Shown: positions 1 to 64,000 of the stretch, in pieces
How the letters are laid out: every line of letters begins with the position of its first letter
How positions within the stretch are numbered: the stretch's first letter is position 1
Assembly: GCA_015709675.1 (NCBI GenBank)
Contig: CP054182.1
Location: 1,715,448 to 1,779,447, forward strand
Direction: 5' to 3'
Source of the DNA: Ignavibacteriales bacterium
GTDB taxonomy: Bacteria > Bacteroidota > Ignavibacteria > Ignavibacteriales > Ignavibacteriaceae
Length of the DNA stretch: 64,000 nt
The notes under the pieces: model-generated
Seen by the model: the letters and a program-made list of their open reading frames with translations, nothing else
What the model was told of the DNA's origin: nothing
Databases searched by the model: none
Made by a program: the position numbers and the translations under genes

Positions 1-1
1 A

Positions 2-2191
2 GCCGTTGCCACCTCCTCAACCGGAAGCACCAAGGCAGACTCCTTATATGTCGTTGTCCGCCCTCCGGTCACCGTGCAGGCATTACCCGCAAATATGAAG
101 GACGGTGTTAACTATACCTCGGTTACATCGGCAACACTTTCACTCTACGCTCCTCACAAAGAGTATGTATATATCATCGGCGACTTCACCAACTGGCAGG
201 TTGATCCGAATCTCTATATGAAGAAAACCCCTGACGGCAACCGCTTCTGGGCGGAGATTCCCGGACTTTCCCCCGGTGTAGAATACGGCTTCCAGTATCT
301 GGTTGACGGCACACTCCGTGTTACCGATCCCTATGTTGATAAAGTGCTTGACCCCTGGAATGACCGGTATATAAGCAACGCAGTCTATCCCGGTCTTAAA
401 CAATATCCGGCTGGCAAAACATCGGGTATCGTTGGAGTATTACAGACTGCACAGAGCGCGTATCAGTGGCAGAATACCAGTTTTACCCGTCCTGCTAAAA
501 CCGACCTTGTTATATACGAACTGCTTATCCGTGATTTCACCACGGCGAGAACGTACCAGTCGGTTATTGATACCCTCTCCTATCTGAAACGCCTTGGAAT
601 CAATGCAATTCAGCTTATGCCGGTGATGGAATTTGAAGGAAACGAAAGCTGGGGATATAACCCGATGTTTATGTTTGCTCCTGATAAATACTACGGCCCC
701 AAGAATAAACTGAAAGAACTTATTGATAAAGCCCACGGCATGGGTATGGCAGTGATTCTTGATATCGTTCTTAACCATCAGTTCGGACTGTCACCGCTGG
801 TGCGCCTCTGGTGGGATTCTGCAAATAATCAGCCCGCTGCAAACAGCCCCTATTTTAATCAGGTTGCGCGTCATCCGTTTAATGTCGGCTATGATTTTAA
901 CCATGAAAGCCAGGCAACCAAAGATTTTGTTGACCGCGTTAATACCTACTGGCTCACTGAATATAAAGTTGACGGATTCCGTTATGACCTGAGCAAAGGA
1001 TTCACCCAGACCAACAGCGGAAGCAATGTTGGTCAGTGGGGGCAGTATGATCAGTCGCGCATTAATCTGCTCAAGAGAATGGCGGATGTGGTGTGGCAGA
1101 CCGATCCTGGTGCGTATGTAATCCTTGAGCATTTTGCTGATAACAGCGAAGAAACCGTGCTTGCCAATTACGGAATGATGCTCTGGTCAAACCATAATCA
1201 TTCCTATAACGAAGCAACCATGGGTTGGCTTGCTAATTCAGACTTCTCCTGGATTTCCTGGAAAAATAAAGGATGGCAGCAGCCCCACGGCATAGGATAT
1301 ATGGAAAGCCATGACGAAGAACGGCTGATGTATAAAAATCTTCAGTACGGGAATGCCTCCGGCACATATAACATAAAAAATCTTGCTGTCGCACTGAACC
1401 GTCAGAAACTTGCGGCGGCATTTTTCTTCACTGTTCCCGGTCCCAAGATGCTCTGGCAGTTTGGTGAACTGGGCTTTGATTTGTCTATCAACTATCCATG
1501 CGGAACCGATGCCTGCCGCCTGAGCAACAAACCCCCGAAGTGGGATTATCTGCAGATACCGGAGCGGGTAAAACTGAACAAGGTATATTCAGCGCTGGCG
1601 AATCTGAAGGTGAATTATCCGGCATTCAGGACAAATGATTTCACCATAGCAGGAAGCGGCGCGGTTAAAAAGATTCATCTCTATCATTCCTCAATGAATG
1701 TTGTGGTGATTGGAAACTTTGATGTGACAACACAGTCAGGAATTCCCGTATTCCCGAATGCAGGCACCTGGTATAATTATTTTGACGGCACTTCGATGAA
1801 TGTGACTGACCCGAATATGTCAGTACAGCTTCAGCCGGGGGAGTTCCGTATATATACTTCTGTCCAGCTTCCTGCTCCTGAACCCGGGCTGCTTACCAGT
1901 GCGGAAGAAATTGCAGGAGAGATTCCTTCCGAGTATGGTTTATCGCAGAATTATCCGAACCCTTTTAATCCGGAAACAACCATCCGTTTCGCGGTGAAGC
2001 AGGCGGATATGGTAACCATTGATGTATATGATGTGATGGGATCAAAAGTTGCATCAGTGCTCAATGAGTATAAACCGGCCGGTACTTACGAAGTAAGTTT
2101 TGATGCATCAGCGCTCTCTTCCGGAGTTTATTTCTACCGGATGACCGCAGGAGGATACAGCGAAATGAAAAAATTAGTGGTGCTGAAATAA
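2..2191 (+). CDS. GH13 alpha-amylase-family enzyme with T9SS sorting domain (5' partial)
   Basis: The reading frame is open to the left window edge, so the true start lies outside; the GTG at 74 is only an internal codon. An E-set/CBM48-like domain (GDFTNW motif) comes first, then a GH13 barrel. Catalytic residues are visible: nucleophile Asp in GFRYD (visible residue 329), acid/base Glu in ILEHF (376) and the third Asp in ESHDE (438). GH13 enzymes act on alpha-glucans; this arrangement (E-set plus barrel) is like branching or debranching enzymes, and the substrate cannot be fixed here. The last ~80 residues form a T9SS type A sorting domain (QNYPNPFNPETTI ... MKKLVVLK), so the protein is expected on the cell surface or secreted. 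Confidence 0.9.
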   Translation, partial: AVATSSTGSTKADSLYVVVRPPVTVQALPANMKDGVNYTSVTSATLSLYAPHKEYVYIIGDFTNWQVDPNLYMKKTPDGNRFWAEIPGLSPGVEYGFQYLVDGTLRVTDPYVDKVLDPWNDRYISNAVYPGLKQYPAGKTSGIVGVLQTAQSAYQWQNTSFTRPAKTDLVIYELLIRDFTTARTYQSVIDTLSYLKRLGINAIQLMPVMEFEGNESWGYNPMFMFAPDKYYGPKNKLKELIDKAHGMGMAVILDIVLNHQFGLSPLVRLWWDSANNQPAANSPYFNQVARHPFNVGYDFNHESQATKDFVDRVNTYWLTEYKVDGFRYDLSKGFTQTNSGSNVGQWGQYDQSRINLLKRMADVVWQTDPGAYVILEHFADNSEETVLANYGMMLWSNHNHSYNEATMGWLANSDFSWISWKNKGWQQPHGIGYMESHDEERLMYKNLQYGNASGTYNIKNLAVALNRQKLAAAFFFTVPGPKMLWQFGELGFDLSINYPCGTDACRLSNKPPKWDYLQIPERVKLNKVYSALANLKVNYPAFRTNDFTIAGSGAVKKIHLYHSSMNVVVIGNFDVTTQSGIPVFPNAGTWYNYFDGTSMNVTDPNMSVQLQPGEFRIYTSVQLPAPEPGLLTSAEEIAGEIPSEYGLSQNYPNPFNPETTIRFAVKQADMVTIDVYDVMGSKVASVLNEYKPAGTYEVSFDASALSSGVYFYRMTAGGYSEMKKLVVLK

Positions 2192-2228
2192 TCCAGCATC
2201 AAAAAAAGTTTTTTTGCAGAATTCTTGC

Positions 2229-2252
2229 AGAGCCACGCCGCGGCGTGGCTCT
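2229..2252. terminator. 24-bp perfect palindrome between convergent genes
   Basis: AGAGCCACGCCG is followed directly by its reverse complement, giving a 12-bp stem with no forced loop. It lies between the convergent amylase and FmdB-like genes. A short pyrimidine/T-rich stretch follows on the plus strand. A bidirectional terminator role is inferred; the T-tract is weak. Confidence 0.5.
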
Positions 2253-2301
2253 TCTATTTCAGGAAACGGGGAAATTTAGAAAGTGGTGAATTTCCGTCTG
2301 G

Positions 2302-2577
2302 TCATGCAGCCGGCGCGGATGCCGTCTCTGAGGCAGGTTTTGTTTCTGCGGCCGGTTTGCTCTCCGGTGTGTTTCCGCCGGAAGCAGCGGGAGCTGAGTT
2401 TTTGTAATCGGTCTGGTAAAAACCCGATCCTTTAAAAATAGGTGCAATGCCTGAACCGATCTTTCTTTTTACCGGTGCGCTGCATGAGGGGCAGTTGCTC
2501 AGCGGTGCGGAGCTCATGCTCTGGAAATGTTCGAACTGGTGTCCGCAGGAACTGCAGACATAATCATATGTTGGCAT
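2302..2577 (-). CDS. FmdB-family zinc-ribbon protein
   Basis: 91 residues. The N-terminus MPTYDYVCSSCGHQFEH with a second CPSC pair is the FmdB/CxxC_CxxC_SSSS regulatory-protein zinc ribbon; four cysteines in two CxxC knuckles are present. The C-terminal third is low-complexity (Ala, Pro, Glu, Lys-rich), which is usual in this family. The cellular role of the family is poorly defined, so no regulatory target is claimed. It is transcribed alone, convergent with the amylase gene and divergent from the next lipoprotein gene. Confidence 0.85.
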   Translation of the reverse strand: MPTYDYVCSSCGHQFEHFQSMSSAPLSNCPSCSAPVKRKIGSGIAPIFKGSGFYQTDYKNSAPAASGGNTPESKPAAETKPASETASAPAA

Positions 2578-2682
2578 AGTTTTCCTCGTATCTGTTTTTA
2601 ACTGGTCGCAAAATTAATGAATATCTCAGAATTTTTCTCTATTTTACCTTTTTGATGCATAATCTTTGTTAACGATTTACCA

Positions 2683-3342
2683 ATGAAAAAAGTTCTCGCG
2701 ATTTTCTTGCTTATCCTCGGTCTTCAGGGGTGCCTGAATTACGAACAGGATATTTCCCTCAACCCGGATGGCTCAGGAACCATGATTCTGACCTACTGGA
2801 TGAAAGTTTCTGACCCTCAGAATACCGTGCTACTCGATCAGACCGGTCTGTTTAATGTGGATACGATCAGGAATCAGTTCTCCACCCCCTTTACGGTTGT
2901 GAATGATATTTCCGTGGTTACTGATACCGTTGATTCAGTCTCCCGGGCAACAGTCCAGCTGGAATTCACTCATATTGACTCCCTTAACCAGACCGAAGCG
3001 TTCCGGGGCTCAAATTTCTCCCTGAAAGACGGGGCTGCCGGTCAGAAGGTGTTTTCCCAGTTTATCTCCCCCATCGTTACCGGATTCGGTTTTACCGGCG
3101 ATGATTATACAGTTACCTATAAGTATAATTTTCCCGGTGAAATCATTCAGCACAACGCTACCTCACGGGAAGAAAAATATCTTATCTGGAACTACACCAT
3201 GGCTGAAATTGGGAAAGGGAAAACCATTTCCGTTACCTATCGTGCCTACAAACTGAAGGAAACCCCTTACTGGATTTATGCTCTTTCAGGAGCGGTGCTG
3301 CTCATCGTTCTGGTGTTCCTTTTCCGTAAAAAACGGGGCTGA
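2683..3342 (+). CDS. Lipoprotein with C-terminal membrane anchor, function unknown
   Basis: 219 residues. A lipoprotein signal peptide ends in the lipobox LQGC (Cys near residue 17), followed by a beta-rich region starting NYEQDISLNPDGSGTM. A single hydrophobic helix near residues 196-214 is followed by RKKRG. The start 'LNPDGSG' pattern resembles LppM/DUF3153-like lipoproteins, but this is only a resemblance. The gene is monocistronic: an FmdB-like gene lies divergently upstream and a strong terminator follows 24 bp after the stop. Confidence 0.7.
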   Translation: MKKVLAIFLLILGLQGCLNYEQDISLNPDGSGTMILTYWMKVSDPQNTVLLDQTGLFNVDTIRNQFSTPFTVVNDISVVTDTVDSVSRATVQLEFTHIDSLNQTEAFRGSNFSLKDGAAGQKVFSQFISPIVTGFGFTGDDYTVTYKYNFPGEIIQHNATSREEKYLIWNYTMAEIGKGKTISVTYRAYKLKETPYWIYALSGAVLLIVLVFLFRKKRG

Positions 3343-3365
3343 GGATTTCGTCTCCCTTCCGGATG

Positions 3366-3409
3366 AAAACGGGAATGTGTTTTTATTGAATACATTCCCG
3401 TTTTTGTTT
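3366..3409 (+). terminator. Rho-independent terminator
   Basis: AAAACGGGAATGT (3366-3378) pairs with ACATTCCCGTTTT (3392-3404), followed by a T-rich run. It sits just after the lipoprotein gene. Confidence 0.8.
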
Positions 3410-3430
3410 TAAAGGCGGGAATATGTTTGT

Positions 3431-4115
3431 GTAGAGACGATGCAATCGCCGCGATAAATTTTATATATACGAATGATTCATGCGATTGCGCCGTCTCAAA
3501 CCCGCTTAAAATATTCAGATTGACGTATATAAAAAGGAATCCCCATATTCTTCCCTGAGAGGCCGCAAATGCATAAGACCGCAAAAAAGTAAAGCATCCG
3601 GTCAGCATTTACGACGTCTCTACGAAAAAAATATTTTTAATTCATGCGTAGAGACGTTGCAATCGCCGCTGTGGATATATGTAAGTGGTAAATGCCGGAC
3701 GGCGATTGCAGCGTCTCAAACCCGTCCATGACAATCAGGGCAATGGATCAAACCCATTCGCGACAATCAAGGCGGCGTATTCGAAAAGGATTCCCGTGTT
3801 TTTCCCTGAGACGCCGCAAATGCATCAGATCGCAAAAAGTAAGGCATCCGGTCAGCATTTGCGACGTCTCTACGAAAAAAATATTTTTAATTCATGCGTA
3901 GAGACGTTGCAATCGCTGCGACAATTTATATATATACGAAAGATTTATGCGATTGCGCCGTCTCATTGTTTGTCGGCTGTTTGTAACCTCCCAAACCCAT
4001 TTACGACAATAGGGGTGGTGAAGAAACCATGATTCCCCTGTTCTTCCCTGAGACGCCGCAAATGCATCAGATCGCAAAAAGTAAGGCATCCGGTCAGCAT
4101 TTGCGACGTCTCTAC
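3431..4115. repeat. Three tandem composite palindromic repeat units (REP/MITE-like)
   Basis: This fills most of the 942-bp stretch 3343-4284, which has no convincing gene. Two hairpin types alternate. Type A: GTAGAGACGTTGCAATCGC-like arms at 3431-3449, 3648-3666 and 3898-3916 face GCGATTGCRSCGTCTC arms at 3482-3497, 3702-3717 and 3949-3964. Type B: CCCTGAGACGCCGCAAATGC-like arms beginning at 3553, 3804 and 4046 face GCATTTGCGACGTCTCTAC arms ending at 3623, 3873 and 4115. An A/T-rich linker between B and the next A (AAAAAAATATTTTTAATTCATGC) is identical in two junctions. Both arm types share the GAGACG core. Short ORFs here are repeat artefacts. Confidence 0.85.
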
Positions 4116-4131
4116 AAAAAATTGAACCAAA

Positions 4132-4160
4132 CAAAAAAAAGCCCCGGACATTTCCGGGGC
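4132..4160 (-). terminator. Rho-independent terminator of the FG-GAP gene
   Basis: GCCCCGGA (4141-4148) and TCCGGGGC (4153-4160) form an 8-bp stem with a 4-nt loop. Read on the minus strand it is followed by a run of T (A-run at 4132-4140 on the plus strand), about 125 bp beyond the stop codon at 4285. Confidence 0.85.
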
Positions 4161-4181
4161 TTCTTAAATGGTGAATTATCA

Positions 4182-4260
4182 TTTAAACCAATTCATACTT
4201 CATAATTCATCATTCATAATTATTTCAGATAATTACCTTTTAAACCAATTCATACTTCAT
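4182..4260. repeat. AT-rich spacer with a 22-bp direct repeat
   Basis: TTTAAACCAATTCATACTTCAT occurs at 4182-4203 and again at 4239-4260 with related ATTCAT words between. The word AATTCATACTTCATAATTCAT is the reverse complement of the 14-bp tandem repeat at 32421-32476. Confidence 0.7.
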
Positions 4261-4284
4261 TCCGTCGCAGCGGATCATTATTCA

Positions 4285-5994
4285 TTATTTCAGCAGTGTC
4301 ATCTTTCCCGATGCTGAAAATGTGCCTGCCTTCAGGCGGTAGATATATACACCTCCGGGAAAGCTGCCTGCATCAAAGCTTATCTGATGCACACCTGCCG
4401 TCATCTCTGCATTGTTAAGAAGTACTGCCACTTCCTGACCAAGGATGTTGTAGATACGCAGGTCTGCTGAAACGTTTTTGGGCAGAGAAAAACTTATTAC
4501 CGTTGATGGGTTAAAGGGATTTGGATAATTTTGTTTTAACTCATAATCCTGAACAATGTTACCCGGTTCTTCAGCCGATACAGGCGGCCTGTAGCCCCGT
4601 ATCTGCCCGCCGGTTCTCTGTGCATTGCCTTTGTAAGTCAGCCAGCTTTTTTCTGCGTTAAAGATACCCGGAGTATCATAACCATACACTCTCCGGTTAA
4701 GCGAGCCGGCAAAAATTTCCGTGTCTCCGTCACCGTCTATATCTGCAAGTGTTGGTGATGTTTCAAACCCGGTGACCACATGAACATTTTCTGCGATGAG
4801 TGGAAAACCGGGAACAAGCTGGGCAGAATCAGTAAAAGCATAAATGGCGCCTTTGCTGGTCGGAACAATCACATCACCTTTGCCGTCTCCGCTGACATCT
4901 CCTATCGCTACCGACCCGTCAACCCAGGTGGCGAAAATCCTTTGGGGAAAGCCGGGGAGCAGGGTGCCGTCTAATTTCCAGGCCCATGCCAGACCGCTGT
5001 CAACTGCTGTTACGGTTCCGTAAGCAAGTTCCGGTATCGAGTCTCCGGTCATATCTCCTATGGCAACGCTTGCAAAATAATGGCCTGAATAGACAGGAAT
5101 GGGGAAGTTCGGGAAAATTTTTCCGGTATAGTCGAAAGCATATATACCGTTAATTCCGCCCAGGGTCATGTTCAGTTTGATAATAATTTCCAGATCGCCG
5201 TTATTGTCAAGATCATAAAGTGAGGGAGCTGCCCCCGGAGTGGAATAGGTTATTTTCATCGGCCAGCCGTCAAGAGGGCGTCCGTTTCTGTCCACCACAT
5301 TGAGCGCGGCAATGGTAGAGTCCGCAATCCGTCCGCCTGATATATATACAATTTCGTTGTGGCCGTCATTATTGATATCTCCGGCAGCAGGCGCGCTGTC
5401 GCCTCCGTAGGTGATATCCAGCGGAAATCCTGATATATATTCGAACTGGGACCCGTTATAGCGGAGCACATGAAGCTTCGCCTGGTCAAAAGGGGAGTCG
5501 CGGTAGTAGGAAGTGATAACAATATCCAGTTTTCCGTCCTCATCCATATCTATCAGTGCCGGAGTTGTTGACTCATGCTGCGTTCCGAGGAAAAAGGGGG
5601 AGCCGGCAAGCTGCTGTCCGTTGGACTTATAAATAAACAGCATGCCGTTTTCATCGCCAAAGACCAGTTCCATCTTGCCGTCTCCGTCAACATCACCGGC
5701 TGCGGTAATCTCGATCGAGCCGGAATTCTGCAGCTGACCGGCGGGTACTGCCTGAGGAAAACCGATCTGGTATGCCCCGTTCGCTTTCCAGACAAAAAGT
5801 TCAGGGGTGGCAAAGCTCTTGGTAACAGAAATATTCAGAATTCCGTCGCCGTCAAAATCAGCAATCGTTGGGGAGTTTGAATAGAGTCCCCAGTCACCGC
5901 TTGCGGAACGGGGCCAGCCGTATTGATATGGAATGGTCTGAGCGGAGAGCTGCCAGATGAGGATGAATGGTAAAACTAAAGCAAACAGACGCAT
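4285..5994 (-). CDS. FG-GAP/VCBS beta-propeller exported protein with T9SS sorting domain
   Basis: 569 residues from the chosen ATG at 5994, which has a purine-rich site (GGAAAGG) upstream and begins a clear signal peptide (MRLFALVLPFILIWQLSA); an in-frame ATG 48 bases further upstream would put 16 polar residues before it. About seven FG-GAP-type repeats carry Ca-binding loops such as DVDGDGKMELVF, DMDEDGKLDIVI, DINNDGHNEIVY, DVSGDGKGDVIV and DIDGDGDTEIFA, consistent with an integrin-like seven-bladed propeller. The C-terminus is a canonical T9SS domain (NYPNPFNPSTVISFSL ... GKMTLLK). It likely binds or coats at the cell surface; ligand unknown. Confidence 0.88.
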   Translation of the reverse strand: MRLFALVLPFILIWQLSAQTIPYQYGWPRSASGDWGLYSNSPTIADFDGDGILNISVTKSFATPELFVWKANGAYQIGFPQAVPAGQLQNSGSIEITAAGDVDGDGKMELVFGDENGMLFIYKSNGQQLAGSPFFLGTQHESTTPALIDMDEDGKLDIVITSYYRDSPFDQAKLHVLRYNGSQFEYISGFPLDITYGGDSAPAAGDINNDGHNEIVYISGGRIADSTIAALNVVDRNGRPLDGWPMKITYSTPGAAPSLYDLDNNGDLEIIIKLNMTLGGINGIYAFDYTGKIFPNFPIPVYSGHYFASVAIGDMTGDSIPELAYGTVTAVDSGLAWAWKLDGTLLPGFPQRIFATWVDGSVAIGDVSGDGKGDVIVPTSKGAIYAFTDSAQLVPGFPLIAENVHVVTGFETSPTLADIDGDGDTEIFAGSLNRRVYGYDTPGIFNAEKSWLTYKGNAQRTGGQIRGYRPPVSAEEPGNIVQDYELKQNYPNPFNPSTVISFSLPKNVSADLRIYNILGQEVAVLLNNAEMTAGVHQISFDAGSFPGGVYIYRLKAGTFSASGKMTLLK

Positions 5995-6115
5995 CGTTGC
6001 CTTTCCTGGATTATTTAACTTCTTAAATTTACAAATATTCACCTTTTTTCCTTACCCCTTTTCGGGTTATTTTTGCGCATTCAATCAGGTAATTTGCGGT
6101 TTTCAGCGCCAGTTC

Positions 6116-6742
6116 ATGTTCAAAAAAATTCTCTTTGTCTCCGGAGGCATCATTATCTTTATTTCCGGCACATTTCTTTACGGTATCACTTCAAATTTTC
6201 GTACCGTAACCCTGCAGGATGCTCTGAGGCAGAAGGGTTTGACTGAAGTTACCAACCCGCAGATTGTGATTATCAGGAATCAGTATCTCCTCCGGCTGTA
6301 TTCTGACTCTGTGCTGGTGAAGGAGTACCGTGCGGTGTTCGGGACCAACAAAGGAGTGAAACGGTTATCCGGTGACCGGGGGACCCCCGCCGGTGAGTAT
6401 ATTATCTGCCGGATTGATACAGTTCATCAGTATGAATCTTTTTTACAGCTTAACTACCCGAATATGGATGATATGGTTGCCGGCCTCCGGGATGGTTACT
6501 TAACCCAGGAAGAATTTAATCAGATGCGGTTCAGGTATTATTACCAGGACTGCCGCCCTGACAGCGGCAGCAGGATGACCGCCATCGGTATTCACGGCAT
6601 CGGTCAGCTGAATTTTTTATTTAAGAATCTCCCATTTGTTTTTAACTGGACAAACGGCTCCGCCGCAGTCAGCAATGAAAGCATCAGGGAGCTCTTGTCT
6701 GTTGTGAAAAAAGGAACACCTGTTGTTATCAGGCCAAATTAA
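6116..6742 (+). CDS. L,D-transpeptidase (YkuD/YafK-like) fold protein, Ser in place of catalytic Cys
   Basis: 208 residues from ATG 6116, chosen because an N-terminal membrane anchor (FVSGGIIIFISGTFLYG) follows at once; the longer frame from 5957 would overlap the divergent gene's start. Core features of the YkuD domain are visible: IVIIRNQYLLRLY, GDRGTPAGEY, IGIHGIG (His160) and the end motif NWTNGSAAVSNESI. In active enzymes the last motif reads WTxGC(I/V)A(V/L)SN; here TCC encodes Ser182 where TGC (Cys) is expected. Active L,D-transpeptidases crosslink peptidoglycan through that Cys. The protein may be inactive, altered in chemistry, or regulatory. The next gene overlaps its 3' end. Confidence 0.8.
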   Translation: MFKKILFVSGGIIIFISGTFLYGITSNFRTVTLQDALRQKGLTEVTNPQIVIIRNQYLLRLYSDSVLVKEYRAVFGTNKGVKRLSGDRGTPAGEYIICRIDTVHQYESFLQLNYPNMDDMVAGLRDGYLTQEEFNQMRFRYYYQDCRPDSGSRMTAIGIHGIGQLNFLFKNLPFVFNWTNGSAAVSNESIRELLSVVKKGTPVVIRPN

Positions 6743-7349
6743 AATCATTGTAATTATATTTCTGCTGTTTACCGCTTTATTGCTTGTCAGCGGATGCGAA
6801 TCAGAAAAACCAAAACCGGAAGACACTCTCAATGAGTATCTGAAACAGGAAGGGAATGCCCGGCTCTTTCTTGAAAAAAATCTCGGACTGGAACTCCGCT
6901 ATGGATTTTATCTCCCTCTCACTGCCAATGACACGTATCGCTTCTGTTATCTTGAAGAAGAGGACAGCTTTGCTGAATGGGGCATAAGATTTGTGCTCGT
7001 GGAACTGCAGGATACACTTCCCGTTGTTGTATATACAAGTCCGGTGTTTGACGGCTCTCTTAAGGAGTCGGCGGTAAGGCCTGTCCGTCTGCCGGGTTAT
7101 ACTTATGATCTCATTTTCTATAATTCAGGAAGTTATTTCCTTGGTTCAGGCGGCGGTGAAGTCTATTCTTACCTGGCTGATTTTGAAGAGAAGACTTTTA
7201 CCCCCTGTTTCCTTGAAGTTTCCGGAGATGGTTCCGTTGTATTATCGTTTCCCGGTGACGCGCCGGAAGAACTGAGGCAGTTTTTTATCAGGGAATTCAA
7301 AAAAGATTATCCCATGCTGATTGTTGAACCAGACGGAAACGGCAGATAA
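6723..7349 (+). CDS. Lipoprotein of unknown function (TTG start)
   Basis: 208 residues starting at TTG 6723, inside the end of the transpeptidase-like gene (20-bp overlap). An AAAGGAAC sequence 7-14 bases upstream supports this start and no ATG is available before the lipobox LLVSGC (Cys near residue 25). The mature part is acidic and shows no family I recognise; a possible beta-rich fold is suggested by alternating patterns such as LPVVVYTSPVFDG. Its overlap with the transpeptidase-like gene and the following Omp85 gene (1 bp away) suggests one operon concerned with the envelope. Confidence 0.7.
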   Translation: MLSGQIKIIVIIFLLFTALLLVSGCESEKPKPEDTLNEYLKQEGNARLFLEKNLGLELRYGFYLPLTANDTYRFCYLEEEDSFAEWGIRFVLVELQDTLPVVVYTSPVFDGSLKESAVRPVRLPGYTYDLIFYNSGSYFLGSGGGEVYSYLADFEEKTFTPCFLEVSGDGSVVLSFPGDAPEELRQFFIREFKKDYPMLIVEPDGNGR

Positions 7350-7350
7350 A

Positions 7351-9366
7351 ATGCTGCGCTTTCCGGCTATGCTGCTGATGATTATCATTTCTCTCGCCGC
7401 AGTTCATGGAGTGCAGGCGCAGAACCGTATGCAGTTTGAGCTGAATTCCATCAGTTTCAGGGGTAATGCTAAGGTCAGTTCCGGCAATCTGGCGCAGGTA
7501 ATATATACCGTGGAGACTCCCATGTGGCTGTGGAAATTCCTGAATACCTTCAGCGGCTTTGGCGCTCCGCCGGTCTGGTTTGACAGCACAACCATTCAGT
7601 ATGATCTGAGGGCACTTTCCGATTATTATACATCAAACGGATTTTTTCAGTCGGAATTCAGTTATGAATTTATCCTTGATTCGGCTGATAAAAAAGCAGA
7701 CCTGACGTATATCATTAATGAAGGGCCGCAGTCAAAGTATGGTGAAATTGAATTTTTCGGACTGCCGAAGAATGATCCGGTGCTGATTTCTGAAGCAATG
7801 AAAGGATTCAGCCCTGACTCCACGCAGTTTTTTAATCAGGCAGCAATTAAATCAGGAATAGACAATATCACCGTTTTTTTTGAAAACAGCGGTTATATGC
7901 TAGCCCGTTTTGACAGTACTATCATACTGCGCGATACGCTCACCAACCGCGCGCACCTGCAGATTTATCTTTTTCTGGGCAGCAGATATTCTATCAGCGG
8001 TGTCTCAGTTGAAAAGAAGGGGGAGGGGAGTGAGGCGGTGGAAGAAGACATGCTCATTGACCTGGTGGGCATAAAAAGCGGGGATATCTATAATCTTGAG
8101 AGAATCCGTCTCAGCCAGGTTCGTCTTTACCGGACAGGCCTTTTCTCCAGTGTGGCGCTGAATCCTCTTTTTAGTGACACGGTAAACAGTACCGTGCCTC
8201 TGATGATTTCTGGAACTATTGGTAATATACATGAGCTGTCTCCTGAAATTCTGATGAATAATCAGTCCAATACGTTTAATGTGGGCGCGGGCGGAACGTT
8301 CGTTAAAAAGAATTTTCTGGGGGATGCACGCAAACTCAGCATCTTTGGTTCAGCGGGTTATCGCGATTTCTTCCGCACAAATTTTGACCGGATGATCAAG
8401 ACCTTTTCCCTGCAGGATACTACCATCAGGGGGTACGTTGAAAATACTCTCCGGATTGAACAGCCGTATATATTTAACCGCCCTATACTCGGTACGTTTG
8501 AGACCTACTTCAGAATTAACAAGGAAGACAACTCCAACAAGAGAAACTACGGAGGCAAGCTCAGCTTCGAGTTTGAACTGCCGAGATATACGTTTATTAA
8601 TTTTATTACCGCGTATTATAATCTTGAAGTGGCTGACGAACTGTTCCCCTCACTCTCCGGACTGAAGCAGATTAATAAAACCCTTTCAATACTCGGCGCG
8701 GATCTCCGCTCATCGCATGTTGATAATCCTCTCTTCCCTTCAAGCGGTTATAACTTCAGCTTTCTTGTTGAAGAAGCAAACCTGCTGGATTACGGACTTA
8801 CAAAACTCTTCGGCAGTGAGTATAACGGCTCTCTCTTTTACAAAACAGCCATAACCGGAGCATACTATTTTAATCTGAACTCCCGGCGCAGTTCAGTGCT
8901 TGGTGTTAAACTGAAAACAGCGCATCTGCAGGCATACCTCGGCGATGATGCCGGCATTGCAACCACCCGGAGATATACAGCAGGGGGCAGCAATTCAATT
9001 CGGGGCTGGGCAGCCCGCCAGCTTGCGCCTGCTGAAGTGATTCTGCTGGATGGTGAACAGGTCATTGTGCAGGGGGGTAATTTTATTCTTGAAGGTTCGC
9101 TGGAACTCCGCCAGAAAGTCTTCGGTGATTTTGGTGTCGCGGCATTTGCTGATTATGGCAATGTCTGGAAAAATCATACAAAGTTTAATATACCGGAAGT
9201 GGCTGTTGCCGGCGGTATCGGCTTCCGTTATTATTCCCCGTTTGCTCCCTTCCGGCTCGATTTCGGATTCAAATTGTATGACCCTTACGACAAGCGTCCT
9301 TTGGGTAAAAAGCGTTTTATCACCGATCTCATGGAATACCATTTCGGTATCGGAGAAGCATTTTAA
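7351..9366 (+). CDS. Omp85-family outer membrane assembly protein (BamA/TamA-like)
   Basis: 671 residues from ATG 7351, one base after the upstream stop; the longer frame from 7321 would lie in the previous gene. A signal peptide ends near VQAQ (residue 24). POTRA-like domains occupy roughly residues 30-290 (FRGNAKVSSGNLA; GEIEFFGLP; YSISGVSVEKKGE with GIKSGDIYNLERI; LYRTGLFSSV). The barrel contains the Omp85 signature SIRGW (the VRGF-type L6 motif) and ends in the typical strand pair FRYYSPFAPFRLDFGFKL. The family inserts or translocates outer-membrane proteins. Its short POTRA region is closer to TamA-type proteins than to a five-POTRA BamA; which one cannot be decided here. Confidence 0.85.
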   Translation: MLRFPAMLLMIIISLAAVHGVQAQNRMQFELNSISFRGNAKVSSGNLAQVIYTVETPMWLWKFLNTFSGFGAPPVWFDSTTIQYDLRALSDYYTSNGFFQSEFSYEFILDSADKKADLTYIINEGPQSKYGEIEFFGLPKNDPVLISEAMKGFSPDSTQFFNQAAIKSGIDNITVFFENSGYMLARFDSTIILRDTLTNRAHLQIYLFLGSRYSISGVSVEKKGEGSEAVEEDMLIDLVGIKSGDIYNLERIRLSQVRLYRTGLFSSVALNPLFSDTVNSTVPLMISGTIGNIHELSPEILMNNQSNTFNVGAGGTFVKKNFLGDARKLSIFGSAGYRDFFRTNFDRMIKTFSLQDTTIRGYVENTLRIEQPYIFNRPILGTFETYFRINKEDNSNKRNYGGKLSFEFELPRYTFINFITAYYNLEVADELFPSLSGLKQINKTLSILGADLRSSHVDNPLFPSSGYNFSFLVEEANLLDYGLTKLFGSEYNGSLFYKTAITGAYYFNLNSRRSSVLGVKLKTAHLQAYLGDDAGIATTRRYTAGGSNSIRGWAARQLAPAEVILLDGEQVIVQGGNFILEGSLELRQKVFGDFGVAAFADYGNVWKNHTKFNIPEVAVAGGIGFRYYSPFAPFRLDFGFKLYDPYDKRPLGKKRFITDLMEYHFGIGEAF

Positions 9367-9379
9367 CAAGGATATCAGT

Positions 9380-9790
9380 ATGAAAACACACATTACCAAT
9401 GTCAGGGTGCGCTATGCGGATACCGATCAGATGGGTTTTGTATATAACGGAAAGTATTTTGAATATTTTGAAGTCGGAAGGACAGAACTTCTGCGCGATA
9501 ACGGCTTAACCTATAAAGGCATCGAAGAAAGCGGATATATGCTGCCGGTGCTGGAAGTTGGCATCCGTTACCGCAGTCCCGCGTTTTATGATGAACTGCT
9601 CGAAATACACACTATCACCAAAGAAACCCCCTCAACCCGCATACGGCTGGAACACAAGATATATGTTCCGGAACGGCAGAAACTGATCTGTGAGGGATTT
9701 GTTGAACTGGTTTTTGTTGACGCAAAAACGCGCAGACCTATGCGCGCACCGCAGTCATTCACCGAAGCAATGAAAAAGTTTTATGAATAA
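9380..9790 (+). CDS. Acyl-CoA thioesterase, hotdog fold (YbgC/FadM-like)
   Basis: 136 residues. ATG 9380 is preceded by AAGGA and lies 13 bp after the Omp85 stop; the frame is open further upstream but runs through the Omp85 gene. The signature RVRYADTDQMGFVYNGKYFEYFEVGR region contains the DTD active-site pair and the following helix of 4-hydroxybenzoyl-CoA-thioesterase-like enzymes. It likely hydrolyses acyl-CoA thioesters in the cytoplasm. It overlaps nadC by 8 bp (ATG of nadC at 9783), which suggests translational coupling. Confidence 0.88.
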   Translation: MKTHITNVRVRYADTDQMGFVYNGKYFEYFEVGRTELLRDNGLTYKGIEESGYMLPVLEVGIRYRSPAFYDELLEIHTITKETPSTRIRLEHKIYVPERQKLICEGFVELVFVDAKTRRPMRAPQSFTEAMKKFYE

Positions 9791-10640
9791 CGATATCTTT
9801 TATCACCCTTCCATAGATCACCTTATTACGCTCGCGATTAAGGAAGACCTTGATACCGGCGATATCACCGGCGAAGCGATTTTCAGCAATGAAGCAGCAA
9901 CAGGACGCTTTGTTGTAAAGCAGGACGGTGTTGTATCCGGTCTGCCCATGATTGAAATCGTCTATAAAAAGCTGCATCTGCAGAGCAGTGTTGAATGCTT
10001 TTTTAAGGATGGTGATCATGTTAAAAAGGGGGATATTGTGGCTGAAATGCATGGCGAAGCAAAAAAACTTCTGACAGGGGAGAGAACCGTTTTGAACTTT
10101 TTGCAGAGAATGAGCGGTATTGCCACAAAAGCATCCCGCTTTATCGGGGAGATGAAAGAATATAAAACCAAACTCCTTGATACCCGTAAAACGCTCCCCG
10201 GTCACCGACTTCTTGATAAGTATGCGGTTACCTGCGGCGGCGCAAGCAATCACCGGATGGGTCTTTATGACATGTTCCTGATCAAGGATAATCATATTGC
10301 AGTTGCCGGGTCGGTTACCCGTGCAATCAATAACTGCCGTGATTATGCTGTCCGTCAGAATCTGAATGTAAAACTGGAAGTTGAAGTTGATACACTTGCC
10401 CAGTTTTCCGAAGCGCTGGCGCTGAAGCCGGATATCATCATGCTTGACAATTTTTCCCTCGAAGATATAAGCAAAGCGGTTGACATGAACAGGGGAACCT
10501 GCCTGCTTGAAGTATCAGGCGGTGTGCGGCTGGAGGATGTTCACTCCATCGCGGCGCTTGGTGTGGATTATATATCAACCGGCTCACTTACTCACTCAGT
10601 TGAGGCGCTTGATATTTCACTTGATGTTGAGCTCGGTTAA
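9783..10640 (+). CDS. nadC: Nicotinate-nucleotide pyrophosphorylase (carboxylating)
   Basis: 285 residues, the usual length. QPRTase catalyses quinolinate plus PRPP to nicotinate mononucleotide, CO2 and PPi in de novo NAD synthesis. Family motifs are intact: EDLDTGDITG near the N-terminus, RTVLNFLQRMSGIAT, DTRKTLPGHRLLDKYAV, GGASNHRMGL with LIKDNH, EVEVD, IMLDNF, LEVSGGV and ISTGSLTHS. The gene overlaps the thioesterase and is followed 21 bp later by the flippase gene. nadA and nadB are not in the window. Confidence 0.96.
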   Translation: MNNDIFYHPSIDHLITLAIKEDLDTGDITGEAIFSNEAATGRFVVKQDGVVSGLPMIEIVYKKLHLQSSVECFFKDGDHVKKGDIVAEMHGEAKKLLTGERTVLNFLQRMSGIATKASRFIGEMKEYKTKLLDTRKTLPGHRLLDKYAVTCGGASNHRMGLYDMFLIKDNHIAVAGSVTRAINNCRDYAVRQNLNVKLEVEVDTLAQFSEALALKPDIIMLDNFSLEDISKAVDMNRGTCLLEVSGGVRLEDVHSIAALGVDYISTGSLTHSVEALDISLDVELG

Positions 10641-10661
10641 CCGGAAGCGCCTGAGTAACTG

Positions 10662-12107
10662 ATGTTTGACAAGATAAAGCAGCTTTCCAAAGAAACCGCG
10701 CTCTACGGTCTCAGTACCTTTGTGGGCCGCTTTATTAATTTCTTTCTGGTGCCGTTTTATACCAATATTTTTCCTCCGTCAGAGTATGGTATTGTCACCA
10801 ATATCTATGCATATATAGCGGTCATGAATATCGTCCTGCTTTACGGCATGGATTCAGCATATCTTAAGACAGCTTCTCCTCTGGAAGGGGAAGAACGGAA
10901 AAAGGCATTCTCAACCGCCTGGCTGGGAGTGCTCATCTCCTCCTCCCTCGTTGGAGTTCTCCTAACGGTATTTTATGGATGGGGAACGGGAGTGGTGTCT
11001 CTCCCGGCGGATCAGAGCAGTATATATCTGCTTGCCGTCGGCGTGCTGGTGTTTGATAATCTGGGCGCTATTCAGTTCATTCAGCTCCGCCTGGAGCAGA
11101 AAGCGCTGCTATTCTCTTCCATCAGGATTGTGAACATCATCATTATGGTGGCCCTTAATTTTATTCTGGTGCTTGGCTATGATTACGGTGTAGAGGCAGT
11201 GTTTATCAGCAATCTGGCAGCATCATTCTTCTCCTTCTGCGTTGTATCGCTCTTTACCTTTAAGCATTTCAGCTTCAGTTTTGATATTCCGCTTTTTACA
11301 AAGATGGCAAAGTTTGCCCTGCCCTATCTGCCAGCCGGACTGGCTTCTGCCTTCCTGCAGGTAATTGACCGCCCGATTATTGAGGGGATACTCGGGCTTG
11401 AAGCGCTCGGCATATATCAGGCAAACTACCGGCTCGGCATTTTTATGATGCTCTACGGCTCAATGTTTCAGTTTGCCTGGCAGCCTTTTTTTCTGAAACA
11501 CGCCAAAGGGGAGGATGCACCGGTACTCTATGGAAGAATCTTTACTCTCTTTGTCCTGATTGGTTTTGTCATTCTGCTCTTCTTTACCTTTTTTATAGAA
11601 AATCTGCTTGCCGTTTCGGTTAAAGGAGTATCACTGATCGGAAGGGAATATACCTCTGCCTCCGGTATCATTCCGGTTATTCTCGGGGCATATCTGTGCA
11701 ATGCCATATATATCTTTTTTAACGTGGGTATACTTCTTCGTGAAAAAAGCACTATTGTACCCCTGTTTGTCGGTCTCGCGGCAGTGTTAAAGATCAGTCT
11801 GAATCTGCTCTTCCTTAAAAGCGGGGGGATATATCTTGCTGCATGGGCCAGTTTTGGTGCGTATGCGTTTCTTGCCCTCTCGTTTTATTTATACTCAAGA
11901 AAAACATTCCCGATTCAGTTTGAAACCAGGAAACTTCTGCTGCTAACGGTTATTTCAGCTGTGTGTATCACAGCGGCTTATCTGCTTGCAGATTATCCGG
12001 TATGGATTAAAGGAGCGGTCTTCCTTCTTTTTCCGGCTTTGCTTGCGGCAGCAGGATTCCTAAATGCATCGGAAACGGCGCGGCTTAAACAACTATTCAG
12101 GAGATAA
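10662..12107 (+). CDS. Polysaccharide flippase, Wzx/MATE-like (MOP superfamily)
   Basis: 481 residues with about 12-14 hydrophobic segments from residue ~15 to the end. The N-terminus (LSKETALYGLSTFVGRFINFFLVPFYTN) is typical of oligosaccharide flippases in the polysaccharide biosynthesis protein family, including FLVPFYTNxxxPSEYG. Such proteins move lipid-linked glycans across the inner membrane. No glycosyltransferases sit beside it, so the substrate is unknown. The dut gene starts 1 bp after its stop. Confidence 0.85.
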   Translation: MFDKIKQLSKETALYGLSTFVGRFINFFLVPFYTNIFPPSEYGIVTNIYAYIAVMNIVLLYGMDSAYLKTASPLEGEERKKAFSTAWLGVLISSSLVGVLLTVFYGWGTGVVSLPADQSSIYLLAVGVLVFDNLGAIQFIQLRLEQKALLFSSIRIVNIIIMVALNFILVLGYDYGVEAVFISNLAASFFSFCVVSLFTFKHFSFSFDIPLFTKMAKFALPYLPAGLASAFLQVIDRPIIEGILGLEALGIYQANYRLGIFMMLYGSMFQFAWQPFFLKHAKGEDAPVLYGRIFTLFVLIGFVILLFFTFFIENLLAVSVKGVSLIGREYTSASGIIPVILGAYLCNAIYIFFNVGILLREKSTIVPLFVGLAAVLKISLNLLFLKSGGIYLAAWASFGAYAFLALSFYLYSRKTFPIQFETRKLLLLTVISAVCITAAYLLADYPVWIKGAVFLLFPALLAAAGFLNASETARLKQLFRR

Positions 12108-12108
12108 G

Positions 12109-12570
12109 ATGAAACAAAAAGAAATCCCCGTTTATTTTAAGAGACTCTCCCCTGAGTTTGCAGATATTCCGCTCCCCGCTTATGCTACCGAGGGGAGTGC
12201 CGGACTTGATATCCGTGCTGCAATAAATGAAACGGTTCTGCTGCAGCCTGGCGGGTTTACTAAAATTCCTACCAATCTTACTGCTGAAATTCCTGCCGGT
12301 TATGAGATTCAGGTACGCCCCCGCAGCGGTCTGGCGGCAAAACATGGTGTTACGGTATTAAACTCCCCCGGGACCATTGATTCCGACTACCGGGGAGAAA
12401 TTCAGGTGATTCTTATTAATCACGGACCGGAGCCGTTTGAGATTCACAGGGGGGACCGGATAGCTCAGCTCGTTCTGGCGCAGGTCGTCCGGATGGATGT
12501 TGCGGAAACCCTGTCGGTGAGTGATACAAAACGGGGGAGCGGGGGATTTGGCTCTTCAGGCAAAAAATAA
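12109..12570 (+). CDS. dut: dUTP diphosphatase
   Basis: 153 residues from ATG 12109, which has a close ribosome site (CAGGAGAT) and gives the usual family length. dUTPase hydrolyses dUTP to dUMP and PPi. The five conserved motifs are seen in order: AGLDIRA, RSGLAAKHGV, GTIDSDYRGEI, RIAQLV and the C-terminal RGSGGFGSSG lid. A soluble homotrimer is usual for the family. Confidence 0.97.
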   Translation: MKQKEIPVYFKRLSPEFADIPLPAYATEGSAGLDIRAAINETVLLQPGGFTKIPTNLTAEIPAGYEIQVRPRSGLAAKHGVTVLNSPGTIDSDYRGEIQVILINHGPEPFEIHRGDRIAQLVLAQVVRMDVAETLSVSDTKRGSGGFGSSGKK

Positions 12571-12673
12571 TCTTTTCAATTTACAAGTAGAAAATAATTT
12601 TTGGGATGTGTAAGTTTACGGAGTAAGCTATTTCTCCTTTTTTCGTTCCCGGCGTTAACCAATTCAGAATCAG

Positions 12674-15600
12674 ATGACAGAATTCATTCATTTACATAAT
12701 CACACACATTACAGTCTCATGGATGGCGCGGCCAGCGTTAAAGCGCTGGTTATGGCTGCCAAAAAGCAGGGGATGCAGTCTGTTGCCATTACCGACCATG
12801 GCGTGATGTATGGTGTTCCTGAGTTTTACAGGAAATGTAAAGAAGAAGGCATCAAACCGATTATCGGTATGGAAGCATATATTGTGCTTGACCGCAGTAG
12901 GTCTGAGAAGACTAAGCAGGAAGAAGTAAACGGCAGGAAGAAAAAGCAGTACCAGCATCTGATTCTTCTTGCAAAGAATATGACAGGTTATAAAAACCTG
13001 ATAAAGCTTTCAACCATCGGATTCCTTGAAGGATATTATTACAGGCCCCGTATTGATATGGAAGTACTGCGGCAGTATTCCGAAGGGCTAATCTGCACAA
13101 GCGCATGTCTCGGCGGAATTGTCTCCCACTTTATTGCAGAGAATGAACCGGAGAAAGCGGAGAAAATCGCACGGGATTTTAAAGAACTCTTTGGTGATGA
13201 CTTTTATCTGGAATTGCAGGATCACGGCCTCGAAAAAGATAAACTGATTCTGCATGCCGTTCCACGTCTGGCAAAAAAACTTGATATACCGCTGATAGCA
13301 ACCAACGACTGCCATTATATATCAAAGGATGACGCGCTTGCCCATAACGTGCTGGTGCATCTTTCTGATAAAACGGGCGAGGTGGATTTCAGAAAACTCC
13401 GTTACGGCACCGATCAGCTGTACTTTAAGAGTGCGGCCGAGATGAAAAGCCTTTTCCGTGAGTGGCCGGCATCAATTGAGAATACCCTGGCAATTGATGA
13501 AAAAATTGACCTGAATCTTGATAATAAAGAAAATCATTTCCCCGAATTTCCGATTCCGGATGACTCACCGGCCAAAGACCTTGACGGATATATGGAGTAT
13601 CTTGCTCATGAAGGTCTCAAAAAGAAATTCCATGAAATAACTCCGGAGATTAAGCAGCGCTTTGACTTTGAAGTAGCCACAATCCGTGATATGGGATTTT
13701 CCGGTTACTTCCTTATAGTGCAGGATTTTATTAACGCAGCAAAAAACATGGGAATACCAGTCGGACCGGGGCGTGGAAGCGCGGCAGGAAGTCTTGTCGC
13801 CTATTCACTGGGTATTACGAATGTTGACCCGCTGAAGTATAATCTGCTGTTTGAACGGTTTCTTAATCCCGCCCGCCGCTCCATGCCTGATATAGACGTG
13901 GACTTTGCTGACGATCAGCGCGGGGATGTGATAGATTACGTAAAACGGAAATACGGGGATGAAAATGTCGCGCAGATTATTACCTTTTCCCGGCTCTCTT
14001 CAAAGCAGGCAATCCGTGATGTGGCACGTGTGCTGCGCCTGCCTCTTACCATGGTGGATAAAATCACCAAGGTAATTCCGGCAAAATTCGGTAAAGTGCT
14101 TTCCATTGATGAAGCGCTTGAACTGCCTGATCTGAAATGGATTCGCGATTCGCAGGAAGAGGATATAAAAAATCTTATCACCTTTGCCCGCAAACTGGAA
14201 AACCTTAACCGGAATCACTCCAAGCATGCGGCAGGGGTTATTATCACCTCAAAGAAAGTTAGTGATATAGTTCCGCTTTCACGGGCGGAGGGGCAGACAG
14301 AAATTGTAACTCAGTTCAATATGAAAGAACTGGAAAGCAGCGGCCTGCTCAAAATGGACTTCCTCGGCCTGCGGACTTTAACTATTATACGTGACGCAAT
14401 TAAGATGGTTGAGGAAATTCACGGGGTCACGATAAATATAGACGACATTCCTGATAACGACGCAAAAACCTTTGAACTCTTTTCACGCGGTCAGACAACC
14501 GGCATCTTTCAGTTTGAATCTGCCCCGATGCGGGAGTATCTGCGTAAGCTGAGGCCGGAAAGCATCAGTGATCTTGCGGCCATGAACGCACTCTACCGCC
14601 CGGGTCCGATGGAGTTCATTGATGACTTTATTGACCGCAAGGCAGGCAGAAAAAAAATTGAATACGCGCATCCTCTGCTTGAAGGTATCCTCAAAGAAAC
14701 CTATGGGATTATCGTCTATCAGGAACAGGTAATACAAATTGCAAACGTGATTGCCGGTATGTCTCTTGCTGATGCAGATCTTCTCCGCCGCGCCATGGGT
14801 AAAAAAGATCTGGAAACCATGAAAAAGCAGGAGGAGAAATTCATTAAGGGAGCGGTCGAGAATAACGTTCCTGCTCATTCCGCCCGTGAAATTTTTGCCA
14901 ACATAGACAAGTTCGCAAACTATGGATTTAATAAGAGCCATGCGGTGGCTTATTCCGTTGTGGCGTATCAGACCGCGTATCTGAAAGCGAACTATACAGC
15001 GGAATTCCTGGCTTCAAACCTTTCTCACGAAATGAAGAATAAGGATAAAATAGCCATCTTCCTCGAAGAGTGCAGAAAGCTTCATATTGATGTGCTTCCT
15101 CCGGATGTAAATAATCCGTCGGTATCATTCACTCTGGAAGAGGGGAGCATCCGTTTTGGTCTTTCAGCGGTGAGAAATGTGGGGGTTAATGTGGTTGAAG
15201 AAATTATCCGCACGAGAAAAAAAATCGGAAGAAAATTCACTTCACTGTTCGACTTTACTTCCAGTGTAAATACCCGTACCGTAAATAAACGTGCTATGGA
15301 AGGGCTTGTTCTTGCCGGAGCGTTTGACAGTATCCATCCCAACCGGAAAGCGCTTTTTGAAAGTATTGAAACCGCGCTTGATTATGGCGGCAGGGCGCAG
15401 GAGTATCTGGAAAAAATCACCGACAGTCTCTTTGGTGCTTCTGAGGATATGATGCAGATCAGCGAACCTGAACTCAGATTTACCGAAGACTGGTCTGAAG
15501 CAGAACGCCTCCGTCAGGAGCGAGAAATGCTCGGCTTTTATCTGACAGGTCACCCGCTGCGCAAATATGAGCTTGAGGCAAACTCCTTCTCAACCATCCG

Positions 15601-16150
15601 CCTAGGTGAAGCCGGAGAAATGGCTGATGAGGATGCCGGCGGCCTTGAACGGGTGGTCGGTGTTGTAACCGAGGTAAATGTAAAACTTGATAAAAAGGGG
15701 AACAAGATGGCATTTCTGACAATAAATGACCTCACCGGGGCCTGCGAGTGCATGATGTTTTCTTCAGTATATGAAAAATGCGGTGAAATGCTTGAGCCGG
15801 AAAAAGTATTCCTGTTTCAGGGTTACACAGAAAAAGCAGGGGACAATCTGAAACTCCGGCTGGAAAACGTAATCCCGGTTGAGGCTTCCCGTGATATGCT
15901 TACGAAGTATATTGAAATAATTATTGACCGGGATAATCATACGCCGGAAATAATTTCAGAACTGGAGCCGGTGCTTAAAAAGCACAAAGGCAATCTGCCC
16001 GTGCACATCCGGCTGCTCTCCTCCGGCGAGTATGATGATCAGAAATTCAGGCTCAGGAGCATCACCGTCTCAAATAATCCGGGAACCATAGAAGAAATCA
16101 CACGGCTGGTCGGTGAAAATTTTGTGAAGCTGGCGGTTTCTAAAATATAG
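12674..16150 (+). CDS. dnaE: DNA polymerase III alpha subunit
   Basis: 1158 residues, the normal DnaE length. The N-terminal PHP domain is clear (HLHNHTHYSLMDGAAS, AITDHGVMYG). The polymerase palm has the catalytic acidic motif PDIDVDFADD after GPGRGSAAGSLVAYSLGI. The tandem HhH region lies near residues 770-850 and an OB domain near 1000-1080 (VVGVVTEVNVKLDKKGNKMAF). It is the replicative polymerase subunit. It is preceded by a ~100-bp spacer in which I see nothing certain and is followed by a promoter for the next operon. Confidence 0.98.
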   Translation: MTEFIHLHNHTHYSLMDGAASVKALVMAAKKQGMQSVAITDHGVMYGVPEFYRKCKEEGIKPIIGMEAYIVLDRSRSEKTKQEEVNGRKKKQYQHLILLAKNMTGYKNLIKLSTIGFLEGYYYRPRIDMEVLRQYSEGLICTSACLGGIVSHFIAENEPEKAEKIARDFKELFGDDFYLELQDHGLEKDKLILHAVPRLAKKLDIPLIATNDCHYISKDDALAHNVLVHLSDKTGEVDFRKLRYGTDQLYFKSAAEMKSLFREWPASIENTLAIDEKIDLNLDNKENHFPEFPIPDDSPAKDLDGYMEYLAHEGLKKKFHEITPEIKQRFDFEVATIRDMGFSGYFLIVQDFINAAKNMGIPVGPGRGSAAGSLVAYSLGITNVDPLKYNLLFERFLNPARRSMPDIDVDFADDQRGDVIDYVKRKYGDENVAQIITFSRLSSKQAIRDVARVLRLPLTMVDKITKVIPAKFGKVLSIDEALELPDLKWIRDSQEEDIKNLITFARKLENLNRNHSKHAAGVIITSKKVSDIVPLSRAEGQTEIVTQFNMKELESSGLLKMDFLGLRTLTIIRDAIKMVEEIHGVTINIDDIPDNDAKTFELFSRGQTTGIFQFESAPMREYLRKLRPESISDLAAMNALYRPGPMEFIDDFIDRKAGRKKIEYAHPLLEGILKETYGIIVYQEQVIQIANVIAGMSLADADLLRRAMGKKDLETMKKQEEKFIKGAVENNVPAHSAREIFANIDKFANYGFNKSHAVAYSVVAYQTAYLKANYTAEFLASNLSHEMKNKDKIAIFLEECRKLHIDVLPPDVNNPSVSFTLEEGSIRFGLSAVRNVGVNVVEEIIRTRKKIGRKFTSLFDFTSSVNTRTVNKRAMEGLVLAGAFDSIHPNRKALFESIETALDYGGRAQEYLEKITDSLFGASEDMMQISEPELRFTEDWSEAERLRQEREMLGFYLTGHPLRKYELEANSFSTIRLGEAGEMADEDAGGLERVVGVVTEVNVKLDKKGNKMAFLTINDLTGACECMMFSSVYEKCGEMLEPEKVFLFQGYTEKAGDNLKLRLENVIPVEASRDMLTKYIEIIIDRDNHTPEIISELEPVLKKHKGNLPVHIRLLSSGEYDDQKFRLRSITVSNNPGTIEEITRLVGENFVKLAVSKI

Positions 16151-16167
16151 ATTCCTTTTAATTCAAA

Positions 16168-16196
16168 TTGTAAGATTACGTACATTTTTGTATAAT
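16168..16196 (+). promoter_or_regulatory. Sigma-70-like promoter for the SDR-trxA genes
   Basis: TTGTAA (16168-16173) is separated by 17 bp from a perfect TATAAT (16191-16196), 41 bp before the ATG at 16237. The match is by eye only. Confidence 0.55.
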
Positions 16197-16236
16197 TTGA
16201 TGTTGACCGAAAAAAAAATGGAAGGTTACTAATACT

Positions 16237-17064
16237 ATGGCTGACACCAAAAAGTGGGCATTAGTCCTTGGTGCATCCTCTGGATTTGGCGAGGCGACCG
16301 CTATTCAGATGGCAAAAGAAGGATTTAACGTTGCCGGCGTTCATCTTGACCGGGCTGCAACAATGCCTAATGTCGAGAGGATAAAATCCGAAATTGAAAA
16401 ACAGGGTGTTAAAGCTCTGTTCTTTAACGCGAATGCAGCCGATGAGGCAAAACGTAAAGAAATTCTTGACACGCTGGAAAATTTGCCCGAAGGGAAAGCA
16501 GAAGTTTTTATGCTGCTTCACTCTCTGGCATTTGGCGCGCTTAAACCATTTGTTGATTTTAACAGTGAAACACCCCTCACTAAAGCACAAATGGAAATGA
16601 CGCTCGACGTGATGGCACATTCTCTGGTTTACTGGACTCAGGACCTTTTCTACCGCAAGATGCTTGCCCGCAAAGCAAGGATTTTTGCCATGACAAGTTC
16701 AGGCAGTCACATTGCTATTCCCTCCTATGGCGCCGTTTCTGCTGCAAAAGCAGCTCTCGAATCTCACTGCCGCCAGCTTGCCATGGAGCTCGGTGATCTG
16801 GAAGTTGCAGTCAGCCCCATCATGGCTGGTGTAACCGATACCCCGGCTTTGCGCAAAATTCCGGGAAATACCCCGATGATCAATGTGGCGCAGAGAAAAA
16901 ATCCGCGCAACCGGCTTACCACCCCTGAGGATATCGCAAAAGTGATAGCCCTTTTATGCAAGGATGGAGGCGAATGGGTTTCCGGAGGTCTTATTCATGC
17001 AGACGGCGGCGAGGATGTGGTCAATTTTAACGGTCAGCGTGCTGACGGTTCTAATTTAATTTGA
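16237..17064 (+). CDS. Short-chain dehydrogenase, probable enoyl-ACP reductase (FabL/FabI-like)
   Basis: 275 residues. The N-terminal Rossmann motif is GASSGFG, a classical SDR glycine motif. The active-site spacing is Y-x6-K (SYGAVSAAKAAL), which is the enoyl-ACP reductase spacing of FabI and FabL, rather than Y-x3-K of most SDRs. A late GEWVSGGLIHADGGED motif matches the FabI-type C-terminus (TGxxxxVDGG). It would reduce enoyl-ACP in fatty-acid elongation, using NADH or NADPH. The next gene is trxA, 24 bp downstream. Another SDR function cannot be excluded. Confidence 0.75.
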   Translation: MADTKKWALVLGASSGFGEATAIQMAKEGFNVAGVHLDRAATMPNVERIKSEIEKQGVKALFFNANAADEAKRKEILDTLENLPEGKAEVFMLLHSLAFGALKPFVDFNSETPLTKAQMEMTLDVMAHSLVYWTQDLFYRKMLARKARIFAMTSSGSHIAIPSYGAVSAAKAALESHCRQLAMELGDLEVAVSPIMAGVTDTPALRKIPGNTPMINVAQRKNPRNRLTTPEDIAKVIALLCKDGGEWVSGGLIHADGGEDVVNFNGQRADGSNLI

Positions 17065-17088
17065 TTAATATACAAAACAGGATATATA

Positions 17089-17412
17089 ATGAAAGCTCTC
17101 GAAGCTACTGATGCTAATTTTGAAACAGAAGTTCTGAAATCCGATCTCCCCGTGCTGGTTGATTTCTGGGCTGTCTGGTGCGGACCCTGCAAGATGATTG
17201 CTCCGGTTGTGGAGGAAATTGCCGGTGAATACTCGGGCAAACTGAAAGTTGCCAAAGTTGATGTTGATGAAAACCCGATGAGCGGCCAGAAATATGGTGT
17301 CCGCAGCATTCCCACGCTTCTGCTGTTCAAACAGGGAAAAGTGGTTGAGACCATCATCGGTGCGATGCCAAAACCGAAACTGCTTGACCGCATCAAACCG
17401 CATCTGGTCTGA
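17089..17412 (+). CDS. trxA: Thioredoxin
   Basis: 107 residues, the length of classical thioredoxin. The redox motif WCGPC is intact within VDFWAVWCGPCKMIAP, and the cis-proline loop is SIPTLLLF. No signal peptide, so cytoplasmic. It reduces protein disulfides with electrons from thioredoxin reductase, which is not in the window. A strong hairpin follows it. Confidence 0.97.
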   Translation: MKALEATDANFETEVLKSDLPVLVDFWAVWCGPCKMIAPVVEEIAGEYSGKLKVAKVDVDENPMSGQKYGVRSIPTLLLFKQGKVVETIIGAMPKPKLLDRIKPHLV

Positions 17413-17441
17413 GCAATATATACAATAGTTAATAGAGGAAA

Positions 17442-17469
17442 GACGGCGCACCCCTCCCGGTGCGCCGTC
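17442..17469 (+). terminator. Strong GC hairpin between trxA and serA
   Basis: GACGGCGCACC (17442-17452) pairs perfectly with GGTGCGCCGTC (17459-17469), loop CCTCCC. There is no T-run after it, so it may stall or protect mRNA rather than act as a classical terminator. Confidence 0.5.
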
Positions 17470-17492
17470 ATAGTTTACACAGGTAGTGAAAA

Positions 17493-19076
17493 ATGAAAAA
17501 AATAATCATAACTGACAATGTTGATAAAAAAGCCGTAGCGCTCCTTAAGGATGCCGCCTTTGAAGTGAATTACACCCCCGGCATGAAGCCGGAGGATATA
17601 TATAAAGTGATAGGGGAGTATCACGGCATGATTGTGCGCAGTGATACAAAGGTAAATGCCGAGATGATTTCACACATGCAGAGTATGGAAGTAATCGGGC
17701 GTGCCGGAACCGGCGTTGATAATATAGATTCAGCCGCGGCGACCCGCAAGGGAATCATTGTGATGAATACTCCCGGGGGCAATACCATTTCCACCGCGGA
17801 GCATGCATTTTCGATGATGATGTCCCTCTGCCGTAATATCCCGCAGGCGGATGCATCGGTAAAAAGCGGCAAATGGGACAGGAAATCCTATAAAGGCACT
17901 GAGGTGCACGGTAAAACGCTCGGTGTGGTGGGGCTTGGTAAAATCGGCCGAGAAGTTGCGCTCCGTGCGCAGGCATTCGGCATGCAGATTATCGGGTATG
18001 ATCCGCTCCTCAGCAGTGATCTTGCCGTTAAAATGAACGTTGAACTGACCACGCTCGATGATATATATAAACGCTCTGACATCATTACCGTTCATGTTCC
18101 TCTTGACGCAACAACCAAAGACCTGCTCAGAAAAGAAACATTTGCAAAGTGCAAGGACGGAGTTAAAATAATCAACTGCGCCCGCGGAGGAATTGTGAAT
18201 GAGGATGATCTGCTGGAGGCGCTAAATTCCGGAAAAGTATCCGGCGCTGCCATGGATGTATTCGTAAAAGAGCCGCCTGACTTCTCCCATCCGCTGCTGA
18301 AGCATCCAAAGTTTGTGAGCACGCCCCATCTCGGAGCATCCACCGATGAAGCGCAGGAAAAAGTAGCGATTCAGATAGCTGAACAAATCATAGACCTTTT
18401 CAAGAAAAAAATAGTTTACGGAGCGGTGAATGCAGCCGCGGTTGAGGCTGCCGGCAAGCCGGAGCTCGCGCCGTATATAAAACTGGCGGAAAGCATGGGG
18501 GCCCTGCAGTCCCAGCTTCTTACTTCACAGGTGAAATCACTTCGTGTGAATCTTTTTGGCGACCTGCTCAATAATTCTGTTTCCCTCATGACCGCTGCTG
18601 TGCTGAAAGGATTTTTAAAGAACAGAATTCCCGAGCCGGTTAATTATATTAACGCAGGCTATTTTGCAAAAGAAATGGGTCTGCAGATCGAGGAAGTGAA
18701 ATCCTCTGAACATCCTGATTATATTAATCTGATTTCGGTAGAATGCACCACCTCACAGGACAAGAGGAAGCTCGACGGAGTGGTATTTGGCAATAACGAA
18801 ATACGCATCGTCAACATAGATGAGTTTCATCTTGAGCTGAATCCGGAAGGTGATATGTTGTTTTATACCAACCTGGATAAGCCGGGAATGCTGGCAAAAG
18901 TAGGCGCAATTCTCGCTGAAAATGACATCAATATTGCCGGACTTTCACTCGGCCGGTTTGGTATCGGGAAGGAGGCACTGACCGTAATTAACCTGGATTC
19001 GGGCATGGAAAAAGTGGTTTTAGACAAAATATCTTCCATAGACGGCGTTTCTAAGGTATTTTCGGTCAAAATCTGA
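17493..19076 (+). CDS. serA: D-3-phosphoglycerate dehydrogenase (long form)
   Basis: 527 residues, the length of the long PGDH class with an extra domain before the ACT domain. The NAD-binding motif is VVGLGKIGREVA; the catalytic triad is present: Arg in NCARGGIV, Glu in VKEPPDF and His in STPHLGAS. Residues ~320-450 form the intervening (ASB-like) domain and ~455-527 the ACT domain (LDKPGMLAKVGAIL). It oxidises 3-phosphoglycerate in serine synthesis, with serine feedback at ACT domains known in the family. A second, shorter PGDH-like gene lies at 56477-57667. Confidence 0.95.
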   Translation: MKKIIITDNVDKKAVALLKDAAFEVNYTPGMKPEDIYKVIGEYHGMIVRSDTKVNAEMISHMQSMEVIGRAGTGVDNIDSAAATRKGIIVMNTPGGNTISTAEHAFSMMMSLCRNIPQADASVKSGKWDRKSYKGTEVHGKTLGVVGLGKIGREVALRAQAFGMQIIGYDPLLSSDLAVKMNVELTTLDDIYKRSDIITVHVPLDATTKDLLRKETFAKCKDGVKIINCARGGIVNEDDLLEALNSGKVSGAAMDVFVKEPPDFSHPLLKHPKFVSTPHLGASTDEAQEKVAIQIAEQIIDLFKKKIVYGAVNAAAVEAAGKPELAPYIKLAESMGALQSQLLTSQVKSLRVNLFGDLLNNSVSLMTAAVLKGFLKNRIPEPVNYINAGYFAKEMGLQIEEVKSSEHPDYINLISVECTTSQDKRKLDGVVFGNNEIRIVNIDEFHLELNPEGDMLFYTNLDKPGMLAKVGAILAENDINIAGLSLGRFGIGKEALTVINLDSGMEKVVLDKISSIDGVSKVFSVKI

Positions 19077-19096
19077 GATATTTGTCAAAAATTGTC

Positions 19097-19125
19097 TTGA
19101 CAAAATGTTATTTTTTCGTTAAATC
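19097..19125 (+). promoter_or_regulatory. Candidate promoter for the Asp-box exported protein
   Basis: A perfect TTGACA (19097-19102) is followed after 17 bp by TAAATC (19120-19125). The region also has a TTGTCA...TGACAA inverted repeat (19083-19103 area) that could be an operator. Found by eye. Confidence 0.45.
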
Positions 19126-19167
19126 ACTAAGCAATTTGTTTGAATTTCGGAAAAAATGAGAGCACGG

Positions 19168-19202
19168 GTTAAAATCCTGCAATTTTCAGGTAAGATTTTA
19201 AC
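19168..19202 (+). promoter_or_regulatory. 5'-leader stem-loop
   Basis: GTTAAAATC (19168-19176) pairs with GATTTTAAC (19194-19202), with an inner CTG/CAG pairing. It lies in the long leader of the 19264 gene, 61 bp before its ATG. A role in mRNA stability is plausible but unproven. Confidence 0.45.
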
Positions 19203-19263
19203 AAGTGAAAAAGTTTTTCATTTTCATCAATCAATAATCACTAATCAATAAAGGAGAGCATAC

Positions 19264-21063
19264 ATGCTTAAGAGAGCCTTTACAATATTCGCAGCAGTAG
19301 CGGTTTTCGCATCTGTCAGCTTCGCCCAGTCAGGCGCGGTTAAAGATGTTAAAAAAGTTCAGCTGCAAAACGAACATTACCAGGCACCTCAGGTTGTTAC
19401 AGATAATGTACTTCCTTCAGTGTTCCCGGTAAATACACCAGCAGTTGGTGACACCATTGGTACCACTAACTATGACTATTTCACCAATAGCGTTGTTAGA
19501 AATCAGGTGTTCTTCAACCCGGCAGACGGCAAAGTTCACTTCGCAGTCATGCTGAGACAGCCAGGATCAAAGAGAGTAATTCATTACATCTATCCTGATG
19601 GCGCTGTTTATGCTAAAATGGTTCCTTTCGATTCAGTTGCTGCAGCTTCCGGCTGGCCTGATATCAGCGTTAAAAACGTTGGTTCAGATCTCGGTACAGT
19701 AGCAGTTGTAGGTCACACACCTTCAAAGCTTGGTATCTCTGACGGTGCTTCACCGTTTCTGGTAACCCAGTTCAATTCATCAACTGACCCGTCAGTTGCA
19801 TGGGGCGGAGAAAACATTTTCCTCGCTGCTTCAGGCAACAGAACCCAGTTCCAGTTCTACAAGAGCGAAGACCTCGGTTCAACCTTCACCAACTGGGATT
19901 CTATCTCCAGCTACCACCCGACACCAATCTGGTGGGTTGAAAACGGCGGCGTTGAAGTTGGTATTGCTACCAGCCCTGACAACAACTACATTGCTTACTA
20001 CGGTACTAATGCAGGTCAGGCAGGCGGCGGAGCTCACGTTTATAACCCGGTTTCAGCTGACTCAGCAGACAACTTCTGGGCAATTTACTCAACCAACGGC
20101 GGAACAAGCTTCACCGGTATGAGAATTGCAGCAGACGGTGTTATCGGTTTAGTAGCTAACAGACCTGGTTATGCTCCTTTATTTGAAAACTTCGGTCATG
20201 TTGATATGGCTGTTGCAAATAACGGTGTATGGCACGCAGTAGCTAACGGTTACGGTCTTACCTTTGACGGAACCGGAACTGCTACCGGCAACATGTTCCC
20301 GCTTATTTACTGGAACTCAACAACAAACGCATGGACCGCTATCTCTGATATCGCTATTGACAGCATCCAGGCAATCGGTGATCTTTATCCGACCAACTCA
20401 ATCGGTCAGGCATATCCTTCAGTATCAGTTTCACCTGACGGTCAGGTTGTTTACGCAATCTGGACAGGTCCTGAATTCACCGGTGTTCCTTCAGCAGCTA
20501 CTCTTGATACCGCTGAAGCAGTTTACTGGAGAGATCTCTATCATGCATTCTCAACCGACGGCGGTTCTAACTGGACCTACGGTGGTGTTCTGCAGGGTAA
20601 AAACAGCAAATCAGAAGCTTTCGGTCATGCTGCTCAGTGGCTTGAAGATGCAGGCGACAAATATGTTGCTCACATCGTTTATCTCGAAGATCAGTCACCG
20701 ACTGTTTCTCTGTTCGCTGGTGTAGGCACACAGGATCCTCTCGTGTACAAGACCTTCGATCTGCCAAAACCTGTTTCAGTTGAAGACGGAACCACTCCGT
20801 TCGGATTCACCCTGAATCAGAACTATCCGAATCCGTTCAACCCTTCAACCCAGATTACATTCAACCTCGCTCAGGCAGGCAATGTATCACTGAAGGTATT
20901 TGACGTTCTCGGAAGAGAAGTAGCTACCCTCGTTAACAGCGAATTAGCTTCAGGCGCACATACAGTTACTTTTGATGCATCAGATCTCGCTTCCGGCTTA
21001 TATGTTTACAGACTCGATGCTGGAAACATGACCGCCACACGCAAAATGATGCTCATGAAGTAA
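19264..21063 (+). CDS. Asp-box (BNR) repeat exported protein with T9SS sorting domain
   Basis: 599 residues. A signal peptide (residues 1-21, ending SFAQ) and a GGAG site upstream support the ATG. Three Asp-box-like motifs (SEDLGSTFTNW, STNGGTSFTG, STDGGSNWTYG) suggest a sialidase-type beta-propeller, although no catalytic sialidase residues are identified. The C-terminal ~80 residues are a canonical T9SS domain (NQNYPNPFNPSTQITF ... TRKMMLMK). Codon use is highly biased (Arg almost always AGA, few rare codons), which suggests strong expression. A promoter and leader hairpin precede it and a strong terminator follows, so it is probably monocistronic. Confidence 0.85.
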   Translation: MLKRAFTIFAAVAVFASVSFAQSGAVKDVKKVQLQNEHYQAPQVVTDNVLPSVFPVNTPAVGDTIGTTNYDYFTNSVVRNQVFFNPADGKVHFAVMLRQPGSKRVIHYIYPDGAVYAKMVPFDSVAAASGWPDISVKNVGSDLGTVAVVGHTPSKLGISDGASPFLVTQFNSSTDPSVAWGGENIFLAASGNRTQFQFYKSEDLGSTFTNWDSISSYHPTPIWWVENGGVEVGIATSPDNNYIAYYGTNAGQAGGGAHVYNPVSADSADNFWAIYSTNGGTSFTGMRIAADGVIGLVANRPGYAPLFENFGHVDMAVANNGVWHAVANGYGLTFDGTGTATGNMFPLIYWNSTTNAWTAISDIAIDSIQAIGDLYPTNSIGQAYPSVSVSPDGQVVYAIWTGPEFTGVPSAATLDTAEAVYWRDLYHAFSTDGGSNWTYGGVLQGKNSKSEAFGHAAQWLEDAGDKYVAHIVYLEDQSPTVSLFAGVGTQDPLVYKTFDLPKPVSVEDGTTPFGFTLNQNYPNPFNPSTQITFNLAQAGNVSLKVFDVLGREVATLVNSELASGAHTVTFDASDLASGLYVYRLDAGNMTATRKMMLMK

Positions 21064-21100
21064 TTTTATTCAGAGACTCTGAATTAGTTCATTTTATTTC

Positions 21101-21136
21101 AAACGGATCTCTGAATAAGGGATCCGTTTTTTTATT
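21101..21136 (+). terminator. Rho-independent terminator
   Basis: AAACGGATC (21101-21109) pairs with GATCCGTTT (21121-21129), followed by a T-run. A second small palindrome (TTCAGAG A CTCTGAA) lies just upstream at about 21069-21083. Confidence 0.88.
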
Positions 21137-21211
21137 TTGAACCAAACTATTTATATATTCCGCAGGAGAAAAAATTTACTCTTGTCTAACAATTAACTGA
21201 GTGGAGAAGAA

Positions 21212-24067
21212 ATGAAAGTTTCGTTTTCAAAGATCTTTTCAATCTTCCTGTTCTTAACCTTCTCCGTTGTTTACGCACAGTCAGGTGTGGGTAAACTGGT
21301 CGGAAAAGTTATTGACGCAGGAACCAAGGAACCCCTGATCGGGGCCAACGTTCTGATCGTCGGAAGTGCACAGGGTGCTGCTACCGATGTTGAAGGACGT
21401 TACTTTATTCTTAACGTAACCCCCGGTACCTATGAAGTTAAGGTGAGTTACGTTGGTTATGGTCCAAAGACCATTCAGGATGTCCGTATTGTTGCGAACA
21501 TCACTTACGAACTCAATGTTGAGCTGAGCACTGATTTTACTCTGCCCACCATTGAAGTCAGCTCAAAGAAGTTCTTTGAGGAAAAATCAACCAATACAAC
21601 CAAAGTTCTCGATGCTGATCAGATCAGCAAACTTCCCGTAAAGGGCGTTGAGAAACTGGCTGGTCTCCAGTCCGGTGTTGTTATTCAGGAAGGTTCAGGC
21701 GGCGCTGACGGTAATGCTACCATTAACGTACGCGGCGGCCGCGGCGGCGAAGTTTTGTACATCGTTGACGGTGTGCCTCAGAATGACATTCTTTTCGGCG
21801 GAAACTCTGCACAGGTTTCCAACAACGCAATTGACCAGCTCTCTTTCCAGATCGGTGGTTACGAGGCAAAATATGGTCAGGCACAGTCAGGTATCGTGAA
21901 CGTTACTACCAAATCAGGAAGCGCTAAATATTCCTTCTTTGGTGATGTTCTTTCTTCATCGTTCACTGATGATTACGGATACAATCTGTATTCCGCAAAT
22001 ATCGGCGGTCCGATTATTCCGGGTAATGCAAACCACACAATCTTTCTTTCAGGTGAAAGAGGATGGTTTGGCGATGCTAATCCGAGAGCTATTCCTCTTG
22101 AGATTCCGACGATGAATATCAACACGAATGTGCTCCCGAATAACTCCTCAAGCGTCTGGAGATTCAGCGGAAGAACGCTGCATAACTTCCAGCCGTTCTC
22201 ACTGCGTCTTGGTGCAAATATTAACACCAGAACCAGCAGAGGATATACCCATACCTATGCAAAAAACAATGCTGAGCATAATCCTCTGACCGAGAATGAA
22301 AACTATTCATTCAGCGGACGCTTCAGCCATAACGTAAGCAACTCCATGTTTTACAATGTAAACATCGGATACAAAATTCAGAATCAGGAATCAGGCGACG
22401 GTGTATGGTTCGATAATATCGAAGCTTATGGCGATACCACTGCCAACAAACCATGGGTAAGACCTGGTGTACGTCTTATTCAGGGTACCCGTGTAAGTCT
22501 TGATCCGGTTCAGTTATTCTTTGATAAAGGACGTGTTTCTAACTCCTATACCAAACTGAACAATGACAATCTTACCTTAGATGTTGATTTCACCAATCAG
22601 GTGAGCAACCACCTCCTCGAAATCGGAGGCGGTGTTCAGCTTCACACCCTCAGATACTGGGCAATTGCTCCTGTTGGTGTTGCTATTGACAATACTACCA
22701 AAACCCTTAAGGAAAGAATTGCTCTTCAGAGACCTTTCTATTTTGGTTATGATATTCTTGGTAATGTTTCGGATGCGGATGAAACCACCATTTACGGAAC
22801 TGATTCATATACTACCAGCTCAGCTCCGAGAAATCCGATGATTGCGTATTTCTATATGCAGGACAGATTTGAATTAAGCGACCTCGTGCTGAATCTTGGT
22901 GTCCGCTGGGATTACTTTGATTCACAGGCAGATGTTGTAAAAGACGAACTGCTTCCTTATGCAGGCGGATCAAATCCTGATGCATTTGATGACGGTGACT
23001 TTAAAATTAAGGATGCTGAAAGCTATATCTCACCAAGAATTGGTATCGGTTTCCCTGTAACTGCCAGCACGGTTTTCCATGCACAGTTCGGTAAGTTCAT
23101 CCAGCAGCCAAGACTGATTGACGTATTCACCTCTGTGAACTCACTCGACGGTCTGGTTACCGATGGTAACTTCGGCGTTAATACCGGTAATGTTCAGAGT
23201 GAAATTACCACCCAGTATGAAATTGGTTTCAGACAGGTGCTTGGAAATAATGACGGCGCACTTAACCTGACCGCTTTCTACAAGAATACCAAGGGTCTCG
23301 TTAATGACGAAACCAGATTCTTCTACCGCTCTATTGGCGGACAGAGAGACCGTTATTACGGCCCTGCAAATTCTGACTTCGGTACCATTAAGGGTCTTGC
23401 ACTCTCACTGACCGTAAGCAGAATGGATTATTTCTCCTTCAACGTTGAATATACCTATTCACTGGCTGAAGGAACCGGATCATCAACCGGTTCATCAACC
23501 ACTGCTGCATTCAGAAATAACAACGGTGAAACCCCGAAGGTTATTGCACCGCTCGATTTCGATCAGAGACATACCGGTGTTGTGAATGTTGATTTCTCCG
23601 TACCAAAAGGAGAACTTGGATTCTTTGAAAGAACTTCTGCAAACTTCCTGGTTTCCTTCAACAGCGGACGTCCTTATACCCCGCTTGAGAAGCAGAATAT
23701 TACTCCGGGCGGCGGATCAAACCTTGGTGATACCAAAGGTTATGTTAACTCCGCTTATGGTCCTGGCAGCTTCAGAGTTGACTTCAAACTTGAAAAATCG
23801 TTTGAATTCGGCGGAGCAGTTCTTACTCCGTATCTCTGGATTGAAAACCTGTTTGATGCAGACAACGTAGTAAATGTCTATCGTTCAACCGGAAGTCCTA
23901 CCACGACCGGCTATCTGACCACTGCTGAAGGTAAAGCTGTTGCTGCTTCAAGAGGTCAGGAATATGTTGACGATTACATTGCGCTTGAAAGAGACCCCAA
24001 TAATTTTGGTATTCCAAGACTTATTAAGCTTGGATTCAGAGTTAATTTTGCAAATATTAACTTCTAA
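21212..24067 (+). CDS. TonB-dependent receptor with carboxypeptidase-regulatory-like domain
   Basis: 951 residues. Signal peptide to about residue 23 (VVYAQ). Residues ~28-115 are a CarboxypepD_reg-like domain (GKLVGKVIDAGTKEPLIGAN, DVEGRYFILNVTPGTYEVKV). A plug domain follows (ATINVRGGRGGEVLYIVDG, SGIVNVTTKSG), then a ~22-strand barrel ending in FGIPRLIKLGFRVNF. The SusC-like layout fits uptake or export of large substrates across the outer membrane; no SusD-like gene is adjacent. Codon bias is strong. The 1169-residue exported protein begins 20 bp downstream, so the two are probably cotranscribed. Confidence 0.9.
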   Translation: MKVSFSKIFSIFLFLTFSVVYAQSGVGKLVGKVIDAGTKEPLIGANVLIVGSAQGAATDVEGRYFILNVTPGTYEVKVSYVGYGPKTIQDVRIVANITYELNVELSTDFTLPTIEVSSKKFFEEKSTNTTKVLDADQISKLPVKGVEKLAGLQSGVVIQEGSGGADGNATINVRGGRGGEVLYIVDGVPQNDILFGGNSAQVSNNAIDQLSFQIGGYEAKYGQAQSGIVNVTTKSGSAKYSFFGDVLSSSFTDDYGYNLYSANIGGPIIPGNANHTIFLSGERGWFGDANPRAIPLEIPTMNINTNVLPNNSSSVWRFSGRTLHNFQPFSLRLGANINTRTSRGYTHTYAKNNAEHNPLTENENYSFSGRFSHNVSNSMFYNVNIGYKIQNQESGDGVWFDNIEAYGDTTANKPWVRPGVRLIQGTRVSLDPVQLFFDKGRVSNSYTKLNNDNLTLDVDFTNQVSNHLLEIGGGVQLHTLRYWAIAPVGVAIDNTTKTLKERIALQRPFYFGYDILGNVSDADETTIYGTDSYTTSSAPRNPMIAYFYMQDRFELSDLVLNLGVRWDYFDSQADVVKDELLPYAGGSNPDAFDDGDFKIKDAESYISPRIGIGFPVTASTVFHAQFGKFIQQPRLIDVFTSVNSLDGLVTDGNFGVNTGNVQSEITTQYEIGFRQVLGNNDGALNLTAFYKNTKGLVNDETRFFYRSIGGQRDRYYGPANSDFGTIKGLALSLTVSRMDYFSFNVEYTYSLAEGTGSSTGSSTTAAFRNNNGETPKVIAPLDFDQRHTGVVNVDFSVPKGELGFFERTSANFLVSFNSGRPYTPLEKQNITPGGGSNLGDTKGYVNSAYGPGSFRVDFKLEKSFEFGGAVLTPYLWIENLFDADNVVNVYRSTGSPTTTGYLTTAEGKAVAASRGQEYVDDYIALERDPNNFGIPRLIKLGFRVNFANINF

Positions 24068-24087
24068 GAAAAAGGAAGCGTTAAACA

Positions 24088-27000
24088 ATGATAAAGATTA
24101 ATCAATTCAGATCAACGGCGGCAAGAGTACTCCTCTTGCTGGCCGTTATCTTTGCAGTCGGTGCCTATAGCGGTGACGGCGTAAAAAGAACCGGCAACTC
24201 GCTCTATAAGAGTTCTGCCGAGTTCTTTGTATTTAATATCAACAACCTCAACATACCCGTTGATAACAAAGGCGTTATCGCTGACGTAGATCCGGGTACC
24301 GGTGCAGGCGGTTTCTATGATGGTAAAGTATTCCTCTTCTCAGGCGGATTCTTTATGTCAGGAATAACCAACGGTACCATGTGGGCAAACGGTGTTCTTT
24401 CAGCTTCAAGAATTGAAGATTACCAGCCGGGTCCGGTTGGTTCTTCAAGAACTGATCCAAAGAACAAGATGTATGTTGTTACCGCGCAGGACGAAGTATT
24501 TGGTCCGGCATGGCAGGAATGGAAAACCGCAGTTTCCATCGGCGCTGACTTCTATGACGGCGATGGTGACGGTGCCTATAATCCGGTTGACCTGAACGGC
24601 AACGGTAAATGGGACAGCAACGAAGACCGTCCTGACCTTATCGGTGATGTAACTGCATGGACCGTATATAATGACGGTGTTGCAAAATCCCTTAGAAGAT
24701 TTACCGACGTTGAACCCCAGGGTATTGAAATCAGACAGACTGTGTTTGCTTTCGCTTCCAAGGGTGTTGTTGGTAACATGCTCTTCATCCGTTACAGAAT
24801 CGTTAACCGCGGTACTGTAGCAGACAAAATTGACTCTGTTTATTTCTCCGTGGCTGCTGACCCTGATCTCGGTGATTATACCGATGACCTGGTAGGCTGC
24901 GATACCACCCTTTCAGCCGGTTATGTATATAACGGCGGTCCTGACGGACAGTTCGGTGCTAACTGCCCGACCTTCCTTATGGACTTCTTCCAGGGTCCGG
25001 TTGTATATATCCCGGGCGAAACCTTTGTTGACGCGAATGGTAACGGTGAGTTTGACGCAGGTGAAACCCCTCTTACCGAAGCTCACAACGTCCGCGGCGT
25101 GGTAATGGGCATTGACACCATTCCTGGTGCAAAGAATATGCCTCTTACTTCATTTACACAGTATATGCAGAGCCACCCGACCCACGGTGACCCGAACACC
25201 CGTTTCGAGCTCCGTAATTATCTTCTGGGCGGTGTGTCAAAAGACGGTGTACCTCTTGATCCATGTACCTGGGCATTCGGTAACGGTCCGGCAAATGCAG
25301 GTGTCTGCGCTACCTGGGATCCTCATTTCATGTATTCAGGCAAGCCAGAAGATGGTACCGGCTGGTTAAACACCACCCCGATTGACCAGAGACAGATGTC
25401 AAATACCGGCCCGTTTGTTCTGAAAAAAGATCAGCCGATTGACATCGTTGCAGCCTATGTTGTTGGCCGCCATCCTTCACTTTCTGTTCAGTCTGTCAGA
25501 ACCGCAAAGGAATATGATCAGATTGCTCAGTTAGTATTTGATTCTAACTTCCCTTCACCTCCGGCTCCTCCGCCAGCAGTGTATGATGTTAAAACCGGAA
25601 ACGGCTTTATTGATCTTACCTGGCAGACCGCTCCTCAGGTGAATTACAGAGCTATTGATACCGTTCTTGATATTGACCGCAGACTGCAGGGTTACTATGT
25701 AACCGCTTTCCGCACCAATAGCAAAGCGGATATGATTGGCGGTACGGTTAACTCAACCCGTTTAGTAACATATGAGATGGATAATATTATCCATGGCATT
25801 CAGCAGAAAAAATCAAACGGCGCTATTGAGACCTATCTCGAAAGACCATCTGCAGAATATCTGCTTGATTCAGCACTCTATTCAAAACCTGATGAAGGCC
25901 GTATTCGTTTACGTGTTACTCAGGATCCTTTTACCGGAGTTCCTCTCGTGAAAGGTAAAGAGTATTATTTTGCTCTCACTACCTTTACTCTTAACCACAA
26001 AGTGATTAAGAATAAAGCAACCGGTACCTACGGTCCGGCTGGTGACTATATTGACGAAACCAATGGTGCAGTTGATGAATACGAAACTGCAATTATAAGA
26101 GTTGTCTACGGCACTGATTTGTTTGCTCCGGCTTCGGATATCGGACAGAGCAAAAAGGCAGCAGGTTTTGCCGGAACAGGCGGAGTTAAATTCCTCCCTG
26201 TTAATAACAGCGAACTGACCGGTGACACTTATACGGTTTCATTCAAGGCTGATACCACCACAATTCCATATTCAGCCTCCTATTCGCTTACTAATAACAG
26301 AACAGGTACTGTTCTGATCTCTGATTCAAAGGCATATAACTTTGACTCAACCAACTATGCTGGTAAACTTACTGAAGGATTCGTTCTGAAAGTAAAAGAT
26401 GTAGCTCCAACGGTTGCTCCTGATACCCGGCAGACTTACACCCCGGCAGCAAACAAGTGGTTTGTTGACCTCAACCTGTTAACTGCAAGTCTCGGTGCTG
26501 TATATAGCGGAAGAGATATCGCAGGAGTAGGCGGAAGTGCAACTCTTGGTAACAGACAATCCACCATCACCAAGGCAAACCGCCTGCGTGCAATTGAAGT
26601 GCGCTTCGGTCAGCCTGGTAAAGCATACCGCTACATGAACGGATTTGTTGGTACTTCAGCTCTTTCAAGAAGAAACAGCTTCAAGTATGCAGCAGGCCTT
26701 AACGGCACAGACGTACTCCCAAGCCGCGGCGGCGCAATGGGCCAGTTCGGTGTGGGCTTTGTAGATGTACCGTTCCAGGTATGGGTAAAGGATTCAGTTT
26801 ATGGTGAGGAAAGACAGCTTGCAGTAGGCTTTGTTGAGAAATCAGCAAACCTGCCAGGCGGAAATCCTGACGGTAACTGGTTCCCTGGTACCGATGTAAC
26901 CCAGTCACTGGAAGCGATCATCGTTTTTGATGCAAACTATGATGCATCAGGCAGCCAGATCGAATATACCGGCGGTGTATTCGGAAGCGACAGTGCATGG

Positions 27001-27597
27001 GCAGATATCCGCGGATATCAGTTCCCTGCAAGTGCAACCACAGTAACTGATGAACAGAAGCGTATTGCAGCCTCACCGCTGTTTAACGCGATGTATGTAA
27101 TCAGTCTGAGTGCACTGACAGCGACCAGTACGTTTACTGCAGGAGACGTATTCAGAGTACCGGTAGGCACCTATCCGTACACTGATGCAGACAGCTATAC
27201 ATTCTCAACCAAACAGGGCGGAGCACTCACTGATGCTGAACAGAAAGATCTGTTCAACAAGGTTAATGTATATCCGAACCCGCTGTTTGCGTTCAACCCT
27301 GAAACCAGTTATAATTCACAGGCTTATTCAGATGATCCGTTTGTGACCTTCACAAACCTTCCTGAAGAAGTTACAGTGAAAATCTTCACGGTATCAGGCG
27401 CTCTGGTAAGAACCCTTACGCAGGCAGACAAACTTGACGGTGTTGGTTCACCGTTCCTGCGCTGGGATCTTGAGAACGAAAATGGTCTGAGAGTTGCATC
27501 AGGAATGTACCTTGCTATCGTATCTTCACCCGGATTCGGAGAAAAGATACTGAAGTTTGGTGTTATTTTACCACAGAAGCAATTACAGAGATATTAA
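24088..27597 (+). CDS. Giant exported protein, paralogue family member 1, with divergent sorting domain
   Basis: 1169 residues; not a family I can name. N-terminal signal-like segment (VLLLLAVIFAVGAYSGDG). Residues ~155-182 hold Ca-binding-type acidic loops (DGDGDGAYNPVDLNGNGKWD) and another lies near 315 (DANGNGEFDAGE). An FN3-like region begins near 495 (GNGFIDLTWQTAP). Residues ~1059-1169 resemble a T9SS type A domain but the signature is VYPNPLFAFNP instead of NYPNPFNP, ending ASGMYLAIVSSPGFGEKILKFGV. It is cotranscribed with the receptor and precedes a PorV-like gene. DNA 26386-27292 is nearly identical to 31204-32110 in the next paralogue. Confidence 0.8.
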   Translation: MIKINQFRSTAARVLLLLAVIFAVGAYSGDGVKRTGNSLYKSSAEFFVFNINNLNIPVDNKGVIADVDPGTGAGGFYDGKVFLFSGGFFMSGITNGTMWANGVLSASRIEDYQPGPVGSSRTDPKNKMYVVTAQDEVFGPAWQEWKTAVSIGADFYDGDGDGAYNPVDLNGNGKWDSNEDRPDLIGDVTAWTVYNDGVAKSLRRFTDVEPQGIEIRQTVFAFASKGVVGNMLFIRYRIVNRGTVADKIDSVYFSVAADPDLGDYTDDLVGCDTTLSAGYVYNGGPDGQFGANCPTFLMDFFQGPVVYIPGETFVDANGNGEFDAGETPLTEAHNVRGVVMGIDTIPGAKNMPLTSFTQYMQSHPTHGDPNTRFELRNYLLGGVSKDGVPLDPCTWAFGNGPANAGVCATWDPHFMYSGKPEDGTGWLNTTPIDQRQMSNTGPFVLKKDQPIDIVAAYVVGRHPSLSVQSVRTAKEYDQIAQLVFDSNFPSPPAPPPAVYDVKTGNGFIDLTWQTAPQVNYRAIDTVLDIDRRLQGYYVTAFRTNSKADMIGGTVNSTRLVTYEMDNIIHGIQQKKSNGAIETYLERPSAEYLLDSALYSKPDEGRIRLRVTQDPFTGVPLVKGKEYYFALTTFTLNHKVIKNKATGTYGPAGDYIDETNGAVDEYETAIIRVVYGTDLFAPASDIGQSKKAAGFAGTGGVKFLPVNNSELTGDTYTVSFKADTTTIPYSASYSLTNNRTGTVLISDSKAYNFDSTNYAGKLTEGFVLKVKDVAPTVAPDTRQTYTPAANKWFVDLNLLTASLGAVYSGRDIAGVGGSATLGNRQSTITKANRLRAIEVRFGQPGKAYRYMNGFVGTSALSRRNSFKYAAGLNGTDVLPSRGGAMGQFGVGFVDVPFQVWVKDSVYGEERQLAVGFVEKSANLPGGNPDGNWFPGTDVTQSLEAIIVFDANYDASGSQIEYTGGVFGSDSAWADIRGYQFPASATTVTDEQKRIAASPLFNAMYVISLSALTATSTFTAGDVFRVPVGTYPYTDADSYTFSTKQGGALTDAEQKDLFNKVNVYPNPLFAFNPETSYNSQAYSDDPFVTFTNLPEEVTVKIFTVSGALVRTLTQADKLDGVGSPFLRWDLENENGLRVASGMYLAIVSSPGFGEKILKFGVILPQKQLQRY
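26386..27292 (+). repeat. 907-bp tract near-identical to 31204-32110 (copy 1)
   Basis: Aligned by hand at a constant offset of 4818 bases. Beyond a short divergent patch near its left end, I count about 12 mismatches in ~855 bp, of which 11 are synonymous; the flanks diverge at once. It encodes residues ~767-1068 of the protein. Confidence 0.9.
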
Positions 27598-27604
27598 AAA
27601 AACG

Positions 27605-27623
27605 GGCGGGTTAACCACCCGCC
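27605..27623 (+). terminator. Hairpin between giant protein 1 and the PorV-like gene
   Basis: GGCGGGT (27605-27611) pairs with ACCCGCC (27617-27623). The following bases are only partly T-rich, so partial termination or mRNA end protection is likely. Confidence 0.5.
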
Positions 27624-27652
27624 TCTTATTAACCTAATAGGAGTTTGATAAA

Positions 27653-28663
27653 ATGAAAAAAGTTCTCATAATCTTTCTTATGGCATCCTTGGCCTGGGCC
27701 GGTGATGTTTCCAGAAAAGGAACTACCGGTGCTGATCAGCTCCTGATACCGGTTGGAGCGAGAAGTATTGCTACTGGCGGTGCATTCTTGTCCAATACGA
27801 CAGGCGTTGAAGCTATTTATTTCAATCCGGCAGGTCTTGACCTTGCCAACAGCTCTGAGGCAATGTTCTCCTATATGTCTTATCTCGCTGATATGAATAT
27901 CACCTACTTTGCAGCAGGTGCTAATTTTGGCGAGCTCGGAAGTATAGGAATTTCCTATAAAGGTCTCGATTTTGGTGACATTCCTGTTACCACAATTGAT
28001 GCACCGGACGGAAACGGAGCTACCTATTCCCCGGCTTTCTTTACCGTAGGTCTTACCTATGCAAAGAAAGTTACAGACCGCGTTGCAATTGGTGTGAATG
28101 CAAAAATGATCCACGAAGGAATCATGAACACCTCAGCCAATGGTTTCGCAGTTGATTTCGGTGTTCAGTACCGCTTCCCTCAGAATCTTTCTATGGGCGT
28201 TACGGTAAAGAATATCGGAAGCAACATGAAGTATGACGGACAGGATCTTCAGGTAAAAACGGTGATTCCGGGATCAAACCCGAATTCAGCGTTCGGTTCT
28301 TATGCTCCTGTTACCGAAGAATTCCAGCTCCCGAGCTACTTCGAAATGAGCTTAGCGTATGATTACAGATTCAACGAAGCCAACAACATTCTGTTCGGAT
28401 CATCATTCAGAAACAACAATGCCGGTGAAGATAACATCGTCTTCGGTATGGAATATGATTTCAGCAAAATGTTCTTCGTTCGTGCTGGTTATGACATGCT
28501 TCTCCAGAACACAGACCAGTCAATCTATGGTCTGGCTATGGGCGCAGGCGTGAACTATAACTTCACAGACGGCATCACCATGAGTCTTGATTACGCTTAC
28601 CGGGATGTTCAGGATTTCCCGACCCCGAACCATATCTTCACTCTGAAGCTTGGTCTCCAGTAA
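27653..28663 (+). CDS. PorV/PorQ-family outer membrane protein
   Basis: 336 residues with a short signal peptide (ends near AWAG) and an AGGAG site upstream of the ATG. The opening GADQLLIPVGARSIATGGAF and GVEAIYFNPAGL motifs are typical of the PorV/PorQ (UPF0164-like) family, followed by a FadL-like 14-strand barrel ending FTLKLGL. In T9SS, PorV shuttles substrates to the attachment complex; homologues with other roles exist. It sits between two giant paralogues and shares their strong codon bias, which suggests it serves their export. A strong terminator follows. Confidence 0.85.
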   Translation: MKKVLIIFLMASLAWAGDVSRKGTTGADQLLIPVGARSIATGGAFLSNTTGVEAIYFNPAGLDLANSSEAMFSYMSYLADMNITYFAAGANFGELGSIGISYKGLDFGDIPVTTIDAPDGNGATYSPAFFTVGLTYAKKVTDRVAIGVNAKMIHEGIMNTSANGFAVDFGVQYRFPQNLSMGVTVKNIGSNMKYDGQDLQVKTVIPGSNPNSAFGSYAPVTEEFQLPSYFEMSLAYDYRFNEANNILFGSSFRNNNAGEDNIVFGMEYDFSKMFFVRAGYDMLLQNTDQSIYGLAMGAGVNYNFTDGITMSLDYAYRDVQDFPTPNHIFTLKLGLQ

Positions 28664-28683
28664 TCGTTCCTAATTGATTGATG

Positions 28684-28718
28684 AGGCGCCCGGTTTAATC
28701 ACCGGGCGCCTTTTTTTA
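28684..28718 (+). terminator. Rho-independent terminator
   Basis: AGGCGCCCGGT (28684-28694) and ACCGGGCGCCT (28701-28711) form an 11-bp stem with loop TTAATC, followed by a run of seven T. It ends the receptor-giant protein-PorV unit. Confidence 0.92.
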
Positions 28719-28908
28719 TGGACTGCACACGAACAAGCAGTCTTTCGGCCACGTCCTGATTCCCGCGCTAAGATTCAATGGTTTCATTTTGCTATCTCCT
28801 TTACTGACTTCCGAATATTTGTTTTTCAAACTGCTTCTTCCTATTTTTTAACATACCGACATAAGAATTTCTCCTTTTTATTCCAGTTTTCCAATTTCCG
28901 GAGGGAAT

Positions 28909-31900
28909 ATGAAAAAAAATATCTGGCTGAAGCCAGTTCTTAGCCGTGTCACTCTGTTTTCACTCGCCCTGCTGCTCACAGGCGCTTATTACGGTGATGG
29001 CGGCAAACGGCACAATCTGCAAAAAGCTACCGCTCTGAACTCCTACCTTATTGATATTAATAATCTTGTACTTCCGGTAAATAACCGCGGAATTCTTGCG
29101 GACCAGAATATTGGCAATATCTCCGGCGGTATATATGACAGTCTTGTGGTGCTTTTTTCGGGCGGGTTTTTCCTTTCAGGTGAATCGAACGGGGCTGACT
29201 GGGCAAACGGTGTGATGTCTGCCTCCAGAATTGAGGACTACCGGGAAGGTCCTGTCGGCTCAAATCAGAATGATCCGCGCAACCGGCTGTATATACTCAG
29301 CAGCCAGGACCGTGCATTCAGTGAATCATGGCAGAACTGGAAAGAGGCAGTTGCGCTTGGAGCTGATTATTACGATGGCAACGGTGATAACCGTTATGAC
29401 CCGGTTGATCTGAACGGAGACGGAAAATGGAATCCGGATGAGGACCGCCCTGATCTGATTGGCGACCTTACCGTCTGGTGCGTGTATAATGATGGGGTGC
29501 CAAAAAACCTGCGCCGCTTTAACAATATTAACCCGCAGGGGATTGAAATTCATCAGAGTGTTTTTGGCTTTGCCTCACGCGGAACCATCGGGAATATGCT
29601 TTTTGTCCGTTACCGCCTTATTAACAGAGGAACGGTCGCGGAGAGGATTGACTCAGTCTATTTTTCAGCAGTTACCGATCCTGACATAGGTGATTATACT
29701 GATGATCTGGTCGGCTGCGATACCTTGCTCTCAGCAGGATTTGCGTATAACCGTACGCCTGACGGTCAGTATGGAGTTAATGCTCCTGCGTTCCTGAATG
29801 ACTTTTTTCAGGGGCCGGTTGTATATATTCCCGGTGAAACCTTTATTGACGCAGACGGAAACGGTCTTTTTGATTTAGGTGAAACGCCCCTTACTGAGGC
29901 ATATAATGTGCGCGGATTTTATAAGGGTATAGACACTATTCCGGGGGCAAAAAATCTTCCGCTGACATCCTTTACTCAGTATATTTCAAGCCACCCGACA
30001 ATAGGTGATCCCAGTTTTTACCATGAGCTGATTAACTATCAGAAAGGAGGACGTTACAGAGACGGAACCCCCATTGACCCCTGCCGTTGGTTTTTTAGTA
30101 ATGGTCCTTCTGATTCCGCTAACTGCGGAACCTGGGATCCGAAATTCATGTATTCAGGCGACCCATTAACCTATTCAGGATGGCTTAATACTTCTCCGGT
30201 TGATCAGCGTATGATGCTTAATACAGGACCGTTTGTCCTGAGAGCAAATGAACCGGTGGATATTGTGGTAGGATATGTTGTCGGCAGATCATCATTGAGT
30301 AGTATTGAAAGCCTGAGGGAAGTAAAAAAGAATGACATCGTAGCGCAGTATTTGTTCGACCTGAATTTTCCCACACCGCCTCAGCCGCCCGATGTTGCCG
30401 TTGACGTAAGAACCGGTGACGGATTCATTGACCTTACCTGGAATACAGCTGATTTTATAAACTTCCGCGCGGTTGATACCATTCTTGATATAGACAGAAG
30501 AGTGCAGGGTTTTTATATTACCGGCTACCGGACAAACAACAGAGCGCAGGAAACAGGGGGAATAGTAAATGCAAAACTCCTTGGCAGTTACGGAGTTAAA
30601 AATCAGATACATACAATTTTCCAGAAACAGAGCAATGGCGCAATTACTACCTATTTTGAACGGCCCGCTGAGCAGTTCCTCCTGGATACTCTTATATACG
30701 GCAATCCCGCTGAAGGAAGAATCCGCGTAAGGATTACGGAAGATCCTTTTACGGGAATACCTCTGGTAAAGGGAAAGGAATATTATTTCTCTGTTACTTC
30801 CTTTACCCTTAATCACCGGGTAATAAAAAACCGGGCAACAAATACCTACGGGCCGGAAGGAGATTATATTGATGACAGGAATATCGCTATAGATGAATTT
30901 GATAACGCGATAGTCCGTGTTGTTTACGGAACTGATATGTATTCTCCCGCTGCTGATATCGGGCAGGGAAAGCGTGCCGCGGGTTTTGCAGGCACCGGCG
31001 GTGTGAAATTTCTGACGGTTGATAACAGCGGGCTGACCGGAGATTCCTATACGGTTGAATTTAAAGGCGATACAGCCACTCTGCCATACTCTGCCTCTTA
31101 CTCACTTAAAAATAACAGAACTGGCGCATACCTGATTACCGGTTCAAAATCTTATAACTTTGATACCACTAACTATGCGGGCAAAGTAACCGAAGGATTT
31201 ATCCTGAAAGTAAAAGATGTAGCTCCAACGGTATCAACTGATGCTCAGCAGACTTACACCCCGGCAGCAAACAAGTGGTTTGTTGACCTCAACCTGTTAA
31301 CTGCAAGTCTCGGTGCTGTATATAGCGGAAGAGATATCGCAGGGGTAGGCGGAAGTGCAACTCTTGGTAACAGACAATCTACCATCACCAAGGCAAACCA
31401 CCTGCGTGCAATCGAAGTACGCTTCGGTCAGCCTGGCAAAGCATACCGCTACATGAACGGATTTGTTGGTACCTCAGCTCTTTCAAGAAGAAACAGCTTC
31501 AAGTATGCAGCAGGTCTTAACGGCACAGACGTACTCCCAAGCCGCGGCGGCGCAATGGGCCAGTTCGGTGTGGGCTTTGTAGATGTACCGTTCCAGGTAT
31601 GGGTAAAGGATTCAGTTTATGGTGAGGAAAGACAGCTTGCAGTGGGCTTTGTTGAGAAATCAGCAAACCTGCCTGGCGGAAATCCTGACGGTAACTGGTT
31701 CCCTGGTACCGATGTAACCCAGTCACTGGAAGCGATCATCGTTTTTGATGCAAACTATGATGCATCAGGCAGCCAGATCGAATATACCGGCGGTGTATTC
31801 GGAAGCGACAGTGCATGGGCAGATATCCGCGGATATCAGTTCCCTGCAAGTGCAACCACAGTAACTGATGAACAGAAGCGTATTGCAGCCTCACCGCTGT

Positions 31901-32412
31901 TTAACGCGATGTATGTAATAAGTCTGAGTGCACTGACAGCGACCAGTACATTTACTGCAGGAGACGTATTCAGAGTACCGGTAGGCACCTATCCGTACAC
32001 TGATGCAGACAGCTATACATTCTCAACCAAACAGGGCGGAGCACTCACTGATGCTGAACAGAAAGATCTGTTCAACAAGGTTAATGTATATCCGAACCCG
32101 CTGTTTGCGTATAATCCTGCTACGAGTTACGACCGTACACTCTCGCCGGATGATCCGTATGTTACATTCACCAATCTTCCGGCTGATGTAACCATCAGGA
32201 TATATACAGTATCAGGAGCGCTGATCCGCACACTCACTGAAGCTGACAAGACCGACGGACCATCTTCCCCCTTCCTCCGCTGGGATCTGAAGAATGAAAG
32301 CAGGCGCAGAGTTGCTTCTGGAATGTATATGGCAATAGTCTCATCCCCCGGCTTCGGAGAGAAAATACTGAAGTTGGGTATCGTACAGCCGATGAAACAA
32401 ATAACAAGGTAA
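28909..32412 (+). CDS. Giant exported protein, paralogue family member 2
   Basis: 1167 residues, colinear with the gene at 24088. ATG 28909 has a GGAGGG site. The signal segment (VTLFSLALLLTGAYYGDGG), acidic Ca-loop (DGNGDNRYDPVDLNGDGKW), FN3-like region (GDGFIDLTWNTAD) and divergent sorting-like C-terminus (VYPNPLFAYNP ... FGEKILKLGI) are all kept. The first ~765 residues and the last ~100 are diverged from member 1, but residues ~766-1067 are nearly identical at DNA level. Outside that tract the codon use is mixed (CGC, CGG, GGG common); inside it is the biased AGA-rich style of member 1, which suggests member 1 was the donor. Confidence 0.8.
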   Translation: MKKNIWLKPVLSRVTLFSLALLLTGAYYGDGGKRHNLQKATALNSYLIDINNLVLPVNNRGILADQNIGNISGGIYDSLVVLFSGGFFLSGESNGADWANGVMSASRIEDYREGPVGSNQNDPRNRLYILSSQDRAFSESWQNWKEAVALGADYYDGNGDNRYDPVDLNGDGKWNPDEDRPDLIGDLTVWCVYNDGVPKNLRRFNNINPQGIEIHQSVFGFASRGTIGNMLFVRYRLINRGTVAERIDSVYFSAVTDPDIGDYTDDLVGCDTLLSAGFAYNRTPDGQYGVNAPAFLNDFFQGPVVYIPGETFIDADGNGLFDLGETPLTEAYNVRGFYKGIDTIPGAKNLPLTSFTQYISSHPTIGDPSFYHELINYQKGGRYRDGTPIDPCRWFFSNGPSDSANCGTWDPKFMYSGDPLTYSGWLNTSPVDQRMMLNTGPFVLRANEPVDIVVGYVVGRSSLSSIESLREVKKNDIVAQYLFDLNFPTPPQPPDVAVDVRTGDGFIDLTWNTADFINFRAVDTILDIDRRVQGFYITGYRTNNRAQETGGIVNAKLLGSYGVKNQIHTIFQKQSNGAITTYFERPAEQFLLDTLIYGNPAEGRIRVRITEDPFTGIPLVKGKEYYFSVTSFTLNHRVIKNRATNTYGPEGDYIDDRNIAIDEFDNAIVRVVYGTDMYSPAADIGQGKRAAGFAGTGGVKFLTVDNSGLTGDSYTVEFKGDTATLPYSASYSLKNNRTGAYLITGSKSYNFDTTNYAGKVTEGFILKVKDVAPTVSTDAQQTYTPAANKWFVDLNLLTASLGAVYSGRDIAGVGGSATLGNRQSTITKANHLRAIEVRFGQPGKAYRYMNGFVGTSALSRRNSFKYAAGLNGTDVLPSRGGAMGQFGVGFVDVPFQVWVKDSVYGEERQLAVGFVEKSANLPGGNPDGNWFPGTDVTQSLEAIIVFDANYDASGSQIEYTGGVFGSDSAWADIRGYQFPASATTVTDEQKRIAASPLFNAMYVISLSALTATSTFTAGDVFRVPVGTYPYTDADSYTFSTKQGGALTDAEQKDLFNKVNVYPNPLFAYNPATSYDRTLSPDDPYVTFTNLPADVTIRIYTVSGALIRTLTEADKTDGPSSPFLRWDLKNESRRRVASGMYMAIVSSPGFGEKILKLGIVQPMKQITR
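31204..32110 (+). repeat. 907-bp tract near-identical to 26386-27292 (copy 2)
   Basis: Same orientation as copy 1, offset 4818. The one amino-acid change outside the short left-end patch is Arg to His in the KANRLRA motif. Codon style inside the tract is unlike the rest of its own gene. Confidence 0.9.
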
Positions 32413-32420
32413 TTATGATG

Positions 32421-32490
32421 TATGAATTATGAAGTATGAATTATGAAGTATGAATTATGAAGTATGAATTATGAAGTACGAAGTATGAAT
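32421..32490. repeat. 14-bp tandem repeat
   Basis: TATGAATTATGAAG occurs four times without change (32421, 32435, 32449, 32463), followed by TACGAAG and a partial unit. It lies in the 278-bp gene-free spacer before the next paralogue. Its reverse complement is found in the spacer at 4190-4210. Confidence 0.9.
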
Positions 32491-32690
32491 TAAAGGGGAT
32501 TGCTTCTGGTCATCAGTCTCTCATTCCTTGTGCTGCCGGCAGTTCTTGCTGTCGTTGTGGTCCTTGCTGTCCTTTGAGTTGTGCTGCGGTCAGGTCTTTT
32601 GACTTAATCTGTAAAAATGCTTATTTTAACCTAACACAAATTTCGGACTTCCCGGTTGGGGGTTGTCCTCACTTTTTTTCCGGAGGGAAA

Positions 32691-35600
32691 ATGAATGGTT
32701 TCCATGTTCATCGACCGGTATTTTTGCTCGTTCTGCTCTTTAGTTTTCTGCTGTTTTTAACCGGAGCTTTTTCCGGTGACGGCGGGGGAAAACGAAGTCC
32801 TCAGAAATCCTCTGCCCTTAACGGTTTTCTCATTAACATCAATAATATCCGTCTCCCATTAGACAATCAGGGAGTCCTTGGTGACTTTGACCCTGGTACC
32901 GGAGCCGGCGGGTTTTACGACGGTAAGATATTCCTCTTTTCCGGCGGACTCATCCTCACCGGATATACAAATAGTACACTTTGGGCTAATGGAGTTTTTA
33001 GCGCCTCACGTATGCAGGACTATCAGCCGGGACCGGTCGGCTCTGATCAGAATGATCCGCGCAATAAAGTCTATGTTGTCCGCAGTATGGATATTCCATT
33101 TGGTGACTCATGGCAGGAATGGAAAAACGCTGTGGCACTGGGAGCTGATTTTTATGACGGAGACGGGGATGGTATATATAATCCCTCTGATCTGAATTAT
33201 GACGGCAAATGGAACAGCAACGAAGACCGCCCCGACCTGATCGGCGACCTAACAGCATGGTGCGTGTATAATGACGGTGTACCGAGAGCATTACGGCGTC
33301 TGACATCAGTCAGCCCCCAGGGAATCGAGATTCATCAGACCGTCTTCGGATTTGCTTCGCGTGAGAATATCGGCAATATGCTTTTTGTCCGTTACCGCCT
33401 TATTAACAAGGGTACTGTGGCCGATCTGCTTGATTCTGTGTATTTTTCTGTCATTACCGACCCGGATCTTGGTGACTACATGGATGATCTGCTGGGCTGC
33501 GATACTACCCTGGATGCCGGATATGTTTATAACGCAACCGCTGATGCACTATATGGAGTAAATGCTCCGGTATTTCTTGCAAGCCTGCTTCAGGGGCCGG
33601 CTGTATATATTCCGGGAGTTACATTTACTGATTCCAATGGCAACGGAATATTTGACAGTGGAGAATCGCCCCTTACAGAAGCATACAATGTGAAAGGTTT
33701 GGTTAAGGGAATCGACACTCTTAGAGGTGCAAAAAATCTCCCGATGACCTCTTTTATGCAAATGATGCAGTTGTGGGGTGGTGATCCCGGAGGAATGTTC
33801 GTTTGGGATTACCGGAATTGGCAGAAGGGTTTGCACTATTCCGGAGCACCGTTTGATCCTTGTACATGGTCGTTTGGCACGGGTACGAACGATCCTGACT
33901 GCATTAACTGGAATCCGAAGTATCTTTATTCCGGTGATCCTGTAGCAGGAAACGGGTGGAGAAATAAAACGCCAATTGATCAGAGGAAAATGATTACGAC
34001 CGGTACTTTCCCTCTCCATAAAAATCAGCCAGTTGATATAGTTGCCGCATATATTGTGGGAAGATCGCCGGTGAGCAGTCTTCTGAGCGTGAATACAGCA
34101 AAGGAACTTGCAAAGGCAGCCAGGAGTGTGTTTAATAAAAATTTTGAAGGTCCTGCAAAACCTGATGAGCTTTCTGTTGATGTCCGCACAGGTAACGGCT
34201 TCATTGACCTGACCTGGAATACTTCCCCTTTAGTTACTTACCGCTCCTTAGATACGATACTTGGCATTGACCGGCGCGTGCAAGGATTTTATGTAACGGC
34301 CTACAGGACCAATTCTGAAGCGGCACTGATTCCCGGCGTGGTAAATGCAAAAATTATTTCCTCCTATGCCGTGAATAACTTTATTCATGATATATATCAG
34401 ACGCAGCAAAATGGCGGGCTGGATATGCGGTTCAAAAGACCTGAAGCCGAATATCTTCTTGACAGTGCACTTCACGCAGATCCCGCTCAGGGGCGCATCC
34501 GACTGAGAATATCCGCGGATCCTTTCGACGGAATTCCCCTCATTAAAGGAAAGGAATACTTTTTTGCTCTTACTACCTATACGCTTAATCACAAGAGTAT
34601 AGTAAACAAACAGACAACTACCTATGGCCCTCCCGGCGATTATCTTGATGCAACCGGCGCGGCAATTGACGAATACAGCACATCAATTATCCGCGTAGTT
34701 TATGACACTGATCTTTATGAACCTGCCCCGGATATCGGCAAAGGAAACAAAACTTCCGGCTTTGCAACTCAGGGAAATGTTGCTTATCTGGTGGTTAATG
34801 ATGAAGAACTGACCGGCGACAGTTACACGGTTGAGTTTAAAAGTGATACAAGCCTGTATCATTACTCGGCTTCTTATTCACTAAAGAACAACAGAACCGG
34901 CCAGTACCTGATTACTGATTCAAAGTTCTATAACTATGATACAAACAACTATGCTGGAAAAATAATCGAAGGGTTTGTTCTTAAAGTTAAGCCGGTGGTG
35001 CCTGCCCCATCAAACGAAACACAGCAAAAATATATACCTGCATTAAATACATGGTTCACCGACCTGAACGTGACCAACGCGAGCCTGGGCGCAGTCTATG
35101 CCGGGGATGATATCCACTGGTGGGGGAGTGCAATTTTCGGAAGCAGGCAATCAACCATTACAAAAGCAAACCGTTTGCGGGCGGTAGAAGTGCGCTTCGG
35201 GCTGCCAGGCAAGGCATACCGGTATATGAACGGATTTGTTGGAAATAATGCCCTCGCAAGAAGAAATGTTTACCGGTATGCTGCTGGAATACAGCCCATC
35301 GACACCTTATCCTCACGAGGCGGATCAATGGGTAAGTATGGCATTGGTTATGTTGATGTGCCGTTTCAGGTATGGGTTAAGGATTCAGTCTATGGTGAAG
35401 AGCGTCAGCTGGCGGTTGGATTCGTTGAAAAGACGGCAAAATTTTTTGGCGGAAATCCGGATGGCAATTGGTACCCGGGTGTTGATGTTTTATTGTCTTT
35501 AGAAGCAATCATTGTCTTTGATGCTGATTATGACCCGTCAGGCAGCCAGATAGTATATACCGGCGGAGTGTTCGGAACGGATAGTGCATGGGCAGATCTC

Positions 35601-36179
35601 ATGGGATATCAATTCCCTCCGGGTGCTACAACAGTAACCGATGAGCAGAAGCGCATTGCTGCCTCACCGCTGTTTAATGCGATGTATGTTATAGGACTGA
35701 GTGCACTTACTCCGACGAGTACCTTTACTCCCGGAGATATCTTCAGAGTGCCGGTCGCGGTGTATCCTTATACCGATGATGATGTATATACCTTTTCCAC
35801 AAGAAAAGGAGGAGACCTGACCTTTGAAGAGAAGAAGGAACTGTTTGAAAAGGTTAATGTATTCCCGAATCCGTTTTTCGCCAATAATACCAGATTCAGC
35901 TATGAGAATCCTAAAACGGCGGAGGAGTCGTTTGTAACGTTTACCAATCTTCCTGAAACAGTTACCATAAAGATATACACTGTTTCAGGGGCTTTGATAA
36001 AAACTCTTACGGAGAGTGATAAAATGGATGGCGCTTCATCACCCTTCCTGCGTTGGGATCTTAAGAACCAGAGCGGCAACCGTGTTGCTTCAGGCATGTA
36101 TCTGGCGATCGTGACAGCACCCGGCTACGGAGAAAAACTGCTGAAATTGGGAATTATTCAGCAGGCAGGTTCAAAGTGA
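32691..36179 (+). CDS. Giant exported protein, paralogue family member 3
   Basis: 1162 residues from ATG 32691, chosen for its strong site (CCGGAGGG) and because the signal-like helix (VFLLVLLFSFLLFLTGAFSGDGG) follows; an in-frame extension to 32574 would add 39 unlikely residues. It has the same order as members 1 and 2: acidic loop (DGDGDGIYNPSDLNYDGKW), second loop (DSNGNGIFDSGE), FN3-like part (GNGFIDLTWNTSP), and a divergent sorting-like end (VFPNPFFANNT ... YGEKLLKLGIIQQ). It is closer to member 4 at the C-terminus than to members 1 and 2. Function unknown; surface location inferred. Confidence 0.8.
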   Translation: MNGFHVHRPVFLLVLLFSFLLFLTGAFSGDGGGKRSPQKSSALNGFLININNIRLPLDNQGVLGDFDPGTGAGGFYDGKIFLFSGGLILTGYTNSTLWANGVFSASRMQDYQPGPVGSDQNDPRNKVYVVRSMDIPFGDSWQEWKNAVALGADFYDGDGDGIYNPSDLNYDGKWNSNEDRPDLIGDLTAWCVYNDGVPRALRRLTSVSPQGIEIHQTVFGFASRENIGNMLFVRYRLINKGTVADLLDSVYFSVITDPDLGDYMDDLLGCDTTLDAGYVYNATADALYGVNAPVFLASLLQGPAVYIPGVTFTDSNGNGIFDSGESPLTEAYNVKGLVKGIDTLRGAKNLPMTSFMQMMQLWGGDPGGMFVWDYRNWQKGLHYSGAPFDPCTWSFGTGTNDPDCINWNPKYLYSGDPVAGNGWRNKTPIDQRKMITTGTFPLHKNQPVDIVAAYIVGRSPVSSLLSVNTAKELAKAARSVFNKNFEGPAKPDELSVDVRTGNGFIDLTWNTSPLVTYRSLDTILGIDRRVQGFYVTAYRTNSEAALIPGVVNAKIISSYAVNNFIHDIYQTQQNGGLDMRFKRPEAEYLLDSALHADPAQGRIRLRISADPFDGIPLIKGKEYFFALTTYTLNHKSIVNKQTTTYGPPGDYLDATGAAIDEYSTSIIRVVYDTDLYEPAPDIGKGNKTSGFATQGNVAYLVVNDEELTGDSYTVEFKSDTSLYHYSASYSLKNNRTGQYLITDSKFYNYDTNNYAGKIIEGFVLKVKPVVPAPSNETQQKYIPALNTWFTDLNVTNASLGAVYAGDDIHWWGSAIFGSRQSTITKANRLRAVEVRFGLPGKAYRYMNGFVGNNALARRNVYRYAAGIQPIDTLSSRGGSMGKYGIGYVDVPFQVWVKDSVYGEERQLAVGFVEKTAKFFGGNPDGNWYPGVDVLLSLEAIIVFDADYDPSGSQIVYTGGVFGTDSAWADLMGYQFPPGATTVTDEQKRIAASPLFNAMYVIGLSALTPTSTFTPGDIFRVPVAVYPYTDDDVYTFSTRKGGDLTFEEKKELFEKVNVFPNPFFANNTRFSYENPKTAEESFVTFTNLPETVTIKIYTVSGALIKTLTESDKMDGASSPFLRWDLKNQSGNRVASGMYLAIVTAPGYGEKLLKLGIIQQAGSK
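35637..35820 (+). repeat. ~180-bp tract near-identical to 39291-39474
   Basis: Offset 3654 to member 4. Only a handful of mismatches within a ~180-bp stretch, while sequence before and after differs clearly. Confidence 0.75.
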
Positions 36180-36341
36180 TGATATTCCCGGGATCCGGAG
36201 CATGATCTCCTTAAAGGTGCCTGGACATCGTGGTTGTTGTCCTCGCCATTCTTGAACAAAAGGCTTAAATAAATTTTGTAAAATATCCGATTCAGAACCG
36301 TCCGTAGCAGGTATGCTCTGAATAAATTCCCTGGAGGAAGA

Positions 36342-39300
36342 ATGAAAAAAATATCATATCACAGGCAGGCAGTTATCAGATTACTGCTGCTCTGCAGTCT
36401 GCTCATTTTAACCGGAAGTTATCAGGTAGACAGCGGTAAGAATGGAATTCTCAGGGTAACTTCAGAAGCGTTGAGTTATGTAATAAAAATAAACAACATA
36501 ACACTTCCGCTGGATAATAACGGGGGGATTGGCGATGTGAGGTCGTTCAGCGGAGCGTACTATGACGGTAAAAGATTTCTTTTCTCAGGCGGATTTTATC
36601 TTTCAGGTCTATCAGATGGAGAGATGTGGGGCAATGGTTATTTCACAGCCGCACGTGTTCAGGATTATCTTCCCGGACCTGTTGGTTCAGACCCTAAGGA
36701 TCCTAAGAACAGATTATATGTTATCACAAGCTTGGATCTCCCATTTGGTGATGCCTGGCAGCTCTGGAGGGATGCAGTATCGCTTGGCGCTGATTTTTAC
36801 GATGGCAACGGTGACGGGAAATATGAGCCGGTTGATCTGAACGGCAACGGCAGGTGGGACACGGATGAAGACAGGCCCGATATTATCGGTGATATAACCG
36901 CCTGGTGCGTAACTAATGACGCAGTAATACCAGGGCTTCGCAGGTTTACTGATGTTTCCCCCCGTGGTATTGAAATTCAGCAGACCGTTTTTGGTTTCGC
37001 TGCCCGGAATGAACTGGATGATATTTTATATATACGCTACCGGATTATCAATAAAGGTACCTTTGCTCCCCGTTTTGATTCTGTCTATTTCAGTCTTGGG
37101 CTTGAGCCGGAAGTCGGAACGTATTACAATGATCTGACCGGATCAGATACGCTGCTTTCGGGGGCATACGCCTATGACAACGGCCCTGATCCTGATTATG
37201 GAAATAATTCTCCGACATTCTTTGCGGGATTTGTTCAGGGTCCGCCGGCATATATTCCAGGGGAAACATTTATTGACGCAAATAATAACGGAGTTTATGA
37301 TATTGGTGAGAACTCACTTTCCTCGGCAGTGAACTTTAAGGGGGGAATTATGAAAACAGATACATTGCCCGGAGCCAAAAATTTATTAATGACATCATTT
37401 ACTACAACTAATAATTACCATAACTATGGCATGATGCCCAATACCCGGCATGAACTGAGATATTATCAGACCGGAGGTTTGCGGAAGGATGGCAATCAGG
37501 TTATTCCATGCACATGGTGGGAGGGCAATGGCAGCCAAAAACCGGATGAATGCGGTTTGTGGAATCCAAAGTTCTTACACTCGGGTGATCCGGTAGCAGG
37601 CACAGGATGGATAAACACCTATCAGATTGATCAGACAATGATGGTTACAACAGGCACGTTTACTCTTCATAAAGACCAGCCGGTGGATATAGTTGCAGCG
37701 TATGTGGTAGGAAGATCTCCTGTAAGCAGTCTCCTGAGCGTGAACGCAGCAAAAAAGATTGCGGGATTTGCGAAGAACCTGTGGGAAAATCAGCGTTCAG
37801 ATAATACCAGGCCTGATGATATTACTGTGGACGTCCGTACCGGAGACGGATTTATTGATCTTACCTGGAATACTGCCGGTCTGGTTAATTATCAGGGAAT
37901 TGATTCGGTCTTTGACAAAAACAAAAAACTTCATGCATTTTTTGTTACCGGTCTTCGTACTAACAATGTTGCAGCATCAATCAGCGGTGCAGCAAATGCA
38001 AAGGAACTGGCACGGTATGCTGTTAAAAACAACATTCATGCATTACTGCAAAAGCAGTCACATGGCGGTTTTATAACATATTTCGAACGCCCCTCAGAAG
38101 AATTTCTGCTTGATACTCTTATATATAGTAAACCGGATGAGGGGAGAATTCGGCTGCGCATAACCGAGGACCCGTTTACCTCATCACCCCTTATTAAAGG
38201 GAAGGAGTACTATTTTACTATTACTTCCATTCTGCTTGATCATAACCGGATATATAATCAGGCGACAGGAACTTACGGTCCGGCGGGGGATTATATTGAC
38301 ACGATGCGAAATGCGGTTTCAGAGTATCAATCGTCCATCATCAGGGTGGTTTACGGCTCTGATTTGTATGAACCTGCTGCCCTCACCGGTCAAAGCAGCC
38401 GTTCATCAGGATTCGCCGGAACCGGAGGAGTAAAATTCCTCACGGTTAATAGCAACGAACTTACTGGTGACACTTATACGGTTGAATTCAAAAGCGATAC
38501 CACTACCGCTCCTTACTCAGCTTCTTACTCACTCAGGAATAACAGAACCGGTGAGTATCTGATCAGCGACTCTAAATCCTATAACTTTGATACAACAGAC
38601 TATTCAGGAAAACTAACCGAGGGTTTTCTTCTGAAAGTAAAAAATGTTACGCCGTTGGTTGCAAATGTAACTCAGCAGACATATACCCCAGCGGAGAATA
38701 AATGGTTTAAAAATCTTGATCTGACCCATAATAATCATGGCGCCGAATATTGCGGAAAGGATATCACAGGAATAGACGGCAGCGGAATGTTTGGTAACAA
38801 GCAATCAACCATCATGAAAGCAAACCTCCTCCGGGCGATTGAAGTCCGGTTTGGTCAGCCGGGTAAGGCATACCGTTATATGAATGGATTTGTGGGCACT
38901 TCTGCAAACTCAAGAAGAAATACATACCGGTATGCGGCAGGAATCCGCCCGATAGATACCCTTTCCTCCCGCGGCGGTGCTATGGGTAAGTATGGAATTG
39001 GTTATGTTGATGTGCCATTTCAGGTATGGGTAAAGGATTCCGTTTATGGTGAGGAAAGACAGCTTGCAGCCGGCTTTGTTGAAAAATCAACAACCTGGTT
39101 TGGCGGTAATCCCGATGGCAGCTGGTTTCCGGGAACAGATGTAACCTCATCATTGGAAGCAATCATTGTCTTTGATGCTGATTATGACCCTGCAGGCAGT
39201 CAGATTGAATATACCGGAGGAGTGTTCGGAACGGACAGTGCATGGGCAGACCTCCGGGGATATCAATTCCCTCCAGGTGCTGCAACAGTCACCGATGAGC

Positions 39301-39827
39301 AGAAGCGCATTGCTGCCTCACCGCTGTTTAATGCGATGTATGTTATAGGACTGAGTGCACTTACTCCAACGAGTACCTTTACTCCCGGAGATATCTTCAG
39401 AGTGCCGGTCGCGGTGTATCCCTATACCGATGATGATGTATATACCTTTTCAACAAGAAAAGGAGGAGACCTGACTCTTGAGGAAAAGAAGGAATTATTC
39501 GAAAAAGTGAATGTATTCCCGAATCCGTTTTTTGCCAATAATACCAGATTCAGCCATGAGAATCCCAGAACGGCGGAAGAATCGTTTGTAACATTTACCA
39601 ATCTTCCTGAAACAGTTACCATAAAGATATATACTCTTTCCGGCTCTCTGATAAGAACTCTGACAGAAGGTGATAAACAGGATGGCGCTTCATCCCCCTT
39701 CCTGCGCTGGGATCTGAAGAACCAGAGCGGCAGCCGTATTGCTTCAGGCATGTATCTGGCAATCGTGACAGCCCCTGGCTATGGAGAAAAACTGCTGAAA
39801 TTGGGGATCATCCAGCAGAAAAAATGA
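36342..39827 (+). CDS. Giant exported protein, paralogue family member 4
   Basis: 1161 residues; ATG 36342 has a GGAGGAAG site. Signal segment LLLLCSLLILTGSYQVDSG; the GDG motif after the signal in other members is replaced by VDSG. Acidic loop DGNGDGKYEPVDLNGNGRW, second loop DANNNGVYDIGE, FN3-like GDGFIDLTWNTAG, and a divergent sorting-like C-terminus (VFPNPFFANNT ... YGEKLLKLGI). It is the last member of the tandem family. Its central region differs most from the others, while the C-terminal ~180 residues are close to member 3. Confidence 0.8.
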   Translation: MKKISYHRQAVIRLLLLCSLLILTGSYQVDSGKNGILRVTSEALSYVIKINNITLPLDNNGGIGDVRSFSGAYYDGKRFLFSGGFYLSGLSDGEMWGNGYFTAARVQDYLPGPVGSDPKDPKNRLYVITSLDLPFGDAWQLWRDAVSLGADFYDGNGDGKYEPVDLNGNGRWDTDEDRPDIIGDITAWCVTNDAVIPGLRRFTDVSPRGIEIQQTVFGFAARNELDDILYIRYRIINKGTFAPRFDSVYFSLGLEPEVGTYYNDLTGSDTLLSGAYAYDNGPDPDYGNNSPTFFAGFVQGPPAYIPGETFIDANNNGVYDIGENSLSSAVNFKGGIMKTDTLPGAKNLLMTSFTTTNNYHNYGMMPNTRHELRYYQTGGLRKDGNQVIPCTWWEGNGSQKPDECGLWNPKFLHSGDPVAGTGWINTYQIDQTMMVTTGTFTLHKDQPVDIVAAYVVGRSPVSSLLSVNAAKKIAGFAKNLWENQRSDNTRPDDITVDVRTGDGFIDLTWNTAGLVNYQGIDSVFDKNKKLHAFFVTGLRTNNVAASISGAANAKELARYAVKNNIHALLQKQSHGGFITYFERPSEEFLLDTLIYSKPDEGRIRLRITEDPFTSSPLIKGKEYYFTITSILLDHNRIYNQATGTYGPAGDYIDTMRNAVSEYQSSIIRVVYGSDLYEPAALTGQSSRSSGFAGTGGVKFLTVNSNELTGDTYTVEFKSDTTTAPYSASYSLRNNRTGEYLISDSKSYNFDTTDYSGKLTEGFLLKVKNVTPLVANVTQQTYTPAENKWFKNLDLTHNNHGAEYCGKDITGIDGSGMFGNKQSTIMKANLLRAIEVRFGQPGKAYRYMNGFVGTSANSRRNTYRYAAGIRPIDTLSSRGGAMGKYGIGYVDVPFQVWVKDSVYGEERQLAAGFVEKSTTWFGGNPDGSWFPGTDVTSSLEAIIVFDADYDPAGSQIEYTGGVFGTDSAWADLRGYQFPPGAATVTDEQKRIAASPLFNAMYVIGLSALTPTSTFTPGDIFRVPVAVYPYTDDDVYTFSTRKGGDLTLEEKKELFEKVNVFPNPFFANNTRFSHENPRTAEESFVTFTNLPETVTIKIYTLSGSLIRTLTEGDKQDGASSPFLRWDLKNQSGSRIASGMYLAIVTAPGYGEKLLKLGIIQQKK
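39291..39474 (+). repeat. ~180-bp tract near-identical to 35637-35820
   Basis: Partner of the tract in member 3, same orientation. It codes for the segment around IAASPLFNAMYVIGLSAL and the following PGDIFRVPVAVYPYT. Confidence 0.75.
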
Positions 39828-39890
39828 AAATTGCAGGAAATTAAACTTCAGTGAGATAATTCAAATGTCAGAAAACTAACGGACCCTAAA

Positions 39891-39929
39891 GTGTCCTTAT
39901 TGTCGTGGCTGTCCTTATTGTCCTTGCTT
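39891..39929. repeat. Degenerate 9-bp periodic repeat in paralogue spacers
   Basis: GTCCTTATT-like units repeat with 9-bp spacing here. Related stretches occur in the two preceding spacers at 32542-32572 and about 36226-36254. A stop codon lies in frame just before it, so it is not part of a gene. Confidence 0.6.
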
Positions 39930-39960
39930 CTCATAATTGCCTGCTCCCTGAAATTGATCC

Positions 39961-39988
39961 TCCCCGGCGGCTGCCCGGCTGCCGGGGA
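39961..39988 (+). terminator. Possible terminator after the giant paralogue cluster
   Basis: TCCCCGGC (39961-39968) pairs with GCCGGGGA (39981-39988), followed by ATTTTCTC. Stem is good; T-tract short. Confidence 0.5.
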
Positions 39989-40065
39989 ATTTTCTCCTGC
40001 ACCCCCCTTTGTGCTCAATCAGCAATATTTTTCTCCGTAAATTTGAAAAAACAGTACAGAGATTT

Positions 40066-41445
40066 ATGAAAAACGTGTTACTTCTGCTGATCTTTCTTTG
40101 CACTGTGCCGCTTTCTGCCCAGAACGGTACGTTCAGAATAGATTTTGATTACGCCCGGTTTTATTACAGCGATTCAGCCGGATACCTTGAAATTTACTAC
40201 TCTTTCATGCAGGCGGGGCTTACCCGTGAAATGCAGGATACCTCCGTGGTCATTCGAGGGTTTCTCGATATTAAAATTACCGGTATTACCGATAAGGAAT
40301 TTGAATTCTCAAAGGAATACCAGTTCAGGAATGCCTACGCCAAAGCTGATTCCGCCTCCATTTCCGGCTCCCTGATGGGAGTTTTGGGATATGTGCTTCC
40401 CTTCGGAGAGTATAAATTATCGCTCGGCGCCCGCGATGCCACTAATGCTGAATTTAAGGCCTCCTATGAGTATGAAGTTCATATTCATCCGCTGCCTGAA
40501 AACCTTTTTACCATCAGTGATATCCAGCTCGCCTCTAATATCAAGAAAGGGGAGGATGAAAGTTCCCTCTTTTATAAGAACACCTATGAGGTGACCCCGA
40601 ATCCGACCCTGCTTTTTGGTGAGTCACTGCCGGTTCTTTATTACTACACGGAGTTTTATAATCTTGATAAAAATGTACAGTCTGATGTTCTGAAAATTGA
40701 GCAGAATATCATCAATGCGAAAGACCAGTTCGTGTACCGCAAATCAAAATATACCCGCAGATCGAACCCCTCCATTGTAGAGGCAGGCGCCATTAATATT
40801 TATAAATATCCCTCAGGGGCATATACCCTGGTGCTGAGTATCTCTGATACGGTTTCGAACAATAAGGCGCTGGTTCAGAAGCGGTTCTTTATTTATAATC
40901 CGTCGGTGATTGATACTTCATCACAATACAGCGCTGATCTGGATTTTTATTCCTCTGAATTCAGCGGGATGAGTGATGAAGAGGTTGAGATGTCATTCAA
41001 ATATGTAAGATATATTTGCGGCAAGGATGAACTGAGCCGCTGGCAGAGTCTTACAACCGTGGATGCAAAAAAGAATTTCCTCTATAATTTCTGGAAATCA
41101 CGCGACAATATCCCCGAGACTCCTGAAAATGAGTACAAAAAAGAATATTACCGCCGCATTAATTACGCCAATGATCATTATAAATCATTCCAGAAAAAAG
41201 GGTGGGAAACTGACCGGGGAAGAATTCATCTGAGCTATGGCGAACCGAGTGAAATTGAGCGGTTCCCCAATCAGGTGGATACCAAACCCTATGAAGTCTG
41301 GACCTATCATAATATTGAAGGAGGCGTGATATTTGTGTTCGGTGATCTTACCGGGTATGCTGATTATACGCTCCTTCACTCAACACATCGCGGAGAACTC
41401 CGGGATGAAAACTGGCTCAGAAGAATTCAGTCCCTGAATAAGTAA
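40066..41445 (+). CDS. GWxTD domain-containing exported protein
   Basis: 459 residues from ATG 40066, picked because a signal peptide (MKNVLLLLIFLCTVPLSAQ) starts there; the frame is open upstream to 40009. Residues ~20-290 are a beta-rich N-terminal region. The C-terminal ~130 residues contain the GWxTD motif (KGWETDRGRIHLSYGEP) with FWKSRD and YRRINYAND before it and PYEVWTYHN after. This domain is common in Bacteroidota and relatives; its function is not established. The acyltransferase gene starts 4 bp after its stop, so this gene probably heads the envelope operon. Confidence 0.85.
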   Translation: MKNVLLLLIFLCTVPLSAQNGTFRIDFDYARFYYSDSAGYLEIYYSFMQAGLTREMQDTSVVIRGFLDIKITGITDKEFEFSKEYQFRNAYAKADSASISGSLMGVLGYVLPFGEYKLSLGARDATNAEFKASYEYEVHIHPLPENLFTISDIQLASNIKKGEDESSLFYKNTYEVTPNPTLLFGESLPVLYYYTEFYNLDKNVQSDVLKIEQNIINAKDQFVYRKSKYTRRSNPSIVEAGAINIYKYPSGAYTLVLSISDTVSNNKALVQKRFFIYNPSVIDTSSQYSADLDFYSSEFSGMSDEEVEMSFKYVRYICGKDELSRWQSLTTVDAKKNFLYNFWKSRDNIPETPENEYKKEYYRRINYANDHYKSFQKKGWETDRGRIHLSYGEPSEIERFPNQVDTKPYEVWTYHNIEGGVIFVFGDLTGYADYTLLHSTHRGELRDENWLRRIQSLNK

Positions 41446-41449
41446 GCTC

Positions 41450-42319
41450 ATGAAAAACCGGCTGGAATATATACTATTCCGCTCCCTCAGCCGCCTTTTC
41501 TGCTTTGCGGGTCTGGGCTTTGCAAGAAAGTTTTCGCATGTGATTGCTTTGCTTTTTTACTATGTGATTCCCATCCGGAAATCCGTGGTGAAAAAGAACC
41601 TGGCAATTGCGTTTCCCGATGCATCACCGGAGGAAAGGGAGAGGATTGCGTTCGGCTCGTACAAAAGTTTTGCCCGGTCGCTTGTTGAGATTCTTATGAT
41701 GCCTGAACTGACAGAGGAATCAGTAAAAAAACTGGTTGCATCCGATTCGGTCGGCATGATCAGACAGAAGTTTGAAGAGGGGAAAGGTGTAATCCTGCTC
41801 ACGGCACACTACGGCAACTGGGAGTATTCCGCTCTCGCGATTGGCATATATACAGGAATTCCTCTCTATGTGGTTACCAAAAGCCAGCGAAATCCTTTCG
41901 TGAATGACTGGATGAACCGCTATCGTGCAAAATTCGGAAATGTTATTGTGCCGCTTGGTGCCTCCATAAAACTTGTCTTCAAACAGTTGTACGATAAAAA
42001 AGTAATTGCCATGGTAGCCGATCAGCGCGGTCCCTCTGACGGAATCAAAATGGATTTTATGGGGAGGGAGACCAGAGTCTATGCCGGCCCCGCTTCCCTT
42101 TCCATTAAGACAGGAGCGCCAATCCTGATGGGCTTTATCGAAAGGCAGCCCGATGATTCATACCGGATGGAGTTTCAGGAAATTTCAAAAGAAGGTCTGC
42201 CTGAAAATTTTGATGCAGCTACTGCCGAACTGACCCGGCGGCATATTTCCATTCTTGAAGATCAGCTCCGTAAAAAACCGGAAGACTGGCTCTGGATGCA
42301 CAACCGGTGGAAATACTGA
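41450..42319 (+). CDS. Lipid A acyltransferase (LpxL/HtrB-like)
   Basis: 289 residues. The family catalytic motif H-x4-E is present as HYGNWEY, with a hydrophobic N-terminal helix (LFCFAGLGFARKFSHVIALLFYYV). LpxL-type enzymes add a secondary acyl chain to lipid A precursor at the inner membrane. VADQRGPSDG and the C-terminal WLWMHNRWKY are typical too. The GT9 gene overlaps its 3' end by 13 bp, consistent with a lipopolysaccharide-related operon. Confidence 0.88.
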   Translation: MKNRLEYILFRSLSRLFCFAGLGFARKFSHVIALLFYYVIPIRKSVVKKNLAIAFPDASPEERERIAFGSYKSFARSLVEILMMPELTEESVKKLVASDSVGMIRQKFEEGKGVILLTAHYGNWEYSALAIGIYTGIPLYVVTKSQRNPFVNDWMNRYRAKFGNVIVPLGASIKLVFKQLYDKKVIAMVADQRGPSDGIKMDFMGRETRVYAGPASLSIKTGAPILMGFIERQPDDSYRMEFQEISKEGLPENFDAATAELTRRHISILEDQLRKKPEDWLWMHNRWKY

Positions 42320-43338
42320 AAAAAAGAATTCTTGTAATTCAGACAGCTTTTTTAGGGGATTGTCTTCTTACGGTACCTTTTTTACTCCGTCTCCGGATTC
42401 AGAATCCGGAAGCAGAGATATCACTCGTTACTTCAGCCAAAACCGGTCAGGTTTTTTCTTCCTTAAAGTGCATTGACGCGCTTTATATTCTTGATAAAAG
42501 AGGAAAACATAAATCCCTGCTGAGAACGATCGAATTCGCTGAAGAGATTTCCCGGATTCCGTTTGACCGGCTTTATTCGCTTCACCGGTCATTCCGGACG
42601 ACGTTGTTTTCATTTTTTGTGAAAGCCGAGGAAAAACTGGGATTTGAAAATGCTTCGCTTTCGTTTTTGTATAATCTGAGAGTGCCCTATAAAACCCATG
42701 TACACGAAATTGACCGCAATCTCGCCTTTTTAGGAGAAGAGGGTTTTGAACTGGACCAGACTCCGGAAGAGTTTTTTTCATTTACCGGGGAGCAGGAAAC
42801 GAAGGTCCGGGACCAGATTGCCAGTATTGGCGCGGAGGATGGAAAACTGATTGCCATTGCTCCCGGCTCCGTCTGGGAGACAAAACGCTATCCCGCGGAG
42901 TATTTCAGGGAAATTGCATCCGTTCTGGTTAACCGGGGCTGCAAAATAGCCATTATCGGGGGAGTGGAGGAGTCTGAACTGGCAGAGCGCATTTTATCGG
43001 GGGCTCAGAGTCAAAATATCTTTAATTTGTGCGGCGTTTTTAACATTTTAGAGAGCATTCTTTTTCTAAAGAAAGCAAGAATGCTTCTTTGCAACGACAG
43101 CGCGCCGGTTCACCTGGGCTTTCTGGCAGGAACACCGGTGCTTGAGATTTACTGTTCCACTGTGCCTGATTTCGGGTTTTATCCATATGGGAAAAACTCA
43201 GGATATATATCGGCGGCACTCACCTGCAAGCCGTGCGGCATTCACGGCCACAGGGCATGCCCGGTCGGCACGTTTGATTGTGCCGTAAGAGTAACACCGC
43301 AGATGGTGCTTGACAGGATTGATAAAGAATTTCTATGA
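42307..43338 (+). CDS. Glycosyltransferase family 9 (heptosyltransferase-like)
   Basis: 343 residues, starting with GTG 42307 inside the acyltransferase gene; no ATG is available before the first strand (ILVIQTAFLGDCLLTVPFL). Family features: N-terminal FLGDCLLTVP, IAPGSVWETKRYP, and C-terminal NDSAPVHLGFLAGTPVLEIY. GT9 enzymes move heptose from ADP-heptose to LPS core; the actual sugar is unknown. A Cys-rich tail (CKPCGIHGHRACPVGTFDC) matches the family's WaaF/RfaF-like end. It overlaps the sua5 start by ATGA. Confidence 0.88.
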   Translation: MEILKKRILVIQTAFLGDCLLTVPFLLRLRIQNPEAEISLVTSAKTGQVFSSLKCIDALYILDKRGKHKSLLRTIEFAEEISRIPFDRLYSLHRSFRTTLFSFFVKAEEKLGFENASLSFLYNLRVPYKTHVHEIDRNLAFLGEEGFELDQTPEEFFSFTGEQETKVRDQIASIGAEDGKLIAIAPGSVWETKRYPAEYFREIASVLVNRGCKIAIIGGVEESELAERILSGAQSQNIFNLCGVFNILESILFLKKARMLLCNDSAPVHLGFLAGTPVLEIYCSTVPDFGFYPYGKNSGYISAALTCKPCGIHGHRACPVGTFDCAVRVTPQMVLDRIDKEFL

Positions 43339-43988
43339 CTGAAAAATTACAGACAAAATCTATAAATATTGACGAGACTCCCGCGGAGGGAATAGAGCAG
43401 GCAGTCCGTGTGTTTTACGAAGGGGGAATTTTTATATATCCCACTGATACGATCTATGGCATCGGAGGAAATCCCTTTAACAATGAAGCCATGGAGAGGA
43501 TAACCATCCTGAAAAAGCGGGATGAAAAAAAGCATTATATCATGCTTGTCGGGAGTATTGAAACACTGCTCCGGTATGTTGATCTGAAAACCGAACAGCA
43601 TATGGATTTTCTGAACAGTCTCTGGCCAAATCCCATTTCTGTTATTCTCCGGCTGAATAAAAACACCAGGAATCTCTGGGGGCAGGAAGATGCCGCGTTC
43701 AGAATTCCGAATCACAATTTTTGCAGAAAACTTCTTAACACACTGAACACCCCCCTTATCTCCACCAGTGTAAATAAAAGCGGTGAACCCCCGCTGAATG
43801 ATTATTCACAGATCAGGGGGGGCTTTTCTGAACATACTGATTTGTTTCTTTACAGCACAGGTATTCAGCTTAATCAGAGTTCAACCCTCATCCGGCTTAC
43901 CGGAACGCATCCGGAACTGCTGCGTGAAGGAAAGGTGCCGTTCAGCGATATCCTCAGCAAATTTGAACTGGCAGGTTATCAGACATGA
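43335..43988 (+). CDS. Threonylcarbamoyl-AMP synthase (Sua5/YrdC family)
   Basis: 217 residues. Sua5/YrdC/YciO motifs: YPTDTIYGIGG, LKKRDEKKHYIMLV, SLWPNPISVIL, FRIPNHNFCR and STSVNKSGEPP. The enzyme makes threonylcarbamoyl-AMP from threonine, bicarbonate and ATP for the t6A37 modification of ANN-decoding tRNAs. No C-terminal Sua5 domain is present, so it is the short type. ATGA overlaps at both ends (with GT9 upstream and the M23 gene downstream) indicate tight coupling. Confidence 0.92.
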   Translation: MTEKLQTKSINIDETPAEGIEQAVRVFYEGGIFIYPTDTIYGIGGNPFNNEAMERITILKKRDEKKHYIMLVGSIETLLRYVDLKTEQHMDFLNSLWPNPISVILRLNKNTRNLWGQEDAAFRIPNHNFCRKLLNTLNTPLISTSVNKSGEPPLNDYSQIRGGFSEHTDLFLYSTGIQLNQSSTLIRLTGTHPELLREGKVPFSDILSKFELAGYQT

Positions 43989-44812
43989 CTAAGCTGTTTA
44001 AATTTCTAAAGGAATTCTGGGCACGCAACCGCTTTTCGGTTATGATTGTGCCCCGAGGTTCAGGAGGATTCATCAGGCCGCACAGTTTCAGCATGCTTGC
44101 TGTTTCTTCAGTTCTTGTTGTATATACAGCACTTATCCTGCTGGTTACCTATTTTCTTATCGTGAAAACCCCGGTGAAGGATTATGTGTTTGTTGATCCG
44201 CTCGGCTTTACCCGGGATGAGATTAAAGAGATAACCACGCTGAACAGCCGGGTGAACTCGCTGGTAAAGGAAGTTGATGAACTGAAACAGATTAACCAGA
44301 ATCTCCGTAATGCGATTCTGCGGGCTGATTCCAACGCGCTCCGATCCGTTGATTATAATGATCTCAGAAAGAAAACCGGGGGAAATCTTTTATATATCGT
44401 AACGCATCTGCTGCGCTCGGCCGGTTTCATCGCAGCGGATGACCCTGCCTTCAGGCGTCCCTCTGACGGAATAACCACGGATGAGTTTAAATCGGAATCG
44501 GGACATTTTGGCATGGACTTTTCCGTTAAAGAGGGGACACCGGTTTTTGCCTCGGCAAACGGCTACGTGGTTTTTTCAGGATATACCGTTGATGACGGTT
44601 ATATGATTATCCTCGCGCACCGGAATAATTTTATCACGGTATATAAACACTGCTCGGTACTGATAAAAAGACCCCGCGATAAAGTCTATCAGGGGGAGGT
44701 TATTGCTCTCAGCGGCAACTCAGGCCGGCTGAGTTACGGACCTCATCTGCATTTTGAATTATGGAAAGACGGATCAGCCCAGGATCCCCGTCACTACTTA
44801 CTTACAAACTAA
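43985..44812 (+). CDS. M23 (LytM) metallopeptidase with membrane anchor
   Basis: 275 residues. One N-terminal helix (ML AVSSVLVVYTALILLVTYFLIV region, residues ~35-58) anchors it, then a short coiled coil (LNSRVNSLVKEVDELKQINQ). The peptidase domain has both zinc motifs: HFGMD and PHLHFELW, so it should be active on peptidoglycan cross-bridges. Next to it, 10 bp after, is a bactofilin; this pair is frequent in bacteria and often acts in cell shape or local wall remodelling. Confidence 0.92.
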   Translation: MTKLFKFLKEFWARNRFSVMIVPRGSGGFIRPHSFSMLAVSSVLVVYTALILLVTYFLIVKTPVKDYVFVDPLGFTRDEIKEITTLNSRVNSLVKEVDELKQINQNLRNAILRADSNALRSVDYNDLRKKTGGNLLYIVTHLLRSAGFIAADDPAFRRPSDGITTDEFKSESGHFGMDFSVKEGTPVFASANGYVVFSGYTVDDGYMIILAHRNNFITVYKHCSVLIKRPRDKVYQGEVIALSGNSGRLSYGPHLHFELWKDGSAQDPRHYLLTN

Positions 44813-44822
44813 AAGGAGAAGA

Positions 44823-45200
44823 GTGAAAAACGATAAAAAAGGTGAGTCAGATTCAGGCGTAAGTATCATCAGCGTCGGGGTTGAAATAACCGGCGATATC
44901 ACAACCAGGGGAAGCGTCCGTGTTGACGGCAAGGTGCAGGGGAAGATTAAATCTGACGGCAATATTACTATTGGTGAGCGGGGGGAAGTTCATGGCGATA
45001 TTCACGCGATGAATATCACTATTAACGGCAAGGTAACCGGTTCAATCCATTCTCAGGAGAAACTGCACCTGGAGTCAAACGCTGCCGTTGCAGGAGATGT
45101 GTTCACCAGCAAACTGGTAATTGAAGAAGGAGCCCGCTTCCTTGGTAAAAGCTCTATGAACCAGAATAAGGAAAATCCGGATGCCCGTCAAGACTTCTGA
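44823..45200 (+). CDS. Bactofilin family cytoskeletal protein
   Basis: 125 residues from GTG 44823, supported by an AAAGGAG site; the open frame upstream overlaps the M23 gene. The core is a right-handed beta-helix of repeats (VGVEITGDITTRGSVRVDG, KIKSDGNITIGERGEVHGD, NITINGKVTGSIHSQEKL), the bactofilin (DUF583) fold that polymerises without nucleotide. The short flanks are polar and disordered-looking. Its pairing with the M23 peptidase suggests a scaffold for wall hydrolysis. AtpZ-like gene overlaps its 3' end by 20 bp. Confidence 0.9.
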   Translation: MKNDKKGESDSGVSIISVGVEITGDITTRGSVRVDGKVQGKIKSDGNITIGERGEVHGDIHAMNITINGKVTGSIHSQEKLHLESNAAVAGDVFTSKLVIEEGARFLGKSSMNQNKENPDARQDF

Positions 45201-45432
45201 GGGATGGCGTGAGGCAGGGCCGTATCTAAGTCTTGGCGTACAGCTTGCGGCAACCGTCCTCCTCCTTCTGTGGGGCGGGAAGTGGCTTGATGAAAAGTAT
45301 GGCACTGAGCCCTACTGGACCCTGGCAGGGGCATTTCTCGGAATTACTGTTGGGCTTTATAATCTGATTAAAACCGTGAATCACCTGGAAAAAATGCAGA
45401 AAAAGAATGATAAGTCGTCAGAAAATCGTTAA
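45181..45432 (+). CDS. AtpZ/AtpI-family ATP synthase accessory protein
   Basis: 83 residues, two transmembrane helices (GVQLAATVLLLLWGGKWLDEKYG and WTLAGAFLGITVGLYNLIKTV). The pattern with WLDEKYG between the helices matches the AtpZ/AtpI family that lies ahead of F-type ATP synthase operons and may help assemble the rotor or import Mg. It overlaps the bactofilin gene and is overlapped by the next membrane protein gene. Confidence 0.85.
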   Translation: MPVKTSEGWREAGPYLSLGVQLAATVLLLLWGGKWLDEKYGTEPYWTLAGAFLGITVGLYNLIKTVNHLEKMQKKNDKSSENR

Positions 45433-45796
45433 AATCTTCCTTTGGATCAGTATTCCCATCCTGCTTGTGGCTATGGCTGCCTACCGGCTCGGATGGATAT
45501 CTGCAGACCTGCACAGTTCAATTTTAACCGCCCATCTGCTCAATTCTCTCCTCTTTTTTCTGGGGCACTGGCTTAACCGGAAGGGGCTGATGAAGTCAGA
45601 CAAACTCTTCCTAATCTTTGTTTTCGGGGGGCAGATTGCCCGGATGCTCCTGGCACTGGTGCTCATCATTTTAAGTCTCAATTTGTTGAATATGAGTCAG
45701 AAAAACTTTATCTTAGTGTTCTTTTTATTTTATTTTCTGTTTCTGTCTCTGGAAATCTATTACTTAAGCAAAATTAAGAATTTTACAAGACCTTAA
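45407..45796 (+). CDS. Small membrane protein ahead of atpB, subunit I-like
   Basis: 129 residues with four hydrophobic segments (~8-27, ~42-58, ~66-90, ~97-120). It starts inside the atpZ-like gene (26-bp overlap) and ends 5 bp before atpB. Its position and topology are those of ATP synthase subunit I-type (AtpI) proteins, but no clear signature is visible, so the name rests mostly on context. Confidence 0.6.
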   Translation: MISRQKIVKIFLWISIPILLVAMAAYRLGWISADLHSSILTAHLLNSLLFFLGHWLNRKGLMKSDKLFLIFVFGGQIARMLLALVLIILSLNLLNMSQKNFILVFFLFYFLFLSLEIYYLSKIKNFTRP

Positions 45797-45801
45797 ACAT
45801 T

Positions 45802-46653
45802 ATGTCGGAAAACACAGCACTCGCCGTAACTGATACCCTCGCACAGGTGAAAGACACTGTTGCGCAGGCTGGGAAGGAAAGCGACTGGATTATGCATCAT
45901 ATCCTGAACGGAAAGGAACTTGACTTCCTACCGTTTGGTATTATCCATCTTCCTGAACTTAACTTCTTCGGATACGATCTCCTGACCAAGCACTCAGTTT
46001 TTATGGTGCTTATTGCCGCGGTACTGATATTCCTTCTGATTAAGACAGCTAAAAGTTATAAAAAGTCCCTCGTTCCCAAAGGAATGACCAATTTCTTTGA
46101 AGTACTCATTCTTTTTGTACGTGATGAGATAGCAAAACCGACAATCGGCAAAGGCTATGAAAAGTTTGTCCCGTACCTGTTAACAGCGTTCTTTTTTATT
46201 TTGTTTTCGAATTTCTTCGGACTGATTCCGTTTTCGACCACCATCACAAGCAATATCACGGTAACGGCTACCCTGGCAATTATGTCATTTTTCATGATCC
46301 AGATCGGCGGTATCCGCAAGAATGGTGCATTTGGATACTTTAAGGGGCTGATACCCCATGGTATCCCCATACCGCTCCTCGTGATCATGATTCCGGTTGA
46401 GATTCTTGGTCTTTTTACCAAGCCGTTCGCGCTGGCTCTTCGTCTTTTTGCAAATATGACCGCAGGTCATATCGTTATTTACGCCTTGTTCAGTCTGATC
46501 TTTATTTCTAAATCCTGGGGACTGGCAGGTTTTTCATTTGCACTCGCGCTCTTTGTATTCTTCCTAGAAATACTGGTAGCGCTTCTGCAGGCATACATTT
46601 TCACAATGCTGTCATCGCTGTTTATCGGCATGGCGGTTCATCAGGATCATTAA
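45802..46653 (+). CDS. atpB: F0F1 ATP synthase subunit a
   Basis: 283 residues, five to six membrane helices. The essential Arg on the penultimate helix is in ALRLFANMTAGH; the proton half-channel region follows. Partner of the c-ring in proton transfer. The N-terminal ~45 residues are a polar extension (DTLAQVKDTVAQAGKESD), as in Bacteroidota-type subunits. First structural gene of the operon; atpE follows after 44 bp. Confidence 0.96.
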   Translation: MSENTALAVTDTLAQVKDTVAQAGKESDWIMHHILNGKELDFLPFGIIHLPELNFFGYDLLTKHSVFMVLIAAVLIFLLIKTAKSYKKSLVPKGMTNFFEVLILFVRDEIAKPTIGKGYEKFVPYLLTAFFFILFSNFFGLIPFSTTITSNITVTATLAIMSFFMIQIGGIRKNGAFGYFKGLIPHGIPIPLLVIMIPVEILGLFTKPFALALRLFANMTAGHIVIYALFSLIFISKSWGLAGFSFALALFVFFLEILVALLQAYIFTMLSSLFIGMAVHQDH

Positions 46654-46697
46654 TCAACAAAGTCAACATAAATAATTAATTTCTCGGAGGAATAGTA

Positions 46698-46916
46698 ATG
46701 AATTTAGCAGCATTAGCAGCAGGTATCGGTGCCGGTTTAGTAATCGTAGGCGGCGCTTTCGGTATTGGTAAGCTCGCAGCAGCAGCCATGGAAGCAAGCG
46801 GCAGACAGCCAGAAGCAGCCGGTGCAATCCGTACCTCAATGATCATCGCAGCAGCGCTGATCGAAGGTATTGCGCTCTTTGCTCTCGTGATTTGCTTCCA
46901 GTTAGCCGGAAAATAA
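46698..46916 (+). CDS. atpE: F0F1 ATP synthase subunit c
   Basis: 72 residues forming a helical hairpin. The ion-binding carboxylate is Glu56 (AALIEGIALF) and the polar loop is RQP (36-38). The residues around Glu56 do not match the Na-binding signature (Gln on helix 1, Ser-Thr after Glu), so proton coupling is likely. Preceded by a strong site (CGGAGGAA). Codon use is strongly biased. A stable hairpin follows 17 bp after the stop. Confidence 0.97.
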   Translation: MNLAALAAGIGAGLVIVGGAFGIGKLAAAAMEASGRQPEAAGAIRTSMIIAAALIEGIALFALVICFQLAGK

Positions 46917-46932
46917 ATTAAAGAATTTTTAA

Positions 46933-46959
46933 GGCAGTCCGGAACGGTTCCGGACTGCC
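46933..46959 (+). terminator. Strong hairpin between atpE and atpF
   Basis: GGCAGTCCGGAA (46933-46944) pairs perfectly with TTCCGGACTGCC (46948-46959) around a CGG loop, followed by GTTTAATTTTTT. It has the form of a terminator inside the operon and may act as an attenuator or 3'-end protector of atpE mRNA. Confidence 0.75.
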
Positions 46960-46985
46960 GTTTAATTTTTTAATTCCGGAGATTT

Positions 46986-47528
46986 ATGGTTGCATTCATT
47001 TTAACAGCGTTTTACAGAGCCGGCGGCGGTGAAAGCGGCGGACTGCTTGACCTGAATCCAGGTCTTGCTTTCTGGACGGTACTCACCTTCCTCACGGTTC
47101 TTTTCATTCTTAAAAAGTTCGCCTGGACCCCGATCCTTACCGCACTGAATGAAAGAGAAAAATCCATTAAAGATTCTCTCGAAGCCGCTGAAAATGCCAA
47201 GAAGGACACCCAGAAGCTTACTGAAGAAAACCGTTCCATCATTGCCAAAGCAAATGATGAAGCACAGAAAATTATTAACAGTGCGCGCGAGTTCTCGGAA
47301 GAGCTGAAGAAAAGTGAAACTGAAGCATTGAAAGCAGAACTGGAAAAGGAAAAAACTGCGGCTTTCGCTGAAATTGAGCGGAAGAAACAGGAATCAATTG
47401 AGGCAATTAAAGATCAGGTTGCCGAGCTTTCCATTCAGATAGCCGAAAAGCTGATTCGCAAAAACCTTGACAAGGATGCCCAGAAAGAACTGATTTCTAA
47501 ATCACTGAACGAAATTAAAAGTAACTGA
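46986..47528 (+). CDS. atpF: F0F1 ATP synthase subunit b
   Basis: 180 residues: one N-terminal membrane helix ([20 protein letters not shown], ~29-48) then a long charged coiled coil to the end. This is the peripheral stalk that joins F0 to F1. The ATG lies after CCGGAG. It is separated from atpH by 2 bp. Confidence 0.93.
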
Positions 47529-47530
47529 TT

Positions 47531-48085
47531 ATGGCACTGAACAGAGTCGCGGATAAATACGCTGCAACTTTTCTGAGTTTACTCTCTGAAAAGTCTGCGG
47601 ATGCTGCCGTCGGCGAGGATATGCAGTATATAGCTGAATCGCTTAAACAGGTTTCTCAGCTCAGAAGAATTATGGATAACCCCACGATTAATCCTGAACT
47701 GAAGGGAAAACTGATAATCGCGATTTTTGGCGGAAAAATATCCGAACATACTGTAGCCGCGGTTAACTTTCTTGTTTCCAAAAGAAGAATCGAACTGATA
47801 GGAGCGGTTGCGCAATCCTATGTCAGACTCCGCGACGTCAAGCTCGGCAGGATAGCAGTAAAAGTTTCCTCCGTGGTGCCTCTCAGCGATGACCAGAAAG
47901 AGGAAGTCAGAAAGTTTCTTGAGCAGAAGTTCAGCAAAACAGTAACCATGACCAATGAATTAGATGAAAATCTTCTCGGCGGGTTTATTGCTGAAATCGG
48001 AGATACGGTGATTGACGCCTCTCTGAAAAACAAACTGCGCAATGTGAAAAGTAAATTGTTAAACAGTACAATTCCACTTAACTGA
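47531..48085 (+). CDS. atpH: F0F1 ATP synthase subunit delta
   Basis: 184 residues, the usual length. The OSCP/delta fold is seen with N-terminal helical domain (NRVADKYAATFLSLL) and the conserved C-terminal motif DENLLGGFIAEIGDTVIDASLKNKL. It links subunit b to the alpha3beta3 head. Confidence 0.94.
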   Translation: MALNRVADKYAATFLSLLSEKSADAAVGEDMQYIAESLKQVSQLRRIMDNPTINPELKGKLIIAIFGGKISEHTVAAVNFLVSKRRIELIGAVAQSYVRLRDVKLGRIAVKVSSVVPLSDDQKEEVRKFLEQKFSKTVTMTNELDENLLGGFIAEIGDTVIDASLKNKLRNVKSKLLNSTIPLN

Positions 48086-48109
48086 ATTTAGAGTACAAAG
48101 GATTTTAAT

Positions 48110-49660
48110 ATGGTAGAAGTAAGACCGGATGAAATAATTTCAATACTGCGCCAGCAGATTACCGGCTTTAAGGATCAGGCAGATATATACGATGTCGGAA
48201 CCGTGCTTCAGGTGGGTGACGGTATCGCCCGTGTTTTCGGACTCTCGCAGGTAATGGCAGGCGAGCTGGTTGAGTTCCCGAATGATGTGTTTGGCATGGT
48301 GCTTAACCTTGAAGAGGACAGCATCGGATGCGTGCTTTTCGGAGAATCAACACTGGTAAAAGAAGGCGATAAAGTCCGCAGAACCGGAAAAGTTGCATCT
48401 ATGCCTGTGGGCGATTCAATGCTCGGCCGCGTTATCAATCCGCTTGGTGTTCCTGTTGACGGTAAAGGTCCTATTCATACCGACAAGACTCTCCCCATTG
48501 AAAGAAAAGCGCTCGGCGTTCTTCAGAGACAGCCGGTTAAAGAACCGCTGCAGACCGGTATTGCCGCTATTGACGCAATGATCCCTATCGGAAGAGGCCA
48601 GAGAGAACTTATTATTGGTGACAGACAGACCGGTAAAACCGCTGTTGCCATTGACACAATTATTAATCAGAAATATACTCACACTGAAGAAGCAAAGAAG
48701 AACGGCATCAATCCGGTATTCTGCGTTTATGTAGCTGTGGGTCAGAAAAGATCAACCGTTGCGCAGGTTATTGCAAAACTGCAGGAACATGGAGCAATGG
48801 ATTATACAACCGTTATTACGGCATCAGCATCTGAACCTGCTCCGCTTCAGTTCATTGCTCCATACTCAGGCGCAACACTTGGCGAGCACTTCAGAGATAC
48901 AGGCCGCCATTCGCTGGTTATCTATGATGATCTTACCAAACAGGCAGCTGCGTACCGCGAACTTTCGCTTCTCCTGAGAAGACCTCCGGGAAGAGAAGCA
49001 TATCCGGGTGACGTGTTCTATCTGCACAGCCGTCTGCTTGAAAGAGCTTCAAAACTGAATGATGAACTGGGAGGCGGTAGTCTTACTGCGCTTCCGATTA
49101 TTGAAACACAGCAGGGTGACGTTTCTGCGTATATTCCGACGAACGTTATCTCGATTACAGACGGACAGATATATCTGGAATCAAACCTGTTTAACGCAGG
49201 TATCCGTCCTGCTATCAACGTTGGTATATCAGTTTCCCGTGTGGGCGGTAACGCACAGATTAAAGCAATGAAAAAAGTTGCAGGAAGCCTGAAACTTGAC
49301 CTTGCACAGTACCGTGAACTTGAAGCATTCGCGAAGTTCGGTTCTGACCTTGACGTATCTACCCAGAAAACACTTGCACGCGGCGCAAGACTGGTTGAAC
49401 TGCTAAAACAGGGACAGTATGCTCCGATCGCTGTTGAAAAGCAGGTTGTAAGCGTTTATCTCGGAACCAACGGATTCCTTGATACCGTGAATGTAGCTGA
49501 TGTAAAAAGATTCGAAAAAGAATTTGAAGAATTCGCCGTGCTGAAATATCCTGATATCTATAAGAGCATCCGGGAATCAAAAGCAATGAGTGATGACACC
49601 ATCGCGATGATTAAAAAAGCTGTAGCTGAATTCAGCCAGACATTTAAGAAGAGCAACTAA
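48110..49660 (+). CDS. atpA: F0F1 ATP synthase subunit alpha
   Basis: 516 residues. Walker A motif [10 protein letters not shown] is intact; other hallmarks are [12 protein letters not shown] near the N-terminus, [26 protein letters not shown] and [16 protein letters not shown]. Non-catalytic nucleotide-binding subunit. The codon choice is highly biased, consistent with high expression. atpG begins 11 bp downstream; no atpD or atpC follow. Confidence 0.98.
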
Positions 49661-49671
49661 GAAGCTGTTTC

Positions 49672-50544
49672 ATGGCAACGTTAAGAGATATACGGAACAG
49701 GATTAAAGGCGTTCAGAGCACGCAGAAGATAACCAAGGCAATGAAGATGGTTGCCGCGGCTAAACTTCGCAGGGCTCAGGATGCAATCATTAATGCCCGT
49801 CCGTTCACCAGAAAACTCAGCGAGATGCTTAAGCATCTGGTAACTGAACATGACCGTGAAACAAACCCGTTCCTCAATCAGAGGGAGGTTAAAAATGTTC
49901 TGGTTGTGGTCGTCAGTGCTGAGAGAGGCCTTTGCGGCGCTTTTAATACAAATATTATCAAAGAAGCATCTTCTTTGTATGCTTCTTTGAAGAAAGACGG
50001 CAAAGAACCTTCACTTTACTGTGTAGGTAAAAAAGGTTATGACTTCTTCAGAAAAAGAAATTATACGATGACCGGCTATAAAACCGGAGTTTTTAACGGT
50101 CTGAAATATGACTCTGCCCTGCAGTTATCCAAGCTTTTTATTGAAGGATACCTGAACGGCCAGTTTGACCAGATTATCGTCGTATATAATGAATTTAAAT
50201 CAGTCGTTTCACAGAGAGTGGTTCGCGAAACCTATCTGCCTGTGCCGGTGATTGAGGCATCACAGAAGGGAATTCACGAAGAAGTGGATTTCATCTATGA
50301 GCCGGGCCAGAAAGATATTTTTGAAAGGCTGCTTGCAATCAATCTGAAGGCACAGTTCTGGAGAATTCTCCTTGAGTCAAACGCGTCCGAATTCGGATCA
50401 CGAATGACTGCTATGGAAAACGCTACCAACAATGCGCGCGATCTGATTAAATCTCTGAAATTAACTTATAATAAAGAGAGACAGGCGGCAATCACCAAGG
50501 AAATCCTTGAAATTGTCTCCGGCGCGAATGCACTTAAGGGCTGA
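49672..50544 (+). CDS. atpG: F0F1 ATP synthase subunit gamma
   Basis: 290 residues. N-terminal helix RNRIKGVQSTQKITKAMKMV and C-terminal helix ASEFGSRMTAMENATNNARDLI form the central shaft; the SAERGLCGAFN motif is present. It is the last ATP synthase gene here; beta and epsilon must be encoded elsewhere, as in many Bacteroidota and Chlorobiota. ffh begins 15 bp later. Confidence 0.97.
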   Translation: MATLRDIRNRIKGVQSTQKITKAMKMVAAAKLRRAQDAIINARPFTRKLSEMLKHLVTEHDRETNPFLNQREVKNVLVVVVSAERGLCGAFNTNIIKEASSLYASLKKDGKEPSLYCVGKKGYDFFRKRNYTMTGYKTGVFNGLKYDSALQLSKLFIEGYLNGQFDQIIVVYNEFKSVVSQRVVRETYLPVPVIEASQKGIHEEVDFIYEPGQKDIFERLLAINLKAQFWRILLESNASEFGSRMTAMENATNNARDLIKSLKLTYNKERQAAITKEILEIVSGANALKG

Positions 50545-50559
50545 TAATACTCAACCCTG

Positions 50560-51888
50560 ATGTTTGAAGAACTCTCTCAAAAGTTAGATAAAGCCCTAAA
50601 GAAAATCACCGGACAGGGCAAGATTACCGAAGCAAATGTTTCGGATACCGTCCGTGAGATAAGGCGTATCCTGCTTGATGCGGACGTTAACTTTAAGGTA
50701 ACAAAAGAGTTTATTGAGCGGGTAACCGCTAAAGCCATGGGTACTGAAGTGCTTACTTCTATTACCCCGGCTCAGCTTATCACAAAAATTATTTATGATG
50801 AGCTGGTTGAACTTCTTGGAAGCGAGAATGCTGATATTAAGCTGAACTCTTCCGGAGTAACCGTCATAATGCTGGTAGGGCTGCAGGGCTCGGGTAAAAC
50901 CACCTTCGCGGGTAAACTTGCCAGGAAGATGACCAAACTCGGAAGAAAGCCTCTTCTCGCCGCGGCCGATATATACAGGCCTGCGGCAATAGAGCAGCTG
51001 AAGATTCTCGGTTACTCTATTTCTGTTCCGGTATTTTCACTTGAGGTGAAGGATGCCCGGAAAATAGCCGAAGATGCACTTGCTTACGCAAAGAGCAACG
51101 GTCATGATACTCTTATTATTGATACTGCAGGACGTCTGCACATCGATAATGAGTTGATGGCTGAAGTCGTTGATATCAGGAATCTTGTGGAGCCTCACGA
51201 GGTTCTTTTTGTTGTTGATTCCATGACCGGTCAGGATGCCGTGAATTCCGCGAAAGCATTCAATGACCAGGTTGGTTTTGACGGAATGGTTCTTACAAAA
51301 CTTGATGGTGACTCACGAGGCGGCTGTGCCCTTTCTATAAGGGCTGTTGTCGGTAAACCGATTAAGTTTATCTCCAACGGAGAAAAACTTGATGCGGTTG
51401 ATAATTTTTATCCCGACCGGCTTGCATCGCGCATTCTTGGAAAAGGAGATGTGATCTCCCTCGTTGAGAAAGCCCAGCAGCATTTTGAAGAAATTGATAC
51501 TGAAAAACTTGAAGCTAAACTGAGGAAGAATCAGTTTGATTTTGATGACTTCTTAAGCCAGATTAAGCTGCTTAAAAAACTCGGGCCGGTTTCTTCACTG
51601 ATGTCCATGATACCGGGCATGAGCAATATGAAGAACGCGAAAGTTGACGAGAAGGCGTTTATAAGAATTGAAGCAATTATCAATTCCATGACGCCTCATG
51701 AAAGAAGTACGCCAAAAGTACTGAACGGAAGCAGAAGAAAAAGAATTGCCCGCGGAAGCGGAACAACACTGCAGGACGTAAACCGCCTGCTGAAACAGTT
51801 TCAGGAAATGCAGACAATGATCAGCAGACTGAACAGATCGGGTTTCAATCCGAAAGGAATGCTCCCGAAGAATTTTAAATTAAACTAA
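50560..51888 (+). CDS. ffh: Signal recognition particle GTPase Ffh
   Basis: 442 residues, N-G-M layout. GTPase motifs: GLQGSGKTTF, DTAGRL and TKLDGDSRGG. The Met-rich M domain follows from ~residue 300 (SSLMSMIPGMSNM, SRRKRIARGSGT). It binds 4.5S RNA and signal peptides and delivers ribosomes to FtsY. Heads the translation cluster that follows. Confidence 0.98.
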   Translation: MFEELSQKLDKALKKITGQGKITEANVSDTVREIRRILLDADVNFKVTKEFIERVTAKAMGTEVLTSITPAQLITKIIYDELVELLGSENADIKLNSSGVTVIMLVGLQGSGKTTFAGKLARKMTKLGRKPLLAAADIYRPAAIEQLKILGYSISVPVFSLEVKDARKIAEDALAYAKSNGHDTLIIDTAGRLHIDNELMAEVVDIRNLVEPHEVLFVVDSMTGQDAVNSAKAFNDQVGFDGMVLTKLDGDSRGGCALSIRAVVGKPIKFISNGEKLDAVDNFYPDRLASRILGKGDVISLVEKAQQHFEEIDTEKLEAKLRKNQFDFDDFLSQIKLLKKLGPVSSLMSMIPGMSNMKNAKVDEKAFIRIEAIINSMTPHERSTPKVLNGSRRKRIARGSGTTLQDVNRLLKQFQEMQTMISRLNRSGFNPKGMLPKNFKLN

Positions 51889-51914
51889 ATATATACTAAT
51901 TGGAGGCATAACAC

Positions 51915-52301
51915 TTGGCAGTAAAGCTAAGATTACGCAGGATGGGTAAAAAGAGACAGCCATATTATAAGCTGGTTGCCGCTGATTCCCGTTCACCCCG
52001 CGATGGAAAGTTTCTTGAGGCGGTTGGCATCTATAATCCGATGACACAGCCCCATCAGCTTGAGATCAGCGAGGAAGCAGCAATTAAATGGCTGCAAAAC
52101 GGAGCACAGCCCACAGACACAGTAAAAAGTTTGCTGAGTCAGAAGGGCATTATGCTTAAATATGATTTATTAAAACGCGGATTAGCTCCTGAAGCTATCG
52201 AAGCAGAAGTTGCAAGCTGGCAGAAACTGAAAGAAACTGCTGCAGCTAACAAGACCGCAAAAAAAGCAAAGAAAAAATCCAAAGGTACTGAAGGAGCGTA
52301 G
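51915..52301 (+). CDS. rpsP: 30S ribosomal protein S16 (TTG start)
   Basis: 128 residues. Starts at TTG 51915 with GGAGG-like site (TTGGAGGC) ten bases upstream, giving the family N-terminus [22 protein letters not shown]16 proper takes ~85 residues; the Ala/Lys-rich tail is an extension seen in this phylum. The khpA-rimM-trmD-rplS order after it is the usual bacterial arrangement. Confidence 0.96.
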
Positions 52302-52411
52302 GTTGCAGCTCCTGAAATTAAACCGGAAGTAAACAGCTTCTTTTCTTCTTACACTCCGGTGCGGCGTGTACCTTCAACATCGAGCACCTAACCAAATACG
52401 GAGGACGGACC

Positions 52412-52645
52412 ATGAAAGAATTCATTGAGTTCATTGCGAAGAACATTGTTGATGATCCCTCACAAGTTCATGTTGAGGAATTACAGAAGGAGGATGGTAC
52501 GACCATCCTGAGGCTTAAAGTGGCTCAGGGTGAGACCGGAAAAGTCATCGGCAAGGGTGGTAAAACTGCACAGGCAATCAGGCTTCTGCTTGCTGCTGCA
52601 GGCCGTAAGGACGGAAAAAAGGTTAATTTCGAGATACTTGACTGA
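52412..52645 (+). CDS. khpA: KH-domain RNA-binding protein KhpA
   Basis: 77 residues, a single KH domain with the GxxG loop in GKVIGKGGKTAQAIR. Preceded by ACGGAGGAC. KhpA proteins bind RNA, often with KhpB, and affect cell size and division in some bacteria. It lies between rpsP and rimM in the conserved cluster. Confidence 0.93.
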   Translation: MKEFIEFIAKNIVDDPSQVHVEELQKEDGTTILRLKVAQGETGKVIGKGGKTAQAIRLLLAAAGRKDGKKVNFEILD

Positions 52646-52658
52646 CAACCAGCAGAAT

Positions 52659-53159
52659 ATGTTCAGGATAGCTAAAGTATCCGCTGCTGATGAAAAACGA
52701 GGATACTTTCTTCTTGAACTGTTCACTGATTTCCCTGAAAAACTGCTTTCGGTTAAAGAAATTTCCGTTCAGATTCAGGGAAAGATGAAAATACTGACAA
52801 TTGAAGATGCTGTCCTGAGAAATCAGCAGTGTCTTATACGATTTAAGGGTATTGACCCGGTTGCTGATAAGCCGCTTTTACTGCATGCAGAGTTGTTTCT
52901 GCCTGATGAAATGCTCGAAAAACTTTCCGATCATGAATGGTATATCCATGACCTGATCGGCAGTGAGGTATATAAAAACGGCGAATTATTCGGCAGTATT
53001 GAGGATGTCCTCAGTCTGAAATCAAACGACGTCTGGCAGATAAGAAAAACCGACGGGAGTGAATATCTGCTTCCGGCACTGAAGGAATTGATATCTGAAT
53101 TCAGACCGCATGAAAAAAAACTGATTCTGAAAGACGGAGAGGAGTTTTATGAGGATTGA
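52659..53159 (+). CDS. rimM: Ribosome maturation factor RimM
   Basis: 166 residues from ATG 52659; a TTG 21 bases earlier in the same frame is an alternative start. The C-terminal PRC-barrel is clear (EWYIHDLIGSEVY, GSIEDVLSLKSNDVWQI, EYLLPALKELI). The N-terminal beta-barrel domain is poorly conserved and lacks the usual G-x-K/R-G-E motif. RimM helps mature the 30S head and binds S19. It overlaps trmD by 11 bp, which with the position between khpA and trmD supports the call. Confidence 0.88.
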   Translation: MFRIAKVSAADEKRGYFLLELFTDFPEKLLSVKEISVQIQGKMKILTIEDAVLRNQQCLIRFKGIDPVADKPLLLHAELFLPDEMLEKLSDHEWYIHDLIGSEVYKNGELFGSIEDVLSLKSNDVWQIRKTDGSEYLLPALKELISEFRPHEKKLILKDGEEFYED

Positions 53160-53829
53160 TATACTCTCTGCCGTTCCGGATCTGATGCACAGCCCGCTTA
53201 ATACGAGCATCATCAAGCGGGGCCGGGACAAAGGACTTGTTACCATTGAGGTGCACAATATCAGGGATTATGCCCATGATAAACACCGGATGATAGATGA
53301 CAGGCCATTTGGGGGGCAGCCGGGTATGCTGCTTAAGCCCGAACCGCTCTTTGAAGCAATTGAAACTTTGAATCAACGGTATCAGTATGATACCATGATA
53401 TTCACTTCTCCGCGGGGAAAGATATTTGATCAGAAAGATGCAAACCGCCTCTCTTTGAAACAGAATATACTTTTTGTTGCGGGACACTACAAGGGTATTG
53501 ATCAGCGTGTTGTTGATACCTTTGCTCAGGAAGAATTCTCTATAGGCAAATTTGTGCTGAGCGGAGGAGAACTCCCCGCTTTACTGCTTGTGGATGCAAT
53601 TGTTCGTCTTATTCCCGGAGTACTGGGAGACAGCGAGTCAGCATTAAATGATTCGTTTATGGATGGTGAAGCCATTGAAGCACCGGCCTACACGCGTCCC
53701 GCTGAATTCAGAGGGATGAAGATTCCCGATGTTTTGCTTACGGGCAATCACGGCAAAATTAAGGAATGGCAAAAAGAACAGTCGGTTATTCAGACCGAGA
53801 TATGGAAGAAAAACAATAATATTTTTTAG
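53149..53829 (+). CDS. trmD: tRNA (guanine-N1-)-methyltransferase
   Basis: 226 residues, normal length. Makes m1G37 in tRNAs with SAM. The SPOUT knot motifs are seen: [52 protein letters not shown] and YTRPAEFRG. The preceding RimM gene overlaps its start; rplS begins 15 bp after the stop (its GTG alternative would overlap by one base). Confidence 0.97.
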
Positions 53830-53843
53830 TGGAGTTAAGCACT

Positions 53844-54188
53844 ATGTTCAGCATAAATAATCTGTTAGAAACTGAAAATCGTACTGATTATCCGGATTTT
53901 CATCCCGGAGACCATGTTAAGGTTTATGTAAAAATTATCGAAGGCGATAAGGAAAGAGAACAGCCCTTTGAAGGTGATGTAATCAGCATCAGAGGCAGCA
54001 AGGAAAACAAAACCTTTATCGTAAGAAAAATTTCCAATGGTGTCGGCGTTGAAAGAATTTTCCCTTTCAACTCACCAAAGATCACCAAGATTGAGCTCCT
54101 GAAGCGCGGTGATGTCCGCAGAGCAAAACTGTTCTACCTCAGAAAACTCTCAGGTAAAGCAGCTAGAATTAAAACCAAGAAAAGCTAA
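53844..54188 (+). CDS. rplS: 50S ribosomal protein L19
   Basis: 114 residues from ATG 53844, which has a GTGGAG site and gives the family length; a GTG at 53829 could add five residues. L19 motifs: [49 protein letters not shown]. It sits at the 30S-50S interface. A strong terminator ends the cluster here. Confidence 0.97.
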
Positions 54189-54214
54189 AAGCTTTTAAGA
54201 GTTTTTCTATTATG

Positions 54215-54250
54215 AGCCGGCCTGCTCAGAAGTAGTGCCGGCTTTTTTTG
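54215..54250 (+). terminator. Rho-independent terminator after rplS
   Basis: AGCCGGC (54215-54221) pairs with GCCGGCT (54237-54243), followed by a run of T. Confidence 0.9.
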
Positions 54251-54399
54251 TTTTAAAATTTTACTGAAGCAGGCGAGCTTTGTGCAACGTTGCCAGGGCC
54301 GAGAGAACCGGGATTTGAGTTATAAGGGGAAAGGACTCTACAGGAAAACACCTGTACTTCATGATGAAGCAGTCAGTTATGGTAAATGTAAGTACTGTT

Positions 54400-54717
54400 T
54401 CAGTTTTGTTCGATTGCGGTCAGTGTTTTGTCAACAAGAACAATAACACGCACTGTTCCTGTAATGGTCACTTTTTCACCCGGAGAGGGGAGAGGTGATT
54501 TGGTAATCACCGGAATCTGTCCGGTTTTATCTGAGATCAGATAATATGAGATCACTTCAAGATCAAAAACTTCGGTCACGCTGCCGCTGACAGTAACCCG
54601 GTGATTGGTATACTGCCGGATATTTTCGTGGATTTCCCCAATGTCTGTTTCAGAACTGCATCCGGAAAAGATCAGACTGAATATTCCGGCAATGTATATT
54701 TTCCTGAAGTATGCCAC
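54400..54717 (-). CDS. Small OB-fold-like lipoprotein
   Basis: 105 residues. Lipobox LIFSGC (Cys near residue 20) follows a short signal peptide. The rest looks like an OB-fold of the bOB/tRNA-anti type (HRVTVSGSVTEVFDLEVISYYLISDKTGQIPV, GEKVTITGTV). Function unknown; such proteins are often periplasmic. It is minus-strand, downstream of yceI, but a terminator lies between them. Confidence 0.7.
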   Translation of the reverse strand: MAYFRKIYIAGIFSLIFSGCSSETDIGEIHENIRQYTNHRVTVSGSVTEVFDLEVISYYLISDKTGQIPVITKSPLPSPGEKVTITGTVRVIVLVDKTLTAIEQN

Positions 54718-54760
54718 AGGGTAAAGAGTATATTAATGAAAATTCTTTCCTGAAGATAAT

Positions 54761-54795
54761 AAAAAAGGGATTCCCTTTTTCAAGAGAATCCCTTT
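54761..54795 (-). terminator. Rho-independent terminator of yceI
   Basis: AAAAGGGATTC (54763-54773) and GAATCCCTTTT (54785-54795) form an 11-bp stem; read on the minus strand it is followed by a T-run. It lies 18 bp past the yceI stop. Confidence 0.85.
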
Positions 54796-54812
54796 TATAA
54801 GGAGGGAAAAGT

Positions 54813-55400
54813 TTACTTCTTCTGTACTAACTGTGCGTTAATTGCGATGTTAACGGTTTTATCTACCACAGATCCGCCAAGCTCAGTGAGAGCATTCCAT
54901 TTCAGACCGTAATCAAAGCGGTCAACCGCTCCTGAAACTTTGTAGCCTGCTTTGGTATTTCCGTAAGGATCTTTTACTGACCCGAGATAATTTACATCAA
55001 GAGTAACTTCTCTAGTTACATCTCTCATGGTCAGATTACCGGTAACCTTAAATTTCTTGTCGCCAGCTTTGGTAATCTTAGTGCTTTTGAAAGCGATTTT
55101 CGGGAATTTTTCAGCATTAAAGAAATCATCACTTTTCAGGTGATTATCTCTCATGGTATTGTCAGTGTTGATAGTATTTACATCAATTGAAAACTCAATT
55201 GTTGCGCCTTCCAGATCGCCGTCTTTCTTAGTAACTACTTTTCCTTCATAACCTGAGAAAAAGCCGTCAACTTCAGAAATCATCAGGTGGGTCACGGTAA
55301 ACTTAACATTTGAGTGAGATTTGTCGAATGACCATTCGGTCTGGGCATTCAGTGAAAAAGTGAAAAGAAGAGCAAAAAGTCCTGATAAGAACTGTTTCAT
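54813..55400 (-). CDS. YceI-family periplasmic protein
   Basis: 195 residues with signal peptide (ends near LNAQ). The YceI lipocalin-like barrel shows WSFDKSHSNVKFTVTHLMIS, GYEGKVVTKKDG, TDNTMRDNHLKSDDFFNAEKFP and GNLTMRDVTREVTLDV. YceI proteins bind polyisoprenoid lipids in the periplasm; physiological role not settled. The gene has its own terminator and a divergent upstream region with two palindromes that may be operators. Confidence 0.92.
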   Translation of the reverse strand: MKQFLSGLFALLFTFSLNAQTEWSFDKSHSNVKFTVTHLMISEVDGFFSGYEGKVVTKKDGDLEGATIEFSIDVNTINTDNTMRDNHLKSDDFFNAEKFPKIAFKSTKITKAGDKKFKVTGNLTMRDVTREVTLDVNYLGSVKDPYGNTKAGYKVSGAVDRFDYGLKWNALTELGGSVVDKTVNIAINAQLVQKK

Positions 55401-55451
55401 GGGAACCTCCTTGTGTTAATGATTATTAATAAAAAACTCTGATACAAATAT

Positions 55452-55463
55452 ATGTAGCTACAT
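55452..55463. promoter_or_regulatory. 12-bp perfect palindrome upstream of yceI
   Basis: ATGTAGCTACAT, about 52 bp upstream of the yceI ATG in the divergent spacer. A dimeric regulator such as a MarR-type protein could bind here. No regulator gene is adjacent. Confidence 0.4.
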
Positions 55464-55499
55464 TTAATATCACAACATATAATTAGGTCAAAAAAATGT

Positions 55500-55519
55500 C
55501 CCTAATTCTTAAATTAGGG
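55500..55519. promoter_or_regulatory. Inverted repeat upstream of the MqnA-like gene
   Basis: CCCTAATT (55500-55507) pairs with AATTAGGG (55512-55519) around CTTA, 17 bp before the ATG at 55537. It may be an operator or a leader hairpin. Confidence 0.4.
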
Positions 55520-55536
55520 TAACAAAAGAAAAATTT

Positions 55537-56298
55537 ATGCGCTTACTACTACCAGATAACATCTACTTCAGGGCTTTAGTTTCAGTTTTACCTCAGGAAA
55601 AAGGTATTACTGCCGGATTTCTGCCCTCTGCATCTATCATCTCAGCTATTACTTCCGGGGAAGCGGATGTGGCATTTCTTCCGTCCCTTTACCTGACAAA
55701 TGATGAGTCCCTGAGAATTTCATCAAAAATAGGTCTTTCTTTTGAGGGACTGGGGAGCACCTCATACCTGGTGCTGCATGAAGTACCTGAGGAGGGAAGA
55801 CCTGATATCAGCATTACCGGTGATCATTCAGCCCAGGAGGCACTCATGGCTAAAATGCTGATGAATGAGCTTTACACCATCGAGCCGAAGTTCCACATTA
55901 AAACTCCGGAAGATGCATTGCATGATAAAAATATCATTTTAGCAGGGGACCTGGCATTTATTTCTGGAAAGTACAGGGAAGCATTATCTTTCGCTGAAGA
56001 GGTGGTTGAGATGGGTGATCTTCCTTACCTGAATTTTGTTCTTTGCGCAAAAGACAGCGGAAAGGGGAAGCAGGCGGAGAAAATTATTCTTGAGGCGGTT
56101 GACAAATTTTACGATGCACTTGAAGGGGAAGAGCTTTTCGGACTGGATCCTGAAAGCAGACAATTCGTCAGGGAAAATATGCAGAATACCATCCTTGATA
56201 TTGATGAGGCGGATCTTGAAGGGCTGAATAATCTCCTCAGAATGTTATTCTATGAGGGACTGGCTGACGATATACGGGAACTGAAGTTTTTTGAGTGA
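55537..56298 (+). CDS. MqnA/MqnD-like periplasmic-binding-fold protein
   Basis: 253 residues, no signal peptide, so cytoplasmic. The pattern SIISAITSGEADVAFLPSLYL, then GDHSAQEALMAKMLMNE and later IILAGDLAF, resembles the MqnA/MqnD (futalosine pathway) type II binding-protein fold. The N-terminus MRLLLPDNIYFRAL lacks the usual VGxxxYLN motif of chorismate dehydratase, so the enzyme activity is doubtful. Alone on the plus strand between minus-strand genes. Other menaquinone genes are absent from the window. Confidence 0.5.
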   Translation: MRLLLPDNIYFRALVSVLPQEKGITAGFLPSASIISAITSGEADVAFLPSLYLTNDESLRISSKIGLSFEGLGSTSYLVLHEVPEEGRPDISITGDHSAQEALMAKMLMNELYTIEPKFHIKTPEDALHDKNIILAGDLAFISGKYREALSFAEEVVEMGDLPYLNFVLCAKDSGKGKQAEKIILEAVDKFYDALEGEELFGLDPESRQFVRENMQNTILDIDEADLEGLNNLLRMLFYEGLADDIRELKFFE

Positions 56299-56425
56299 TA
56301 GCACTCAGGTTCAACTCTTACTTGCTCTCAGAAATTGCAGGGAAAGTCCAAGATCTGTGGACTATTACGCAATAATAAAGTGTCGGATGATGACTAATGG
56401 TAATTTCTCAGGTTAATAAAAGCTC

Positions 56426-56457
56426 AAAAAAAAGGAGAGCATTTCTGCTCTCCTTTT
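56426..56457 (-). terminator. Rho-independent terminator of the add-hutU-dehydrogenase operon
   Basis: AAAAGGAGAGCA (56430-56441) pairs with TGCTCTCCTTTT (56446-56457); on the minus strand a run of T follows. It lies 20 bp beyond the dehydrogenase stop. Confidence 0.9.
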
Positions 56458-56476
56458 CATTTAGAGATGGGGAAAA

Positions 56477-57667
56477 TCAGATCGCAACATGCGAGACACT
56501 GAGTACGTTTGGATTTTCTTTAATTCGTTCGAGTGAGTCATGAGGCACGGCTGATTTCAGCTTCATGGTGCAGCAGGCAGCTATTCCTCCGTCAAAGATG
56601 ATGTTTTCAACTTCTTCAACATTGATTTCGGTTTCGCGGATTACTGCGAGGATTGCTGCAAGTACTCCCGGCCGGTCATAGTGTTTTACTACCAGCTGAT
56701 AACTTGCATCGGTAATCTTAGCGCGGTTGACCCAGTGAGCAATCATGCCGCTATGGACAAATTCTCTGATGATGCGCACGGTTTCAGCAGCAACGGCATT
56801 CTGTGCCTGTTCGGTTGATGCTCCGATATGATGGGTGACATAAACACCGGGGATATTCTGCAGTGGTGATGTAACCGGTCCATCTTTTGCTTCAGGTTCA
56901 CCTTTAAATACGTCAACTGCAACACGGATACCTTTTTCTTTGATAGCTTCAATCATTGCAGCTTCATCAATAATATCCTGACGGCTGGTGTTAATCAGTA
57001 AAGCGCCTTTTTTCATATAGCTGAACATCTCTTTGTTAAAGAGACCTTTTGTCTGTGGTGTTGCGGGAAGATGTATGCTTACCACATCGCAGATGGGGAG
57101 TATCTGATCCATTTCAGAAAAATCTTTAATGGCAACACCTTCAATGCGTGATATATCCTTGCCATAGACATTCATGCCGAAAGCAAGTGCACGTTTGGAA
57201 AGTTCTTTTCCGATAGCGCCGACACCGATAACGGCGAGATTTTTACCGTAAAGGCCTTCTGCTTTTGAGTATTCACCCTTATTCCACTTACCTGCTCTGA
57301 AGTCTATAACATTGTCAGGAATGCGGCGGTCGAGTGAGATGATAAGCCCCATTGCCAGTTCAGCAACAGCAATGGAATTCATACCCGGGCAGTTTGCAAC
57401 ATATACGCCTTTTTTGTTTGCAGCAGCTATGTTGATGTTATTAACACCGGCGCCTGCTCTGATAATCAGGTTAAGCTGCTTGCCGCTCTCAATGGTTTCA
57501 GCGCTGACAACCGTTGAGCGGACAACCAGGATGTCAATATCCCCGATAACGCCGGGAAGATCTTTTTCCCCCAGTTTCGGGCTGTAAACAACATCCAGGT
57601 CAAGTGATTTCATTTCTTCGATATATATGTCGGGGAACTTATCCGCGACGAGTACTTTAATAGCCAT
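56477..57667 (-). CDS. D-3-phosphoglycerate-dehydrogenase-like 2-hydroxyacid dehydrogenase with ACT domain
   Basis: 396 residues from ATG 57667 (AAGGA site upstream); the frame is open to 57718. NAD motif VIGVGAIGKELS; catalytic Arg in NTSRQDII, Glu in FKGEPEA and His in THHIGAST. The Gly-Gly after the Arg, present in most PGDHs (ARGG), is replaced by QD. A C-terminal ACT domain spans ~325-396 (YDRPGVLAAILAVI). Short PGDH type, in contrast to serA at 17493. Its place at the end of an add-hutU operon leaves its substrate open: 3-phosphoglycerate or another 2-hydroxyacid. Confidence 0.85.
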   Translation of the reverse strand: MAIKVLVADKFPDIYIEEMKSLDLDVVYSPKLGEKDLPGVIGDIDILVVRSTVVSAETIESGKQLNLIIRAGAGVNNINIAAANKKGVYVANCPGMNSIAVAELAMGLIISLDRRIPDNVIDFRAGKWNKGEYSKAEGLYGKNLAVIGVGAIGKELSKRALAFGMNVYGKDISRIEGVAIKDFSEMDQILPICDVVSIHLPATPQTKGLFNKEMFSYMKKGALLINTSRQDIIDEAAMIEAIKEKGIRVAVDVFKGEPEAKDGPVTSPLQNIPGVYVTHHIGASTEQAQNAVAAETVRIIREFVHSGMIAHWVNRAKITDASYQLVVKHYDRPGVLAAILAVIRETEINVEEVENIIFDGGIAACCTMKLKSAVPHDSLERIKENPNVLSVSHVAI

Positions 57668-57680
57668 GGTCGTATCCTTT

Positions 57681-59345
57681 TTATTTGTTAAGCATTGGAA
57701 CTTGTACGTTGTGCTCAATTGCTGTTTTTACTGCAATATCATAGCCGGCATCAACATGTCTTATGACTCCCATTCCGGGGTCGGAAGTCAGAACCCTTTG
57801 CAAACGTTTTGCGGCAGCTTCAGATCCGTCCGCAACGATGACCATACCCGCATGAATGGAATTGCCAATACCCACTCCTCCGCCATGATGCACCGATACC
57901 CAGCTTGCCCCGCCAACAGCGTTTATCATAGCATTAAGAATCGGCCAGTCCGCTATTGCATCACTGCCGTCTTTCATCGCTTCGGTTTCGCGGTAAGGGG
58001 AGGCCACGGACCCGCAGTCAAGATGATCGCGTCCGATAACAATCGGGGCTTTTACTTTTCCTTTTGCTACCAGATCATTGAACACCTGTCCGATAAGGGC
58101 ACGTTCACCGTAACCAAGCCAGCAGATGCGGGCGGGGAGCCCCTGGAAGTGAACTTTTTCCCGAGCCATTTTCAGCCAGTTGTGCAGATGAGTGTTTTCA
58201 GGGAGTGCCTTCATAACTGCTTCGTCTGTGATATATATATCCTCCGGATCTCCCGAGAGAGCTACCCAGCGGAAGGGACCTTTCCCTTCACAGAAAAGGG
58301 GACGTATGTATTCGGGAATAAAGCCGGGTATATCAAATGCATTCAGAACCCCCTCTTTTTTGGCTTCAGTGCGGATGTTATTTCCGTAGTCAAATGCTAT
58401 TGCCCCTGCCTTTTGGAAATCCAGCATCGCCTGGACATGCACGGCGATGGTTTTGCCCGCAAGTTCTATATATTTCTTCGGATCGGAAGACCGCATCACG
58501 GCTGCATCCTCAAGTGACATCCCCATTGGCACGTAACCGTTAAGAGTATCATGAGCGGAAGTCTGGTCGGTAATAATATCGGGCCTGAATCCGCGTTTGA
58601 GCAGTTCGGGCAGAAGTTCTCCCGCATTGCCGGTTAAGCCGACAGAGAGTGCTTCCCCTTTATTTTTTGCATCAGTTACCAGATGTACGGCCTGGTCAAC
58701 AGATTCCGCGATCACATCAAGGTATCCGGTGTCTATTCTCTTCTGCAGACGTGAACGGTCAACATCAATACCCAGGAATGCAGCACCGCACATAGTGGCA
58801 GCGAGCGGTTGAGCGCCACCCATGCCGCCGATTCCGGCCGTAAGGAGGATTTTTCCTTTAAGAGATCCGCCAAAATATCTTTTTGCGCATTCAGCAAAGG
58901 TTTCATACGTACCCTGAAGGATTCCCTGAGTGCCGATATATATCCAGCTTCCCGCGGTCATCTGGCCATACATGATAAGTCCGTTATCTTCCAGTTCCCT
59001 GAATTTTTCCCAGGAAGCCCAGGCTGGCACCAGCATGGAGTTGGAGATCAGCACACGCGGCGCATCCGGATGGCTTCTGAAGATACCAACCGGCTTACCG
59101 GACTGCACTAAAAGGGTTTCATCCTCTTCAAGAGACTGAAGGGATTTGATGATTGCGTAATAGCTTTCAGGATTCCTTGCGGCTTTTCCCTTGCCGCCAT
59201 AAACGATCAGATCAGAGGGACGTTCTGCAACATCCGGGTCAAGATTATTCATCAGCATTCTCATTGCTGCTTCCTGAATCCATCCTTTGCAGCTTAATGA
59301 GGTGCCTTTAGCAGCCCTTATTTCGGGCAGTGTTTTCATATTCAT
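57681..59345 (-). CDS. hutU: Urocanate hydratase
   Basis: 554 residues, usual length. Converts urocanate to imidazolone propionate in histidine degradation, with tightly bound NAD. Motifs: [29 protein letters not shown]-binding [14 protein letters not shown], active-site loop [11 protein letters not shown] and C-terminal [15 protein letters not shown]. Its ATG overlaps the upstream stop by one base (TAATG), implying coupling. hutH, hutI and hutG are not in the window. Confidence 0.97.
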
Positions 59346-59683
59346 TACTGATTCTTAAAATGAGTATCGTATATAAGTGAGTATTGTGTAATCATGGATT
59401 TATAAAGCCATTTCTTCCAGAACCATCCTTTAGTGCTCTGCTCTCTAAGAAACTTCAGGTTAAGCTCCATATTATAACGCAGACGGGTGAATTCATCCTT
59501 GGTCAGTTTCACGGTTTCTTCACCGGAATTCAGTTTGTCCAGAATAGAGTTAAAAGCTTTCTCCTCAGCGAACAGTTTCTGGTTTCCCGTAACCTGCTTA
59601 AGCAGCTGTTTAACGAAGGTAGTCAGAATTTTTCTTTCGTTCTTGGAAAAATCGAAATTATAATTTCTCAGATTAAATTTCAT
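59345..59683 (-). CDS. Hypothetical protein between add and hutU
   Basis: 112 residues, no family recognised. Predicted mostly helical, basic, no signal peptide or membrane segment; sequences such as [24 protein letters not shown] look amphipathic. The gene lies 7 bp after add and overlaps hutU by one base, so it belongs to the operon. It is real by spacing and codon use, but its role is unknown. Confidence 0.75.
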
Positions 59684-59690
59684 AGATCCT

Positions 59691-60776
59691 TTAAAATGTT
59701 AATGAAGTGAGTTTTTCCCGCATCTTCTGATATCCGGGTTTAATGATATTATATATATAATAAAGCCGCTCTTCATGATGGCAAAAAGCGGATTTCATAG
59801 CATTGATGGTAAGTTTTTCGATATCGTCCAGATTAATGCCGAAGGTTTCAACCGCGGTCAGGAATTCCTTTGTCATGGTCGTGTTGCCCATCAGACGGTC
59901 ATCGGTATTGATGGTCAGGCGGAATTTTGATTTATAAAGCACGCCAAACGGATGGTTTTCAATTTTATCAACAGCACCGGTAAAGACATTTGAGAGTAGA
60001 CATACTTCAATCGGAATCCGTTTGTCCAGAACATACTGTGCCAGATCACCCATTCCTGTAACTTTACCTTCTGCATCAAAACTGAAATCCTCAATCAGAC
60101 GGGTTCCGTGCCCTATGCGGTGAGCACCGCACCACTGAATAGCCTGCCAGATGGACTCCTTGCCAAATGCCTCGCCTGCGTGGATGGTAATATTAAAATT
60201 CTGCCGCTGAATAAACTGGAATGCTTCAATATGTTTCTTTGGGGGGTATCCGCCTTCTTCACCGGCAAGGTCAAATCCCACGACTCCCTGGTCCCGGTAG
60301 TTCACAGCCAGTTCGGCGATTTCGAGGGAATCTTTCATATTTCTCATGCCGCAAAGAATCAGGCCGTAACCAACACCAAAATCCCGTTTTCCCTTTTCCA
60401 GCCCCTCAAGCACTGCTTTTACCACATCGTCATGGTAGAGCCCTTTTTCGGTATGGAGAACCGGTGCAAAGCGGGTCTCAACATAGCAGACATTTTCCTG
60501 AGCCATATCTTCCATCATCTCATAAGCCACCCGCGTGAGTCCCTCCCTGGTCTGCATCACGCCGCAGGTATGTTCAAATCCTTGCAGAAACTCAACCAAA
60601 TTCCCCTTATTTGCTCCGCGGTGGAACCACTCAGCCAGTTCACCCGGGTCGCTGGTTGGCAGCTTTTTATATTTGAGGTCGCGGGCTAAATCAATAACTG
60701 TCTGAGGTCTGAGCCCCCCGTCAAGGTGGTCGTGGAGAAGCACTTTTGGCACTTCCCTGATAATTTCGGTCTTCAA
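59691..60776 (-). CDS. add: Adenosine deaminase
   Basis: 361 residues. Metal- and substrate-binding motifs are present: HDHLDGG (N-terminal His pair), HAGEAFG (His/Glu), HRIGHG and NTDDRLMG (Asp-Asp). Deaminates adenosine to inosine. The HDHLDG start is typical of the group 1 enzymes of actinobacterial/Bacteroidota type. First gene of the minus-strand operon; its upstream 206-bp spacer has no clear promoter by eye. Confidence 0.93.
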   Translation of the reverse strand: MKTEIIREVPKVLLHDHLDGGLRPQTVIDLARDLKYKKLPTSDPGELAEWFHRGANKGNLVEFLQGFEHTCGVMQTREGLTRVAYEMMEDMAQENVCYVETRFAPVLHTEKGLYHDDVVKAVLEGLEKGKRDFGVGYGLILCGMRNMKDSLEIAELAVNYRDQGVVGFDLAGEEGGYPPKKHIEAFQFIQRQNFNITIHAGEAFGKESIWQAIQWCGAHRIGHGTRLIEDFSFDAEGKVTGMGDLAQYVLDKRIPIEVCLLSNVFTGAVDKIENHPFGVLYKSKFRLTINTDDRLMGNTTMTKEFLTAVETFGINLDDIEKLTINAMKSAFCHHEERLYYIYNIIKPGYQKMREKLTSLTF

Positions 60777-60982
60777 GAAAAAATCCTTTTTTTCATAGTA
60801 AATTTACCGCTGAAAGGATGAATTACAATCAGAATTGCCGGGTAATTGCGAAAAGAAAAGAGTCAGACGGGGAAGTGTTTTCCGGAATTATTTAAGAATA
60901 GAACAGAGTCCCAAATAGCACGTAAATTATTCCTATATTTAGGGTAGAAATAAAATCATGTTCAATCTGTAAAGGAATCTTA

Positions 60983-62149
60983 ATGCAAAAATACCGTTAT
61001 ATTCTCCTGGGTCTGCTGGCCGCAGGAATGCTTGTAACAGGCTTTCAGTGTTCGTCCGCTGATATTACCAGCGCAAAACTCTACATCCAGCAGAAAAACA
61101 CTGAAAAAGCAATTGAATCATTAAACAGGGAAATCTCCAAAAATCCAAAAAGTGATGAGGGGTATTTCCTTCTTGGTGTTCTTTATGCTGAAAAAGAAGA
61201 ATTTGACAAAATGCTGGAAAATTTTACCAAATCTCTTGATATCAGCAAAAAATTTGAGAAAGATATCAAATCCCAGAAACTTGCTACCTGGGGAAGTCTT
61301 TTTAACAAAGGGGTGGCATTTTACCAGAAAGCAGGTAAAACCGAGGATACTGATTCAGGCATGACCTACTATCAGAAATCGGCAGACTCATTTGAAATGG
61401 CTACCCGCATTCAGCCTGATTCTCCCAATACCTATAAATATCTTGCTTATGTATATCTGAGCATGGGCAGATATGATGAGGCAATCTCACCGCTGAATAC
61501 ACTGATCAAACTTGACGACTCTCCGGAAGGCTACCGCTTTATTGGTGAGATCTATTATGATCAGGGTCAGAAGATGAAGGATAAATTTGAAACTTCCAAG
61601 GATCCGGCAGACCAGGCTGAATCACAGAAGAAATTTGAGCAGGCTGTTGAAATTCTGGAAAAAGGAAAAGCCAAATATCCGAATGATCCTGAAATTCTTC
61701 TTTACCTCTCTAATTCATATATAGCCGCAGGAAAAACTGACATTGCGCTCAGCGCATTCAAAGAGGGTGTGGAAAAAGAACCTTCCAACAAACTCTACCG
61801 TTACAACTACGGTGTTCTGCTGCTTGGCGTGGATGATTTTGAAGGTGCTGCTGCACAGTTCCAGAAGGCGCTGGAAATTGATCCTGAGTATATAAATGCT
61901 GATTATAACCTTGCTATTACCTACGTAAAGTGGGGTACCAAACTGGCAAAAGACGCTGAAACCGCAGGAAAGGAAGATCCTGAAGTAAAGGTTAAATACA
62001 GCCTTTCACTTCCTTATTTTGAGAAATATCTTGCCGTTAAACCGGATGATGCCTCAGCGTGGGAACTGCTTGGAAAAGTATATTCAGTGCTTGGAAGACT
62101 TGAAGATGCAACCAAAGCATTTGAAAAAGCAGACGCTAACAGAAAGTAA
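60983..62149 (+). CDS. TPR-repeat lipoprotein
   Basis: 388 residues. Signal peptide with lipobox-like VTGFQC (Cys near residue 24). About six tetratricopeptide repeats follow, e.g. SDEGYFLLGVLYAEKEEFDK, NTYKYLAYVYLSMGRYDEA, PEILLYLSNSYIAAGKTDIA, NADYNLAITYVKWG and ASAWELLGKVYSVLGRLEDA. A scaffold for protein complexes at the envelope is the likely role. An AAAGGA site precedes the ATG. A DUF3467 gene follows 13 bp later. Confidence 0.88.
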   Translation: MQKYRYILLGLLAAGMLVTGFQCSSADITSAKLYIQQKNTEKAIESLNREISKNPKSDEGYFLLGVLYAEKEEFDKMLENFTKSLDISKKFEKDIKSQKLATWGSLFNKGVAFYQKAGKTEDTDSGMTYYQKSADSFEMATRIQPDSPNTYKYLAYVYLSMGRYDEAISPLNTLIKLDDSPEGYRFIGEIYYDQGQKMKDKFETSKDPADQAESQKKFEQAVEILEKGKAKYPNDPEILLYLSNSYIAAGKTDIALSAFKEGVEKEPSNKLYRYNYGVLLLGVDDFEGAAAQFQKALEIDPEYINADYNLAITYVKWGTKLAKDAETAGKEDPEVKVKYSLSLPYFEKYLAVKPDDASAWELLGKVYSVLGRLEDATKAFEKADANRK

Positions 62150-62161
62150 AGAAAGTAATTC

Positions 62162-62488
62162 ATGAGCCAGAATAATGTTCCGCCTCCTCAGCAGATTAAC
62201 ATCCAGCTTGATGAAAAAGAAGCTGAAGGCATTTATTCGAATTTTGCGATTATCACCCATTCACCTGCTGAATTCGTAATAGATTTCACCAGGATTGTAC
62301 CGGGTGTTCCCAAGGCAAAAGTATTTTCAAGGATTATTACCACACCGCAGCATGCCAAAATGTTCATGCGCGCGCTTAAGGATAATCTTGAAAAATATGA
62401 AAGCCGTTTCGGCGAAATAAAAGTCGACGGTCCTCAGGAGCAGGGTTTTGGTTTTATGCCCTATCCCGAAAAAGGAAAAATTAATTAA
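62162..62488 (+). CDS. DUF3467 domain protein
   Basis: 108 residues, soluble. The core INIQLDEKEAEGIYSNFAIITHSPAEFVIDF then VFSRIITTPQHAKMFMRALKDNLEKYE matches DUF3467, a small beta-alpha domain found across Bacteroidota. Function not known. Coupled in position to the TPR lipoprotein upstream. Confidence 0.9.
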   Translation: MSQNNVPPPQQINIQLDEKEAEGIYSNFAIITHSPAEFVIDFTRIVPGVPKAKVFSRIITTPQHAKMFMRALKDNLEKYESRFGEIKVDGPQEQGFGFMPYPEKGKIN

Positions 62489-62499
62489 AGTAATAATGG

Positions 62500-62539
62500 C
62501 AAGGGCATGATGCAGCTCACAAATCTGCATCTGCCCTTG
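62500..62539 (+). terminator. Possible terminator after the DUF3467 gene
   Basis: CAAGGGCA (62500-62507) pairs with TGCCCTTG (62532-62539), extended inside by GATGCAG/CTGCATC with a one-base bulge. The following T-tract is weak (TTATATA). Confidence 0.5.
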
Positions 62540-62638
62540 TTATATATCACTTACCGTAAATGAGCTGATGTATCACACACTGTCAGAATTACAAGAGAAC
62601 TACATTACCATCCAAAGTGAAAAATTTCCGGAGGAAAG

Positions 62639-64000
62639 ATGCGATTAGTCAGAAATTTTAATGAATTTCTGCGGATTATCAAGCCGGGAGCTGCTTTTGC
62701 ACTCCTGATACTGATACTGCAGGGATGCGAGGTTAAAAACCCGATTATGCCGAGCTGGGACGTTGATTTGACGGTTCCGGTTGTGGACAGGGAGTTTAAC
62801 CTGCAGTCTGTAATTGATAAAGATTCATCGGTGCTTCGCGCTTATGATGATCCATCACGGCTTGGCCTGCTGTATTATGGTGAAGTAAGTGATATCAGCC
62901 CGATAGTGGTCGGGGATAAACTGAGAATGTCTCCCATAGGCCTTTCAACAGGATTTACAATTGGAGCCATCAAAGTTAATCAGCCGGCTCCGGTTTCGGT
63001 ATCAATTCCTGTAAGTGAATTTGTACCGGGCGCCACGGGAGGTCAGCCATTTCTATTTCCTCCGGTAGCCTCACAGTCGGTGAGCAAAAGTCTCCCCCCG
63101 ATTGATGCATTTGAAGAGGCGGTTTTTGAATCAGGTAATCTTGAACTCCATTTTGATAACAATAATGGTGTAACCATTACAATCAATAGTGTTACATTTA
63201 AGAATACCGCTACCGGCGCTGTTATTCCTCAGCTCACATCAAACACTCCGCTGAATATTCCTCAGGGGCAGCGCGGCACCAAGGTATTCCCCCTTGCAGG
63301 CGCGGTTGTTCCTAAGGGGATGACAATTGATATCGTTCTTTCTTCCCCAGGTTCGGGCGGTAATGTTATTACACTGCCTGCTAATGCCGGAACTGCTGTT
63401 GAGGCTCAGTTCACTAATTTCTCACTGTCTCAGGTAACTGCACCGCTGCCGGCACAGGATCCTGTTTCTTTTGACAGTACTTTTGTACTTGATGACTCAT
63501 CATCATTTGCAGAGATCGTCATAGATCAGGGACAGTTGAACCTCACTCTCAGCAATACTCTTGATGTCGGAGTAATTGCAAGTCTTACTATTAACAATTT
63601 ACGTAAGCCGGATAATACTCCGTTTACCGCAAGTCCAACACTGGGCAGAGTTGGCTCCGGTTCCGAAACACAGACGGTCACCGTATCAGATCTTCACGAC
63701 TGGAGAATCGTAAGCGGAAGCGGAGGTTCAACCCTTACCAACCGGCTGAGTTTTTCTGTTACGGTTAATACGATACCTTCAGCGGATCCGAGAACGATCA
63801 GGACAACGGATAATATTTCTGTTGATGTAACCATGTCAGAGCTTGTTCTCAAATCAATAAACGGAAGATTTAAACCTACTCCGCTTGATTTTGCCGCAAC
63901 AAGCATCCCGATTAAACTGGGAACCTTCACATCATTTAATGCTTCACAGCTGGTCTTTGAGAAGTTCGGTCTTGTTCTTAATATCAATTCAACCACAACT
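62639..64000 (+). CDS. Large lipoprotein of unknown function (3' partial)
   Basis: Open from ATG 62639 to the window end, 454 codons without a stop, preceded by a strong site (CCGGAGGAAAG). Signal peptide with lipobox LILQGC (Cys ~residue 30). The mature part is beta-rich with Thr/Ser-rich stretches (NVITLPANAGTAVEAQF, ITINSVTFKN, VTVSDLHDW) and no family I recognise. It starts MPSWDVDLTVPVVDREF, a motif seen in some Bacteroidota outer-membrane lipoproteins. The gene continues beyond the window. Confidence 0.85.
   Translation, partial: MRLVRNFNEFLRIIKPGAAFALLILILQGCEVKNPIMPSWDVDLTVPVVDREFNLQSVIDKDSSVLRAYDDPSRLGLLYYGEVSDISPIVVGDKLRMSPIGLSTGFTIGAIKVNQPAPVSVSIPVSEFVPGATGGQPFLFPPVASQSVSKSLPPIDAFEEAVFESGNLELHFDNNNGVTITINSVTFKNTATGAVIPQLTSNTPLNIPQGQRGTKVFPLAGAVVPKGMTIDIVLSSPGSGGNVITLPANAGTAVEAQFTNFSLSQVTAPLPAQDPVSFDSTFVLDDSSSFAEIVIDQGQLNLTLSNTLDVGVIASLTINNLRKPDNTPFTASPTLGRVGSGSETQTVTVSDLHDWRIVSGSGGSTLTNRLSFSVTVNTIPSADPRTIRTTDNISVDVTMSELVLKSINGRFKPTPLDFAATSIPIKLGTFTSFNASQLVFEKFGLVLNINSTTT

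Follow-up and report, generated by a model that had tools for sequence, protein, structure and literature searches.

Introduction

SusD is a surface lipoprotein that sits beside SusC, and this pair is one of several described arrangements with which the locus reported here can be compared. In the T9SS as it has been described, PorV recognises every type A C-terminal domain (CTD), and PorP/SprF-like shuttles serve those of type B (PMC12618676). The partner barrels of type B adhesins are reported to be often encoded directly downstream of the adhesin, which they secrete and/or anchor (PMC12618676, PMC9143113). The CTDs of PorZ and PorU are described as uncleaved and as held by PorQ and PorV, respectively (PMC5562754, PMC5121618, PMC10202324), and it has been hypothesised for PorZ/PorQ and for type B substrates that the cognate barrel protects the CTD from cleavage (PMC10202324). 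Here, we describe a cassette in which a TonB-dependent receptor (T), a giant exported protein (V) and a PorV/PorQ-family outer-membrane barrel (P) are encoded in this order, and which recurs several times per genome.

Organisation of the locus

Coordinates below are positions within the window, the whole stretch of 64,000 nt that was analysed, and all features lie on the + strand. T (951 aa, 21212..24067) is directly followed by V, or giant 1 (1169 aa, 24088..27597), whose CTD occupies 27205..27594, and then by P (336 aa, 27653..28663). Three further giants come next: giant 2 (1167 aa, 28909..32412), giant 3 (1162 aa counted from the ATG, 32691..36179, the mechanical open reading frame beginning at a TTG at 32574) and giant 4 (1161 aa, 36342..39827). 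The four reading frames and their lengths thus agree with those in a preliminary description of the region. T is preceded, at a distance of 149 bp, by the gene of an exported 599-aa protein with an ordinary type A T9SS sorting domain (PF18962; 19264..21063), and a terminator-like hairpin (21101..21129) lies between the two. A second such hairpin (28683..28712) is found directly 3′ of the PorV-family gene, so that hairpin-plus-T sites bracket T, giant 1 and P, and a third (39961..39988) is located 3′ of giant 4. All three are pattern matches only; the region holds 25 sites of this kind against 17.0 (sd 4.3) in shuffled sequences, and single sites are weak evidence. A consensus promoter scan of the region was uninformative (31 sites against 30.6 expected).

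T has the plug domain of a TonB-dependent receptor (Pfam Plug, 41.4 bits, cut-off 23.9) and a TonB-box-like LPTIEVSS; its barrel part has no Pfam match. By eye, the alignment of the 35 receptors of the triads described below contains a TonB-box-like motif in 34, which supersedes a regular-expression search that had found motifs in 14 of the 35. The N-terminal architecture is of the Oar type, with a CarboxypepD_reg extension ahead of the plug. The receptor had been taken for SusC-like, an assignment that must be dropped: the SusC/RagA model TIGR04056 gives 71.8 bits against a cut-off of 368.25, and matches only the N-terminal extension and plug (residues 29-238). Elsewhere, a 2380-aa open reading frame (locus L069) initially scored as a receptor joined to a CTD proved to be a CarboxypepD_reg chain with a CTD rather than a fusion, and was left out of the triad count.

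P belongs to the PorV/PorQ family (NF033709, PorV_fam, 171.4 bits, cut-off 90), and the only structure matched by phmmer up to E 0.1 was PorV (6h3i, E 3e-8). It is neither PorV nor PorQ proper: the PorV, PorQ and PorV2 equivalog models (the last being the PorVQ2 model) give 72.6, 103.6 and 73.8 bits against cut-offs of 250, 220 and 325, and no PorP model appeared among the matches up to E 1. The same genome has PorU, a PorQ proper (locus L065, 249 bits against 220) and, adjoining PorU, a core PorV just short of its cut-off (locus L062, 246 against 250 bits). SprA was over its cut-off in all 11 genomes checked.

The giants and their local expansion

Giants 2, 3 and 4 share 73%, 65% and 62% identity with giant 1, and can therefore be considered its paralogues. 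A stretch of 245 nt is identical between giant 1 (26857-27101) and giant 2 (31675-31919), which are near-identical over alignment codons of about 800-1050, and 77 nt are identical between giant 3 (35637-35713) and giant 4 (39291-39367). Giants 2-4 are a local expansion with gene conversion. It had been suggested that the extra copies supply variants; the conversion tracts fit this idea, and variants would be supplied if the copies are expressed. Only the four-fold array of giants is local, the cassette itself being more widely distributed.

Each giant begins with a hydrophobic segment, followed in three of the four by GDG and in giant 4 by VDSGKN, and acidic D/N-G loops are present, in agreement with the signal-like helix, GDG and calcium-type loops noted before. 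A proposed FN3-like region lacks significant profile support: Pfam fn3 was not matched in the window giants up to E 1, and in a search of the PDB with a profile of 22 cargo proteins fibronectin alone was returned, at E 0.11, with no other relative of the giant body up to E 1. No Pfam domain exceeded its cut-off in the window giants; among seven giants of other cassettes, six have no Pfam domain at all up to E 0.01 and the seventh has FlgD_ig below cut-off. Nor did the searches reveal a domain for ligand binding or catalysis in the giants. An AlphaFold2 model of a whole giant, built from seven sequences, had a mean pLDDT of 33 and was set aside; only the CTD was usefully modelled.

A distinct class of C-terminal domain

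The most informative part of the preliminary description turned out to be its divergent sorting-like C-terminus, which is confirmed here. On sequence comparison, the giants carry a distinct class of predicted T9SS CTD, to which PorZ and PorU are the closest solved structures. The type A model PF18962 (E<=1e-3) recognises one of the 35 triad tails but 64 of 69 non-triad CTD tails from the same genomes, a comparison in which the non-triad set came from a profile begun with the triad tails and then widened, so that CTDs unlike both classes may be absent. The 69 were drawn from 86 non-triad tails by dropping four with the triad-type (V-type) CTD, from the arrays at L026 and L121, and the 13 lowest-scoring. 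TIGR04183 gives the four window giants 13.6-20.2 bits (cut-off 23), which does not make them type A cargo, and the type B model PF13585 (CHU_C) matches only two of the 35 tails. Among NCBIfam matches of the window giants up to E 1, none was named ChiA-type (cl41395), with the presence of that model in the library unchecked.

Among the best 150 of 178 matches to a V-type profile, 46 CTDs score 101-188 bits and the next scores 66.6; 35 of the 46 are seeds of the profile, with high scores by construction, and the other 11 are non-seeds. All 46 have a PorV-family match within 15 kb, compared with 24 of 99 lower-scoring CTDs in the same set (the remaining 104 minus five second gene pieces), and in 36 of the 46 the match lies no more than 300 bp downstream.

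Searched against the PDB up to E 10, the V-type profile matched PorZ (1.8e-6), PorU (9e-4) and then only FlgD. The type A profile gave a CTD chain of 8glj first (4.5e-4), 8glk fourth (0.034) and PorU ninth and last (0.24), with PorZ absent. A model of the giant 1 CTD (mean pLDDT 77) shows the seven-stranded Ig-like sandwich of T9SS CTDs, which is backed by the sequence match to PorZ. In a fold search with this model, PorZ (Z 8.4) was followed by PorU (7.0), RemZ (6.7), NucA (6.5), RemA (6.3) and RgpB (6.0), of which only PorZ is clear, as the unrelated chains 8jmw (Z 6.9) and 3sd2 (Z 6.6) outscore or equal most true CTDs. A tryptophan before the GxY motif is invariant in the 35 triad-tail rows and aligned to PorZ and PorU. 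From PNP to the end, V-type CTDs have a median length of 98 aa (65-107) against 78 aa (78-112) for type A, the ranges overlapping. In both respects they match the PorZ/PorU type, a longer CTD in which an additional segment precedes the GxY strand. A beta-hairpin common to PorU and PorZ is reported to be functionally not relevant in P. gingivalis (PMC11285876), and it is therefore treated here as a mark of the class with no proven mechanism.

These data bear on one alternative, in which the receptor is merely co-regulated. It might be favoured by the membership of P in the family of PorV, which when proper is described as a shuttle (PMC5562754), by the common T9SS fold of the V CTD and by the presence of PorU. 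However, the PF18962 counts reveal an ordinary CTD class that coexists with the triad class, the triad CTDs resemble those that stay uncleaved in PorZ and PorU, and the core PorV beside PorU is already available for shuttling. We consider this explanation unlikely.

Recurrence and co-divergence of the cassette

All 69 PorV_fam genes over cut-off in six complete Ignavibacteriales genomes were surveyed together with about 9-16 kb upstream. Among 77 PorV-class open reading frames, 35 end a strict same-strand T-V-P triad, at 4-8 triads per genome, and two more loci (L092 and L106) have one extra gene between the CTD protein and P. The 42 PorV-class frames outside strict triads include core PorV/PorQ, barrels with a CTD protein and no receptor, barrels with a receptor and no giant, and solitary genes. 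The rule of one giant to one barrel is broken by giants 2-4 and by the L026 array. Another 19 triads were counted by eye in 56 additional regions, of which 53 come from other classes; this is not a rate, as seven regions (genomes G064, G073, G093, G071, G107 and G132) were hand-picked from earlier matches listed, with at most 13 scored candidates per genome, and frame picking missed some barrels (e.g., L128, L130, L151 and L152), which were counted as misses. The recurrence of the receptor-giant-PorV order in other genomes, proposed earlier as a check, is thus established, and the module can no longer be regarded as lineage-specific.

V-type CTDs give at least 375 matches in at least 79 of 148 sampled genomes (as a sum of per-genome counts, with at most 26 scored candidates in each), and over 117 genomes their gene numbers follow those of the PorV family (Spearman 0.945, phylogeny not corrected for). 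Within genomes, distances among CTD tails, whole P and whole T are correlated (CTD-P r 0.65, CTD-T 0.67, T-P 0.76), a result reached in none of 5000 permutations for each pair, again with phylogeny not corrected for. This recurrent joint encoding suggests that each giant may have a private export and anchoring partner.

It may be argued that the T-V-P order is a transcriptional convenience, which brings separate surface functions into one operon with no complex formed. A type A CTD gene lies within 500 bp up- or downstream of 22 of the 35 triads, which implies that surface genes cluster generally, and giants 2-4 and the L026 array have no adjacent receptor of their own. Nevertheless, the order is constant, neighbouring genes being spaced by -28 to 76 bp, it is the same in other classes of the phylum, and T, V and P co-diverge within genomes, which makes mere convenience improbable in our view.

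A model for the cassette

Taking the data together, we infer export, retention, a physical complex and a role in uptake for the giant. With somewhat better than even confidence, we propose that it is exported by the T9SS and remains attached to a PorV-like barrel of its own, next to a TonB-energised receptor with which it cooperates in uptake. V would enter the periplasm via its signal peptide and pass across the outer membrane by way of SprA, the translocon of the T9SS, after which its CTD would pass to the P barrel encoded right behind it. Because this CTD is of the PorZ/PorU kind, it would most likely be uncleaved, and V and P would persist as a pair that keeps the giant on the surface, like PorU-PorV and PorZ-PorQ. 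T most likely works with the giant, which may play a SusD-like role by capturing ligands outside and handing them over to T. Whole cassettes would have been duplicated and would then have diverged together, each presumably towards a different ligand. The one in the window has gained three extra giants, which would need to use this P jointly or turn to another barrel, and between which gene conversion exchanges a segment ahead of the CTD. The earlier view of a surface module whose PorV-like protein serves export or anchoring is thus supported by the proximity of barrels to V-type CTDs, the correlated divergence and the PorZ/PorU-like CTD.

The same view had the receptor also serving export. This is one option, but no more probable than uptake in which the giant acts as the surface partner. 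In the export option, T would power or gate the delivery of the giant, and a TonB-coupled step would help V to be exported, assembled or anchored, as with Oar and PopC. T shares the CarboxypepD_reg and plug architecture of Oar, which PopC secretion is reported to need in Myxococcus (PMC6434023), it lies directly upstream of V in strict triads and diverges with V and P, and T-P pairs with no giant between them occur (L063, L072, L088, L101 and L115). However, that architecture is described as dominant among TBDTs in Bacteroidetes and is hence unspecific (PMC6434023), and the T9SS is described as having proton-motive-force-dependent motors of its own (PMC10202324). In addition, the entry for the extended translocon structure names SprA, PorV, PPI, RemZ, SkpA and SprE and no TonB-dependent receptor, and the string "tonb" is absent from PMC10994853. 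Receptor-driven delivery therefore seems doubtful to us. Returning to retention and uptake, a broader and more tentative possibility is that T-V-P constitutes a distinct outer-membrane machine of many, though not all, lineages of the phylum: a TonB-energised transporter with a T9SS-delivered giant, in place of a lipoprotein, as extracellular lid or capture arm, fixed permanently to its own PorV-family barrel by a further class of barrel-retained CTD. Several such machines may operate in parallel in one genome, with the giant diversified in some lineages through tandem duplication and gene conversion.

Comparison with known systems

Full-text searches of open-licence papers did not find the T-V-P arrangement among the matches listed, which leaves uncontradicted the earlier remark that no system of this composition had been described. 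What is probably new is the predicted combination of PorV-family barrels dedicated to single partners, a CTD class that is probably retained on the barrel, and a constant linkage to a receptor. The PorV family itself would have radiated into private partners tied to a CTD class that the Pfam type A and B models nearly always miss, with as many as eight strict triads in one genome, and the V-type CTD provides a handle on unannotated giant proteins. The cassette also makes it testable whether a cognate PorV-like barrel shields a CTD from cleavage, and gives a reason to ask whether TonB-dependent transport and the T9SS are physically connected.

Like PorU-PorV and PorZ-PorQ of P. gingivalis, in which a T9SS surface protein is described as keeping its CTD on a PorV/PorQ-family barrel (PMC5562754, PMC5121618, PMC10202324), the cassette is predicted to retain its giant. 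Unlike those pairs, it has many paralogous barrels, each behind a giant, and includes a TonB-dependent receptor; the CTD is the only similarity between the giants and PorZ or PorU shown by our searches. The type B adhesin-PorP/SprF pairs (SprB-SprF, Fjoh_3952-Fjoh_3951 and PG1035-PorP) likewise combine a surface protein with a dedicated barrel, but here the barrels are of the PorV/PorQ family, PF13585 is nearly absent from the tails, and the receptor replaces the PorE-like third gene. Oar/PopC of Myxococcus xanthus shares the CarboxypepD_reg-plug TBDT and offers an earlier example of protein export that involves a TBDT, whereas M. xanthus is reported to be devoid of a T9SS (PMC6434023). With regard to uptake, the cassette resembles SusC-SusD in that a TonB-dependent receptor adjoins a large surface-exposed partner, and differs in that T fails the SusC/RagA model and adjoins, instead of a SusD lipoprotein, a protein that is predicted to use the T9SS and is accompanied by a barrel.

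Recurrence of the cassette and age of the locus

The window contains a cassette of a TonB-dependent receptor (21212-24067), a giant protein (giant 1, 24088-27597) and a PorV-family barrel (27653-28663), followed by three tandem paralogues of the giant (giants 2-4, at 28909-32412, 32691-36179 and 36342-39827). Searching six complete genomes of the order with the PorV-family model NF033709 yielded 69 genes above the cut-off (one within the window), all of which were examined with approximately 9-16 kb of upstream sequence, ORFs being classed by local profiles. Strict triads, in which genes for a receptor, a protein with a T9SS C-terminal domain (CTD) and a PorV-family barrel follow one another directly in this order on the same strand, were found for 35 of the 77 PorV-class ORFs, with gaps of -28 to 76 bp (eight in G000, four in G002, seven in G019, eight in G026, and four each in G054 and G056). 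Considering that these genomes contain 145 plug matches in total, the probability of a receptor at a given place by chance is estimated to be of the order of 1%, assuming approximately 3,000 genes per genome. Strict triads were also present in 19 of 56 further regions, 53 of the 56 being from genomes sampled as same phylum and three as same class: G061 (7/12), G116 (4/9), G159 (2/6), G086 (1/14), G073 (2/2), and G064, G093 and G132 (1/1 each). None was found in G122 and G063 (0/3 each), G109 (0/2), or G071 and G107 (0/1 each).

Several other arrangements were observed. A variant conserved in five genomes (L063, L072, L088, L101 and L115) comprises two CTD proteins of ~700 aa, one with a CTD intermediate between classes (62-67 bits), a ~520-aa gene, a receptor and, immediately behind the latter, a PorV-family gene. 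Once per complete genome (L066, L077, L086, L098, L112 and L122), a tandem pair of PorV-family genes follows a CTD protein of ~520-540 aa. At L069:2998-11200, a PorV-family gene is directly preceded by the gene of a 2380-aa protein that carries a CTD and 16 CarboxypepD_reg stretches.

The window lies on a single 4.21-Mb contig. Its closest named relatives by giant protein, L021 (81% identity) and L022 (61%), both from metagenome-assembled Ignavibacteriaceae, keep the order of receptor, giant and PorV-family gene and, going by gene length and initial residues, have the same flanking genes at both sides. In 21 of 58 relatives, giant 1 has a full-length counterpart (at least 45% identical over a span of more than 1,000 query residues), and the number of giants beyond the PorV-family gene is three in the window, one in L021 and none in the fetched stretch of L022. 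On these grounds, the cassette locus is old and the giant array young. Also in the window are an Omp85/POTRA protein (681 aa, 7321-9366, ~12 kb upstream of the cassette) and, with ordinary type A CTDs included among the 69 control tails described below, an alpha-amylase-like protein (74-2191) and an FG-GAP protein (4285-6042).

A distinct class of CTDs linked to PorV-family genes

The triad tails have the consensus VVPNPY...FxNLPxxxTIxIFTxxGxLVxTI...WDLxxxxGxxVAxGxYxxxVxxPxxGxKxxKFAIIK, whereas ordinary, non-triad tails of the same genomes read FxLxQNYPNPFNPSTxIxF...VYDxLGxEVAxLV...FxASxLxSGxYxYxL...TKKMxLxK. The Pfam models of the known type A (PF18962) and type B (PF13585) CTDs matched only one and two of the 35 triad tails, compared with 64 and 32 of the 69 ordinary tails, and FlgD_ig matched 5/35 versus 32/69. 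A triad-tail profile separated this class (V-type) cleanly in the six genomes, with 46 matches at 101-188 bits (35 being its own seeds and 11 new) and the remainder from 66.6 bits downward. In regions from other taxonomic classes, which were not used in building either class profile, the scores of the CTD proteins once more fell clearly on the side of one of the two CTD classes. A ~1400-aa protein whose CTD lies between the classes (51-65 bits with the triad profile) was observed in four genomes (G000:C1:2732660, G026:C1:2691458, G002:C1:3341185 and G019:C1:573743).

Among the matches listed, all 46 V-type CTDs have a PorV-family match within 15 kb, versus 24 of 99 lower-scoring ones, and 36/46 versus 10/99 lie directly 5′ of it. 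The ten exceptions are giants 2-4, three CTDs in the L026 array, two in L121, and one each in L092 and L106, where a single gene separates the CTD gene from the PorV-family match. In a sample of 148 genomes from the phylum, V-type CTDs (E 1e-18) were listed in 79, all belonging to the 117 with listed PorV-family matches (E 1e-15), and the listed counts correlate over these 117 genomes (Spearman 0.945, kinship ignored). Among the 42 genomes with 1-3 PorV-family genes, a V-type CTD occurs in seven, never more than one per genome, and lone weak matches in such PorV-poor genomes may be PorZ itself; among the matches listed, all 42 genomes with 10-13 such genes have at least two.

Resemblance to PorZ and proposed retention of the CTD

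In the PDB, the triad profile found PorZ (1.8e-6) and PorU (9e-4), with two FlgD sequences behind them; up to E 10, no substrate CTD bound to the translocon was among the matches. The control profile of ordinary tails found the CTD chains of 8glj first (4.5e-4) and 8glk (NucA) fourth (0.034), with PorU ninth and last (0.24) and PorZ not found. A predicted triad CTD (pLDDT 77) fits PorZ best (Foldseek 4e-5; Z 8.4, 2.9 Å over 90 residues), followed by PorU (Z 7.0), RemZ (6.7), NucA (6.5), RemA (6.3) and RgpB (6.0); since unrelated chains reach Z 6.9 and 6.6, only PorZ stands clear.

According to published work, PorV holds PorU and PorQ holds PorZ (PMC5562754), PorZ and likewise PorU are surface-exposed with the CTD intact (PMC5121618), and cognate PorV-like barrels have been proposed in a review to shield such CTDs from cleavage (PMC10202324). 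Non-cleaved CTDs are described in another paper as longer (96-108 versus 67-88 residues) and as sharing an extra hairpin (PMC11285876). The triad tails, counted from PNP, have a median length of 98 residues (65-107), compared with 78 (78-112) for ordinary tails, and they align with PorZ and PorU across the extra-hairpin segment. However, the same paper reports this hairpin as functionally not relevant (PMC11285876), which counts against a reading of retention.

Components of the cassette and their divergence

The window receptor contains a CarboxypepD_reg extension and a plug, both above Pfam cut-offs; a SusC/RagA identity failed by model. The barrel belongs to the PorV/PorQ family (171.4 bits, cut-off 90), was below the models' own cut-offs as PorV, PorQ or PorV2 proper, and has PorV as its sole sequence relative in the PDB (up to E 0.1). 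For the giants, no family in Pfam or NCBIfam exceeded its cut-off. On the evidence of PorU (971 bits) adjoining PorV (246, cut-off 250), PorQ above its cut-off, and SprA in the same genome, a core T9SS is present and the window barrel is an additional one. TonB-box-like motifs precede the plug in 34/35 triad receptors (by eye), which favours a working TonB-coupled transporter; the L071 receptor is split.

The N-terminal portion of the giants (~450 residues) recurs at 46-53% identity in four other proteins (L005-L008, at G000:C1 216360, 928273, 931568 and 1300801; open frames of 598-1003 aa) with tails resembling ordinary type A CTDs by eye, so the front domain is a module used in other proteins too.

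Within genomes, distances among CTD tails, barrels and receptors are correlated (tail-barrel 0.65, tail-receptor 0.67, receptor-barrel 0.76; 0/5000 within-genome permutations reached these values), suggesting that each cassette duplicates and diverges as a whole. Profile comparison relates the giant bodies of cassette families A-H, eight in all, to one another over at least 240 residues with 88.7-100% probability, except for window family A versus C (63%) and H (76%). Family J, with shorter giants, has 100-200 residues in common with most others (D and E at 97-98%, A at 40%); the shorter-giant family I was mostly unrecognised.

Outside alignment codons ~750-1050, the DNA identity between giants 1 and 2 is 45-78%; it rises to 87% at codons 751-800 and to 96-100% at 801-1050, with an identical run of 245 nt. 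Giant 1 and its sister copy in L021 share 73-94% before codon 700 and beyond codon 1050, but only 59-75% in the part between, and giants 3 and 4 share 91-98% at codons 951-1050 (77-nt identical run). Such patterns indicate gene conversion immediately upstream of the CTD in the window array; giants 1 and 2 keep different CTDs. Terminator-like sites (pattern match only) 3′ of the PorV-family gene and 3′ of giant 4 suggest that giants 2-4 are transcribed separately from the cassette. Between giants 2 and 3, at 32411-32489, the 14-bp unit AATTATGAAGTATG is repeated in tandem 5.6 times. A second array (L026:6238-20000; G000:C1:2536238-2550000) has approximately four giants with near-identical tails, one seen as two overlapping ORFs (761 and 284 aa), and then one PorV-family gene; no receptor adjoins the array on that strand.

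Proposed function and comparison with known systems

Going by what is established for T9SS, by the CTD and by the family to which the barrel belongs, the giant would be exported via SprA and then captured by its own barrel, and its CTD class would imply retention at the surface. Among the papers listed by full-text searches of open-licence literature, none was found to describe the receptor-giant-PorV cassette or a family of dedicated PorV paralogues. Each part is of a known kind, and what appears not to have been described before is their combination, along with the CTD class and the radiation of PorV partners. The pairing of a receptor with a giant surface protein recalls the SusC-SusD pair. 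However, Oar shows that a receptor of this kind may serve export as well (PMC6434023).
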